Source: Branchiostoma floridae (taxonomy: Eukaryota; Chordata; Leptocardii; Amphioxiformes; Branchiostomatidae). From it: a DNA stretch of 64,000 bases. Below the pieces are notes generated by a model. That model made no database searches. It was not told where the DNA came from and was given only the letters and a program-made list of their open reading frames with translations. Position 1 is the stretch's first letter. Each line of letters opens with the position of its first letter. A program made the position numbers and the translations under genes. Below are positions 1 to 64,000 of the stretch, one piece after another. The DNA lies in the NCBI RefSeq assembly GCF_000003815.2, contig NC_049993.1, forward strand, positions 9,445,458 through 9,509,457, read 5' to 3'.

Positions 1-69
1 AACGATGAGTGGATGAGTTAGAAAGACATGGAATAGAATTTAGGAAGTAGTACGATAATTAGTACTCAC

Positions 70-3000
70 ATCCATCGCTTGTCCTGGCTGTTGCATTTCC
101 GGGAGGGCCTGTGTTCCTGCCGTTAATTGCTTGAACCTATATCGTTAACGAAATAATTTAACAATCAACGCAAATAAAAAGGCATCATACAAATGTTATA
201 AGTACAGTGCTACTGCATCTATTTCAACATGGCTTACCTCTATCGTGTAACTAGTTGCAGCCTCCAGATCACTTATCCTGTACTCAGTGTGATCTTGCGC
301 CACGTCAAATTCGTTCTTAGCTGCACCGGAATCCGTCGAAGTGAAGAGTTTAATGACGTAACCAAAGTTGGGACCGTAGAAGTTGTCCGGCTCGTCCCAC
401 GTCACGTGCAGCTCAGACCAGGATAGGTTCGTCAGTCTCACGTTTTGGGGCATTGTTGGGACTAGAATGAAAGTTTGAATAGTATTGCATTTCTTTCAGC
501 TAAAAAGATAATCTTTATACGTTTAAACCTCTTTAGTGGAAAAGTGCTCAACAACCGTTCAAAATATATGGATTTTTTCTTGCTTTAGTGCACATATCAC
601 ATCACATGTAATGAAGAAAGAAAGTTACATGATTGAAGTAATTTGACAACAGGAAGAAGATGCTTACCTCCTGCCATTGTTCTCTGCCTGACAACCTCAC
701 TTCTGTCACTTTGCAAGTCTCCGATGATAGCGACGATCCAGAAGTCGTAATACGTGTAGGGTGTGAGGTCACTCACTGTCCACGATAGACTTGAAAGTTG
801 TCCAACACCAATGGGGGTAACATCGTTGCTTCCATCTTGTTGCACAGAAACGGTATAACCAGTAACCAGTTCTGCGTAACTAATGTTCCACGATAGCCGA
901 ATTTCTGATGATGACATTGCGTCTGTCCGAACAGATGATGGGGTAATATCTGATGGCCCTGAAGGAAAACAAAGGTAACTTGTTTTAGATGATAATGGTG
1001 TAAAATCATTAAATTTAGAAATGTCAAAAGATTGTACTGGGGAAGACTGTACATTTGCATGATTGGAAGTAACTGGTTGTAGTCAGTGCTAGTGGATATC
1101 TCCAAAACCAAAAATGTAGTCATGAGAGAACCTTACTGATTAACTCTTAACTTAATCTGTTTTACGCTGTCATTTTGTGGTGAATATGCACATACTGCTA
1201 CGAAGAATGTGACAAATCTATAGCTTAACAACTAAAAACCATGGCAATTCTTCACAAAACTAACAATAACCAGGGCATAAACAACTCTTCTGAAATAGGC
1301 TAACTTATCTGTGTTACCGATGCATGCCGGGTCCGATCCAGTCCATGTCCGGTCAGCCTGGCACGTCCGGTTGGAATCTCCTATCAGCTGGTATCCATGG
1401 TTACAGGTAAACTGGACCACGTCCTGATAGGAGTTCCCGCCATTGACGGCACCGTTCTCTGGAGCTGTGAGTGTTGGGCATTGTACTCCTGAAATGTAAG
1501 ACAAAATATCAATTAGAGACACAACAGACACGTGGACACTGTACCCTGGACATGCAAATGTTAACGTTGACAAGGGTGAACCAATTCACCAAGACATATA
1601 CAATCCCGCTGCTAAGTCATGATCAAGTACGTTAAGTTATCTGTTTTACCGATGCATGTTGGGTCCGCTCCAGTCCATGTCCCGTCAGCCTGGCACGTCC
1701 GGCTGGAATCTCCTATCAGCTGGTATCCATGGTTACAGGTAAACTGGACCTCATCCTGATAGAAGTTCCCGCCATTCAGCACGCCGTTCTCTGGAGCTGT
1801 GAGTGTCGGACATTGTACTCCTGAAATGTGAAAGAAAATGTTAACATGCAATGCTACTTACACGTTGCTTTGTGTCCTATTCCTTATTTTCCTTTACGCA
1901 ATGGACATATTTAGATGTCGTCTAGGTCAATGACAGGTTTTGCTGTTTATGCGAGACATTTACCTTTAATTTTGTGAAATGGCAATAGGTAAGAGATTGG
2001 CAAACGAAGTTGGATCGGACCTCCTGGACTGACCTCCTGTCACGAAAACTGCTGGTTCACAGGAAAATCAGGAAAGCCAAATGGACTGTATTATATCCCT
2101 TGCCAGTCCTCAACGATTCGAGTGATTCAATATCGCACAATATCTCAGTGAATGGTTGGTGGCATTAAAAAAATCTTCTACACTGACAACAGGTAAACCT
2201 ACCATTACAGGTGCGACCGTCCTGATGAAGATTAAACCCAGCATTACAGGAACAGAAGAAACCTCCCCCAGTGTTGGTGCACACCTGGTCACATGGTCCC
2301 CTGCCTTCTCTCGGAACGCACTCATCTACATCTGCGGTGTAAAAAGAGCATAGTAAATGATAAATTGATTATTGAACAGGCTTCCCTCCATCAACACAGC
2401 ACATTCAGTATGTTCTAAAAGTTACATATCATCACGCGCTTGTGACATCTTGCTCCAGATTGCAAAAAAAAAGATCACTAGACGTCTCACCTGGACAAGC
2501 TCCTTGTAGAATACTGACGTCATCTATTGCAATGTCGCCATGTGCGTTCCCTCCTCTGACCCCTTCAAATATGACCTGGTAACTTCCGGTGGTTGAAATA
2601 TTCACAGCGACATCGAACCACTGGTTACCTTGGTTACCAGATCTGCTCCAGATCTCAGTCGTCGTGCCTCCAGCTTTCATAGATACCCTCAGCGTACCAA
2701 CGCAGCTTTTAGGAGGGCACTCTTAAAAAAAGAGATAAAAGCTTTGTCAATATAGTTACATCATTCTAGTTGCCAGTCAGCACCAAGCCTGACTACGTAT
2801 ACGTTGTACAAAATCTTCATAAAGATATATAGGAAAATGACAGAAATGTTTGCTATTTGACCGTTTGGCATCAGATTTTTAAATCCTGACGATTTAAATT
2901 ATTTAAAAGTATTGGAAATACTTAAAAGTATTGGAAACTCAATTTAACTTAAAAGTATTGGAAACTTAATTTAACTTGATGGACGTGTCTTTTAACTTGA

Positions 3001-5578
3001 TGGACGTGTCTTTCTAACTTTACAATCGGTTGTAATTCCATTGAAATGTGTGAAGAGCACAATGACGAAGATTTTTGGTCAATGGAAACACCATCTGAGC
3101 AAATTACATGCAGTTGAAAGTGCTAAAGTACTGCAATGTAGTAGCCAGTTACAGTGATCCTATAACAAATTACCTGAGTGTACTCCATACATGTGCGTCC
3201 AGAACAGAAGACACTGACTGCCGCTATGCAAGAGATAGATCGGAGATATGAGACGGGCGATATCTCCCTGTCGTCGTGGGTTCTGTCGTGGGCTCGATGT
3301 TTCTATGAACATGTAGTGGCCTGACGCAGGAAAATGGGTCTAGAGTTATTCCCTCCCGTTCCCAAACATACTGTACCCATAACAATGTTAACATGCCCCT
3401 ATGTAAGTATCTCACTCTCACAATGCTCTGTTTCCTTAAATGTCGGTAGGTCTGGCCTACGACGCCTATGATATTAATATGTATGGGATAATTTGTACAG
3501 ATCGTTCAGTTGAAAATTGACGTCATTACCAACGCTATGCATTTAATGTGGCGTAATACAAATCCACAGTTTTTTTTTCCATACGATGGAAACTGACCGG
3601 ACATTCATAGACATATTTAAAAACAAAAAACGAAGATGTTAAAACTCCGCACACACCTGAGCCAGTGGTGTGGTCGACTGATGGACCGGTGCTGCCCGTA
3701 GTAGTGCGACCAGAGTTACGTATCCAGTTAAAGTCGCCTGTCGTGTCCTGTGTGTACTGGCACAGGTCTGTATCAAAATCACAGCAGTAGGGGCTGTCTG
3801 TAAGGAACACAGTAAACACATGGTTGGAACAAAGTACATATACAAGCAGGGTGTGCAGAGCTATGGTGATGTATTTCCTTGTTAGGTTCATGTCTCACTA
3901 TAGGGCGACATGCACCCCAACACACTGGCCTGCCACCTGTTTCAAGTGCTTAATATCTATATCCACGATGATACCCGGCTTGACATGTCAGAAATAGTTA
4001 AATAGGTTACACCAGAACAGTGCAGGGTTCACATACACATCATTGAGAACCATTGCAGGAAAGGAGCACATGTCAAAATGTGACCTAATATGCTACATGA
4101 AAATGAAGTAATTCTAAAACAGTTGCATGTTTCTTGTTGTTTGAATCAAATACTTTTTTTAGATTTGTTTGTATTGCTGTGTTTGTGATGCTTTTCTCTC
4201 AAAGTCACCAAAGTTTCCCCCAATTTTTTCTTAATTTCTTGTAATATACAGATATTTTATATCCCCCCTTTACATTGTCATGGATTAGGCGTACATGCTA
4301 CTCTTTGTCCTTGAAGAGGCCAAAATCTGCCCCATACAAAAGAGAATGATATCCAAAATAGCTTTATTTCTAGGAACTCGGTGTGATGTCTATCACTGAG
4401 ATTTAGATAGAAATGTTCAGTTCAAGACTGGAAAGAGAATTGGTACCTCTTCTGTGGTAGTAGTCATGTCGTGACGGTGGGTTACTATCACCTAATACTG
4501 CTCCAGGTGTGTCCTTGTTTGATCTGCTCAGGATACATTTACCGTGTCGGTTGTCATACTCAAATGACAGACACGATCCATCCTGAACAGTAGAGGTTCC
4601 CACTAAACACCGTCTGGCGCACTCCTCCACTTCGATGCCCCCGATATCTTCATCGTTGTAACCGGTTATCGCTTTTCCATCGTAAAAGTCAAACCAGGAC
4701 AGCGACGTGCTCGCGTCTGAAACACAGATTGGGAACCAATGCTCTATTATTGTCATTACGGGCCTATAAGATATAGCCCCGAATGCAACACTTACTACTG
4801 TTACAGTCAAAAAACTCATGTTAGAATTACAAATGTTTGCTATTGGATATAACCCTATTTGTCAAATATTAAGGCAATCCAACAAACATGCCCCAATGCA
4901 TGCAAACGATTTTCTAATATCTCTATGACTAATGTTGAACTTTGTTCTCACTTTACATTCAATTGCATTTTATCTAACAAACTTCCTTTTGGGCGAAATA
5001 TATAAGAAAAAAAGTTTAGAAATGCTTCCTCTTCCTCAAAATTTGGTAAATAGACTATCCTGTTCAGTACGAATATGACACTAACACCTAGGACTGAATA
5101 ACTTTTGAAATTCATAGCTACTGTTTTAGATGAGACGTGTGGCGTTGGTAATGGTTCTAGCTTGGGCGCCATGAGCCAGAGGCCGTATGACAAATTAAAC
5201 CGGCAGTTCCTTGATCAGAAAACATTTGTTCCTCTTTATCTATTTGCTTACAAAATGTATGATGTACATGTACTTAACAAATATTATATGATCGTATGTG
5301 AGACATTCCAAGACCAATTTCAGACACCTGATGATCATGCCCAAATCTTAGCTGTTAGTAACCACCCATAACTGACGACAATATTTTATCACATACAGTA
5401 CTTGTGTTAACAATAGTATAGTAAAGAGGCTACTGCTCTAATTTTTCACCTCATATTCGCTTGCAGAAAACTATACACTGAATAGAAGTATTAAGTTAAC
5501 GTACTCACCTGTAAACCCAAAGAAGAAACACACCACGATCAGGAAGAAAACGTCCCCGGCCATGTTTATTTTTTTCAT
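70..5578 (-). CDS. PAN-MAM-EGF-CCP-FN3 multidomain secreted/receptor protein (5' part, runs off left edge)
   Basis: Exons on the minus strand, 5' to 3': 5509-5578, 4447-4716, 3657-3797, 3174-3320, 2491-2721, 2203-2331, 1650-1820, 1318-1488, 668-958, 238-461, 70-136. All junctions are GT-AG and keep phase (phase 1 up to the last FN3, which is split in phase 0), giving at least 637 residues. Domains in order: signal peptide 1-24 (hydrophobic core [12 protein letters not shown]), PAN/apple 25-113, MAM 114-286 (spread over three exons), calcium-binding EGF 287-329 (DVDEC start), two CCP/sushi modules 330-386 and 387-443, FN3 444-540 and a second FN3 from 541. One-module-per-exon, phase 1-1 borders are typical of shuffled extracellular proteins. 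The membrane anchor and any cytoplasmic part lie beyond position 1, so receptor and secreted matrix or immune protein are both possible. Function is not known; an adhesive or recognition role is inferred from the modules. Confidence 0.85.
1318..1820 (-). repeat. Tandemly duplicated CCP/sushi exons
   Basis: Exons 1650-1820 and 1318-1488 are each 171 bp and encode nearly the same CCP module (both start [13 protein letters not shown] and end in CIG). They differ at only a handful of residues. The acceptor-side intron bases are also alike (CATTTCAG before GAGTACAA). This is a recent tandem exon duplication; phase 1-1 means a copy can be gained or lost without a frameshift. Confidence 0.85.
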
Positions 5579-7776
5579 AATCGTTTCCTCCTGTGCACTA
5601 CTGTCAAGTTTGAAAACTTGTATCCGTCCTCTGGCAAAAGTAGTTCCCTGCCATTATCTATTATCGCCATTTCTGTGGCTATTTGATCTCGGTACATAAT
5701 CTATATCGACCAGTCTTGTTATATGGGGCAGATTGGTAAGCTATGTATGTGTGATCTTGTTGTTCCTTAGTTCTTGTAGCCAATAATGACATTCGTGAGG
5801 TCCACCGTAATAAGTCATAGACAACCGAAGCACTTCGTCATGTGCACACATATCACTACGCACGACTTCGACGTATCATTAAGACCATAGTTCAGGGTCG
5901 TTGGACAGCCTGGCTTACTCTTGTGTGTAGATAACCCTTCTTAGCACGGTTGAACAACTTTGATCTTAAATATAAGACTTAAATTAACCCAAGAAATCTA
6001 GATATGTTTGTGACTTCGATGTCGTTGGTGTAATGTGCTGATACCTCATGACCCCAACAGGTCAGACGGAAATATCCCACCTAGCTTTAGGCTTTGTTTA
6101 CATCGAGAGGTTGTCCTGAAGGTGTAAATACTTGAACATTTTGAACCATTGATACAGCTGCAAAGACCATGGCATGGAGTACAACTGAGTGGCACAGAAT
6201 GACGAGAATGTCATAACTTGTCAATGAACAATGTCAGGTCACCGGCATGATGAATTACCATTTTCACGTATTTGTCATATCAGCACATCATTTGTATATG
6301 GTCAAAGAGGTTTGTCATACATGTCAACAACAACACAACAACAACAACAAAAACATATATGTGAGAGACAGACTTCAAACATCGTCTCCGCCTCTGTTAA
6401 GATCAACAGAAGCCCTGTGTGCCTGTTCTTTGTGTGGGTCACAATAGAAACTGGTTGACGGGAGAGCGCAGCCAGTATACGGGTGATTAAGTCTGATTAG
6501 CCGGCTGTCACGTGGCGTTTTAGAGATGACTGATATTCTTTCTACTGAGGCGGCAACCACTGAACGATCATTAATGAGGGGGCAAACATCTCTTTAGTGT
6601 CAAATTTTATGTGTATTGCTGTCCTTTAAATCATAATTTCGCATCATTATACTACTACTTCTAAAGTCATAGGTCATACAAATCCAATTTTGATCGCTCA
6701 GCAGTCGCCCAGTGATTGTCCAGTGGTAGGAAACCTTTAATCTGGAACCAGATCCACGGTGCGTAATGTATAGTATCAAACTTCCTCCGGTGCCCGTTTG
6801 ACTCCCTTGGCCGGCTACACTCCTTGGCCAGCTTTGATACTATCTTATGGCACCGTAGGATCTGCTTGGAGATTAGGAAACCTTAAGGTTCCGTGATTTT
6901 TCTGCAAGGTATTCAGTCCGAATGGGATACATACTTGTAGTGATAATGTACACCATATAAGGAACATGTTCTGAATCCTTCTATCGGCGTTTCTGGACCA
7001 AATGTTCTTCAAAGGTTCCCCTTTCTTACGTCATTGACACAACAAAAGCCCACAAGAGACACAAGCATAAAATACATCAGTGTCCATAGCTATCCCAGGG
7101 AGCTTTTAGTAAAAGCTCTTGTTTCTACAAATCCAACATTATTTAGTCATCAACAACTTTATCGACACGTGTGATATCAACAAACTGTGATAGGAGGCGC
7201 TCTTGCCCTGTCAGGGCATGAATATGCCCCAAAGAAATATGATTTGTATCATGAAGTACACATAGAGCATCACAATTACGTGCATTGGTCTTGGCATTCA
7301 TTTTCTGCTCACGGAATTTCAGTTGACCATACACTATGTACAACCGAACGAAAAAAAAGCACAAACGACATACTAACTTATTACTCATGGTGTATTTTCA
7401 GTTCTTTCAAGCATTGTCTACCAAAACGTTATCTGCAGACACTCGTCAATTATCTCATTTCCCAGAAGGATGCCTCCGTCTATATATGATGATGATGTTG
7501 ATTTTCAAATGCATAGCAGCGTCAGCGATTCCTAAAGTATGTGGGAGTAATGACTTTATAGAGATTCCATATGTTTTAATATAACTTCTTGGCTCCTCCC
7601 CAACTAGCGTACGTTGACGAATGTGGGGCTATCTAACGCCCACCAGTGCATAACGGATGACACAGAAAACACAACAAAAGAGTCGGAACAGACCGGCGGG
7701 GAAGGCAGAGTAGGACGGCTCCGGCAGGCGTCACCGCCTAGATTGCAGGTGACTACATACGCTTTGTCTGCATATG
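5579..7776. other. Intergenic region between two divergent genes
   Basis: No coding exon is seen. The stretch separates the minus-strand multidomain gene (start codon at 5578) from the plus-strand TRIM-NHL gene (promoter near 7777), so it should hold both promoters. It contains a short ACA/ACAA repeat near 6328-6353 and a 26-bp imperfect palindrome at 7096-7121. The short open frames here show no family resemblance. Confidence 0.6.
7096..7121. repeat. Short palindrome, GGAGCTTTT family
   Basis: Imperfect inverted repeat with arms CAGGGAGCTTTTA and TAAAAGCTCTTG around a short centre. It is a diverged relative of the two better palindromes at 18147-18170 and 18314-18342. Confidence 0.6.
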
Positions 7777-7868
7777 TATAAACTAGCTTTTCAGCTGTTA
7801 GTCATCCTTTCTTGGCACAGCACAAATAAGACGTTTTTCTCTCAACTTCTAGGAAACACCAGTCGCAG
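7777..7868 (+). promoter_or_regulatory. Candidate TATA promoter and noncoding first exon of the TRIM-NHL gene
   Basis: TATAAA occurs at 7777-7782. About 85 bases further on, GTCGCAG|GTGAGG gives a good splice donor after 7868. With initiation some 25-30 bases after the TATA box, this makes a noncoding exon of roughly 60 bp that would splice to the acceptor ending at 8767 (CTTACAG), 14 bases before the start codon at 8782. Inferred from signals only. Confidence 0.45.
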
Positions 7869-8767
7869 GTGAGGTTTTCATCTTACCTTTTATACCTTAT
7901 TCCCACGTGAATTCGTTGTTATGGTAGTACCGGTTACAATGCGGGCGTTGGTTGCGCCAAACAGAGATTCAGACAACGTTTTACGAAGTTGATAGTACCT
8001 CCTTAGTGTTACACTGACACGGTCTTGGAAAATATGATGTGGACTAAAAAGTTAACGTTATATTTCGTAGTCTAAAATGTCAATTTAGTATTGCAGGGTT
8101 TAATGTGATACCTAGATGTTGCATCATTCACGGATTATGCCGGTATGTGAAGTGGCAACAAGATTTAGGTTGCTACATTTTTATATGGTTCAGTTCTTTT
8201 CTGCCAAAACCTTGCTTCCAACATTTTCTCCTCGTGGCATATTCCTCCCATGACACATTTACAGTAGAGTATATTCTACGATGTTAACATCTGTGTTATG
8301 TTGTCTATGAACTAAGTATTCGTTTTAGATTGATGCAAATGTAGTTTAACGTACTCACGTTCGTTTTGGAGGATCGCTAAACGAGTCTCGTATAGTGGGA
8401 GGGGGGCATCAACTATTGAAGCATTCATATGATAAGCAGTGCATCCTTAACCTATTTTGTGCTATGCGCAGCACTGTGGTATACCCTTTTCCGTGGCAAT
8501 TTAGATGAAATACCACTTTCCTTCGTTTCTCTCTTTTTGGTTGTCTTCTAGCAAACCTCGCATGTTAGTTTCTATACCTATACCTATGCCTATACTGATA
8601 GGGATTTTGTGTCTACTCTCGACTAAATGGCTTAGAATGGTTAGACCTAAGTCATTTAGTAATGCCTTTCACTACAAATGTTCAGTAACCAAAGTATTCA
8701 GGTTTCTGTTATTTCCATGTCATCTTGTATGTATGCATTTTTTTTTAATGTGTTCATGTTACTTACA
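7869..8767 (+). other. Proposed first intron of the TRIM-NHL gene
   Basis: Runs from the donor GTGAGG at 7869 to the acceptor CTTACAG ending at 8767. No coding signal is seen in it; the open frames present have no domain and unremarkable composition. Confidence 0.4.
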
Positions 8768-8781
8768 GTCCATAAGATACC

Positions 8782-11173
8782 ATGTCACAAAACATGGCAC
8801 AACTACCACTGGCCGATCTGAAGCGGCATTTCCTGACGTGTCCCATCTGCTTGGACACGTTCTGCTCACCCAAGATCCTGCCCTGCGTCCACACCTTCTG
8901 TGCGCCCTGTCTAATCAAACATGCCAACGGTAGGCTAGGTTTTCTGTCTTTGGAATAAATTTTCATTTAAATTTTCATGGAATAAATTTTTTTTCTATAA
9001 CTATTCCACAATACTCTGCCTGGCACAGTGGTGATTAATATTGCTCCCGCTGTTAAGTCTTGCTGTGCCAGGCTGGAGGCCTTATCCACCTTAGCCAGGG
9101 ACCTCAGCCCTCTACAACTCAGATGTAGATGTACATAAATAATACAAAATACATGTAAGCTACGCTTAGATTACCTTGTTATACGTTAAATGATAAAACG
9201 ACGGTTTAAGTTTCCCTTATTCGTTATTCTAATAACATCTCTTGTTTGTTTCTTCGTTTGTTGGAATTCAATACTTACTAGTACTTAAGAGTTCTGATTT
9301 GGGGGTTCATTGCCGCATTTGCCGCATGAAATCCGTCATTTCTGTGACTGTGGCTGGAATAGATTTAACTCTGCTATCATTTTTACATGGATAATAAGTG
9401 GTGTCTGTGTTACTGTTAAAGGCTCTGCTTTTCTTCATTCGAAATAATTTTTGTCAATCTCTCAACCCGTACGACTGTAGCAGATTGTATCCTAATCGAT
9501 TGTCGATGTCCTTTGTTTAAGGAAGGACGCGTTTTCCATGTCCCGAGTGCCGTCAGGAAACCCCCATGCCCAGCAATGGAATATCCGGTCTCCAGGACAA
9601 CCATTACGTCACAAGTCTGTACGAATGGGCATCCAGTGCAGACGATAGAATGGAATATCTTCCTCAACCAAGGAGCGATACCTCTTTAGGTAAATGCAAT
9701 CGCCACACAGACGTCGACCTCAGCTACTACTGTTTAGAGTGTGAGACCGAGGTGTGTGAGTGCTGTATACCAGAGCAACACTTTTCACATAGAGAGAAGA
9801 TCACCGTGGTCGAAAACAGGGGCAAGTTTGATTCAGTTCTACTGGTCTCGTTTGAAGCAACCATGAAAAAGCTTACCAACCAGTTGTCACTGTTAGAACA
9901 AGAAGAAAAGAGAGAGTGCGAACAGAGGAAGGTGGCGGCGGCGAGGGAGATAGAAAGCGCTGGGAGGAAACTCGTGGAACAGATCAACCTGCAAGTCTAC
10001 CAGTTGATCCAGCAGCTCCAAGCTCTGCATCAAGACTCGCTATTAGGCATCGTGGAAGACAAGGAGACCATTCACAACTATCTGATGAACATGCAACAGT
10101 GGAAGCAACAGGCAGAAACACTACTGAGAAGACCCACTCGGCTTGATGAAGTTGAGCAAGTACAGACAAAGATGCGATCTTTGCTCGACGATGCTGCAAA
10201 GTGCGAAGGTCTTGGAAGCAACAGAAGACCAGCCAAGTACACATTTATAAGAGAAGAGTTAGACTATCGACTCGTTAGTATAGGTAGAATAGTGGAAGAT
10301 TGTGACATAGGTGAAGGAAACGAAAACCAACAGAGTGCCTCAATGATAAGGTTTGGGAGGGAAGGTAGTGGGGAGGGCGAGTTTCGGTATCCAAGCGGTG
10401 TTACAATATCTGACGAGGGAACGATATTCGTACTAGATGCGGACAACTCGCGGGTCCAAATCTTCGACTCAGATGGAAAATTTCTCAGGACGTTTACCGT
10501 TCTTTGCCCCGAGATTAACAGCAATAACACCCGATTGGAGGGGATAGCCATGGCGTTGGATGGGAATCTGTTCCTAACTGACCAAACGCACAAATCGGTG
10601 GTGATAGTCAATCAACATGGCGAGCTGCAGGACATCAAGAGACTGGACATGGCGGCGCACCCAGCAGGCATTGCGTTTGACCCTCGCACATGGAACCTTC
10701 TTGTCAGTGACGTCAGCAAACACTGTGTAATCGTCATGAACCCCATGGGTGCGCTGCGTCACACGTTTGGGTCACTAGGTGCCTTAGATAGACAGTTTAA
10801 CCAGCCGCTATACTTGACAGTTAACGCCAGGGGCGAGATCATTGTGTCGGACTTCTTCAACCATTCGGTGAAGGTGTTTGATAGTGAGGGCGTTTTTCTC
10901 TTCAAATTTGGCAGTTCGGGTACCGGTGACGGGCAGCTAAGCCTACCGGCAGGAGTTTGTACTGATGCGAGCGGGAACATCATCGTAGCAGACCGCGGCA
11001 ATAGTCGGGTGTCGCTGTTCGATGCGGGCGGACACTTCCTGAAGCATGTAGCGACCAAACAAGACGGATTGAGGGCTCCTGTTGCCGTGGCTGTGTCCAA
11101 GAAAGGCGCTCTCGTCATCACAGACGGATCAAACAGCAGTGTCACTATAGTAAAGAACTTCATATGTCACTAA
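8782..11173 (+). CDS. TRIM-NHL E3 ubiquitin ligase, TRIM2/TRIM3-like
   Basis: Two coding exons, 8782-8929 and 9522-11173 (1800 nt, 599 aa). The junction is AAC G|GTAGGC to TTTAAG|GA and keeps frame. The intron splits the RING finger, whose eight ligands are C20, C23, C35, H37, C40, C43, C56 and C59 (C3HC4). A B-box type 2 follows at about 106-146 (CNRH, YYCLEC, CECC, HFSH). A long charged Q/E-rich coiled coil spans about 155-250. Six NHL repeats fill about 325-597, each with a pattern like GVTISDEGTIFVLDADNSRV. This order (RING, B-box, coiled coil, NHL) is the TRIM-NHL plan; the filamin-type Ig domain of TRIM2/3/71 is not obvious between coiled coil and NHL. Expected role: cytoplasmic E3 ligase, with the NHL propeller binding substrate or RNA. 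Such TRIMs are numerous in amphioxus, so one-to-one orthology is not claimed. Confidence 0.92.
9016..9115. repeat. Imperfect inverted repeat in TRIM-NHL intron
   Basis: CTGCCTGGCACAGTGG and the nearby GCTGTGCCAGGCTGG form complementary arms around a short loop within the intron at 8930-9521. It could be a short dispersed element. No function is implied. Confidence 0.35.
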
Positions 11174-11677
11174 AGTGAAACCCAAAAACTTGGTGTCATA
11201 GTCTAATAACTTATGTTTTGTTATAGAAGCTTAGTTTCAATTGATTTGTTTTATTACTTGCGTTATATCCAGTAGTATAATATTCGTAGCAACAACTGAG
11301 AACGAAAATATGCACAATTCTTATAACTTGTTTGTAAGATTTATAAGATTTCAGATGCCCAATTAAATAGATGCGGTGTATAAGAGATAAGAGTGACAGA
11401 CGGCGATTCGTTGTGGATATATTATTTCAATTTCTGAAAGTACTAGAACATAGAAATATACAGTGGAAATATACAGCATTCGGGATTTTGGTGAGATTTC
11501 TATTAAAAGAATCAAGAAAATTAACTGGAGTCTGTTGTAAAGTCTTTACAATTCAGCGTCGATCAATTTCAAGTCATAATTTCTTAATATTGAACCGATC
11601 ACTTATCACTTGTTTCATTTGCTGTGAATACTGAAATATCTAAAGGTCTATAAATTCAACAAGGCTGAGTTGACATA
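11174..11677. other. 3' flank between TRIM-NHL gene and the next gene
   Basis: AT-rich sequence after the TRIM stop codon, presumably including its 3'UTR. No exon or RNA gene is seen. Confidence 0.5.
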
Positions 11678-11867
11678 GCCTCCATAGCAGGCTTTCTGGG
11701 GCCTTTTTTTGGCTCATAATACACTTTTGCTAGCCATTTCTATTTGTACTCGGTCGCTGATTGCTTTCGGAGGCCGGCAATCAGAAAACGCCAGCAATCA
11801 GTAGAAATGGCCAGCAATAGTGTATTATGAGCCAAAAAAAAGGCCCTATAAAGCCTGCTATGGAGGC
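11678..11867. mobile_element. 190-bp MITE with TA target duplication
   Basis: The two ends are inverted repeats of about 65 bp. The left end begins GCCTCCATAGCAGGCTTT, and the right end read on the other strand begins the same way and stays nearly identical through CATAATACAC and CCATTTCTA. TA dinucleotides flank both ends (11676-11677 and 11868-11869), which fits a TA target-site duplication as made by Tc1/mariner-type transposases. There is no coding capacity, so it is a non-autonomous element. It lies just beyond the 3' end of the CMAS-like gene. Confidence 0.85.
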
Positions 11868-11928
11868 TAGAGTTGACACAAGTACGAGATGCTCGGCGTT
11901 GTCCCTTCACGTAGCCTGCAGCTGACGT

Positions 11929-14900
11929 CTATCTGATCACTTCTACCTCCGTATCCGTCTTTGGCCCCATTTTGTTGAGCTCCACAACCTTAAGAGAGTA
12001 ACATAAAACAATATGTTATAATGATTAACATAAGGAAAGTGGTTTTACTACAAAGTCATTTTATGCCTAGTTACTATGAGAGCCACATGCAAGAAAGGAA
12101 ATGATTTCACGATAAGAATGTTACTTCCGATTTTGAAATAGAAACTGCCATATAAGATTTGCAAACTGTTAAAAATTGCAATTTACGAACACATTTTTTT
12201 CCGACTTATGGTATTGAATAGACTACGAAATTTTACCTGGTCTGTAAATTCTCTCAGTGCCCCTTTTGCGCCTGCGTAGTGGGAGACGAAGCAGGCTATT
12301 CTTTGCACCATACTGTCGCTGTCATCTGCGCATGCGCTAACACCAGTTCTCCGCATGCACTCCACATCAGATACGTCATGTCCTGTGACGTGTAAACATT
12401 TTGATTATTTTCATTATTTGCGTCAGAGAGTTCCAAAGTTCCGAGCAAAAATACATCATAGTAAGAATGTAGTAAGAAATGCTTATGCAATGAATGGTAG
12501 AGAGAATGCACGGGAATGGATGGTGCCCTCTAACTGACTGGATCGCCCCAAAAACATCATTGTACAAAGCTGAAGGGAATATACAATGGCGTGAAAATTT
12601 AATAGATGAATAAATCGACATCCATAGACCGTACTTATCATCCTGTTATGAGCCTGAATCAAGCTAATGAATATGTTAAGACCACTTTACGTACCGACAT
12701 ACCCAACCTCCGCCCAGCTAAGTCCCAATTGTTGCCTGTAGGAGTCCAGTTCGTCCAGTTTATCCTGTGGAGAAGAAAGGGAAACAAAAGACATTTATTT
12801 CATGTAAGAGCCAAACACGCCACAGATCTTTCGAATCTGTGTCACATATACTATTTGCCATACGTTTAACTCGTCATTGACAAAAACCGAAATGTTTGAG
12901 AGCGTTGTTGGAGATGTTGAAGTTGATACAAATAAACACTTCTTGCTCACTGACCTTACAGTTTTGCCTTAGACTGAATTTTTCCCGTTCTGCTAGCGTG
13001 TTGAATACAGGGTCCTCTTCTTCTGATAGCAGCAAGACCTGTAGAGACAATCCACGAAAGAGTTCGTACAATGGTCAGAAGACAGGCAATTAGGCTTGGA
13101 ATTGCTTCTTTTTTTTTGCTTTGGGCGTTGTTGTCGGGCTTTCTATTTCGTCAGACTTTCTTTCATTCGAAAAGCCAGAGCCAAACTGGCAGACTTCACT
13201 GGCTTGGTTGGAGCTAGGACCTGACAAAATAGAGAGCCCAGCAAAAAGAAGACGTCAAAAACAATTTGGAACCTGTAACCTCTGCTTGGAGTGTAGAAAC
13301 AAGATACCACGGAATGCCCCTAAAAGTTTAGTTGCGAAACGTTAACGTTACATGTATAACGTGTTCAGTTGCCTTACATACGTGAATAGTTATACACCAT
13401 TATAGCCATTCTTCAGTTATACTGATCGAGTTGTATGTATAAAGTTTCCGGTTAGAACTTTATCAACCTGGCTCTGTGGCTCAACAGATTAGTCTTGTCT
13501 CTTCAATCCCCGGGCTTTAGAACAGTACGGCAGGATGGTCAAACTTTAAGACGCATGTGGGTACAACTTCTTCACAGGAAGATATATGAGGTCTAAACAA
13601 GCACTATCAAATAGCTATCGCTATCAGGACATGGGGCTTCTGGGCGACCATGGTGGTTCGTGTGGCAGAAGAAGAGTAGCGCCGGACAAGTAAAGTCGTT
13701 GCCTAGAAGAATATGTCCTCATAATGTATATGTAACCAATATGTAGTTTCTACATCACATATGAGACTCAACTTTTCTACAACCTGCATATACATGTGCT
13801 AGATAAGTCTCTCTTTAATTTTTAAAGAAAGTAAGAAGACAATAGTTTCCAGTCCAACAGAGATACATCCTGTTAACAGAGTACACGCATGTTTACAGAG
13901 ATTATCCGCCCAGCTACCTCCTTTGTCTCACCTGTACACCTGTCCTCCTGAGCATGCGCACCCCCACCACGTCCCGTGAATGGTACGTTCTCAGGTGCTG
14001 TCCGGCCGGGCCCTGAAGTGCTTCGGGAGAGAACAGGACTCCGTCTGCGTTCACGGCGAGTAACTTCAGACACTGGGCAGGAAAACATGCACAGAGTATG
14101 GTCAGGGCAGAGAGTATTAAAGTTGTCTTAAAAGCAGCGATGTAACGTTAGTTATTTCTACAGGCCACCGTTTCGGTTGTTGTCTGAAAACACCTAAACT
14201 TGCTGCTTGACACATTCGCGAACACACAGTGAAACAAATAAGGCAGTAATGAACGTAGACCCCAAGAATTTCAATGGTTTGGGGTCCAACAAATACATTT
14301 CTGTCAGATTTCTATACGGTAAGTCATGCAGATGATCTAGGGAAAACACAATTGGTAACAAAACGGCAGTTATCACCACACGTCTGCTTCTTGCTTATTG
14401 TGTCCTTCTTGTTTCAGATTGGTCGGTCCAATATCTCAGCATTTTGTCACGTTTTTCACTAATCTTTATTGTTTTGTTTTCCTATAGCAGTCCTTATATA
14501 TATGATCCGCCAACCTGCCAAACTTCTGTGTTCAATCTGCCCCACACTAAATCTATCTAACAATTATGACTGATTTTTTTTTCGTATCCTCTGGGGAGAC
14601 TTTCATCCATTTTTAATCGCGAAATGACGACCAATTGTGCAGGTAGTTGGAAACCTTTTGTGTAACTGACATTTCGTGAGAGGTCGGTTATTTCTACAAG
14701 TCCTGTGGGGAAAACACACAATATCCCTACGCTGTACAGAGACAAAGTTGTATAATACTGTCAACTCCTGACTGATAGTCATCTAAAATATTAAATAGCG
14801 TGTATAAAAACTGTACCAAAAACAGAGATCCATTCCTAGACTTGTGCTAGAATGATGTCAAGTCGGTTACATGTGTTTTTGGTTAAACATGACAATTTAT

Positions 14901-15361
14901 TCATCTATTCAGTTTTATACATCCTCAAAACCTCAAAACTATGGCACAATTTGTAATCCTTTAAAACCAATGTTCACTGTTATTAGTATCTTTTAGTACA
15001 TCCCTATCTTCCATCAACTTAGTGCAATGCCTAGAAGCAGTCAAATCAACAAACTTTTCATTCGGATCATGAATCATCATAGTCAGACAACTCGAGACGT
15101 TTTGGCAAAAGTTTTGACAGTGTAATCTTGTTTTGATTATTCCAGCAGCAACTGCTATGACGAATTGCACCTGAATGCATGTATACGTTGTAAGAATTTT
15201 GAGCCATGCAGCTTATGTTTGCTTGTAGTAAACGAGCTGAGATACAAACACACGGATTCAGAACTTACCTTCCAATGCGCAAAGTTGTATCCGACTGCAG
15301 ACCCAATCTCTGTTTCTTCCCCCAACTCTACAGACGGCTCGTCACTGTCCTCTGGAAACAT
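11929..15361 (-). CDS. Stand-alone CMAS C-terminal (HAD/KdsC-like) domain protein
   Basis: Minus-strand coding exons: 15269-15361 (ATG; exon from 15389), 13932-14072, 12955-13038, 12695-12764, 12237-12382, 11929-11988; 594 nt, 197 aa. All junctions keep phase. The protein follows the C-terminal half of animal N-acylneuraminate cytidylyltransferase: LLAVNADG (vertebrate LLVCNIDG), a segment ending in VLLLSEEE (VRLISER), then DKLDELDSYRQQLGL, VGYVGHDVSDVEC (VAYLGNEVSDEEC) and GAKGALREF (GGRGAIREF). That half is a HAD-like fold related to KdsC phosphatases. As in the vertebrate protein the nucleophile Asp of the DxDG motif is Asn, so phosphatase activity is unlikely. No exon for the catalytic cytidylyltransferase half is seen upstream, and an in-frame stop immediately precedes the ATG. 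The alternative is that the N-terminal exons are missed and exon 15269-15351 uses a weaker internal acceptor. Confidence 0.75.
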
Positions 15362-15389
15362 CGTGGTTCAAAGTCAAGATCTTGGCAAT
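15362..15389 (-). promoter_or_regulatory. 5'UTR segment and strong acceptor deciding the CMAS-like start
   Basis: On the minus strand a long pyrimidine run, a branch-point-like CTAAC and TTGTAG precede 15389. The 28 bases from there to the ATG contain an in-frame TGA directly upstream of ACCACGATG. This favours translation starting at 15361 over an internal acceptor at GTTTCCAG (exon start 15351), which has a poor pyrimidine tract. Confidence 0.55.
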
Positions 15390-17419
15390 CTACAAGTTAG
15401 AGAAAAAAAGAAACAAGATGATAAAAATCATACTTTTGCCTTTGTGTCTTTCCTCGAAAGTTACGTAGATTATAGTCTTCTGAGTTTGGGACAAAATGAT
15501 CTTGTGAAATGTGTGAACAACGCTTTTTTTCATTCCAGATGGTTCTTGTTGTGTTGACAAAAATGGCTTAGTCTCTGGCAGCCACACGTGAACATAACAG
15601 TCCATATAGAGCTATGGTATTGTTGATTAACATTTTTGGAACGAACATTGCTGCTAGCACTATATAGTAGCTGAACATGAAATCCATACGTTGATCACCA
15701 CCCGTTTTAAACAGGAATGGAATGATGGGGGGGGGGTGGAAGTTAAAAAAAACACCCAGCCCCGACCCCCCTTTTCTGCTCCAAATCACCCCCACCCCCC
15801 TCCGACTTAAGTGGAGAACAATATAGTGGGAAAATCAGATTAAAACAAAAATCCTTAGAGGACCAATCTCACGGGCGGGTTGCTTACCACAGATAGTTGT
15901 CCGGATAGCAGTATGTAGTTTCCGACAAAACAGCCAAACGCTTTGCCCAAACTATTTTATGTACTAAACAGAATGTCATGTTGTTGAAGAGAGACTAGTG
16001 GGAGGAGCTAGGAGCGGTGCCCGGCAGTAATTAAAGAAAATGACCACTGTGGGACATTTTACCACGTTTTCTGTTTTTACGAATTATCATGTTTTGTTAA
16101 GTGGTTCCGTAATATAAGCCAGTTTGCTTGAGTGCGGCTACATTGTGTACTGAATTAACTTCATGTTGCAATAAAAGGTCTGACAATAGGTGACACGTGC
16201 AAAAATGTAACGTCATTGTACCAACAATTAATTCAGAACAATTAAAATCTATTCAAGCACATACAATACACCTACATCATATTAATGCCACTACTTTAGC
16301 TTCCGTAACAAAATTTCTCGAAACACAGCTATCTCGTTCTGAAATGCCCCCCGATTATCTTGAATTCTGTACTCTACATATGGTCACCGACTGGTACCGG
16401 GGCTTTACACTAGTCAACAGTTACCTTTAGCACAGTCTAACATTGGTCTCACACCTTAACTTGTGTTGCACTTGTAAGAGAGTCAAAATACCTGAAGAAG
16501 ACGACCAGGCAGCCCTCTGTACGTAATCACCTATCGGGCTCTGTTGTCGGTGTCTGTGTAAACTATGGCTGCCATACTGTAATTCTCATAATTCATTGCT
16601 GCGTATGTGAAATTACGATATGATTCTTATACCATTTGGTAAAAAATAAGATTGAGTGTCAGATTCGAACCACCGCTACAGTCTTCCACGGAAAGCACTC
16701 GCGTAAGATGAAAGTTTTCTCAAGTTGATTTCAACTTTGATTTCATCTTTAGGAGAAAATAAGATGATTTACGGTGTATCCCGCAGGTGTGGTCATGACA
16801 TGAATGTGAATGGGAGCACGATAGATGATAATAGGGGTCAATTCTTTATCGACTTGAGGCGTCTGCCCCAAACAGAGATACGCAATCACTGATATACTCA
16901 TTGTTGCAAAGCACAACATTTTTGCAACGTATTTCAGCTTTTCGGTGTCGAATCTTTTATTGAATTTTCAATTCTAAGTAGCAGCTAAGTAGCAGTATCT
17001 GATTCTGCCAAATTAATTTCCAGGAGGGGGGGTAGTCTTTACAAACATTTTTAGCGAAGTATTCACAATGACAATGAATTAAACTAAGTAACAGAAGTAA
17101 TACAGGATATACATGGTACTTGAAAGATAAACGAAAGATGAATATTCAGATCCAGTTCGTACGCGTTTTCGTTTGAACATGATAGTTTTGCCTGCCCGTG
17201 TAAGTTTGTGTATACATTTGTTTCATATACTAAACCCGAATCTCAGAGCAAAAACACAAACAGCTCGGATACCTGCAACACTGGCATCGTGTGATTCCTG
17301 ATTGCAAGCTGTTTTTTTTAAATATTGTCACATGTTGATGGCAAATGTAAGGACAACTATCTCGGATTGCTTTGTTTTCGTGTTGGTGGGGTTCAGAAAA
17401 AGGAGAAAGGTTCTGTATC

Positions 17420-17447
17420 TGTGTGTGTGTGTCTCTCTCCCACTCTG

Positions 17448-17543
<96 letters not shown>

Positions 17544-17544
17544 T
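17420..17544. repeat. Compound (GT)n(CT)n(TA)n microsatellite
   Basis: A run of GT, then CT-rich, then TA dinucleotides over about 120 bases. It produces artificial open frames of S/L/Y/I on both strands that are not genes. Confidence 0.9.
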
Positions 17545-17677
17545 ATATAGCCGCCCTTCGACGTAACACACGAGCTTCGCAGGCATGTAGGTTTGTGCAT
17601 AAGACGATTTAAGTTTGACACTATCATTATTGCCACACATAAATGATGTAGAAAGTGCTCAAGTATGTCCCTGCTGT

Positions 17678-17822
17678 ATATAAGGAGAATAGAGCAGTCG
17701 ACGAGTCTGAGAGCTCTACAGTTCTGACATTTTCGCGAGCAATTTTCGCGTTCTTTCGATCACACCACGATCTTCAGAGATCGGCCAATGTTCACGGGTA
17801 CCCGAGTCTCGTCAAAAGTGAT
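17678..17822 (+). promoter_or_regulatory. Candidate TATA promoter and noncoding first exon for the sialyltransferase
   Basis: TATATAAG at 17678-17685 is followed about 135 bases later by the donor-like GATGG|GTACGT. The sialyltransferase coding exon at 23626 is preceded by a clear acceptor (ACTTTCAG at 23590-23597), so at least one noncoding exon must lie upstream. This is one possible place for it; no transcript evidence. Confidence 0.25.
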
Positions 17823-18146
17823 GGGTACGTAGATTTGTTGGTGAAAATACTCTCGAGTGTCTGGGGATATCTAAACTCAGTGACCTCCCGGTGATCAGCA
17901 CATGCGGCCGAAGTTCGTCGGCTGGGTAGCAGGGGATTTATGGCGTGCTTCAGTGTTTCCTAGCCAGCCAAACAATTTGGACGATCTAAAACGATAGAAT
18001 TATCGGTGTCGTGACACGCTCAATTATCCCATGCATTATTGACGGACCATTTGTGTGCGCGGACTACAGTGGTAAGGGTTATTCGGCCAGCTGGTTAACA
18101 CCCACAGCTTTCTGTCATCATCTTGTGACAAGTATCAAAGCACTAG

Positions 18147-18170
18147 CAAGGAGCTTATATAAGCTCCTTG
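18147..18170. repeat. Perfect 24-bp palindrome
   Basis: CAAGGAGCTTAT followed directly by its reverse complement. The flanks CACTAG and CACTAG are also alike (direct repeat GCACTAGnA), suggesting an inserted or mobile palindrome. Confidence 0.8.
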
Positions 18171-18313
18171 GCACTAGTAAACGACACAAATGGCGCTTTA
18201 ATACCTTCCAGAAGTGTTTTGGGCTGTTTGTGGGCTGTCAGGTCTTCATTTCTGGTACCATACATTGCCAAGCAGGTATCCTTCTGTAAATATTCGTTTG
18301 TTTACTCTTCTAC

Positions 18314-18342
18314 CAAGGAGCTTTTATCATAAAAGCTCCTTG
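18314..18342. repeat. 29-bp palindrome of the same family
   Basis: CAAGGAGCTTTTAT, one central base, then its reverse complement. It shares the CAAGGAGCTT arm with 18147-18170. Confidence 0.8.
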
Positions 18343-20174
18343 CTTCTATCAAGAAAAGAATTTGTTTCAGTTTTAGTTTGTTTGTTCTGGGTGTCAAATA
18401 CAGAAAAATCGTCTCTATCTGTGTTTTAAGATTGTATATCGTTATCAAGAAAACTTCGACAGAACATGCTTCAGTCAAGTCTCAGTATTATCATTAATCT
18501 GCGCTATGAATTTTCTTTCTACACAACAGCTTTTGCAGTACAGAATTGTATGTACACCAGAAATAGCGTTTCTCGTGAACTGACAATTTTAGCATGTTTA
18601 TCTATGCTATGTATACAGGTCTAGTTCTGAAGGAAGTACAGACTACAGTGTATTTTAATTCCATCAAGAACCCGACAAGACTAACATTTACAATTTGTAT
18701 AAAAATCTTCGTCTCGGTCGGCTACTTCTGGACAAGCCCCGTGTGGATACCGTTGGCCCAGTGTAAACAACATGGATACAAAAAATAACAACATAGAGAC
18801 AACCAACGCCAGGATATGCGACGCACCGCCACGTGCTACACGGTGGTAGAGTGGGATGTATCCGAGCAGGTGGTGTGTCTGTCCCGGCCGGCCAGGTCAT
18901 ACACAAGATTTACTACATAAAAATTTTAGATAGACATTCTTTCAGGGCGACATTTTGTAAGTTGATGACTCGAATACCCATGTTGTGTCAAAAGTCCTAC
19001 TTACATGCGTAACAGGTTGGGGTTGAATGAAATGTTGTTTTGGACAAATATCTCCAGACTATTTCGAAAAGTCTCCAGATTGTTTTAGGGAATTTTGCTA
19101 CTGAAAGGTTTGGCCGGCCCTCCATATGGGGAACATTGACCTGTACAGAGGAGGGCTGGCCATAGACAACACTACCCGCATCTGCTGAACTTCCGAATTA
19201 CAAGAGAGCAGATCTAGACACAGCTACAGAACTGGACTCAAAGGAAGGTTTAGGGTGGGATGAGAGGAGGAATTGGGGCATGTCTTTCAAAACTTCGCTT
19301 TTGAGTTCAGCAGGGTGTTCCCACATCACCCATAGGAAAGGATTAACCTGCCCAAACACGGAAGGTGACTATTCTTCGCACCAGTTAGTCAGCTGTCGGG
19401 AGGTTACAAAACCAATTTGAGGGGCGATGTCAAAAAACTCGTCTTGCTATGTGTTGTTTGATATCTTGTGAACAAATACCCGTCTTGGTGTGCACATCAC
19501 CCCTCATTTATGCCGAAAATGTTCATGATGAAGTAAGTATCTATTACGTATTAGTAATGCATGGGTTTAGTGAGTTATCCAAACACACCTCGCGTAACTC
19601 ACCACAAGTCAAATTTTGCAAAACGGTTGTTGATTGTGATATCATGATAGAACTATTGGAAAATAACACTCCCTTCTGGAGTTAAGTACCCCTTTCAATG
19701 GCAGAAATACTATTTAGGGATTTTGTTTTTATAGATACAAACATAGCGATGAGTTGTAAAGATTGTTTATGTTTGCTAATAATAATAAACAAAATATTAT
19801 TTCGTAATTAAAACTTACATTTTCACTAAGGATCATTCGTTTTTCTTATTAGGTTTGTTACAGCAATGGAAAGCCCTAAACCAGTAGAGGCTTATTAATT
19901 GGCATGTTAGTGGTTGCGTCAGAGAATGCATGTTGAAAAAATGTTATCAAATCTTTGGGAATGCTATATACATGTACATAACAATGGTTGAAGCGCCCCC
20001 TCTTGGCCAATATGAGTACTTCATCGCTACCTATGATTTCTAGATCCAAATCTATTAGAATGTTTTCAGTGCGATTTCTGTCAGCATTGCACTAGTCTTA
20101 CTCGCGGCGACCTCATTTCAATGCCCTTGCTCAAGCCTCTTAAACAATAAAAATAAGTTACAATACTTACTTAC

Positions 20175-20289
20175 CTTTCTATAAAGACAAAAGTTGGGCT
20201 GATGGTCTCAGAAGCGACTCCCTTTGCCGACCCCACGTACGTTCCGACAGAAAGGACGGATGTGTTCTTTTGACGCGCCAATTATAAAC
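20175..20289 (-). promoter_or_regulatory. Candidate TATA promoter and noncoding first exon of the CMAS-like gene
   Basis: Read on the minus strand: TTTATAAT near 20282-20289, then about 105 bases without an ATG, then a strong splice donor GAAAG|GTAAGTAAG with the exon ending at 20175. This fits a noncoding first exon that splices to the acceptor at 15390. Inferred from signals alone; it could belong to another transcript. Confidence 0.4.
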
Positions 20290-21639
20290 CGGTCTTTCTA
20301 GGTATGACATAGCCGGCTGCTAGCGCTATTAGGGGCTTATCCATTTAATCACCGGCCCTGGGCCTCATTGGGGGTACAGCAGTACTTTTGTAGTTCTTTT
20401 ACTATAATATGATCTGAATGAATGTGTCAATTATCTAAAAAGAGGGAACGTTATGTTGGGAACGTTATGTTATAAATTTCATTTCACCTCAGGTATGAAG
20501 CTACCGGACACAGACCAAAGAAATGTAAAAGAGACATTGTTGAATTGTTGTTGTTGTTCATGTCTTGACGAATGTGCGATGTTTATGTTCCATAACGCGG
20601 AGATTACGATGACCAACATAATGTTACATATTTGGGGACGACTTTTACACGTCACAAAAGAGACACGAAAAGATCGAACAAAAGCCTAGGACAGTTGGTG
20701 TCATGACACAGTTGTTCAAACATTTGTAACATCTTCAGGAGCGAACCATTTTTTCTCCATGGGGGACGCAAGGTCACCGATAGGGAACGTTTGCTATATA
20801 CGAATCAGCTGCTGACGAATATCGACATCACTTCTCTGGTCTTGGCCCACCCGTTGCGAAGTGCCAATTAAGGTGTGTCATAAATTGCCAATAAACCATA
20901 GAGGTTCCTGTCTTTTTTTTAGAAAAAGAACAGAAATATGCACTTTTTTTTAATAACTCCGACAGCAAATTAGATAGATAATGTAATAGAAAGCAAACAA
21001 GCATTGTCTATTATAAGAAAGTCAGTGTTGGCGAATCAAAAAACATAAAATATGCATTCCCCTTCAATCACAATGGAACATTCCTACACATCTTAAAACC
21101 TGTTCGACAAGTCTTCAGGGGAAAGGGGTTGACAAATATGGCAGCGGCCAACGTAGACAATATTTGCCACATAGTGTTTTGTTGGGTGTGTTCACAGACA
21201 TTCGTGTCAAAATAGCCTTCTGAGAGAACTGTCGTTTGTCAGTTGGCTCACCTGCCGTTGTCATGGTAACGGCTACCTGTACAGGTATGTACTAGTATCT
21301 TTCACCCTCTGTGTCTCAAGTGTTTGTTGTTGGTTTCTGATTCGTCTCAATAGCGAGTTAAAGATAGTTAAACATCTCTGCCAACTACATGTGTATGTAG
21401 TACTGACATGCCCATGTCCACGTCCATGACAGCAAAATGAGGACATTCTTGTAACAGTAGTGGATATGTCATTAAAATCCGTCTGCCTATCGTATGACAA
21501 GAAAATGTTGTCGCCAAGTCTTAGCGATGGTCATTTGTGTTATTATATACTAGTAGTCTCAATGAATAACGATCTTGCTAATCGTAAAGGCGGCATCTAT
21601 GGGTTTTTTTTTTCGGAATAACAAGCACTGTACACCGCT

Positions 21640-21745
21640 GAAGGTCAGACATCCAGGTAATAAGATACGCCAAAATACGCCAAAATTGGAGCTACTCAAG
21701 CAACTGGATATGGTTTTGAAAACGGTCAGACGTTTTAAACAGCGC
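21640..21745. repeat. Dispersed repeat copy (GACATCCAGGTAA ... CAAGCAACTGGATATG)
   Basis: Shares the words GACATCCAGGTAA, ATACGCCAAAAT, TACTCAAGCAACTGGATATG and GGTCAGACGTTT with copies at 22465-22525, 36950-37025, 37240-37300, 44515-44560 and (inverted) 44640-44705. Probably an amphioxus non-autonomous DNA element; boundaries are approximate. Confidence 0.65.
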
Positions 21746-22464
21746 TCACTATCTTTTGTCAGTGATACAGAGTAGATCTGATGCAGAGTAGGTAAATAAT
21801 TTTACAATTTGACTCACAAACGTTAGGCCAACTCCATCAATTTACGGTTTTAATGATTTCAGGTGAATCTAGGGGGTAAAAAAATCTAAATATTTATCGC
21901 TGGCATTAGATGGTATGATTCATTCTATGCTACGCTGACAGACAAGTTAGACACCCTTTGTACACATGATCTGTAATTATACTACAGTATACATTGTTAC
22001 AACGATGTCCAATAATGGCACAGAACGTTGTCTTAGACTATAACTATTGTCTGCTGTCCCGATAACGTACTTGGTGAAATAATTTTACACTGTATACCAA
22101 GCGGGATAATGTATTCAGCGCTGCCTACCATTAGTTAAATCAAGGAGGTTACATTATTTTCGTGTCGAATAGTGCAGTAATGTCAGTTATCTTATTTAAT
22201 TGTCTGTGAATGATAGGTCACACTACAGTAGCCCAAGGGGGCCAAATCACGCGATGACCTGTATTCATGTGTGTTGCCCGTGCGAAGGGAGGTTTTGTTT
22301 GCTGTGTGACTTTGTCCAGGATCTATATATATATTTATATTTATATAGGCACGTTTCACCGAAAGTGAATGCAATAGATCAACAGATAAAATGTTACATG
22401 TTGTACTGAAAAAGTATTCACAATCATTTGACTGGAAATGGCTATTATTTGCCTAATGACGGTT

Positions 22465-22525
22465 ACTCAAGCGTCTGGATATGATTTTGGAAACGGCCAG
22501 ACGTTTCAGGTAGCATCCATTACCT
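22465..22525. repeat. Dispersed repeat copy (GGATATGATTTTGGAAAC family)
   Basis: TTACTCAAGCGTCTGGATATG, then TTTTGGAAACGGCCAGACGTTTC and TAGCATCCATTA. Same family as 21640-21745. Confidence 0.65.
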
Positions 22526-23625
22526 TCCATCGGTTACTATGATAATAGCCGAGCGGTTTCCTGAGTGGTAAATAATGGGACACCATACTTGTGACATGAA
22601 TTTAAGGTAACCATCGGTATACATATTTGATCTAAATTTTGGACTTGGTTGCATAATTGATGAGGATTTATCAGGAAGACACTCGCAATCTAATAGAAGG
22701 GAGAATACTTAATATTTCGCAAAGGTATGAGATTTTAGTATATTTTGGCGTAGAAACAACCTGGTCTAGAAGTGAGCTCTAGATTAGACAATTAGTTATA
22801 TTTTTCTGTATTTCTAGCGATATCCTTTTTTGGTCAAATCTGTTGATCTAAAACTCGCCTAACTCTTTTAGAAATATGTGACTTTCTTCTATTATTAGAG
22901 ACTTTCGATGCGCTTTAGAGGGCTTTTCAGGAGACAAGGCTTAAGTCATGCACGCAGCCAGTGTGACGTCGCATTTGACCTTTGTTGTATCTTGTTGTCA
23001 CACGCTTTGGGTTCAATACGTGGACGCTTTAGTATCAGACAAAAGAGATGATTTTATTCGACGATATGTTCTTCTGACCAAGATAAATCATTGGCTTGAC
23101 TTATTTAGTTGTAAATGTCCATGCCAAGGACAAAGCTTCTAAATGATATTCATTCGAGGGTAAGCCAATAAACATGTAAGGTTGGGGCGAGCCGTGATAG
23201 TGATATTATTAGTGGAGACTTCAGAGAAGTCATACTCGGTGTGTTCATTGAAGTGCCGGCGACATTTAACGTTTACATAACATTTTGTCTTATCTGAAAA
23301 AAACACATCTGTGTAATCTTTAAATCAACTGTAAACAATTGATTCCTAGATTACGTAGATGTTTTCAGAAAAGATCAAATTTTTACGCGAATGATAGAGG
23401 AAACTTCATTCAACTGACATTTTAAACGTTTCCTTATCTGGAAAATTTCACAAAAACGTATAGGAAGGAAACTTTGTACACTCAAAGAAGTATATATCAA
23501 AAGACTTCTAAGTGCCAAGTTTCGCTCTTTTAGGGAATATTGAGAACTGCCCTTGAACATCTAATTATGATATAACCCAAACTTTTGTCACTTTCAGAGC
23601 CGATGTTATAGCCACGCAGCTCGAC

Positions 23626-26600
23626 ATGTTGGTGATACGTCCGAATATACGGTTTTTGGTGGTCCTGGTGGCTTTCGTCGGCTGCCTGCTCTTCTCTGTT
23701 CATCTGGTCTTCTTCGAGAGTAAAGTGGACAGGAACGTGGACGAGAACCTGGTGCCGAGAGACGTCAGCATTTTGGACTTGTTTCCCTCAGACGACGATG
23801 GAAGTGAGTGAGCCATTTTAACTTTCTGTTATCATATTTAGATGGTTATACTGAAATAAAACTAAATACAAGTCACGAGACCATTCATTATGATAACCCA
23901 CAAAGAATCACACAAGATGTATAAAAATTCAACTATTAGATGCATATACTGTCTGTTTTGACTGCTGAGTATGATATTTGAATATTTGAACATTGAAATG
24001 CGACAAGTTATTCAGTTTGCTTGTGAGCTACCGAATGTACAGCAAAAGTTAGCACAAATCAACAAAAAAAACATCGAACATTTCTTAAACAATTTTAACA
24101 TTCNNNNNNNNNNNNNNNNNNNNNNNNNNNNNNNNNNNNNNNNNNNNNNNNNNNNNNNNNNNNNNNNNNNNNNNNNNNNNNNNNNNNNNNNNNNNNNNNN
24201 NNNGGTGGGTTACGTCACACGTTATAGATTCTTGTTTCATATCTTACTAGAGCTGGTTTTACTGTGGCATCAAAAGCACACAAAGAAGCAATGAGTAGAA
24301 GTACAATCATACGTCGTTGAGTAGTTATAGACCACATTCTGTGTACATATTGCGGCTAACAATAATTTCAACTGGACTTGTAGAGGAACTTGACATATTC
24401 TTACGATTAACGATAGGCAGTATAGCAAAAGTCGAGACGTACTGTTTGGCACATACAGATATACTTTGTACTACAATCCGTTACAGCATTTACGACAATT
24501 GTTCCTTTCCTGTTTCAGCTTGCGGGCTCCTTTCTCCACAAGATTGACATCATCCTTCTGTCCGAGCAGAGCGTAGGGCAACTTCACAAGAAGATACGGG
24601 AAAGGGCAAAGGATGAACGGAAGGAGAGGGAAAGACGAGAAGAACAGGAGAAGGCAAAACAAGAGGAGCAGAAACGTCTGGAGAAACTAGCGAAACAGCA
24701 GAAGGAAGAAGCGAACAGCCACCTGGGAGAGGTAAAGCATAGCTTAGCTCAAATCAGATATGTCGTTAGAAGTATATTTATTTTCTATAAACGCTAATTG
24801 GGATGAAATGAATGATAGAGTGGATTGGTCGCTGCATATAAAGGAAGAATCAATGGATGGATGGAAGGATGGGTTGATATATTGATGGACGAAAACTTAG
24901 ATAAATGAACTCTCAGGTTTCCACCAAAATATATTCAGGCACTCTGGGTACTTCTATGGTAGTAAAATGATTTATGAATAATTGAAACTGGAAGAAAAAA
25001 ACGTAAACCTGATGCAGAACAACTTAGTTGGAAACTATTCTAAACTACTTAAAGTTTTGTGATCATGTCAATTTTTCTGGAGGTATTTGTACAGACAAAA
25101 ACCGAAGTTGCATTGAAAAGCTTTTATGTTCAACCCAAGGAAGCTGAAGACAAGCCTCCCCCGAAACCGAAGTTGAGTCAAGAGCGGCTGGACCAGATCG
25201 CCAAGGCGGTGTCACACCTGCGGAAGGCGGACGAGAAACTGCCGTTCGAGAGGAGAGCGAAGCTGTGGAAGATGGCCTATGAGCGGGACGATAAATACAG
25301 CTTTTCGGTACGTTGGTGTGTTTTTTTAGTTCTGTCCTCACCATATCGGCTCAGTGTCCATCCAATGGAAGACTTGTACCTCTAGCACTGTGATGTTAGG
25401 GAAAGCTACAAACTACTAGTATTGACGTGTAAGGCCCAGTAAATTGAAAAGCTTGTACCCTAAACAAATTAAATCACTGAAGCCCCTTCGTAAGCGTGTG
25501 CGTTTCAGTATTTCACAAAATCATTCACATGCGGATGCGAGTAACTTATAAGGTTAGCATGTGCATTGTAAAGCCTGGAATCCAGTTTTGTTGGCTTTAT
25601 TCAGATTCCAATGGTCGCTCCCCCTCCGACAACACGTGGTAGCGACCGTTGAAAGCAGAAAGCTATTACAAAGCTGGATCCTACGTTCGTAACTCGTATA
25701 TTCCATAGTGTATCATATGCCTGGAAAACATCTTTCCCACACAACTTTGAAAAACACCATACTAAACTAACAAACACATTACACAGGATTGTGAGGACAT
25801 GGAGGACTCCATCGCCCGGAACCTGCCGGAGTCGCCCTGGTTCTCGGAGCGGTACATGGATGACCTGAAGCTGTTCCTGGACACGGAGGACATCGACAAC
25901 CCGTACACCTTCCAGAAACTACGTCACTATGGACTGCCGTTCGGCTTCGGGGCACAGAAACGGGACGGTGGGTACAATGGCGTAATAGGAGATAGTCATA
26001 ATCTCTGAACAGGTTTAAAGTTCATCTGCGTTGGTAGAAACCATCCTGAAGGAAAGTTGACCTGTAATTTTCAATTGTTTCATAAAAGTTGGTCTTAATG
26101 AAATTTTCGACTATCCAACTCCAGTCTTTGTCAACAAATGACAAAGGACATTGTCAAAGAATCACAACATAGATCAGAGTTGGGCATTCGAAAAGTCCAA
26201 TTTTTCTGACAAGGGTGAAGGAATTTTTAGCTTTCAGGAAAAAATACATTACAGATACGTGACCTTAAAAAAACTTATTTTTTTACAATCAGATGGTATG
26301 TAATTATGTACAATGATAGATTACTAGTAATCAGATGCTCTTCTTGTTTGATATGGAAATATTTACATTCGCTAAACGTTTTATATTGAAAAAAGTTTAA
26401 ACTTTATTCACCATGGTGAGTCCCTTCTTTGTGTTGGAACAAAGTTTAAACTTTTTCAATATGGAATTTACCAACACAGATGAGCATTCATTCGGACGCT
26501 AAACGTTTTCTTTTCCTTTTGTATGATAATAGTCATGGCGCGGCTGGTACACAATGACAACTTCACCAATGACGACATCCACGGTGACTACCGCAAAGCG

Positions 26601-28792
26601 TGCCTGACCTGCGCAGTGGTGGGGTCCGGCGGAGAACTGAAAGGTGCAGGGATGGGTAAAGAGATAGACAAACACGACTATGTGTTCAGGTGAGCATGTA
26701 CTGATACTTTTTGTTTTGATAATCTGCATTAAATCAACTATATCATAGGCCGTGTGTTTAGGTGGGTGTTTCTTTTCTATTTTGATTTTGGTTGTGCAAA
26801 GCGTTAAAGAACCCTAAGTAGTATCATAAATGTTCATTGATTCATTGTCGCCACCAGACTAATGATTCCAGCAACTTACTTTAAAGCATACCACATTTCG
26901 TGTGACACGATGTACAACCATACTCTATTCTAAGAAAATTGCAGATAGTCTTTCCCTTTGATGAACGACAACGATTTACACTCACTCAATGCTGCACAGT
27001 GGTTTCGACAGCAAGAGAGATCTTACAGCATGATAGATCCAGAATTAAATAACAACAGGACAGAAGTTAATGATGTTTTAATCATTTTTCAGGTTAAACA
27101 AGGCGATGACGGGCTCCCAGTACTGGCCCGACATCGGGAACAAAACCACCTTCTACACATTCTACCCGGAGTCCAACTTCGTACATCTTCTGAACGACAA
27201 AGAAGTAAGGAAATTTTCTTATATCTAAGGGAAGGAGGCCTTTGTTTCTTATCTGCCTTGAGCGTGAACTCAACATTAAGATTATGAACTAACCGATGGA
27301 ACATAAGACCTTAAACACTCCTTCAAAGCTGTATAAGCTGTTTAATTTACGCACGTTTAGACAATAACATTGTGGAAGATTTCATTGTTTCAAATTATGA
27401 AGAAAAAAAACTATTTCACTCCTCTTTCTTGCCCACAGAATGTTGTCTACCTTTATGCGGGGTTTAAACAGTACGATATCGACTACATCACTGCAGTGGT
27501 GGAAGGGGAACCCATGCCCAAAATCAAGGCCAACAACAGATACTGGTGAGTCGTGAAGTTTTGGTCATACATCGATAATAACTTGAATATAGGTTATTAG
27601 TTAAAATAACACAGCAAACGTATAAAGAAGATTAGTGGTAGCCTGGTATGCTTGGCTATTTAGATATAGACTATCGAAAAAGCATGTTCGTCATTGATAT
27701 CTAAATTATTTCCTTAACATATCTATGGGCATTGTCACACGCGATCGAATTGAGGCGCTCTTGTGATAGTCGTACACGCATCGTACAAATTTGTCGGCGG
27801 TTGGTTCTGTCACGTATCACAGACTGTTGAAAAGTCTAAATCAAAATCGTACGAAGACCTTCAGTGAATGTGACCGTAATTATTACACTTTATGGCTAAA
27901 GTTTGATATACATAGATGTTTGATGGTTCACATTATGCTCCGTTTATGTTAATGAAATGGACAAACAAAAATAGTAAGAAGTGTACAAGAAAAAAATGTA
28001 CTGTTTCACCCAGGTCGGTGCGCAACCCGAAGATCCACGGACGGCAGTTAAAGCTCTTCCACCCCGACTTCCTGCGGTACATCCACGTGTCGTACCTGAA
28101 CCACACCGGGGGTCGGCCCACCACAGGCGCCATGCTCGTCTTTACAGCTGTGCACATGTGTGACAAGGTTCGTCTTTTTTTTGTTCAATCTTTGTGAGCC
28201 CGATACTACGCAAATGTCTCACCTGGACTGGGCTATAGCAGTTTCTTAGAAAGGGACGCAACGAAGAGGCAGATAAAGGTCCCACATTTCCTCTGGATAA
28301 GAACGAAGTAACCAGTCATCTATGCATGTTACAAACTTGTTCCACTGTTACAGTGTATTTGCAAGTACAGTGAATACATTGTCCTACTATATATGGAAAT
28401 CGTTTTGCGCACAAAAGTGTCGTTTTGACATACATAAGACTCCCTGATGGTTTTTGTTTTAAATTATGGCCAGCCCTCAACAAAAATTCAATGTCAACGT
28501 TTCGTAATTATCAAGGCATTTACGGTGCTCGGTCTATACCTGTGTTTCAACGGATTTTGAGAGACTGTTTTACTAAGTGATTTTTTCCTCTCTTTCTCTC
28601 CAAACATTCCCACAGGTTGATATTTACGGGTTCGGGTACAACCCACGGTTCTCTGCGCACTACTACGACTCCACCTTCCACGAGCACACGGACAAGGGCA
28701 CGGTCCACAACGGCACAAACGAGAGGCTGGTCTGGGAGCAGCTGCACGCAGACGGTATCATCAATTGGTGGAAACGGGATTCGGAAAGATGA
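23626..28792 (+). CDS. ST6GalNAc1/2-type sialyltransferase (GT29)
   Basis: Exons 23626-23803, 24487-24731, 25095-25307, 25787-25967, 26533-26689, 27093-27204, 27439-27545, 28014-28167, 28616-28792; 1524 nt, 507 aa, all in phase. Type II Golgi topology: short N-terminus, membrane anchor about 9-30 (FLVVLVAFVGCLLFSVHLVF), then a highly charged K/E/R coiled-coil stem about 75-140. Catalytic part: sialylmotif L about 295-340 (CAVVGSGGELKG, MGKEIDKHDYVFRLNKAM), motif S about 416-440 (FLRYIHVS, GGRPTTGAML), motif III HYYD (464-467) and motif VS HNGTNE (Hx4E). The sequence around HYYD and the final LHADGI match the ST6GALNAC1/2 branch best, i.e. alpha-2,6 sialic acid onto GalNAc of mucin-type O-glycans, though exact acceptor cannot be read from sequence. 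The second exon start is uncertain: 24487 keeps frame, whereas the stronger-looking acceptor before 24519 would break it unless an exon is hidden in the gap at 24104-24203. Confidence 0.85.
24104..24203. other. Assembly gap (100 N)
   Basis: A round 100-base run of N, normally a placeholder for a gap of unknown size. It lies in the intron after the first coding exon of the sialyltransferase and could hide an exon. Confidence 0.97.
26371..26507. repeat. Small inverted repeat flanked by direct repeats in an intron
   Basis: Arms ATATTGAAAAAAGTTTAAAC (from 26383) and its complement ending near 26462 enclose about 35 bases. The longer unit is bounded by the direct repeat GCTAAACGTTTT near 26371 and 26498. 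It lies just before the exon carrying sialylmotif L. Confidence 0.65.
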
Positions 28793-29760
28793 CACAAGAT
28801 GGAAAGATAATAGACACTATCGGTGCAAAAATCTATGCAAACACTGTACAGTAGTACTTTGGAGGGGGCTGTAAGAGACGGGATTCGGACAAGATGTTGT
28901 AAAGTCTAAAAGTATGTACCAACATTGTACTACCATGGTTACTAGCATATTCATGATGCCAACGCCCGAGTATCAACTGATGGAAACGAGATTTGAAAAG
29001 ATGACAGATGATGTAAAGACACTAGACACTGTGGTGCAGTTTTATGGACTAAGAGTTACTACTTTGGTTATAAGGGGTGGTGGGTTGGAAGAGACTCTGA
29101 CAACGAGAAGCTCGAGAGCATCCCCATGCTGACAGTATTACTAATTAATTGACACGGGTTTCGGACAAATGACACAAGGAATGAAGACACTGCTAAGTCT
29201 TGTGGGATAATGTATGTTATATAATGAGCTATTTAAAAATGCAAACACTTAAATACTTTTGAGGGGCATTGGAATAGACTGACAACGAGAAGATCCAGGG
29301 CATCCCCATGGTGACTGGTGGAAACGGGATATACGGACAGATGGCACGGGATCTAACAAGAGTTAGAAATCACATAAAAAAGACCAAGTCTAAGAATTTC
29401 TCCCTCGCCGGAAAACGGATTTTATATTCGGAAAGAAGACGAGATGTAACATGAGTTAGGATCTCATAGAAGGCCAAGTCTAAGAATTTTTGTGAACATT
29501 GCACTCCCACTAGCATCACGCTATTTGGGGGAAACGTGGAAAGATACTCTGACACCGTGAATCTGGTGTGGAATCGGGAGAATCATCATGTGGACGGTGG
29601 CATACGATGTGAAGACACCATTGAGTCTCCTGGACCAGCTAATGAAGAGTTTATATGCAAACTGTGTATCGCATTATAGCATCGTTCTTGGAGGGAGAAC
29701 ATTAAAGAGACTTGTTTGAGAGTATCGTCACGCAGACAGCACAATCAACTATTACGGATC
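28700..29760 (+). repeat. Degenerate tandem copies of the sialyltransferase 3' end
   Basis: The last coding bases (TGGTGGAAACGGGATTCGG, then AAGATGACACAAG) recur in eroded form in the 3' flank: GACGGGATTCGG near 28878, GAAACGAGATTTG near 28984, GGTTTCGGACAAATGACAC near 29158, GGTGGAAACGGGATATACGG near 29316, and CGGAAAGAAGACGAG near 29429. Intervening words (ACAACGAGAAG, CATCCCCATG, AATGAAGACAC) also repeat. Spacing varies and copies are diverged, so this is an old array. Confidence 0.6.
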
Positions 29761-32735
29761 TATGCAAGGATTGTCCCAAGGAAACTTGGGGACACTCGGA
29801 CAACATCCTAATGTCCTACGGAAAAAGAACTTACATGCATATGTTACGGATTGCTCATTGATCAAATGTTTAAGATATAAACCGACATATTCTATGTAAT
29901 ATTTGTACGTTTTCAACTTTAAAATTTGAACTCCTGTTTTTATATTAAGCATATTCTAGTCCAGTACAAATGCAATTAAGATTAATATATTTCAGTCGGC
30001 GACATACTATAAATGCCTATTGTGGCAAGATAAAACGATTCATCAAATCATCATAAACATCACTTGGAGTCTTATTCATTTATTTCATACATTTCATAAC
30101 AAAAGTGTAAAACCATGTAGACTGGTGTCAAGTATCACATTTGCTTTCAGTTAGAGATGCAACAAACGAGTTCCAACCAAGCTCCAAGTCTTTTCCGTAC
30201 AAAATGGTAAAATACACCAACATATTGGGGTATATGATCCCAATTTGCCAATACCAACAGCATTCAGTGCCATGGCTTAAAAAGTTTACTAAAATATCGT
30301 GCATTTATTTTGGTCCAAATCCTTATATAATTACATGTATATAAAATACAAATATTCAGCTATATTGCATTTTAACCATAACAAAAATTAAAAGTCATAT
30401 ATTACAATAAGTGAGATAAAGTATATCTGGATAAAATTGTGATTGTCAGTAAATATACATACAAAAGGAACCCATTTCGTATTGACTACATTCTTGTTAT
30501 ATATTTTTTTATGTGTTGTATCATGATTGGGTGACTGCATCTATGCAAATGACTAAGACACACCAAAAATGGTCCCAAAACCAAAACATTCTGTTACCAA
30601 GTATATCATCATATACCAAGTATATATGACCGCAATTTGGTCAATGTGGACCATTAAGAATATGATTTTCCTGCTATATGAGTATTTTCAAAAATCATAA
30701 GACATATGTACAACTTGGACAATATCATAGAACATGGATGATATGGTCAGCCAATGAAAACGAGCCATCAAACTTTCCTTTGTGCCCAGCCAATCACCAT
30801 GCTGCATTTCTCAAACTGGTCTTCTGATTGGTTTTGGCATTCTCACAAATGAAACCTGTTGTCTACAAGTCTGGCCAATGAGCAAGCCCCATGTTTTACA
30901 TGGGCTTTCTAATTGGCTAATGACGTTCAAGTTGAAAATCTAAACTGTATTTCTTCCACAAATACAAACTGTAAGCATATCTTTCTTGACAATCTGATTT
31001 GACGCTCTTCCTGCCACATACATGTACGTGTATCTACTCTAAGGCACATAGATATCTTACAATGGCACAAATAACCACTCAAGGACTTCAACATCATCAT
31101 CATTCACAGAGGAACCCTAGTGCTGGCACAAGTATTTACAAAGCACAGGGCTTTTGCAACTTCGTGTATTCTTTGGACCCTAAGAATTATTTCCTTTGTC
31201 CATTATCTATCAAATTCGAAAAACTGAAGGAAAAATATATGTACTAAAAGCTCCTTGGGGATACAAAGGGTATATACTTATAATAAGGTGGTATATCGAT
31301 ATAATCTGGTGTACTATTTCTTTCTATGTTTTGCTAACAATTTTTCTCTCTGTAAAGATAGGGGATTTGAGAGATAAAAAAAATCAAAACCTTGTAAATT
31401 TGTATTACTACTGGTGTGCTCATGTCTGGAATAATACTTTGAATAACAGGTGTATAATACATGTAGTATGATTTATCTATAAGATTGTCTGTTTTGTTTA
31501 GAACTTCACTTTAAAGGGTTGGAATAGAAGTTTGGACTAAAATACAAGGAATATCATTGGGCCCTTGCAATGCAAGAGTAATGGGCAACTTACTGTTAGG
31601 TTTATTAACATATCATTTAAAAATCATTCAACCTACTTTGTTAACCAACCTTAATAGTAGATCTTGAACTCTAAAATTTTGGAAAAAATACAAATTTCCA
31701 CTTTATCACAGGCACATTTTAACCTTGCACTTGTCCCAACTTAATAGCTATCTTTATGTCACTGGCTTAAAAACAATCTGGGCCAATTCACATGATTTAA
31801 AAATCAAGCCTCACTTTTTGCTATTATTGCAGCTGAATGAAGTATTTCATCCACTCAAACTTTAGATTACAATTACAATTTACTTCCTTCCTTTTGCCGG
31901 ACACCTTTTACAAAAACAACCATTGAAACACCATTATGTTGCAAGTCAGAGGCCCAAGTCTAATCTTTGTCTTCTGGTGTCAGTTCCAAGATTTTTGGTT
32001 TGAGGTGTCAGTGATTATTCTAACTATATGCTTCATGTAACAAAAATCATTTTGCAAAATGCAAGGGCTTCAATGCTAGACATTGGACACTTTGACATTC
32101 CTCTCTTTGCAGTAACCATGTACCATTTTTCAGCTCCTGTTGAAAACCATCTCTACTAAGTCACACAATAGGGATATGCAACCAATACATGTTGACAGCT
32201 CCTTTGTCAAGGATAACCACATAAGCCAGCCAACTATAATGTGATGCCTGTGCTGCCAGCTCAACATAAAGACACATAAATTTTGGTCCCAAAACACTGG
32301 ATTGGAATGTTTCCACTTTAGAAAGACTTTCCACACCAAATAGTAGAGAGAGAGATCCAGCTTTCCAATAGATGCTGTTAAACAGACACAAAACTTTGAT
32401 GAGAAATTGTCCTCACAACACTTTCCAGGACTCCACAAGAAAAAAAGGAATGAGAATAGTACCCACTCCCTCCCTAATTTTGCTAATGTCATCGACTGAA
32501 ATTTGATTATTTCACAGTTTGAGCTTACGGTTGTCGAGGGTTTTGATCAGTTCTAATCAAAATTGTTTTGTTTGGGACAAGATCCACTTTGACTTTTATA
32601 CGAGCCTCTCATTCGTGGTTGATTCTTATTCCAAGGGTTCTCCTGAGTTAGAGGTTTATGTCCACAAGCTCTGCGGACACAGACCTCCTGGGTTATGGTC
32701 TTGAACAGTGAAGAGTCTGAGTTAGACAGGCTAGG
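29761..32735. other. Intergenic / 3' flanks of two convergent genes
   Basis: AT-rich, no exon supported. The 3'UTRs of the sialyltransferase (plus) and the receptor phosphatase (minus) converge here; the phosphatase stop codon ends at 32736. I see no RNA gene or large repeat. Confidence 0.55.
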
Positions 32736-35700
32736 CTACTGCAGGTCCTTAAAGTTTGCATAGAGAGTGAAACTGTCCAGGTACTCCAGTACTGCCTGGT
32801 AGATGAACTGGTACTGTTCCTATGGAGAGAAAAACAACAACCATTTACAAAATGTATACAACCCTTTCGTAATGATATTGCTGTGGCTATGATTTTTATA
32901 CATGCAATTGTAGCTTAAGATATGGTGTAGCTGAGGCCTAAACTGTATCATTTATTCATTCAGGGAAACCTACTGTGGAAAAGCATCCTCCACTTGTCAA
33001 TGTGTAACGTTTAAACTTTTATGTACTCATGTTAATCTTTGTCTTTCTTTTGAACTACAGTGGAGTCTTCAAAACCATTCTAAAATGACATATACAACAT
33101 TAAGAACATTGTTTCAACATCTACCTTTAAAGTCTCATTCTCATTACCCGTTTTCAGCTAGAGGTTGACACATGTCAGGAAATGATTGGAGGAGTCTGAA
33201 TAGAAATGATGGGTACTTTACCACTGTTTGCACCATGTGAGGTCTCTGATATCTCATGGACTTCACAGTTTGGAAAACATCACAGATGCCCTCTGCCTTC
33301 ACCCGCTCAATCACTGTGCTCAGGGTTATGAACGCCCCTGTGCGGCCTGCACCAGAACTGCAGGGAAGACATGTATCACATCATCAATATGACATGACAC
33401 ACATTTTCCATTCAACATTAGAATGATACTTTACAGCATATATTGTTTTGCTATGGTAAAATACTTGCCCCAATTGTTTCAAAATAGTAATAATTTTTTT
33501 AATAACTACAAGGGGTGGACACTGATTAGCCTGTCATGAAACAAATGTATGACATATCAATACATTTAGTAGTATCACCATAGGTACACCCTTTAAACAA
33601 TGCATAATGTATGTGGCAGGCCCATCACTGCATGAAATTTTACATTGTACAGTATATGTATATGCAGAACCTATAAATCATACATGTCAAAGAATAACAA
33701 GCTAGATCTGTGACTGGTACATGTTGCACAATGTACAAATGTAAGTCAATGAAATGAGACACTTACCTGAACTGTGATTGGTTAATAAGACTGATGACAC
33801 ATACCTGCAGTGCACCGTGATTGGTCCATTTCCGGACTGCTGTTGCTGCCTCTCCACCTGACCAATCAGGTCCAGCATGCCGGCAGCATTGGCAGGGATG
33901 CCGATCTCCGGCCAGCCGTGGAAGTGGAACTGCTGAATGGTACGACAGGACGCCTTCTGTTGGGAAAAGGTAGAAAGGAAAATATTAAGTTTCCTCAAGA
34001 TAAACCAATTGGCTTTGGTCATGAATTATCAGTACTAGCATACATCCCTCTGTCTCTGGACAGCATCTTGCTACTAATGATAAATAAAAGATTAATCTAT
34101 TCCCTCACCTTGATGGACAAAAATCAACTTAAGCTTTGAGAGACTGTTGATGTTCTGATGAAAACATTAAGATATCACAACATTTGGAATCTGCACCAGG
34201 TCCTAAAGATTTTCTAATGATCATGAAAGTCTTTCTAACAGTAGTATTGTAGCTACAATAAGACTTGTATGTACCTTTTCCAGCAGTCCTTCTGTCTCCC
34301 CTTCAGCATGCTTCTGGAACTTGTGGGTCTTAAAGAAAAAAACAAATACTTTACGAATGACAGGCTTTGGACAGGGAATTTTTAAAAATAAAACAACAAT
34401 CCTACTTAGTTACAGACACAATCTTGAATACTCTGGATAAGCACAAACATAACAAAGAATATTTCGAACGTTCCCTTGTACCTTCACTAAACACACACAC
34501 TCACTATCTGGTTTATTGTCTTACCTTTGTGTTGGTAATGTGGAAGGTTCGGACGGTGTAGTCTTGGAAGGTTTTGTCTCCCTTAGCCTCCACACAGATG
34601 TCTCCATACATCTCTACTTCACCTGGGCAGTACTTTTGGCGCTTTTCCTGTAACAACAGGGGGAAATATAACACAGATGTCTCCATACATCTCTACTTCA
34701 CCTGGCCAGTAGTTATGGCACTTTTCCTGTAACAACAGGGGAAATATAACACAGATGTCTCCATATATCTCTACTTCACCTGGCCAATACTTGTGGCACT
34801 TTTCCTGTAACAACAGGGGAAAATATAACACAGATGTCTCCATACATCTCTACTTCACCTGGCCAATACTTATGGCACTTTTCCTGTAACAACATGGGGA
34901 GATATAACACAGATGTCTCTATACATCTCTACTTCACCTGGCCAATACTTGTGGCACTTTTCCTGTAACAACAGGGGAAAATATAACACACATGTCTCCA
35001 TACATCTCTACTTCACCTGGCCAATACTTGTGGCACTTTTCCTGTAACAACAGGGGGAAATATAACACACATGTCTCCATACATCTCTACTTCACCTGGC
35101 CAATACTTGTGGCACTTTTCCTGTAACAACAGGGGAAAATATAACACACATGTCTCCATACATCTCTACTTCACCTGGCCAATACTTGTGGCACTTTTCC
35201 TGTAACAACAGGGGGAAATATAACACAGATGTCTCCATATATCTCTACTTCACTTGGCCAATACTTGTGGCACTTTTCCTGTAACACCATGGAGGAATAA
35301 CAGAGGATATATGTTTTAAAATAAAAGATGTTTGTCAGAGAAGGCTGCATACCGAACTGAATTGCCATGTATGTAAGCTTCCTTGAAATATGAGACACTT
35401 AGTCAAAAACGTTGTATTTCATTCAAATGAACTTTAATTTACTCCTGGCTATACGGCATGAAAAAAGGCAATAAAAGCTTATAAGTAAACTATTAAAAGT
35501 CTTATGAATGTAATTCAACATAAAAACAATGGACAACAGAATTCTAACCCACACAATTTATGCATGTACATGTATACAATATTTATTTCATCACAGTACC
35601 ATAATGACGATCACTAAAGCCTTTGCATACATGTAAACGGACACTTTCAGAGAACTAAAAGTTGAAAAGGAGGTTATTTCTGTACTTACATGACCCCTCT

Positions 35701-38700
35701 CCTCCAGCTCTGTCAGCATGATGATAGAGCAGGACTTCCATTCCCAAACCATCTTCCAGAAGTCAGTCACTGTGTTGGGTAGGGGGCCTTGGGTGGCGAT
35801 ATAGGCATCCTTCTCTCTGTACCCCTGCAACAAGAGGCCAAACCAAGATTAAAGATTACGCTGTAAAGCAGCGGTCAAACCATTGAGTTGGGTTGTCCTG
35901 GAAACCTGACAGATTCGATGATCAATAATTTCATACGGATCTTCTTTCTTAAACTTCGGAGGTTTCTTCTATCTCCACTTTCAGTGTGGTTAGAAATATC
36001 AAGAGAAATAGCTTCAGGATTCAAGACTTGATGCGTATACCGGTATGGACAATTTCACAACACAGAGTGGACTTTCATTGTAAGATAGCTCCCATCCACA
36101 TACAAAATGCCCTTACATGACATTGTACTTCTGGTCATATTAAGAATGATACATGTAACATTTACTTACATCGACAAAGGCTGCATTGATGTAGTCTGAG
36201 TTCTTCATACCCACTGTGGGGGTGATGTACACTCTGGATGTGTCATCTGAAAGGGAAAAAAATTAACATTCCTAAGGGTCTTTCTGACAATATAAAGTAA
36301 TTCTATTGGATTTTAATCATACATCGTAATGAAGGCTAAGAATAGAGAGCGCATATTGGGAAAGTAAAACTCATGTGATATGTCATTTTTCTCAAGGCCT
36401 GCACATGTACATGTATCAGCAAACAGCATTTGGGACACTTTTCTCTGACTTAACCCCACTTGCAGTAGTTCATCAAATGAACTGCACTGAATAATGCCAT
36501 CCAGAGGTGTTTGATAATGTGCAAGAAAGTATACAAGAGAATGGAACACTCCAAAAATGACTGACATGTACAAAACTTACATGGCAGGATCTGCAGAACC
36601 CTGTTTTTCTTGATGTTGTCTGGAAGGTTGCCAGATCTCATGTTGTGTTTCTCTATGGGGATTTGGGTCAGTTTCTGGAACAAACAAACACTCAGAGATT
36701 ATACAATGAAAAAAATATACAGGTCTGAAGCAATAAACTTTAAACAACAAAATTACAAAAAATGTACATACATGAATGTAAGCATCATGCAGACAGAAGT
36801 TACATTTATCACCCTGATTTGGTTAATATCCTTGAATTCCACTTTTGCAGTTCTTTCAACAAGTTTTGTTTCAAAAGGCCAGAGTTTATCAAAAAAAGTC
36901 TTGAAAGAAAACTTGTATAGTCACCTATGCAGATCTTACACAAGATAACAGGTACTCAAGCAACTGCATAGATTTTGAAAACAGTCAAACATTTCAGGCA
37001 CATGTAGCATCCAAACATCTGTCCATGTCCAAAATCCACATCAAGGTTGTCTCCAGGATCCATCCATCCGTCCTGGGATGGAAATTTGCTTGTTGGGACG
37101 AACAAAAATTCACACCATCTGTCCCCAACATCTGAACTTCAGTACATAACATTGATGAAATTGTGTTTTCATATGCTTAAAATGACAGATTTAACAAGGA
37201 AAATTAACAACAGAGGCTCCCAAACAATGAGAGAGAGATGAAGGTTAGACATCCAAGTAATCAGATATGCCAGAATCATATCCAGTTGCTTAAATAATTG
37301 CTATTTGGCGTGTAATGAGAGGGACCAAAAAAAAAATCAAAGCTGGAGACAGCCCTGGTCAAAATCTCTCATTTGCCTTACCTTGAACTCTGCCTCCATG
37401 CCCGTGTCCTGTGAGTTCGGCAGCCTGGCTGCCAGTTGCTGTAGATGTCTGCGGAGGTTCGTCACCTCGATCTCTGTATCACCGTACAGGAAATGTTCCA
37501 GTAGAGCTTGGTAGATAAACACATACTGGCCCTGGAACATAAAAACAAGGAACAACAGGGTCACATAAGGGACATGTGTGAGACACCTCGATCTCTGTAT
37601 CACCGTACAGGAAATGTTCCAGCAGTGCTTGGTAGATAAACACATACTGGCCCTGGAACATACCAAACAACACAACAGGGTCACATAAGGGACATGTGTG
37701 AGACACCTCGATCTCTGTATCACCGTACAGGAAATGTTCCAGTAGAGCTTGGTAGATAAACACATACTGGCCCTGGAACATAAAAACAAGGAACAACAGG
37801 GTCACATGAGGGACATGTGTGAGACACCTCGATCTCTGTATCATCGTACAGGAAATGTTCCAGTAGAGCTTGGTAGATAAACACATACTGGCCCTGGAAC
37901 ATAGCAAACAGCACAACAGGGTCACATAAGGGACATGTGTGAGACACCTCGATCTCTGTATCACCGTACAGGAAATGTTCCAGCAGTGCTTGGTAGATAA
38001 ACACATACTGGCCCTGGAACATACCAAACAACACAACAGGGTCACATAAGGGACATGTGTGAGACACCTCGATCTCTGTATCACCGTACAGGAAATGTTC
38101 CAGTAGAGCTTGGTAGATAAACACATACTGGCCCTGGAACATAAAAACAAGGAACAACAGGGTCACATGAGGGACATGTGTGAGACACCTCGATCTCTGT
38201 ATCACCGTACAGGAAATGTTCCAGTAGAGCTTGGTAGATAAACACATACTGGCCCTGGAACATAGCAAACAGCACAACAATGTCACATGATGTCATTTAC
38301 ATATCAAGACTGTACAAAACTGTACAAAATCTTACAGCTATTGTTCAGGTCTTACACTGCTTAATCACTCAATCTTCTCCAGAAAAAAAATCTTACAGTG
38401 TGATGACTTTCCAGTAGAGAGTTTACAACTGTGTATAAAGAGTCAGAGATGAACAATGATGGTAGAAACTTACCTCCGTCTGGACCATCATGCACCTGCT
38501 CTGTCGGATCTGTCCGACAAACCCAAACACGTCCACCCGCTGTTCCGCCGCGATCATATCAAACATGGCGTCAATCACGATGAACGTTCCTGTCCGTCCC
38601 ACACCCGCACTGCAGTGATGTTAAACATGCAATCAGTTTGGCGATACATGACTGTACTTGTTCAACTTCAATTGGATTATCCTACTATTAACTCTATGTA

Positions 38701-39333
38701 GGATTCAGTACATAATACAATATTATCATATAGCCAGGCGCCGCGGACCAATCAGAAGGCCCCGTTCCACGTTGGTTATGACGCCGTAACACGTAGATTC
38801 AGGCCAGGCAGGTGGGTATTGCTCCCCTGATTGGTCAGAATGAATCGACACCGGCACCGGTGTCGATTTGCATCGACACCGGCACCAGTCAGCAGAAAGG
38901 AATGCTTTGTACAGTGTGCAGTCCATGTTAGAGTTAATCCAAACATTATTACTGTTCACATTCCTTCAAATTTATTGAATATGTACAACTATAACTTAGG
39001 ATTGAATAGCAACACACTTGTCCCAGCAGAAGGGAATTTGTCATTATGTCATAAACCACCTCGTTCGCTACGCTCACTCGGTGGTTTATTCGGTGGTTAT
39101 CGCACCTGACCAGGGATTATCTCACCATATACACCTCGGGCCGGGGCATTAACCCTTTATTATATATCAGCCATACTGTGTATAAAAGACACAATGGGAC
39201 AATAATAAAGCAAAAAGCTTCGTCTCAGGACCAAAAGATTATATTGGCATAGTCCTGTGCATACACACGCTACCCAAAACATAACCTTCTCGGCGAAGGT
39301 AAGAATATTTGAAAAGACACACAATGACACACA

Positions 39334-39364
<31 letters not shown>

Positions 39365-42300
39365 CTGCAGTGCACCACTATAGGTCCTGAGTCGGCAGGG
39401 TTGGCTGCCTTCACCCTCCTCACAAACTTCATCATTCCCAGCGGACTCTTGGGCACCCCGAAGTCTGGCCAGGTGGTGAAGTGGAAGTGGAGAAGGGTAC
39501 GGGACTCCTCACCCTGCAAGCAGTACAAAAGAGTTATTAGTATTGTAACAGACTGTTGGAATCGACTAAACATCAACTCTCATAATGCTAACAGCTTCCA
39601 TAAAATTGCCACATGAAAAACTTTCTTATAGTTATAGAGGCCTTCCAAAGGTTGTCTATAACACCTAAATATTCGAGGTGTATAATTAGAAACTGTACTA
39701 ACCGATGCTGCATTGGTACATCTTTTTAAATGACTTTAAATTCATGTAGTTTTTGTCATGTGATGGTATTATGGCATTATGAGCGTCGATGTTACAACTG
39801 TCTATCAAAACTAGTAGCAGCTTGGCACACAGTTGTGCTTAAATTTCTACCAAGGGGTTGTTAAAGGTGGGCTGGGCCATTGGAATGTCTTAGTGACTTT
39901 CCACAAGATGGTATTAGCTGAGCAACTGTACAGCAAGTCAGTAACCAAATATTGAGTCGTTTAACCCTTCTTTTCATAATTGAAATAGGATGCAAGGTTT
40001 AAACGTTTGATTTCAAGGGCAACAAAACACATAAAACGTTAAAGAATCTGTGAAATTTGTTGCGTAATCTCTCAAATCTTTGCTCGCCAACCACTGGAGG
40101 AAAGGGAGTGTTTGGCAGAATTATGGATGTCTAGACTAATAAGAAGAATCTAAATGCCAATGCACAGTCATAGGAGACACTTAAATGTACATTTTTGTAT
40201 TAATGATAAGAGAGTTGTTTTTTTTATTCTCCTGTCAATTTGACAGATGAGGAGGCAGACAGGCATTTGCTTGTTTGCCTGACCTGCACATGACTTTTTA
40301 TGGTGAAGGAGGGGTGTGCAAGTCCTTTTCCACCCTCTCGTCTATTGGAGCACTAAGTCTCACAGGGGCAACTGTATGCAACGTGTGAGGTGGCTCCAGC
40401 AGATGCAGCTTTGTTGTTCGGAGTATCCGTCTCCTAGGAGGACTTCCGAACAAGGATGTAAGGGGTTCCTCCTACCCCCGACTCGTGTCATGGCGGGTGC
40501 ATCATGCCCGAACATGCCCATAAGGCCTGTCTCTGCCACAAAGGCCTGCCACTGCCACTAATAATTAGAGAGTACTGAATAATATTACTACAAGGTACTG
40601 AAGCATGGACATTGGACTGCTTTCCTTCTACAATGTGTCATAAAACTATGACAGCAGACAGAAAAGTGTGGAGAACAATGGTGGCCCGCCTCAGCGAAGA
40701 CTGATATGCCATGAGGATGAGTGAGTGAGTGAGTGAGAAAACTATGACAAAGAACCTACATGTACCTTCCAAAGAGTAAGAGTCCTGATGACGTAATCCA
40801 CTAGTGTGGAAGTCTCCTCACTCCGTACTGTGATGTCACCGTACTGCTGGGACCCTGTGTCTGGCCAGTACTGGCTGCACTTCACCTGAGAACAGATAGG
40901 GGGAGATACCTCATCAGTATCTGCATATTATATCAATAAAGAAAACAAGGACGTACAATGTTTACTACACAGCCTTACATCAATTTTTTTTTCAAATCTT
41001 AAATCTGTTAACAGAGTATGAAATACAGGAAGTCTGTTTTGAAGTTCATCACTTGGATGTCAGATCAGATATCTTATTAGTTATATCCCTTGCCAGAGGT
41101 AGATGCAAAAAAAGGCTACGGTCAGTCATGTAACCGAACATACTACTGGAAATACAGAAATGTTCGCTGTGGTTTTATGTTCACGGTTGTCGTGGTGACC
41201 ACTTCACCGCAAAATTGAAACCACCGCGCATATTTTTCCATTATATTATGAGACTGAAGTCAATGGCGCTACTACAAACTTAAATCCACTACGAACACTG
41301 CATTTTCCCACTTCCGCAACAGTTAATCCCCGCGAACTTGAATGCATTTACAGTACTTTTTTTCCTAAGCCGCAGTACATTTTGTTTTGATGAGAAGAAA
41401 ATTCATCAGGTACTATCCCCACCTTGTTCTTCTCCTTGACATTGGTTACCATGACGATAGTTGCAGTGTTCTGCTCCCAAACCATCCTCCAGAAGTCACT
41501 CAGAGTTTCCTCCTTGGGTCCTGGGGAAACAAACATGGCTTTACACGTAGACTTCAATGTTTTTTAACTTTTAAGTGATAAAAATCTGGTTCATTTGGCG
41601 AGACTATTATATTCCTAGCAACTGTCCTTTGGTCCTCATCCTGTATCTTTAGCACAGGAGCCATGTCCTGAAAAAAAAACGATTTTGTTGCACCTATTTT
41701 ACAGAAAGGGTTTGATCTAATTTTTGTGGTAGAGGAGCCTTTGCTCCATCACCTAGCATGATTTTTATGCTTAAATTGTGTTACACATGTATATCACTTT
41801 TTTGCGAAACATAAAGTTAGAATACTTATAATATAATTCTGCACAGGTGGAAAAATGCAGTTTTAACATTTCTAAGCCTCTTTTGGGACTTGGCACTGCT
41901 TTATTTTGTACAATCAATGAGGTTAAAATTAACCTCCTTGGTATAATTTTACAGACCACTGAAATTTTCCATCACATTCTATTCTGCCCACCTTGCGCTG
42001 CGATGAACTTCTTGCTGTGCTTGTAGCCATCCACGTAGTTAGCGTTGATGTAGTCAGAACATGCCACTCCAGGGATGGAGGTCAGATGCACACGGGAGTG
42101 GTCATCTGAGACATGGAAACAAAAGAACTGACGGTCAAGCACCAATTTGAGAGTAATCGGTTCCTAGCTTCACAACCAAAGTAGTGAAAGCTACAGCTGT
42201 AGTTAGATTAAAGAAAATGTCCAAAATCATTTTTCAAACTGAGTTAGATATTTTTTAGTACTTTTACATGCATAGAATAAAAATAACATAATGATTGTTT

Positions 42301-45300
42301 TTATATTCCTCTTATTGCAATCCTTAACCTAACATGTACACTATAGATCATTCTCATGATTGTTTAAGGTAGCAGGTAGCTCTTGTTGCTATGTTGTTGT
42401 TTTTTTGCTAGCTTTTGCTAAATACTTTTTTATTCAGTGAAGAAGTGAGTTTTGCTGCTCCTTACAATGATGATGTTGGGTAAGGATTTGGGTTAGGGTA
42501 AGAGTTAAGGTTAGCTCTAGTCATGCTACAATTGGCCAAGATTTTTAGGTGGCAGGTAGTTTTGTCATACTATAAAGAAGTGAGCCTTACACATGATGAT
42601 GTTGGGTAAGGGTTAGGGTAAGAGTTAGGGTTTGCTCTAGTCGTGCTATACCATGATTTTTATGTGGCAGAGAGATTTTCTTATCTGTATACTGTAAAGA
42701 AGTGGGTTTCGTGCTCCTTACACATGATGATGTTGGGTAAGGGTTAGGGTAAGAGTTAGGGTTTGCTCTAGTTGTGCTATACCATGATTTTTATGTGGCA
42801 GACAAATTTTCTTATATGTATACTGAAAAGAAGTGGGTTTTGCTGCTCCTTACACATGATGATGTTGGGTAAGGGTTAGGGTAAGAGTTCATCATCATCA
42901 TGAAGAGTTAGGGTTTGCTCTAGTCGTGCTATACCATGATTTTTATGTGGCAGAGAGATTTATACTGTAAAGAAGTGGGTTTCGTGCTCCTTACACATGA
43001 TGATGTTGACGAATCTGTTCTTCTTGCTGTTCTCTGGTAGGAGGAAGGCCTCGTATGAGGCGGAGGGTTCCTGTGGCAGGGCGTCGTACTCCTCACGGAA
43101 CAGCTGGTCATCGTTGGCATGGCGACGGTTGAACTCCTTCTCCAGTCTCTCCATGGGGATGGGAGGGTAGTACGCTGGGGGGAGGGGGGCATGTCAGGGT
43201 GGCTCAACAATCAGAAAATATCACCAGTAATATACAAAAAGTGATAGCAATGTACAAAGAATTCTTTTGACATGAAATGCATACCCTACAATATTATAAC
43301 TTTTACTGTACAGTTTGCTAAGATCACAAAGACAACAGAAAATGACTATTATAGAGATAAAAATTGCCTTTCATCCAGAAAGAATAGCATTACTTTTGAC
43401 ATATATTTGACCTTCCCTTTTCCTCCCTTTTGACTCTATTTTCATGTTGATACTTCAGTTTAGGATTGTTCATCAAAATCTCAGAATCAATAAATTAGCT
43501 TCTTACACAAGAGACACACGGAGATGCAGTTTGGCCTACCGGGGAAAAGTTTAATGCTTTGTTCACTTTTCCGGATACACAGGCAGAAACGAGATCAACA
43601 ACAGAGTAGATAATAAGAAAAACACAGTTACACTCAGATATATAGAAAGTGCGATGTGGAGCACATAAACGACTCTGGTTACATCATTTGATTTGAGAAT
43701 AAGTGTAAGAAGCTAAAACTACGCAAAAATATAAGAAATGTGGCTAAAACTAATGATTAACCTACAAATCTAACTTAATTATCAAAATGGTGGTGAGGAG
43801 GGTGGTGGTGGGTTGAGAGAACGACAGAGCGGACTACCGAAGAGTGCTGCCCGCGGTCTCGTCCTGAGCGGGAATGAGCGTGGGGGACGCCAGGCCTGTA
43901 CCATGTGCTCGCCTGGCACCCCGGGGAGGGACGGAGCTTGTAGCCAGGCCAATTAACAAAAATGACCCGTAGACATTTTTCCACAATTAGATTGCTGTGG
44001 GCTAAGGGAAAATCATAATGTGTTGCAAGAACTTGCCCGACTGTTTCTAGCGTGTCGCCTGACAGTTGAAGCCTTCAAAGATGCCCACGTTCGGGTCCTA
44101 TCACGCATTTTATAGCGTTTGGACCCCACTTCGAGGCTGGAACCACTGGGAGTGTTTTCAAATTACAGTAACGATCAAAAAACTTACGACTAGTGCACAT
44201 GCGCCACGAGGAATCGTGGGTAACTGGTGACCTTTGAAAATGGAGGCTACTTGGGGGTGGTCAGATCAGTAGTCTGACTGACAACCCAGAGGGTGCAGGA
44301 GGCAATCATATTGGGTTTCTAGTAGTTCCTTACCAGCACCCCTATGGAGAGGCATCTCCTCGTCCCTCCCACCGCTCTTCCTGAAGGAGTTTCTGAGGCC
44401 ACTCCGCTTCTTGGACCTCCTGACATGAGGCAGGCCGTTGCCTGCTGCCTTGTTGTTCAGCCTCCTCCTACAACAGAGATGGTGAAGAAACATTATCATC
44501 TGCATCAATATGCTTTAGATTTGCCAAAAAGCAGTTACTCAAGCAACTGGATATGATTTTGGAAGAATATAGGCCCATCCAAGTGTAAGGGGGAGATCAA
44601 GCCTTACTCAGTTACTGTCCAGTCTTATGCTTTTTGTTCCAAAATCATATCCATATTTTTTGAGTAACTGCTTTTTGGCATATCTTATTACCTGGATGTC
44701 TACCGTCAATGCTTCAGATTGTCTTTTGTTCATTTTGCATAAACAGTCACCTTATGTTGTAACACACCAGTTTTAGAATGTCAGAACAAGAAGCATAAGA
44801 CTGGACTGAAATGTTTAATCTTCTCACACTTGGATGGGCCTCTACTCTATTTGGGAAGCGTGCTTTTATACCTGCTTCAGGCACCTCCTGCGTTACATTT
44901 TCTTTCCAATTTCTACAAATAGGCATATAATTTGGTGTGCTGAACATTGACAGGTAGGTACTTATTTTCATCCATCCATCCATCTAAATCTCACCTGATG
45001 AGGATGATGAGGACAGTGAGGATGATGAGGACCACCACAGCCGAGCAGAGGATGATGAGGATCAGCATCCAGTTGGTACCAGGCAAAGGGGCGGTCATGA
45101 TGGGCAGGGAGTAACTACTACTGCTGTACAGGGGCTGGGGAAGAAGGGGAAAATTGTTAATTGTGTAGTGTCTTTGACATCAATCAGAGGCAAGGGAAAC
45201 ATCATCATAGACTGCTGTTGTAAATGTAATCCTACGTAAACATAATCTGGTACTTGACAACAGGAGGAAAAAGCCTAAAGTATGCAGAGGTTGTGAGTTA

Positions 45301-48300
45301 AGTTTGTCTCAAACTTTGATGTTTCTAACTTTTCATTCTCAATCTGTTCTATCTTACCATGGCCCCATCCTGAGGTTGACTGCCGTAAGCCCTGTGTATG
45401 ATGGTGTATCTTGTGCCAGGTTTGAGGGGAGAGTTGGTGTACACGCCCTCATAGATGTCATCTACAGACAGGTCACGCTTCCTTCTGCCGGCACCGACAC
45501 TTCCACCGCAAGACGTCTTCCTCCCATCACCCAGGAAAATGTCTTCCTCAAAGTCTTCCCTGTAAAGCAAGTAAACCTTAATACAAGGAACCTACAATCC
45601 AAACTGATGAAATGAAGCTACAAAAATGCATTTTATAGAGCTCTTGAGGATATCATCTATCTGTGTAAACATTAACTTTCATTACATACAACTACTGGAT
45701 AAAGCAGCAGAGTAAACACTCTAAAGGATGAGGCAATTCAAATAGCAACCACTTTCTTCAGTAACAAACTCAATGAAAGTTAATGAAAGTTAGTAAAGGT
45801 AAATTAAAAGTAATATAATAGTCATACCCTGATTTTCAAAACAAAAATCCAATCTCACCTTCGGAAAGCCAGGGCCACATAGGCAGTCAGATTGTTGCCT
45901 GATGTAGCTTCCTGTTGAGACACCACCTTGAGCTGGTCTGCAGGTGGAAGTGTCTGTAGTGACATTTCCTCTGTCATCTCCAGCACAAGCACCTGCTGAC
46001 ACCTGGGCAGAAAGGATTGTGAATCAATCAATGCATAAATAAATAGATGAATGAATGTGTATTGATGAATGAACATATGTGAATGACTGAATGTGTGAAT
46101 TTATAAGTGAACAAATTAATAAATGGAACATAAAATTCAATAAACAGACAAATTATATTTTCTTACACTTACCTGGACCAGGTACATGATAGGTATAATG
46201 GTAGGTACATGTATAGTGGTAGGTAAATATTGAAGCATTCTTGTTACTTGCAGCTATTCTATGGATAGAATAGATGGTTCTGAGTCTGTGTGTGACTTGC
46301 ATTTTCTTCATGCATGTGAGTGTACAAGCACACAACATTCTGAGCCTGGGAGATGACAAAAAACTCTCAAATTGGATGGAGAAATTCCCTTGAATTCTGC
46401 TGATAGCACAAGTCTTTCCCATGTAGTACTTACTCCACAGGTCCTGTCCTCTCCGACACCTGAGAGAGGGTGATGGGATAGCCGTCATGTTTGATGACCT
46501 CAGCCACCTGCGGCATCGCTGGAGGGGCGGGCATTCTGGGCTCTGTGGGGGGACATAGATACACACTATGAGATTTGCTTGTACTATGCAGCGTTTACAA
46601 TAAACCCCTTGGGAAATACACAAAGAACGACTGTTGTGTAGTTCAGTGGTAAGCAGCCCTGCGGTAAGTGTTTGATTCCGCCTGTTTTGCTCAAAGGATA
46701 TGTATGCTACCGGAAAGGGTTCCAGTCCTTAGAACGGGACATAAAGCCATGGTCCACTGTTCATTATGTTTGTCAAAAAGAGCTAGCGGAATATCCCAAT
46801 GAACCTGTAAAAACTGCACATTGCATCTGTCTTTTCTGTCATGACCAGTAAAAGAACAACTCTAACTTCATTCAGTGAGCTTAACTTGATCGTTATCACT
46901 TTCACTTTCAATTTCATCCCACAGAGGTGACATGCTTGCTGCTCATGTTACTTGTTATAATGAACCTGCAGGAAAACTTGGACTGCAGATGCCAAAAGAA
47001 GAGTTGGTCACCCATACACTGATACAACCCAAGAATTAATACCTAGCCAGCATCTAATAGCTGTAGTGCAAAGTAGGACCAGTCTGTACATTGAAACCTG
47101 GACTTGGCAACAACTTTAGAAAATTGGTTATTGAGGACACAGTAGACTAACAGTAACTGTTAGTCTGTTACATGTACTATGTGAAAATGGACGAGCATTT
47201 TAGTATGGCTTGTGACTGGAGTCTGGAGGTGGTCATTTGCACCAGGTGCCAACCAGGTTTGTTTGTATTGTCCTGAGGAAGATTACAGACGGTCAACAAA
47301 GTCTCAGCAGGGTATCAACTCTTTATTTTAGATCTATTGACCAGAATAAATTTAAATTAGTACTTACTCCCAGGCGGAACCTCACACATATTGGTGCTGG
47401 GTGTGTAGTTGCTGAACTCCCCCATCCCAGCATAGGTGGATGCCGTCATGTTGAACCTGTACCTGGAGTTTGGAGTCAGGTACTTCATGGGGAACGTTCC
47501 CATTCTCACAAACGGGTTGAAATGGTCCTGGCTGTACTCCACGGCTTGGGCGCCAGGGGGCGCATCTATCCAAATGGCAGTCAGGTGCACCTGTGATACA
47601 TGTAGGAGAAAAATGGCATAGATGAATGATAAATTCATAAAAGTTATGTTGTATATATTAAGATTTTTTAAAGACTAAAACTAACTTAATTCAGCCAGTT
47701 TTACAGCATGGTATAACAGGCTGCAACGTTGTTGTATGTATATGTGTATGTTTGTGTTTATTTGTTTGAATAAACCATTGACTGATAAATCTAAAACATT
47801 AACAAAATCCTGCAGTATCAAAATTGATCAATACATGTATGATTATGTTATTATTTTGTATTATTGTCACAAATGACCCTATAGAGTATATGCTGAGTAT
47901 ACTACAACCACAGTAAGTATCCAAAGAGCTGTATGCCACTCTTTTGATCTTGTTGGCATCCATCTGTCTCAGAAGACAATGGTAAGCAGACCAGACAGTT
48001 ATTACTGGCCGTTTGCCTGGCCTGCACATGACTTTTTAAGGTGAAGGAGGGATGTGCACGTCCTTCTCCACCCTCTCGTCTACTGGCACACTAAGTCTCA
48101 CAGGGAAAAAAAATTGCATGACACTTGTAAGATGGCCCCAGCAATTTGAAACCACAGTCAATCGACTCAAAATCCCTAAATACCCAGTATTTGAATATGA
48201 CGGATAAAGGGTACCCCACAGATAAAGGTGAACTAGCGTTTAGATGTTTGTAAGGGATGTACTGACGGTGTATTTGATGATGGTGCCATTTGGAGTCTCT

Positions 48301-51300
48301 GGTGTTTCCCAATGTAGCACACATGCCATATGACTGGTGGAGAGATGCACTCCTCTAGGAGCACTGGGTACTGGTGAACACAAGCAACAAAAATGTCAGG
48401 TGATTGAGATGCAATGGTACAAAATGATTCTTTGATTTGTAGAATTTCATAACATCTTCTATGAGATACTTATCATTCAAGCATTAGCATGGCTGATTGC
48501 TAGCCATATTAACACTATTGAAAGGAAAGATTTAGCTAGAAAGCAAAAACATGCATGTAACAGAATTGAAGTAAATGAAGATATTGTCAAAATCACTTTT
48601 TAGAAGTTCCCTTCTTGCACAATTTGGCTGATGCAATGGCCTAGGGGTGTTCCTTTTGCATGCAAAGGATGCAGGTTTAGGCTAAAGAATAAAAATAGTC
48701 GCTACAGAAGTGGAGATGGGCACTGCTCTACACACCAAAGGCTTGGGAAGGATTTTAATGAATCAACAAACATTTAACATATTCTATACTTACGTCCATC
48801 ACTGGTTGTGCTGTTGGCTCTACTTTCAAATCCCCTACACGGACCAAGGTTATATGGAACCACCTTAAAAACAAGCAAATGATGTGTTATGTATAACTAT
48901 AAGATACAAATTTGTACTTAAATTCATGATGCTAGTATAAGCAATGTGTTACACCAAAAGGTTACCTTTATACCAGCTATGTAGATACAGATGTGACCAA
49001 AATTAATTCAGCATGATTTACCCTCTGCATACTAGGGCTGGGTATCGGTACAGCGTACGGGTACAAAACCGTTTTTTCTTATTGGACAAGTCCAGAAAAA
49101 CCGGACCTGAAAAAATTGGGTGGACCGGATGTTGGACCGATTAGAAAATAAACAGATTATTTTATCAGCCATTCACGCATTTTGGCGCTTGCAGGTGGAA
49201 GAAAATAACAAGAGTGAAGTAGAGTAGAGTTTATAGTAATTTCTACCAAGTTTTACAGCCAATCGTACAGGAGGTGCAGTTAGCGCTGTACGATTTTAAA
49301 ATGCCAGTGTAAGTCTAATACTCCACCAGGCAGATTTCTTTGTAGTGAAATGTACCATTGGTATGAGTCATACTGAATCAGGTCCAGGTTCAGGTCCGGA
49401 CCTGGACCTGATCCTTTGGACCTGAACCGGACCTGGACCGGAATTTTCTGTACCGGTAACCACCCCTAGTGCATACCTGTAGATGCACACAAATTTGTAC
49501 TGGCTGCAACAGAAGCTGGATAAGGTTAAAAGAACACATCATATGATCATCACATGATGTTCACATGATCATCACATGATCTTAACATGTCTTGCTCATG
49601 ACATTGAGGTTCTTTTGAATTATCTTTGTTAGAGTTGATGCAATACTTACTCTGACAGTGTATTTTGTTGCTGGAACCAAACCCTGGTATCTCACTTGCA
49701 GGGTGTCACCAGAACCCAGACTGTTATCAGCCACCTTTATATAACCTCTAAATAGTTCCACTTCGTACTTGTACAACTCTCCATTCAGTGCTTCTGGCTC
49801 CACCCAGGTGGCAACAAGGATGGTTGAAGAGATGTTGGTAAGTTGCAGAGACCTGACTGGTGTAGGATCTGTAATAGATACATTATGATAAATGTCAGTG
49901 AAACATTGAACTGATAATGTACATGTTATTACAAAATAAAGAGATCCTAACTAGCAGTTTTTTTAAACTATTTCACATCATGTATTGTTTTACTTCAATT
50001 TGGCTCTTTAGTGAATTGGTTGCTTGACAATATGCATACATTATAGGCAACAGTAACAGGGGTGGACCCACTGGACAGAGCCGCATGGAAGCGCAGTGTA
50101 CTGCCTACCCGTGTCAGGGATCCAAGCAGCAGTATAATCAAATAATGAATACTACTAACTCTCAATAAACAAAAACAAATTTGCATGAAAAATGGATGAC
50201 AGACAGACAACAAACTCACATCCAGAATTTGTCCGTTTGGTGACCCATGGATGCCAGGCACCCACACCGTTGGTGACCAGAGCTCTCACTGAGACCTCAT
50301 ACGATGTGTAGGACTGCAGATCTTGCACCACATACGTGGTCCCAGTTGTGGCATTACTGATGACTTGTGGCAAGTCTCCTGTACCAGCGAGTCTGTAGCT
50401 GATGTCGTAGCCTGTAACTTCAGCTTGGTGTTGGGCAGGTGGATTCCAGCGCAGGGTCAACCGTCCTTTCCCACAGGAACCACTGGCAGTGAAAGCCTCG
50501 AGGTCACCTGGTACCAACATGGCTGGATCTGGAAGGAATTAGAAAACATCATGAAGTTTAACACTCTTTTATTTTGGTTAACACATTTTAAATCCATAGA
50601 CAGCATGATAAACATGTAGCTAAGACAATTACTTCAATCTACCATAATAAAACAGGTAATACAAGGGTAGTCAATTTACAATTATTATATCATAGAGCCA
50701 AAAGGTATCAACCAATCAGAAGGCACCATTACCCAGATCACTTATATGGCTACACACTCATTCCAAGGTTTCCATTGGTCCAATTTTTTTTGTCACCAAT
50801 AATGGGTTATACATTACCTATGTCACAGTGGGCACCGATGTTCCCATCACTACAGGTACACATGTAACCGTTCTGTCTGTCCACACAGGTTCCTCCTGTG
50901 CAGGGGTTCGACTGGCACTCATCTACATCTGTGAGGAGAGGACAACATGTTTTCTGAGATATCCTAACCTTTATCCTGTGTTATTTGTATTACCTTATGA
51001 CATTAGGCAGCAAGGGGATTATGGTAGCCTAATTAAGGTCCCAAATGCAATACTTGCATTCCTCCTCATCACAGTTCATGACCTGAGTTCATTTCCTGAT
51101 CCACATGGCTTGCTTTATCCAACAAGTGTATCTGTTGTCCTCTCTGTCTTCCACATTGACCCTGTTCTATTACACAGTTATTTCTTGCAACATGGTTTGT
51201 CACTGCTGATTTCTTTTAGTTTGTTTGTTTAGCTTGTTTCACATACAACTGTATATGTGACCAGTAAACTGCCTTAACACACCAATTTTGTACAGTAAGA

Positions 51301-54300
51301 ACATGCTGCATAGGACTGAGCCATAAGGTTTAATTCACTCTCTCCGGTTGGACCCCTACTTTTCCTTCTCAGCTACTTCTTTTGCACTGTCATGTACCTT
51401 CCCACCTTGATTCTCTCATTGATAAGTAATTACAATTATAAGAACTTGACACTGACCTTGATCACAGTTAGCTCCAGTCCATCCAGGTGTGCAGTTACAG
51501 GTGTAGGTAGCGCTGCCTGCAGGTGGGGTGTTCACACATGCAGCTCCGTTCTTACACGGCTGACTCAGACACTCGTCAACATCTAGAGCAAAGAGTGGGG
51601 AAATACCAGTAAGACTTCTTCCATTCATGGATAATTTCATCAGGTTGGTAGATGGCTGTGTGCCAAAAATCTGGGTTGGCTAAACAGTTCTTCTTGTTAA
51701 ACCTACTATACTCTCCTGACAAGGTTGCCCAGACCACCTATATTCAAATCATGAAATACTCTCATGTCCCTAATAAACATACCTTCCGGAATAAACATAC
51801 CCCCCGGACAAATCTTCAAAATCTAATAAACATACCCCACGGAATAAACATACCCCCCGGAAAATGACCAAATTGACATGTAGACTGTGTCCATGCTACT
51901 TCTGTTCAAGGGAAAGCAGATAATAAGCAGGTAGGTTATTTTTATTTACTTATACCTGATCACCAAATCAAAATATAGCTGTATGAATAATGAATATTGA
52001 ATAACTATAGATATATCTTGTTCAAATTATAATATTTTCTCCATTTTCTAATGAAAGGTATACAGACTCCTAACCGGGGGCCAACAGTGCTTTCAAATTC
52101 AACAAGTGAAAATTTACATGATAACGTTACATGAATTTTCTACTCAGAACTTGAAGCAAGTAAATATAGTTATAATAATAATAATAAATATTTTGTACAT
52201 TACTTAAAATTACTGGCATATCAATAAAATCATTATAAATATAGCTCCAAGTACTCAACCATATGTTTTAGACATTACCACCAATTAAAACACACATCAA
52301 CACTCCCAAAATGGACACAAACTGTTCACAAAGTTTTTGTGAGAGCTCGTCTGTGAAGTAGCCCAACATTCAGGCCACAAATAGTAAATATGTTACAGAT
52401 TATATTTTGACACTAGAAACCGCTAAAATTAGAAAATTTTATGATTATTTCTGAAATTCAACACTCTGAAAATATATATGACATTTTGTGCCCATCATTA
52501 CACCGAAATAAAATCATTTTCACCCGTTTACGGCCTCATTTTAGTGATTCGAATCTGCCTCCCAACAGGGTGCTAGCTTTACTGTCAGTGCGTGTTATTC
52601 CTGGCAGCCATGTTGGATCAGTTTCGGTCTTTTTCTTCAAGTTTAAAGCTGTTTTTAGCGACGGATTTCTGCTGTTTTTGGACAATTTGCGGCCCCAAAA
52701 CTCACATTACAAGGGAAAGAAGGTTCTAATTGTTGTTTCTTATGTGAAGGAATTATTCGTCCGCCCCGTTGTCGCTGCCGATAGCGCATGGAACCACATG
52801 GTCGGAAATATACTGTACATGCTAAAATTATGTGATCAGTGTGTTCATTTACGATGTAAATAGAGACTGTAAAAGTTGTTTATATAAAAAAATTGCGCTT
52901 CAAAACGTCAGTGTGGCGGCTTATTTTCCCAATAATAACATTTAGTTTGTACATTCATAGCGAAATCGACCGATATTTTACATAATCGCTAGGATGTTTG
53001 GGTCACAGTGGAGGGGAAATCCGAGCAGCTTCGGCCGAAAATAGTGAATTTTGAGCAAAAATACTGCGGACATATGGACAGAAAACCCCAAACTTTTTAT
53101 TATGCGGTTGTCCCTGGTTAGCAAAGCCCCAATTTTCAAAAAAATAATAAACGTACCGTCCCAAATAAGAACGTACCGGGTGGAATTTTCCTGGGAAAAA
53201 AATAAACGTCCCGGTACGTTTATTAGGGACATGAGAGTAATTTCATCAGGTTTGTACTATGTATATAAATTGTAGATCATCCAGGCTGTATATCAAAAGT
53301 CTCCTGAATAGTCACACTGGCTCTGTTAAACAGTTCTTCTTTTTAACCTACCCTCCTGACAGAACTGCCCTGTCCACCTATATTCAAATCAGGAATAATT
53401 TCATCAGGTTTGTAGATCATCCAGGCTGTGTATCAAAAGTCTCTTGAATGATCACACTGGGTCTGTTAAGGTCATACTGGGTCTGTTAAACAGCTCTTCT
53501 TGTTAAACCTACCCTCCTGACAGGACTGCCCTTTCCACCCAGCCTCACACCCTCCAAACAGACATCTCCCATCTTCAAGGCTACATTCATCGGGTAAGTA
53601 ACAGTGGCAGGTCCCGGTACAGTCAGGGCCAAACTTCCCCTCATCACAAACTAAAAGGGAAATACGACAAAAAAGGAAACAACAAAAATGACATTTGAAA
53701 AAAGCATGAAAAGGGAAATATCTTCAGATTTCTATTTTCTCCCCATACACTGCATTCCTTTGGTTCAAAATCTTGCTGTCAGTTTCTGCACACATAATCT
53801 CTTTGTATAATGCTAAAATGTTGGGAAGAAAAATATATAGGATACAATTAAAACATGCATAAAAGAACTTGCATACTATGAAAAATACCCTACATCAGCT
53901 TGCAGAATGTATAATATTTTACACAAGTTTTGTTTGCTTGGTTGACAATTTAGTTATCTATTGCAACTTATAATGCTTCCATGTCAGAAAGAGATGTTGC
54001 TTAGCTGCATTCAACTAACCCTAAACCTGAACTATCTAACATTTAGAGGTACCGTATACCTGTTTGACACTGTCCACCTTGGTACCCAGGAGTACAATGA
54101 GGTCCAGTGCCATAAGGACAGAACCCAAAAGTCTTGGAGCAGACACCGCCGTTAGCACAATGTCCGCAGTTCTGTTTACAGTCTTCACCATAGTAACCAT
54201 CACCACATGCTATATGTAGTACAGGTTACAGAGCACAAGGGAAGGGAAGAGAAGCAGGTAAGGTTTATTATGGGAAGGGTCTAATCAAAGGGATAATTAC

Positions 54301-57300
54301 AAAGCAATATTGAAAAGTAAGCAATGGAAGGTATTACTGTAATGGAGATAAAGGTATTGGGGAGGGCTTGATCATGCAGGGAAAGTAAAACTAAAAAAAG
54401 GAAAGTTTTACTTCACACAGTACCATCAACCTCATTTTTCCTGTGACTTCTAACTTCTAAGCAGTGCTGTGTAGTAGAAGCCCTGGAAGGATGTGGATAA
54501 AAGGAAAAGAAGGAAAGGAAAGAGAGAGATAAGAAAAAAAGGAAATGAATGAATAAGTATATGAGATGATGGATGAGAAAGCCATTAGATGAAAGATAGT
54601 AGAGTGAGAGAGAAAAATAAAGAGCACCATATTTGTAGAAATAATGCAACTCCATTTGTAACTGACCTAAAGAAGAAACCCAATCTATTACACTACTTTT
54701 CAATTCCAGACAGCACTTGAAAGAGTTACCTGTTTGACATAGTATACCCGTATACCCAGGGGCACAGCGGGGAGTGTTGTAGGGACAGTACCCAGAAATC
54801 TTGTTACAGACAGCACTGTTAGCACAGTGTCCACACTGTTGTCTGCAGCCATCACCATAATAACCATCACCACATGCTAGTACAGGTTACACAGCACAAC
54901 AGAAGGGGAACAGAAATAGGTAAGATTAATGAAGATTAAAGAATAGAAATTTAAAAAAAGAACACTTTCAAAATGCAAGATATTATTGGAAGGCACTTAG
55001 TAGAAGGTATCATCTTAATAAAGAGACGGCATAGACTCAGATCTAATTGAAGTGTTTGATCATACATGGAAAGTAAAACTGAAAAAAGTAAAAGAATTTA
55101 GATTTTGTTTCCCGCAGTGCCCACACTTTCATTTTCCTGAAAGATCTCTAGTGGGCAGTCAGAAGAGAGATATGAATGAATGCATGAATAAATGAATGGG
55201 TATGATGGTAGACAAATGAATGAATGACTAAATAAATGAAAGAGAAGGCAGAGGAAAATGAAAAGGGCCATACATTGTACTTGACAAAATACTGCAGCTC
55301 TTTTGCATCACATTAAGAGATTCAGTTCCATAAAAACATAACCCATCCCACGCACTACTTTTCACAGTAAAAAATCACTCCTGTACATAACACTATAAAC
55401 TGTTACCTCTTTGACATCGTATACCCATATACCCTGGGGCACAGCGGGGGCTGGAGTCAGGACAGTACCCATTGGTTTTGTCACAGAAATCACCGTTAGC
55501 ACACTGTCCACACTCTCTGCAGCTCGCACCATAGAAACCATCACCACATGCCTCTACAGTTTAACATGAAAAGAAGCAGTTAAACAAAATAAAACACCGA
55601 AATGATAGAAATCAGAGATAAGTACCTTAAGAAAAACATAACTTAAAGAATTCTTTGACCCAAAGAAACTGATAGAAAAGCACCTGTTAGATTGGTGAAG
55701 GACACAGAAAGACGTTTAAGTCTTGGTCTTCTTGCACATGCACTAATGAGGACACACATGTATACCTACACCAATCAAATGAAGTACATAATCATCTATG
55801 CAATTACCAATAGGCAGGGCTGGCTTGATCATCATGGTGCTCTTCTGGAGTGAGTAGTTTGATCCTCTCCATGAAGCCCAGATCAGTCCTTGTTTCTCAC
55901 ATGCTACGGGGTTGCTTGGATCCTCTTTGCAGTCGGTTAGATAGTAACCATTTAACGTGCCCTGGCCACATGACGTAGGATACCACCAACCGCCCCTTCC
56001 GTTGTAGTTTGCACAGCTAACAGTTGCATTGTCATTGTCCTGATCCTTTGTTGAGAACTTCATCCCATTGGAAGTAGTGAAACTGTCCCCAGTAGTCCCA
56101 GCATAGCCTCCTATCTGTAGAGTGTACTTACTGGTGGCATCACCGACCGCAAACTGGGAGTACTCTGCATGTGCAACTGTGTTTGTCCAGTCTTCTAATA
56201 TGACCACAAGTTTATACGCTTTCTGTGAAGTGAGTTGGTGGATCCTGTCCAGACCCAGCCAAAAGTCTTCAGTATATACAGAGCCAAATCCATTCACATA
56301 CTCGTACCATGTTTTGTCAAAAGCTGGGGTACCGCTTTGTCTCTTCTGTATAACAGTCCAGCCACCACCTCCATAGGTCATATCACAAAGAGCATTGAAG
56401 GCAGGGGTACCAATAGGGAAGACACCATCCTCTCTTTGGCCATTATCATATAGATCAGCACAGTCCTGGGCTAAGACCTGTCCGCCTGAAAGAAGAAAAG
56501 AAAACAAGATTAAAATATTTGTGACAGAAATCAAAGTCACTTCAATAAGAAACATATTTCAATTTTATATCTATATCCAATTTTTAACTACAAAATGTAT
56601 GGATGGATGGCATAAAAGAAAACATGTTAGAAAATAATGGAGTGGATCAATTCAATTCAATTCAGTTCAGTATCGTAGTACGAGGTGGGATAAAGAATGC
56701 CACTTCAGACTTCTCGGTCCAGCATCATTTGAAGTGGATCATTTGCTCAAAAAAGGAGATGAAATGGATAAAAGAAACCACAGATCTTTTGAAACAGTGA
56801 TAGGACATTTTCTACAAAAGGTCTGTTTTAAAGCTGATTACATATACAGTTGTATGTAAAACCCAGGGTATCATAAGTCAAGCTCTGAGCAGGGATACAC
56901 ATCAAAGCTTCCTATACTGAAATACAAATACAAATCCCAAACAGTCACGCTGCCCAAACCACAAGAATATAATATATCACTGCTTCTTTGACCTCCTCTT
57001 TGACAAACAATCAGAGCTTTCCCTATACATATCACATTTCCCCCTGCTCTTCCTGTTGTAACTTCCTTCCCTGTCAATACTATTATGTTTCCACTGTGCA
57101 TCATAGCTTATCTCCTATAACAGCAGCGGGGAATAGGGCAACACCAACTGGATTCTATAGTTCTTACCACTTTGAAAAGGCTGAAAAATTTCAGTTTATA
57201 GAGTAACGGAGGTACTGATCCAGCAATAAATTTTAGTAAAAAGAAAAAAAAACTACCATTCATGGAAGATGTGCTACATTATATATTCTTGTTTGTTTCC

Positions 57301-58365
57301 TTCTTTTGTAAGTAGTCAATAAACCATACAACCAAAAACCATAAGGCTGGATTCCAATTTTGTGTACAGTAAGTTCAAGCTCTGTTTACGTCTGGGGTGA
57401 TACCGGAGAGTTTCAAAGTCATGGCTTTTTGAATGTGCTTGAGAGGTATATTTTTTCTCAAACATCCAGATCTTGCTGTAACATAATGCGCTGTCTGAAG
57501 GACCCCTATCAATTCAGTAGCATGAAAGTTAGTCAGGAGCAAATTCCGACCTCGTAACTCAAAAGCATGATTACCACAAATTGAACCACAGCACGCTACA
57601 TATTGTATGTCATTGTATTTGTGATGGATGTTTGGAAATGATACGGCTAATTAGCAGCACCCAATCACTTGTTTCCGCCTCATTTCACTCTGAAATGCCA
57701 TCAAGAACATGTTCTAAATCCAGTCAAAAGGCTGTGTTTTGACATGAAGTATGGGAATATAACATCTAGATGTGCTAAATAGTACATGTATGCTAGAGTC
57801 TATCTATGCAGATGCATTGACAAAGTCAAGAGTAATCTAATAAATACCCACAACATGTTTTCCATATCAATAATGCAAAAGCTCAGTTGATGAGCTTCAT
57901 TAATTTTTCATACATATCTAATGTTAGACTATACACTTCTATAACATGAAAATTATGATCGTCATAGTTCACATATCATATGATAGCGTTGACTAATAGA
58001 CTTCCTCCATCATCTAAATAGTGGGGAGGGGGGCATATAGAGCCAGCTATTCTCTGAGTTCTACGTATACTTCGTATTATTACTTCGGGTAAAATGCATG
58101 GGACGTCAACCTAGGAAACAGAATGGTTCGGTTCACGCTACAAAATGTTTAAGAAATCGGGAAGTAGGTGAGTTTTTTTTCGTGCTGTAAACATTTGACG
58201 AAACGCAGACTGGCTGTCAAGAAACCAAAACATTTCTTAGCCACGCCTTTCACTTTCGTAGACAAAATCGGTCATTTCTGAGACAATCGTGGAGAAACTT
58301 GAAGACTTACCGGTCAAGAAGATGCCGAGGATGGCTAGAACCGTCGCTCCCGGCCAGGGAGCCAT
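32736..58365 (-). CDS. Receptor tyrosine phosphatase with fibrinogen-like, EGF and FN3 ectodomain; PTPRA/PTPRE-like cytoplasmic region
   Basis: 33 minus-strand coding exons, all phase-consistent, 5007 nt, 1668 aa: 58311-58365, 55808-56485, 55407-55553, 54730-54876, 54060-54209, 53513-53650, 51457-51582, 50818-50928, 50220-50528, 49651-49868, 48794-48863, 48267-48370, 47368-47590, 46434-46542, 45859-46002, 45358-45559, 44995-45134, 44334-44467, 42995-43174, 41992-42105, 41423-41520, 40766-40885, 39365-39513, 38474-38609, 37382-37531, 36581-36674, 36170-36246, 35690-35824, 34525-34647, 34275-34328, 33805-33956, 33222-33357, 32736-32819. Signal peptide 1-19; fibrinogen C-terminal domain 26-236 ([19 protein letters not shown], calcium loop DQDNDN); EGF-like modules 245-517; FN3 518-620, 621-716, 717-825; membrane-proximal region 826-977 with RRKR at 935-938; membrane helix 999-1023. 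Phosphatase D1: WPD with D1256, [10 protein letters not shown] with C1288. D2: WPE (E1562), [10 protein letters not shown] with C1595. Many D1/D2 stretches match PTPRA, e.g. [12 protein letters not shown] and [12 protein letters not shown]. Role inferred: ligand-sensing phosphatase, possibly Src-activating. Confidence 0.92.
34275..34328 (-). other. 54-bp in-frame microexon in phosphatase D2
   Basis: Phase 0-0 exon with acceptor TTTCTTTAAG and donor GAAAAG|GTACAT. It encodes 18 residues starting [10 protein letters not shown], between ITNTK and [15 protein letters not shown]-type D2 domains run almost directly from one flank to the other, so this is an insertion before the WPE loop. It could be skipped without a frameshift. 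Confidence 0.7.
34593..35290 (-). repeat. Tandem array A: about nine 78-bp copies of a D2 exon's acceptor and 5' half
   Basis: The unit holds the acceptor CTGTTGTTACAG and the first about 55 coding bases of the exon 34525-34647 ([18 protein letters not shown]). The core word TCTCTACTTCACCTGG recurs about nine times, counting the true exon. Copies 2-9 read [12 protein letters not shown]-like. The most common period, 78, is divisible by three, but some units carry one-base indels. Confidence 0.9.
36950..37300. repeat. Two dispersed repeat copies in opposite orientation
   Basis: 36950-37025 has ACTCAAGCAACTG, GATTTTGAAAACAGTC and GTAGCATCCA. 37240-37300 has GACATCCAAGTAATCAGATATGCC and, inverted, ATCATATCCAGTTGCTT. 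Same family as 21640-21745. The pair sits in the intron between the D1 and D2 phosphatase domains. Confidence 0.6.
37467..38285 (-). repeat. Tandem array B: seven 120-bp copies of the D1-end exon's acceptor and 5' half
   Basis: Each unit contains the acceptor TATGTTCCAG and the first about 65 coding bases of the exon 37382-37531 ([20 protein letters not shown]). CTCGATCTCTGTATCA recurs seven times, including the real exon. Copies are nearly identical, so the array is young. The only copy with the correct downstream coding sequence is the one at 37382-37531. Confidence 0.92.
38720..39180. repeat. Intronic inverted repeats (possible MITE)
   Basis: Contains ATAAACCACC at 39051-39060 and its complement at 39080-39089 around a short loop, and a hairpin of ATCGACACCGGCACC-type words near 38845-38885. 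These lie in the intron before the exon holding the D1 signature motif. Element limits are not clear. Confidence 0.45.
39327..39364 (-). repeat. (GT)n microsatellite starting at a splice donor
   Basis: On the minus strand the donor of the D1 catalytic exon reads TGCAG|GTGTGTGTG and continues as an alternating GT run for about 36 bases. The donor itself is the first GT of the repeat. Confidence 0.85.
40245..40415. repeat. Dispersed repeat, copy 1 of 2
   Basis: Shares CCTGCACATGACTTTTTA, GGTGAAGGAGG, TCCACCCTCTCGTCTA and CACTAAGTCTCACAGG with 47995-48140. Both copies are in introns of the receptor phosphatase gene in the same orientation. Identity unknown. Confidence 0.7.
42468..43010 (-). repeat. 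Tandem array C: five about 131-bp copies of an exon end and its donor
   Basis: The unit starts with the last bases of the exon 42995-43174 (AACATCATCATGT) and the donor GTAAGG, then intron sequence. ATGATGATGTTG recurs near 42468, 42596, 42727, 42858 and 42999 (the true exon). The unit also has TTAGGG words (GGGTTAGGGTAAGAGTTAGGG). Confidence 0.88.
44515..44855. repeat. Nested inverted repeats in an intron
   Basis: Outer pair: GCCAAAAAGCAGTTACTCAA near 44523 and its complement near 44670. A second pair: GGCCCATCCAAGTGT near 44572 and ACACTTGGATGGGCC near 44827, with AGTCTTATGCTT matched inversely by AAGCATAAGACT. A related single copy (AACACACCA ... CATAGGACTGAG) is at 51276-51355. Transposon-derived; boundaries approximate. 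Confidence 0.65.
46620..46690 (+). repeat. Possible tRNA-derived SINE fragment
   Basis: TAGTTCAGTGGTAAGC resembles a pol III A box and GTTTGATTCCG, about 30 bases on, a degenerate B box. There is no complete cloverleaf. Similar tRNA-like stretches are at 48628-48680 and 59365-59405. Tentative. Confidence 0.3.
47995..48140. repeat. Dispersed repeat, copy 2 of 2
   Basis: Second copy of the element at 40245-40415, with the same words and a following AGATGGCCCCAGCA where copy 1 has AGGTGGCTCCAGCA. Confidence 0.7.
48864..49650. other. Intron between the two exons of the second FN3, no further gene
   Basis: Contains a zone rich in GGTCC/GGACC words (49050-49450: CCGGACCTG, GGTCCAGGTTC and similar) that folds on itself, perhaps part of a repeat, and TCACATGATC repeats near 49540-49580. 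No exon seen. Confidence 0.4.
51276..51355. repeat. Dispersed repeat related to 44750-44855
   Basis: ACACACCAATTTTGTACAGTAAGAAC followed by GCATAGGACTGAG and AAGGTTTAATTCACTC aligns with the sequence at 44760-44830. Confidence 0.55.
51640..53545 (-). repeat. Tandem array D: copies of an EGF exon end and donor, split by a transposon
   Basis: The end of the exon 53513-53650 and its donor (read on plus as AACCTACCCTCCTGACAG) recurs near 53345 and, diverged, near 51702. Shared intron words are TTTCATCAGGTTTGTAGATC, ATCCAGGCTGT and CTGTTAAACAG. Four copies are recognised including the exon. The element at 51759-53237 sits inside one of them. Confidence 0.75.
51759..53237. mobile_element. 1.48-kb non-autonomous TIR element
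   Basis: The left end CTCTCATGTCCCTAATAAAC is matched by the inverted right end GTTTATTAGGGACATGAGAG. TA dinucleotides flank both sides (51757-51758 and 53238-53239). The subterminal zones repeat variants of AATAAACATACC / AATAAACGTACC with CCCGG-type spacers. The longest open frame inside (52441-52863, plus) shows no transposase features, so a nonautonomous DNA element is likely. Confidence 0.75.
54060..55553 (-). repeat. Three tandemly duplicated EGF exons with their introns
   Basis: Exons 55407-55553, 54730-54876 and 54060-54209 encode near-copies beginning ACGDG(Y/F)YG and containing HCAN or QCAN and a final CAPGY- or CTPGY-type turn. The introns between them also share words (GATCATGCAGGGAAAGTAAAAC against GATCATACATGGAAAGTAAAAC; TCATTTTTCCTG against TCATTTTCCTG), so the duplicated unit was exon plus intron. 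Confidence 0.75.
55808..56485 (-). other. Fibrinogen-like (FReD) exon of the receptor phosphatase
   Basis: A single 678-bp phase 1-1 exon carries the whole fibrinogen C-terminal domain: CADLYDNGQ start, [29 protein letters not shown], a DQDNDN-type calcium loop, [11 protein letters not shown] and the LNGYY segment. It joins the 55-bp signal-peptide exon at 58311-58365 and the EGF exon at 55407-55553 in phase. The one-exon, symmetric-phase form suggests it was captured as a module. Confidence 0.85.
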
Positions 58366-58515
58366 CTTCGGAAGCAGAAATCCGACTAAAATGTCCGTCT
58401 TTTCGACCCAAAGTGATACTTCTTCCGCTAAAAATCAACCCAGCCGCCTCGCACTTCCGCTTTGACTGTCTCACTGCGCAACCAGGAAACTTCCGCAGAA
58501 GATAGTCCCGCCGGA
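58366..58515 (-). promoter_or_regulatory. TATA-less promoter/5'UTR of the receptor phosphatase
   Basis: Upstream of the start codon at 58365 the minus strand has three GCGGAAG words (plus-strand CTTCCGC at 58423, 58454 and 58490) within about 70 bases. These match the GGAA core of ETS-family sites. The segment is locally richer in CG than its surroundings. No TATA box is evident. Inferred. Confidence 0.4.
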
Positions 58516-61460
58516 ACCAGGAAATAAACAAATATTTACCACCAAAATATGGCGAAGTATAAGCACCCTATCATGTTCAATACCATTTATGGATAGAGTT
58601 ATCACATGAACTTGACCTAAGTTCAATTTTTATAAGTACCGACTATTCACTTCAGCGCATTGGTACAAGCCAGATGACCAGCGAGCTAAACCGGAAGTTC
58701 TGGTAGACTAAACCACTCCATAAAAGGGGGCGCCTAACAAATACGTCAAAGACTAAACAGGTGGCAGAGAAAATACCTTGTAAATTTTCCATTAGCAAAA
58801 AAAGTTCGAAAAACCCTTCGAAAAATACGAAATTACGTTAAAATTTTCTAGATGTATAATACTTTTATCTCTATTTCTTAGCTACAGATACGTTATTCTC
58901 TCAAATTCAGTCACAAAGGGCCACAAACTTTGACGAAGGGCAAAAAACGCCAGACTGGCTATCCAGGTCAGTTTGTGTATAAACCGGAAAAAGAATGGGC
59001 GCCGTGGTGATTTTCCGTTTTATACAGCGGGATTTTGTCGGTAAAAGTATAAACAAAAGTCACTCGGACTGCTTTGCCAATAAGTCAGGTATTTTGCGGG
59101 AAATTCCTGGTATGCTGGGCCGCAGGGTCACATGCCGAAAGTGCTGTCAACCATGCACTTGTCACACGGTGGACTAAAGTTTCAAGCACTGGGGAAGTGG
59201 AGAAGTTGAAATGCACGCAACCAGAATCTCACATTCATGTATCACTAGGACTTTCACATCGTGAAAAAAGATTTTGCTATATTAATTTTTTCATTCATGG
59301 GATCTCTTTCCATTGAGTGGGGTTAGCCTCCTAGGTGTCCTAAAACGACCCCTAACAAATAGGCCCAGTGGGTAGAGTGTTCGCCTTGCAGTTGGTAACG
59401 TTAGGTCGTAAAGTTTTCGTTCCGGGAAATGTCATACAAAAGACTTTAAAATGGTACATGCTACTTTCTCTGCTTCAAAGTATGCAAAATTTGGGAATGA
59501 ACATGTTAGTTGAACACACAGACCACTACTGCGCTGAACTTTATGTCCATTTCTATCTTACGTTAGTGATTTCACAAATCTGTGTGGCCCAGGGCTACTG
59601 AATCAAAGATGGATGCCGGTTTATCCACCATTGGGTGCAGGAAGGACTTTCATTTAATCTACAATAGGGATAGATACCAGGATAATTCCATATTTTAGTA
59701 AAAAAAATACAGGAAATGATTGAATGAATGAATGAAAAATGACTAAGTGAAATATGACTTTAGCTACTGAATTCATCCTAGTTGTAAAAGATTTCCATAA
59801 CCTCCATTAAGAGGATAGTAGTTGCTACTGCTACATCTTTCTAAATCGCACTTTTTCTCTTGTTCCATTGTTATCTGTGCTGCAGAAATTGATCCACTTT
59901 AATGCATTAGTGTGGGAAAATGCAACTTAGTGATTGGAAAATTAAGTTAAGCTAAAAGTAGAGCCTTTCAACTTAACTTGATTTTCCAATCACTAATTGT
60001 CTTGAATGCAAAGTTTCCGTCACATGACAAACTGGACGCACTGCAATACTTTTCAGCATCTTTACAACATTTGTGTTTATTTTAAACTTTGCTACCCACT
60101 TGGAGAGCGTATATACTGTAAAGAGTGTTCAAAATTTACACTATCATAACTGTGAAGCAAGCACTGTGCAAAATGGTTGAACCTAAAAGTTGTCAGGTAA
60201 TGCTACTTCACTTTTATCAGCATTTTCATTCATGGTAACCTATATCCATTGTTTAAAAAACAGAATTTTTTCTAAACAATAGATTTAGGTTTAATATCCC
60301 TGCAGAAACTAGTGTTATACTTGAGTCATAAGCATGTTTATATGACTCCTTAGTCCCTAGATCCAACCAACCAACACAACTATAACTGTGAATGTGACAT
60401 GCAATTAACCTACACAATCCTGAAAATTATGCCTCATCATTTCACATTATACAACTTTCAAGATATTTTATCATACTCAATATGACTATATTCTATATCA
60501 TATTCAATGTGACTTTGTATATACATATATTGCATGTGTCTGGGTGCCTAGGATCAGCCAGGTAGTATTGTTGCAATTTCAATAAATAAATGAATATCAA
60601 ATTACACTTATTATATTAGTGTTACTGCTGGCTGCTAAAGACATATCTATCGATACATACAAGATGTGATAAAAGCAATTCATACAATGTAGCCTTTACA
60701 AATGGAATGCTGTGTGGCTCTTGCTACCAAATACTCAAAGTCTACATTATGCAGTTCCATTCATTCATTCATTTCAATACAGAACAATAATTATGGCTAA
60801 CATTTGGATCATAAAGTAACATTATTATCTCATATTTACAGTGTACAATCTGTTTATTTTCATTCGCAGCTACAAAGCTCACATATTCATCATCATCACA
60901 AATTCAAAGTACATTTTGTATCTGCAAGTACAGTCAAACCTGTTCTAGTGACTACTGTGACCTCTGCATAAGGACCACCTGGCCATTTTTTGGTGGTTCC
61001 TTGGACTGTTTTCCCCCCACTGACCCAAGAATGAATGATCCTGTCCAGAGTGAGCACCAGTATCTTAATAATCGCTACGACCTGTACTTAGCTTGTTGGA
61101 GCATAAATGTACAATAAAGGTCTTTCATTCAATAATCTACATCTTCAACCTAGTTCGGATATCTAATTCTGACCTCCATGAAAAATGGAGGTACCATTTT
61201 TTCCAAGTCTGTGTGTCTGTCTGAGTGTGTGTTTGTGTTTCCAGATATTTGTGGTCATCATAACTTGAAAACCTCTTGATGGACTACAATGATATTTGGT
61301 ATGTGGGTAGGGGTTGGGAAGACGAAGGTCAAGGTTGATTTTGGGCCCCCTGGTATATGACCTTGATACTGCAGCAGAACTTTTTTTACCATTTTTAAAA
61401 ATTAAGTGTTCACTATGAACAGGTTTGACTGTATATATACTGCTTTTGTTTACATAGTCC
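58516..61460. other. Intergenic region between receptor phosphatase and hyccin genes
   Basis: No supported gene. It holds a CCGGAAGT word at 58690, an AGGGGGCGCC word near 58725, a small palindromic element at 59928-59995, and the presumed 3'UTR of the hyccin homologue toward the right end. The open frame at 58995-59177 has no recognisable domain. Confidence 0.5.
59928..59995. repeat. Small palindromic element (about 68 bp)
   Basis: TAGTGATTGGAAAATTAAG and an inverted copy ending TTCCAATCACTA enclose about 20 bases. It looks like a short MITE or hairpin. Confidence 0.7.
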
Positions 61461-63959
61461 TTAATTACTGACATCCTCAGAGTCGATGAACTCGTTGATC
61501 TGTGCGAAGAGGTGTGGGGAGTGTGGTGGGGTCTTGCTGGGGGAGGTGACCAGCTGTCTGGAATGGCTGGCTGGTTTGATGGCTGGCTTGCCCTGGTTGG
61601 CTTTCTGTAGATAGGAAGCAATCATAGAGACATTTGTCTGTAATGCATACCCAGTATACCGCCCTATGGTACACACACAGTTGTAAGCTGCATATACGGG
61701 CAGATCAATTAAATCAACTGGTGCCTGGACCTCTACTTTTTGCAATAAGTGTGGTGGGTTCTTTGTACATGCTCGAGGTGTGGCTCTCCTCAAACATGGG
61801 ACCTCCATTTAATGTCCTTCCAGGAGAGCCGCACCCTCAGCCGATGTTTAAGAACCCTACGCACTTATCAAAAAAGAGTAGGGGTCCTTCTCTGTGTGAA
61901 TGGATCAAACCTTACAATCCGGTCCCCAGATTGACATCTTGAAAAGGTAACAATCGTGCATCAATTATTTTGATCTTATGTGGTAAATCTCAATTAAAAG
62001 ATAAATACATGTACAGCATTAACTACAAAACCTAGTTATTTACCTGGAGTTGTTCAGCAGCAGTCGATGCTGCTTCTTGCTCCTCTACAGACGTAACACT
62101 CATAATCTCCATTTCCATTGCACCTTTCTCCTCTCCAACCTTCTCATTTCCTCTATCACTCTCAACTCCTTCTGCCTCACCCTTGACCTCTTCCACCTTC
62201 TTCTCTTCCTTAGAAGATGTCATTGCTTGTACTTTACTTTCAGCTCTCTTCAGAATGTCTTTAAAAACAACTCTCTGTGATGACGACTCAGAGTCTTTTT
62301 CTCCTTTCCCATCTTTGTCCTTCTTTGATCCTTTTGTGGAATCGTCTGCTTTCTTGTCGTTCGTTTTGTCGCTGCCTTTCCTTTCTATGGGTCCCTTGTC
62401 GGATTTCCCCTTTTTGCCAGGACTTGGTGTGTTGGTGGTACTGCTTACACGTCCATCTACCATTACATTTGTCTGCAGTTTATCGTCTAGAACATCTGAA
62501 AAAGAGCAAGAGTTTTTTATGTGCATGTTAGAACAACTGGTTTCAAAAATAGGGGACAGTAAAACTGTGAAGTTGTCACTTTAATGTTCCACACTATTAA
62601 GTTAAAAGAAATTTTCACAAAGGAAATTTTTTATTGATCCAAAAATACTTTTTCTACAATAAAACGCATCAAAATTTTTTGTACTGTGCTCTTTTTTAAG
62701 ATGTCAATAATCCATCATAAAATGCCATATCAGTGACAGTGGACAGGAAGGCAAAATTGAGTCATTATCGGGTGACAGTTATATAGAAGTCAAAGAGTAA
62801 CTCGCATGTTAAAGTACATGTATCACAAGATAAACATAACTATGCCTGGGCAGAGTAGGAATCTAGCAGAATCAAGTTTTCTGTCAGAAGAGATATTAAT
62901 TTCCTTCAAAAGACAACCTGAACTTTTCAACTTCCATTCATGTCACTAAATATTAATGGACTGACTTAAAATCTACCCTAACACATTCCTAGCATCCTAA
63001 TCTAAGACTGTTCACAGAGACTCTATTAAACCAAGCTTACCTTCTATAGGTTTACGGCGAATGCTGTACTTGCGAAGGTTTCCTGACGTGACTCGTGCTG
63101 GCGAGCTCGTACGCGGGAGCTGGGGGGACGACGGCGGGCCGACGATGGTCGTGACTAACGGGGTGTCCGGACAGGGAGTCTCTCTCTTCATCGACGCCAA
63201 TATCGCATTACTCATCTAAAGTGCGAAAAAGTCCAACTTTACTGTAATGAAGTTAAACATGTAGACATAGGTAATTGTAAGATTACTACCATATGTATCT
63301 TGTGTCATTTTAAATGTAAACTACGCAGTTTTGATGCAGTCTACTCTCAACAGCTTTGCAGATGTTCACTGAAAGATCACAGATCAAACATATCACACTT
63401 AAAGGTTTCCTCACTCACTATCTGGTTTACCTGTTTTATCTGTTTAGGAGGCTGAAAGGAGACACCGACAGCATGTGGCCATCGACAATAAAGACCCTTG
63501 AACTGAACTCTGGACTTGACTATTTACTAAGTTGCAACATTATGTTTTATGTAATTTCGTATCTGTTAGCATTGTAATCTTTTGTCGTTAAGTTCTTTTG
63601 CGTAGTTTGTCATAGTCCGGAAAAGACTGAGTAGAAAGTAGAGTATCTGGTTTACAGAAAAAAGAAAACATAGTTTGTCCTGTTCATACATGGTTCTCAT
63701 CTTACGTACTGTTAGATATCAAGAGTTAAGACAGCTGCTCTTGTCTTGAAGGAAGAAATACATGAATGCAGAAGAGTAATATCCAACATGATAAAAATTC
63801 TAGTGACAAACTTACTTACTTTGGCTGAGCTCCATGATACAGAAGTTTGAAATGTCCTACACAGAACCTACCATAAGAGCCTCAGGGAAGAGTTCATATC
63901 TGGCCCTTTGGTGCACATCTTCTACCGCCTGTCGCGCTGCCTCAGAGTGGCCTGTGTAC
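61461..63959 (-). CDS. Hyccin (FAM126) homologue, C-terminal part (runs off right edge)
   Basis: Minus-strand exons 63872-63959 (entered in phase 2), 63041-63215, 62044-62495 and 61461-61604, all phase-consistent, ending in TAA. The visible start AVEDVHQRARYELFPEALMM, then SNAILASM, matches the end of the hyccin helical core (vertebrate form A-L-D-D...RAQLELYPEPLL...NAI.AS). A short TSS...YSIRRKP stretch follows, equivalent to the post-core segment. The remaining about 180 residues are a low-complexity K/E/D/S/T-rich tail ending FIDSEDVSN. Hyccin with TTC7 and EFR3 holds PI4KA at the plasma membrane to make PI4P; the tail is disordered and poorly conserved in the family. Assignment rests on about 27 core residues with roughly half identical, so I am fairly but not fully sure. 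The N-terminal exons lie beyond 64000. Confidence 0.7.
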
Positions 63960-64000
63960 CTGGGGACATTTCAGAGAAAAAAACATTGTTTTAAAGAGCA

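Follow-up and report, generated by a model that had tools for sequence, protein, structure and literature searches.

A predicted fibrinogen-headed receptor tyrosine phosphatase in the lancelet Branchiostoma floridae, and the sharing of receptor heads along its chromosome

Introduction

A stretch of 64,000 nucleotides from the lancelet Branchiostoma floridae (contig NC_049993.1, here C15, positions 9445458-9509457; "the window" throughout) carries on its minus strand a fibrinogen C-terminal domain (FReD) and, downstream, two PTP domains. The locus raises the question of whether these belong to a single receptor, and if so, of which class and with which relatives. On the evidence of its sequence, the gene is read here, with a probability of roughly 0.8, as one type I receptor tyrosine phosphatase with a FReD head, an EGF/FN3 stalk, a single transmembrane (TM) helix, and D1 and D2 domains of the PTPRA/PTPRE kind. 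Its family appears to have expanded on one chromosome, with phase-1 ectodomain modules common to SAM-tyrosine kinase receptors and, seemingly, to a short-tailed receptor. A FReD-bearing receptor phosphatase of such a kind appeared in none of the open-access titles and abstract openings listed.

Gene model and domain organisation

The gene was modelled by six-frame reading together with a small splice-aware finder that weighted codons with paralogue likeness, and the splice sites were then curated by hand. The initial automatic models, in which a strong homology bonus led to over-called exons (minisatellite copies and repeats included), were discarded in favour of the curated one. Genome searches covered the 513-Mb assembly of 431 contigs, and further stretches of C15 were taken from starting positions 10270001 (R103), 14745001 (R147), 9415458 (RUP), 10730001 (R107), 1915001 (R019), 8300001 (R083) and 1530001 (R015).

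The curated model comprises 32 exons on the minus strand, from an ATG at 58365 to a stop at 32736, and encodes a single frame of 1650 amino acids with no internal stops, GT/AG at all junctions, and phases that are consistent throughout; from the FReD through the first FN3, all exons both open and close in phase 1. The start exon (58365-58311) and stop of the initial annotation were both recovered, and its description of a continuous, phase-consistent gene was borne out, with the exon number corrected from 33 to 32. The only Ns in the window (24104-24203) lie outside the gene. The features of the model, all on the minus strand, are as follows.

58311..58365, minus strand: exon 1, start codon and signal peptide (55 nt, donor 4.9, phase 0 to 1; homology support 0)
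55808..56485, minus strand: single-exon FReD, phase 1-1 (Fibrinogen_C E 4.5e-59; genome match C15:9501278-9501928; donor at 55808 weak, -0.1)
55553-55407, 54876-54730, 54209-54060 and 53650-53513, minus strand: four MEGF/Tie-type EGF exons, phase 1-1, alike in R103
51582-51457 and 50928-50818, minus strand: two DVDEC-type EGF exons (Pfam EGF, 2 stretches)
50528-50220; 49868-49651 with 48863-48794; 48370-48267 with 47590-47368, minus strand: FN3 region (45358..50528 as a whole; Pfam fn3), split-exon pattern as in R103
46542-46434 with 46002-45859 and 45559-45358, minus strand: last exons of the FN3 region, with an RRKR motif at residue 935
44995..45134, minus strand: transmembrane exon, helix from residue 998 (acceptor 5.5, donor 4.9, hydrophobic; no homology match)
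44467-44334 and 43174-42995, minus strand: juxtamembrane exons, the second aligning with PTPRA, the first without homology support
42105-41992, 41520-41423, 40885-40766, 39513-39365 (WPDFG), 38609-38474 and 37531-37382, minus strand: PTP D1 exons (Pfam Y_phosphatase)
36674-36581, minus strand: exon linking D1 and D2 (window model)
36246-36170, 35824-35690, 34647-34525, 33956-33805 (WPEIG), 33357-33222 and 32819-32736 (stop), minus strand: PTP D2 exons (Pfam)

Pfam places along the protein, in order, Fibrinogen_C (residues 24-240), EGF, fn3 in three stretches, and two Y_phosphatase stretches (E 1.6e-164), with about 1000 residues N-terminal to the TM; no Ig domain was found by Pfam in the window protein. 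Model and Pfam together match the order first proposed from the letters alone, namely signal peptide, fibrinogen C, EGF, FN3, membrane helix and two PTP domains. The four MEGF-type EGF exons, which the Pfam EGF model misses, were called from paralogue likeness and cysteine pattern. The weakest exons are exon 1, the 70-nt exon 48863-48794 and 44467-44334, called mainly from splice signals and frame; of these, 48863-48794 was chosen for its resemblance to paralogue exons, and a 55-nt signal-peptide exon was likewise assigned at R083 by the identical finder. As the FReD frame stays open upstream as far as an in-frame Met codon at 56555, which a hydrophobic stretch accompanies, an alternative first exon is possible. 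The gene as a whole would be expressed as one transcript.

Furin-like basic motifs (RRRKR, RRRRQ, RRKR) lie just before the TM, in the last extracellular exons of R103 and R147 and in window exon 45559-45358.

Phosphatase domains and class

The HCx5R motif is intact in both D1 and D2; WPD is kept in D1, and D2 has WPE, a change that weakens the D2 of receptor phosphatases. D1 looks active and D2 looks regulatory. Taken alone, D1 scores 445 bits against PTPRA D1 and 389 against PTPRE D1, and D2 scores 377 and 336 bits against the respective D2 domains, with D1 and D2 combined reaching 844 bits for PTPRA, 746 for PTPRE, 631 for PTPRS and 453 for CD45. The D1/D2 phylogeny that the initial annotation had suggested as a check agrees: in a ten-row tree, six lancelet PTPs fall on the side of PTPRA and PTPRE at 100/100, with PTPRS and PTPRF as the only outgroup and other receptor phosphatase types compared by score ranking. 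From the Pfam and D1/D2 scores, a PTPRA/PTPRE-type phosphatase with a FReD head, as originally proposed, is still the best reading. An excerpt of PMC5336234 states that no R3 receptor phosphatase was found in amphioxus, and a figure legend in PMC11788884 refers to an amphioxus "PTPRA-like" architecture.

Within the tree, the branch that sets the six lancelet rows apart is supported at 76/90 only. The window PTP is closest to two neighbours at 9.42-9.44 Mb, which have no FReD among the matches listed, and the PTPs of R103, R107 and R147 form a separate group (100/100), R107 also having no FReD among the matches listed. Because the window PTP groups with neighbours without a listed FReD, and R107 with R103 and R147, the presence of a FReD does not track PTP phylogeny.

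At least 15 PTP loci, grouped by eye from 144 matches with 150 of 185 candidates scored, lie on C15, which amounts to a local expansion of receptor phosphatases.

One gene or two

A FReD at the front of tandem PTP domains could arise from the misreading of two same-strand neighbours, one encoding a secreted FReD-EGF protein and the other an FN3-PTP receptor, as a single gene. Several features of the head would suit such an error: its introns are long (58311 to 56485 and 53513 to 51582), FReDs are common in the assembly (at least 173 matches), and the frame stays open past the weak FReD donor to a stop 21 codons on, so that a retained intron would yield a secreted FReD. Errors of this sort have also been proposed in print: PMC4967905 argues that mistakes of gene prediction might explain the novel domain pairs of lancelet gene models.

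Evidence on the other side comes from loci elsewhere on C15, where the same order and strand recur. The R103 phosphatase (plus strand, about 10308.2-10327.6 kb) has, in a rough automatic model, Ig, EGFs, a PAN-like exon, FReD, EGFs, Ig, FN3s, TM and two PTP domains. The R147 phosphatase (minus strand, about 14753.2-14779.9 kb) has two FReDs, EGF, Ig, FN3s and two PTP domains in a similarly rough model, in which the TM exon is unrecognised and the first exon unsure. A LINE-like reverse transcriptase frame that the automatic model took as an R147 exon was rejected as false. The rough models of the R103 phosphatase, R019 and R083 are incomplete, with stops at some junctions. R083 packs two FReDs, EGF, Ig, a SAM-like domain and the start of a kinase into about 6.5 kb (one junction stop, no TM in the rough model), which also argues against two misread neighbours, as do the phases that fit along the entire window model.

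In all, 3 of the 15 PTP loci on C15 are preceded, no more than 30 kb 5' and on the same strand, by a FReD. The expectation is 0.08 such loci when the 173 listed FReD matches are counted (P 6e-5), and even if all 571 candidates were FReDs, it would be 0.25 (P 0.002); both figures assume independent loci, and overstate that independence in so far as the three FReD-PTP loci may be duplicates.

Exon structure can also be compared with the R103 phosphatase, with which 18 of the 32 window exons were paired (7 from the FN3 region and 11 PTP). Lengths are equal modulo 3 in all 18 pairs and exactly equal in 10. The FReD, EGF, first FN3, TM, juxtamembrane and last exons are unpaired, as are exons 43174-42995 and 42105-41992, each of which is divided at R103 by an additional intron.

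Given the same-strand FReDs in front of tandem PTPs at R103 and R147, mis-joining is improbable, and the separation into two genes that the initial annotation had named as its refutation is a reading to which we give very little weight. The window phosphatase with its FReD head is probably one gene.

The head and its stalk

The top PDB matches of the window FReD are FIBCD1 (6.5e-48) and angiopoietin-2 (1.9e-46), and tenascin-R is matched at 1.4e-43. The aligned motif is CHTSNLNG in FIBCD1, CGQGTLNG in the window and CGPSNLNG in angiopoietin-2. The histidine of the FIBCD1 motif lines its acetyl pocket; the window protein has a glycine at this position, and so lacks the acetyl-pocket histidine of FReD lectins. 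The head may be of lectin or of ligand type, as the initial annotation proposed. The MEGF/Tie-type EGFs match PDB 6u11 at 1.3e-9 and Tie2 at 2.5e-8.

Paired receptors at R103 and R147

At R103 the phosphatase faces, head-to-head, a gene for a SAM-tyrosine kinase receptor that lies upstream and runs in the opposite direction (C15:10277562-10327597 for the two). The kinase gene has a closely similar ectodomain, a TM-like frame, and Pfam matches to SAM (6.8e-8) and tyrosine kinase (1.8e-87). Eighteen ectodomain exons could be paired between the two arms, 17 of them equal in length, with 1023 of 1226 aligned residues identical (83%); over these exons dS is 0.28, dN 0.10 and dN/dS 0.35, with no stops. 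The DNA similarity stops at the last extracellular exon, just before the TM. Left unpaired, with positions counted within R103, are five EGF exons (39340-40523) and one Ig exon (47592-47960) on the phosphatase side and two EGF modules (15836-15432) on the kinase side, together with an upstream kinase exon (20320-20015) that has an 80% DNA match in the phosphatase arm. Two other kinase genes with a FReD are located at 1.92 Mb (R019) and 8.30 Mb (R083, where the model ends with the fetched piece). Amphioxus tyrosine kinases were reportedly the subject of D'Aniello 2008, and the kinase side may already be known from there.

The neighbour that the R147 phosphatase faces is a plus-strand gene whose head is likewise FReD-FReD-EGF-Ig-FN3 (C15:14787428-14797031), corresponding pieces of the two heads being 76-93% identical in DNA. 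Behind a hydrophobic stretch in the plus-strand gene comes an open tail frame that holds several tyrosines; YQALDPRTMCSTEYTSL among them looks ITAM-like by the spacing rule. About 8.6 kb after the TM frame gave no PTP match up to E 1 and no kinase match below E 1. Read from open frames with provisional splice sites, this receptor is apparently short-tailed, and the idea of a kinase partner for every FReD phosphatase was dropped on account of it.

For the window gene, unlike the R103 phosphatase, no neighbour with the same ectodomain was found. When the R103 kinase served as query, neither the window nor its flanks (30 kb before, 20 kb after) gave a match below E 1, and for this reason the gene is regarded as having no known partner.

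Shared heads and their history

Across C15, at least 11 FReD matches fall into eight loci, of which three belong to phosphatases, three to kinases and one to an apparently short-tailed gene, with one left unclassified. For the FReD gene at C15:1535637, 20 kb of sequence, 2522 N included, gave no match to a PTP or a kinase at E 1e-4. A tree of ten FReDs, in which R019 is represented by the first 171 residues of its rough model (profile positions 2-180 of 221), contains three clades (100/100, 99/98 and 100/100), each of which mixes phosphatase with kinase or short-tailed genes. The window FReD has a long branch to itself and reaches no more than 50% identity with any of the other nine. The FReDs thus group by head and not by cytoplasmic type, a pattern suggesting that heads and tails have different histories. 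The head would then be a cassette interchangeable between kinase, phosphatase and short tails, with the window gene as a diverged phosphatase arm.

How much function lies behind this sharing is a separate matter. A history of recent duplication or gene conversion alone, in which kinase and phosphatase do not work as a pair, would account for intron DNA that is partly alike (2.7 kb at 91% at R147, 1.26 kb at 80% at R103) and for the unequal contents of the R103 arms; it is compatible with the structure of the window gene, and its chances come close to even. It sits less easily with two R103 arms that are both open over the 18 paired exons at such a dN/dS, with a likeness that ends just before the TM, and with three clades that are each of mixed cytoplasmic type. 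The functional alternative is offered tentatively, with chances somewhat further below even: lancelets may have a matched-head system of divergently arranged gene pairs, in which a Tie-like FReD ectodomain is carried on a kinase, on a phosphatase or on a short tail with tyrosine motifs, and in which a single ligand would bring writer, eraser and substrate together. In such a system the window gene would be a diverged eraser, and receptors with their own angiopoietin-type domain may predate the vertebrate angiopoietin/Tie split.

Minisatellites and neighbouring frames

Two tandem arrays in the window, identified by TRF, are built from parts of the PTP exons.

37463..38288, no strand assigned: 120-bp tandem array, about 6.9 copies, 93% matches; 5' part of D1 exon 37531-37382, overlapping the exon
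34592..35286, no strand assigned: 79-bp tandem array, about 8.8 copies, 95% matches; 5' part of D2 exon 34647-34525, overlapping the exon

By pattern count, each array holds seven exon starts, every one behind the same acceptor, and these exon-derived minisatellites are a possible source of cryptic exons. The gene could on this account be intact in sequence and yet silent or decaying, its D1/D2 splicing disturbed by arrays that multiply both exon starts and acceptors; the long branch of its FReD would fit such a fate. Such silence or decay is nevertheless unlikely given 1650 codons free of stops and frame breaks, and HCx5R motifs kept in both domains, and an intact receptor phosphatase continues to be preferred.

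Near one end of the window, FN3-like and PAN-like frames on the minus strand (600-4861) probably represent the ectodomain of the adjoining minus-strand phosphatase (C15:9434-9440 kb). A 550-codon open frame on the plus strand (9521-11170), close to the phosphatase genes, resembles a TRIM protein in its B-box type cysteines.

A proposed mechanism

The window gene is predicted to have phosphatase activity and to bind a ligand. Its head would most likely bind that ligand or a neighbouring head, and the bound head would place D1 on nearby phosphotyrosine proteins. At R103, and perhaps at R147, one ligand could gather the phosphatase with a kinase or a tyrosine-tailed substrate, a mechanism proposed because the ectodomains are shared and, at R103, conserved; kinase and phosphatase would be expected to act there as antagonists. 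To our knowledge, it is unusual for receptor kinases to have an ectodomain in common with receptor phosphatases. Like ectodomains on either enzyme would provide a natural test of balanced tyrosine signalling, and hint at receptors matched so that one adds the signal which the other removes.

Comparison with known systems

The arrangement resembles the paired activating and inhibitory receptors of immunity, but with the enzymes built in. Among receptor phosphatases, PTPRA and PTPRE (type R4) are the nearest, being alike in their tandem PTP domains, best D1/D2 scores and tree placement. Their ectodomain is short, glycosylated and domain-free, whereas that of the window gene is long and carries FReD, EGF and FN3 modules.

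The FIBCD1 and ficolin lectins have the FReD in common with the window gene, FIBCD1 differing in the motif given above, and we know of no enzyme domain in either. Tenascins share the module set of EGF, FN3 and FReD, but are secreted, with the FReD at the C-terminus and with neither TM nor PTP.

The link to Tie2/TEK and the angiopoietins runs mainly through R103. The N-terminal Ig-EGF part of its phosphatase has Tie2 as best PDB match (4.1e-42, 147 bits; the next non-Tie entry reaches 45 bits), and the alignment runs co-linearly through one Ig and three EGF modules. The Ig-EGF x3 order of Tie receptors is thus present in the R103 phosphatase and absent from the window gene, which has no Ig, EGFs that approach Tie2 only at the E-value given above, and PTPs in place of a Tie-type kinase, although its FReD lies near angiopoietin-2. 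For the R103 kinase, the full domain has an EGFR-named entry first, followed by FGFRs across nearly the whole of the best 60, and the C-lobe has that EGFR-named entry first again, then Tie2 at 112.4 bits just above FGFR3 at 110.6. We know of no Tie with a SAM or PTP domain, and in vertebrates the Tie receptor and its FReD ligand are separate proteins. As the lancelet FReD sits within receptors that have a Tie-like part, the finding bears on the origin of the angiopoietin-Tie system.
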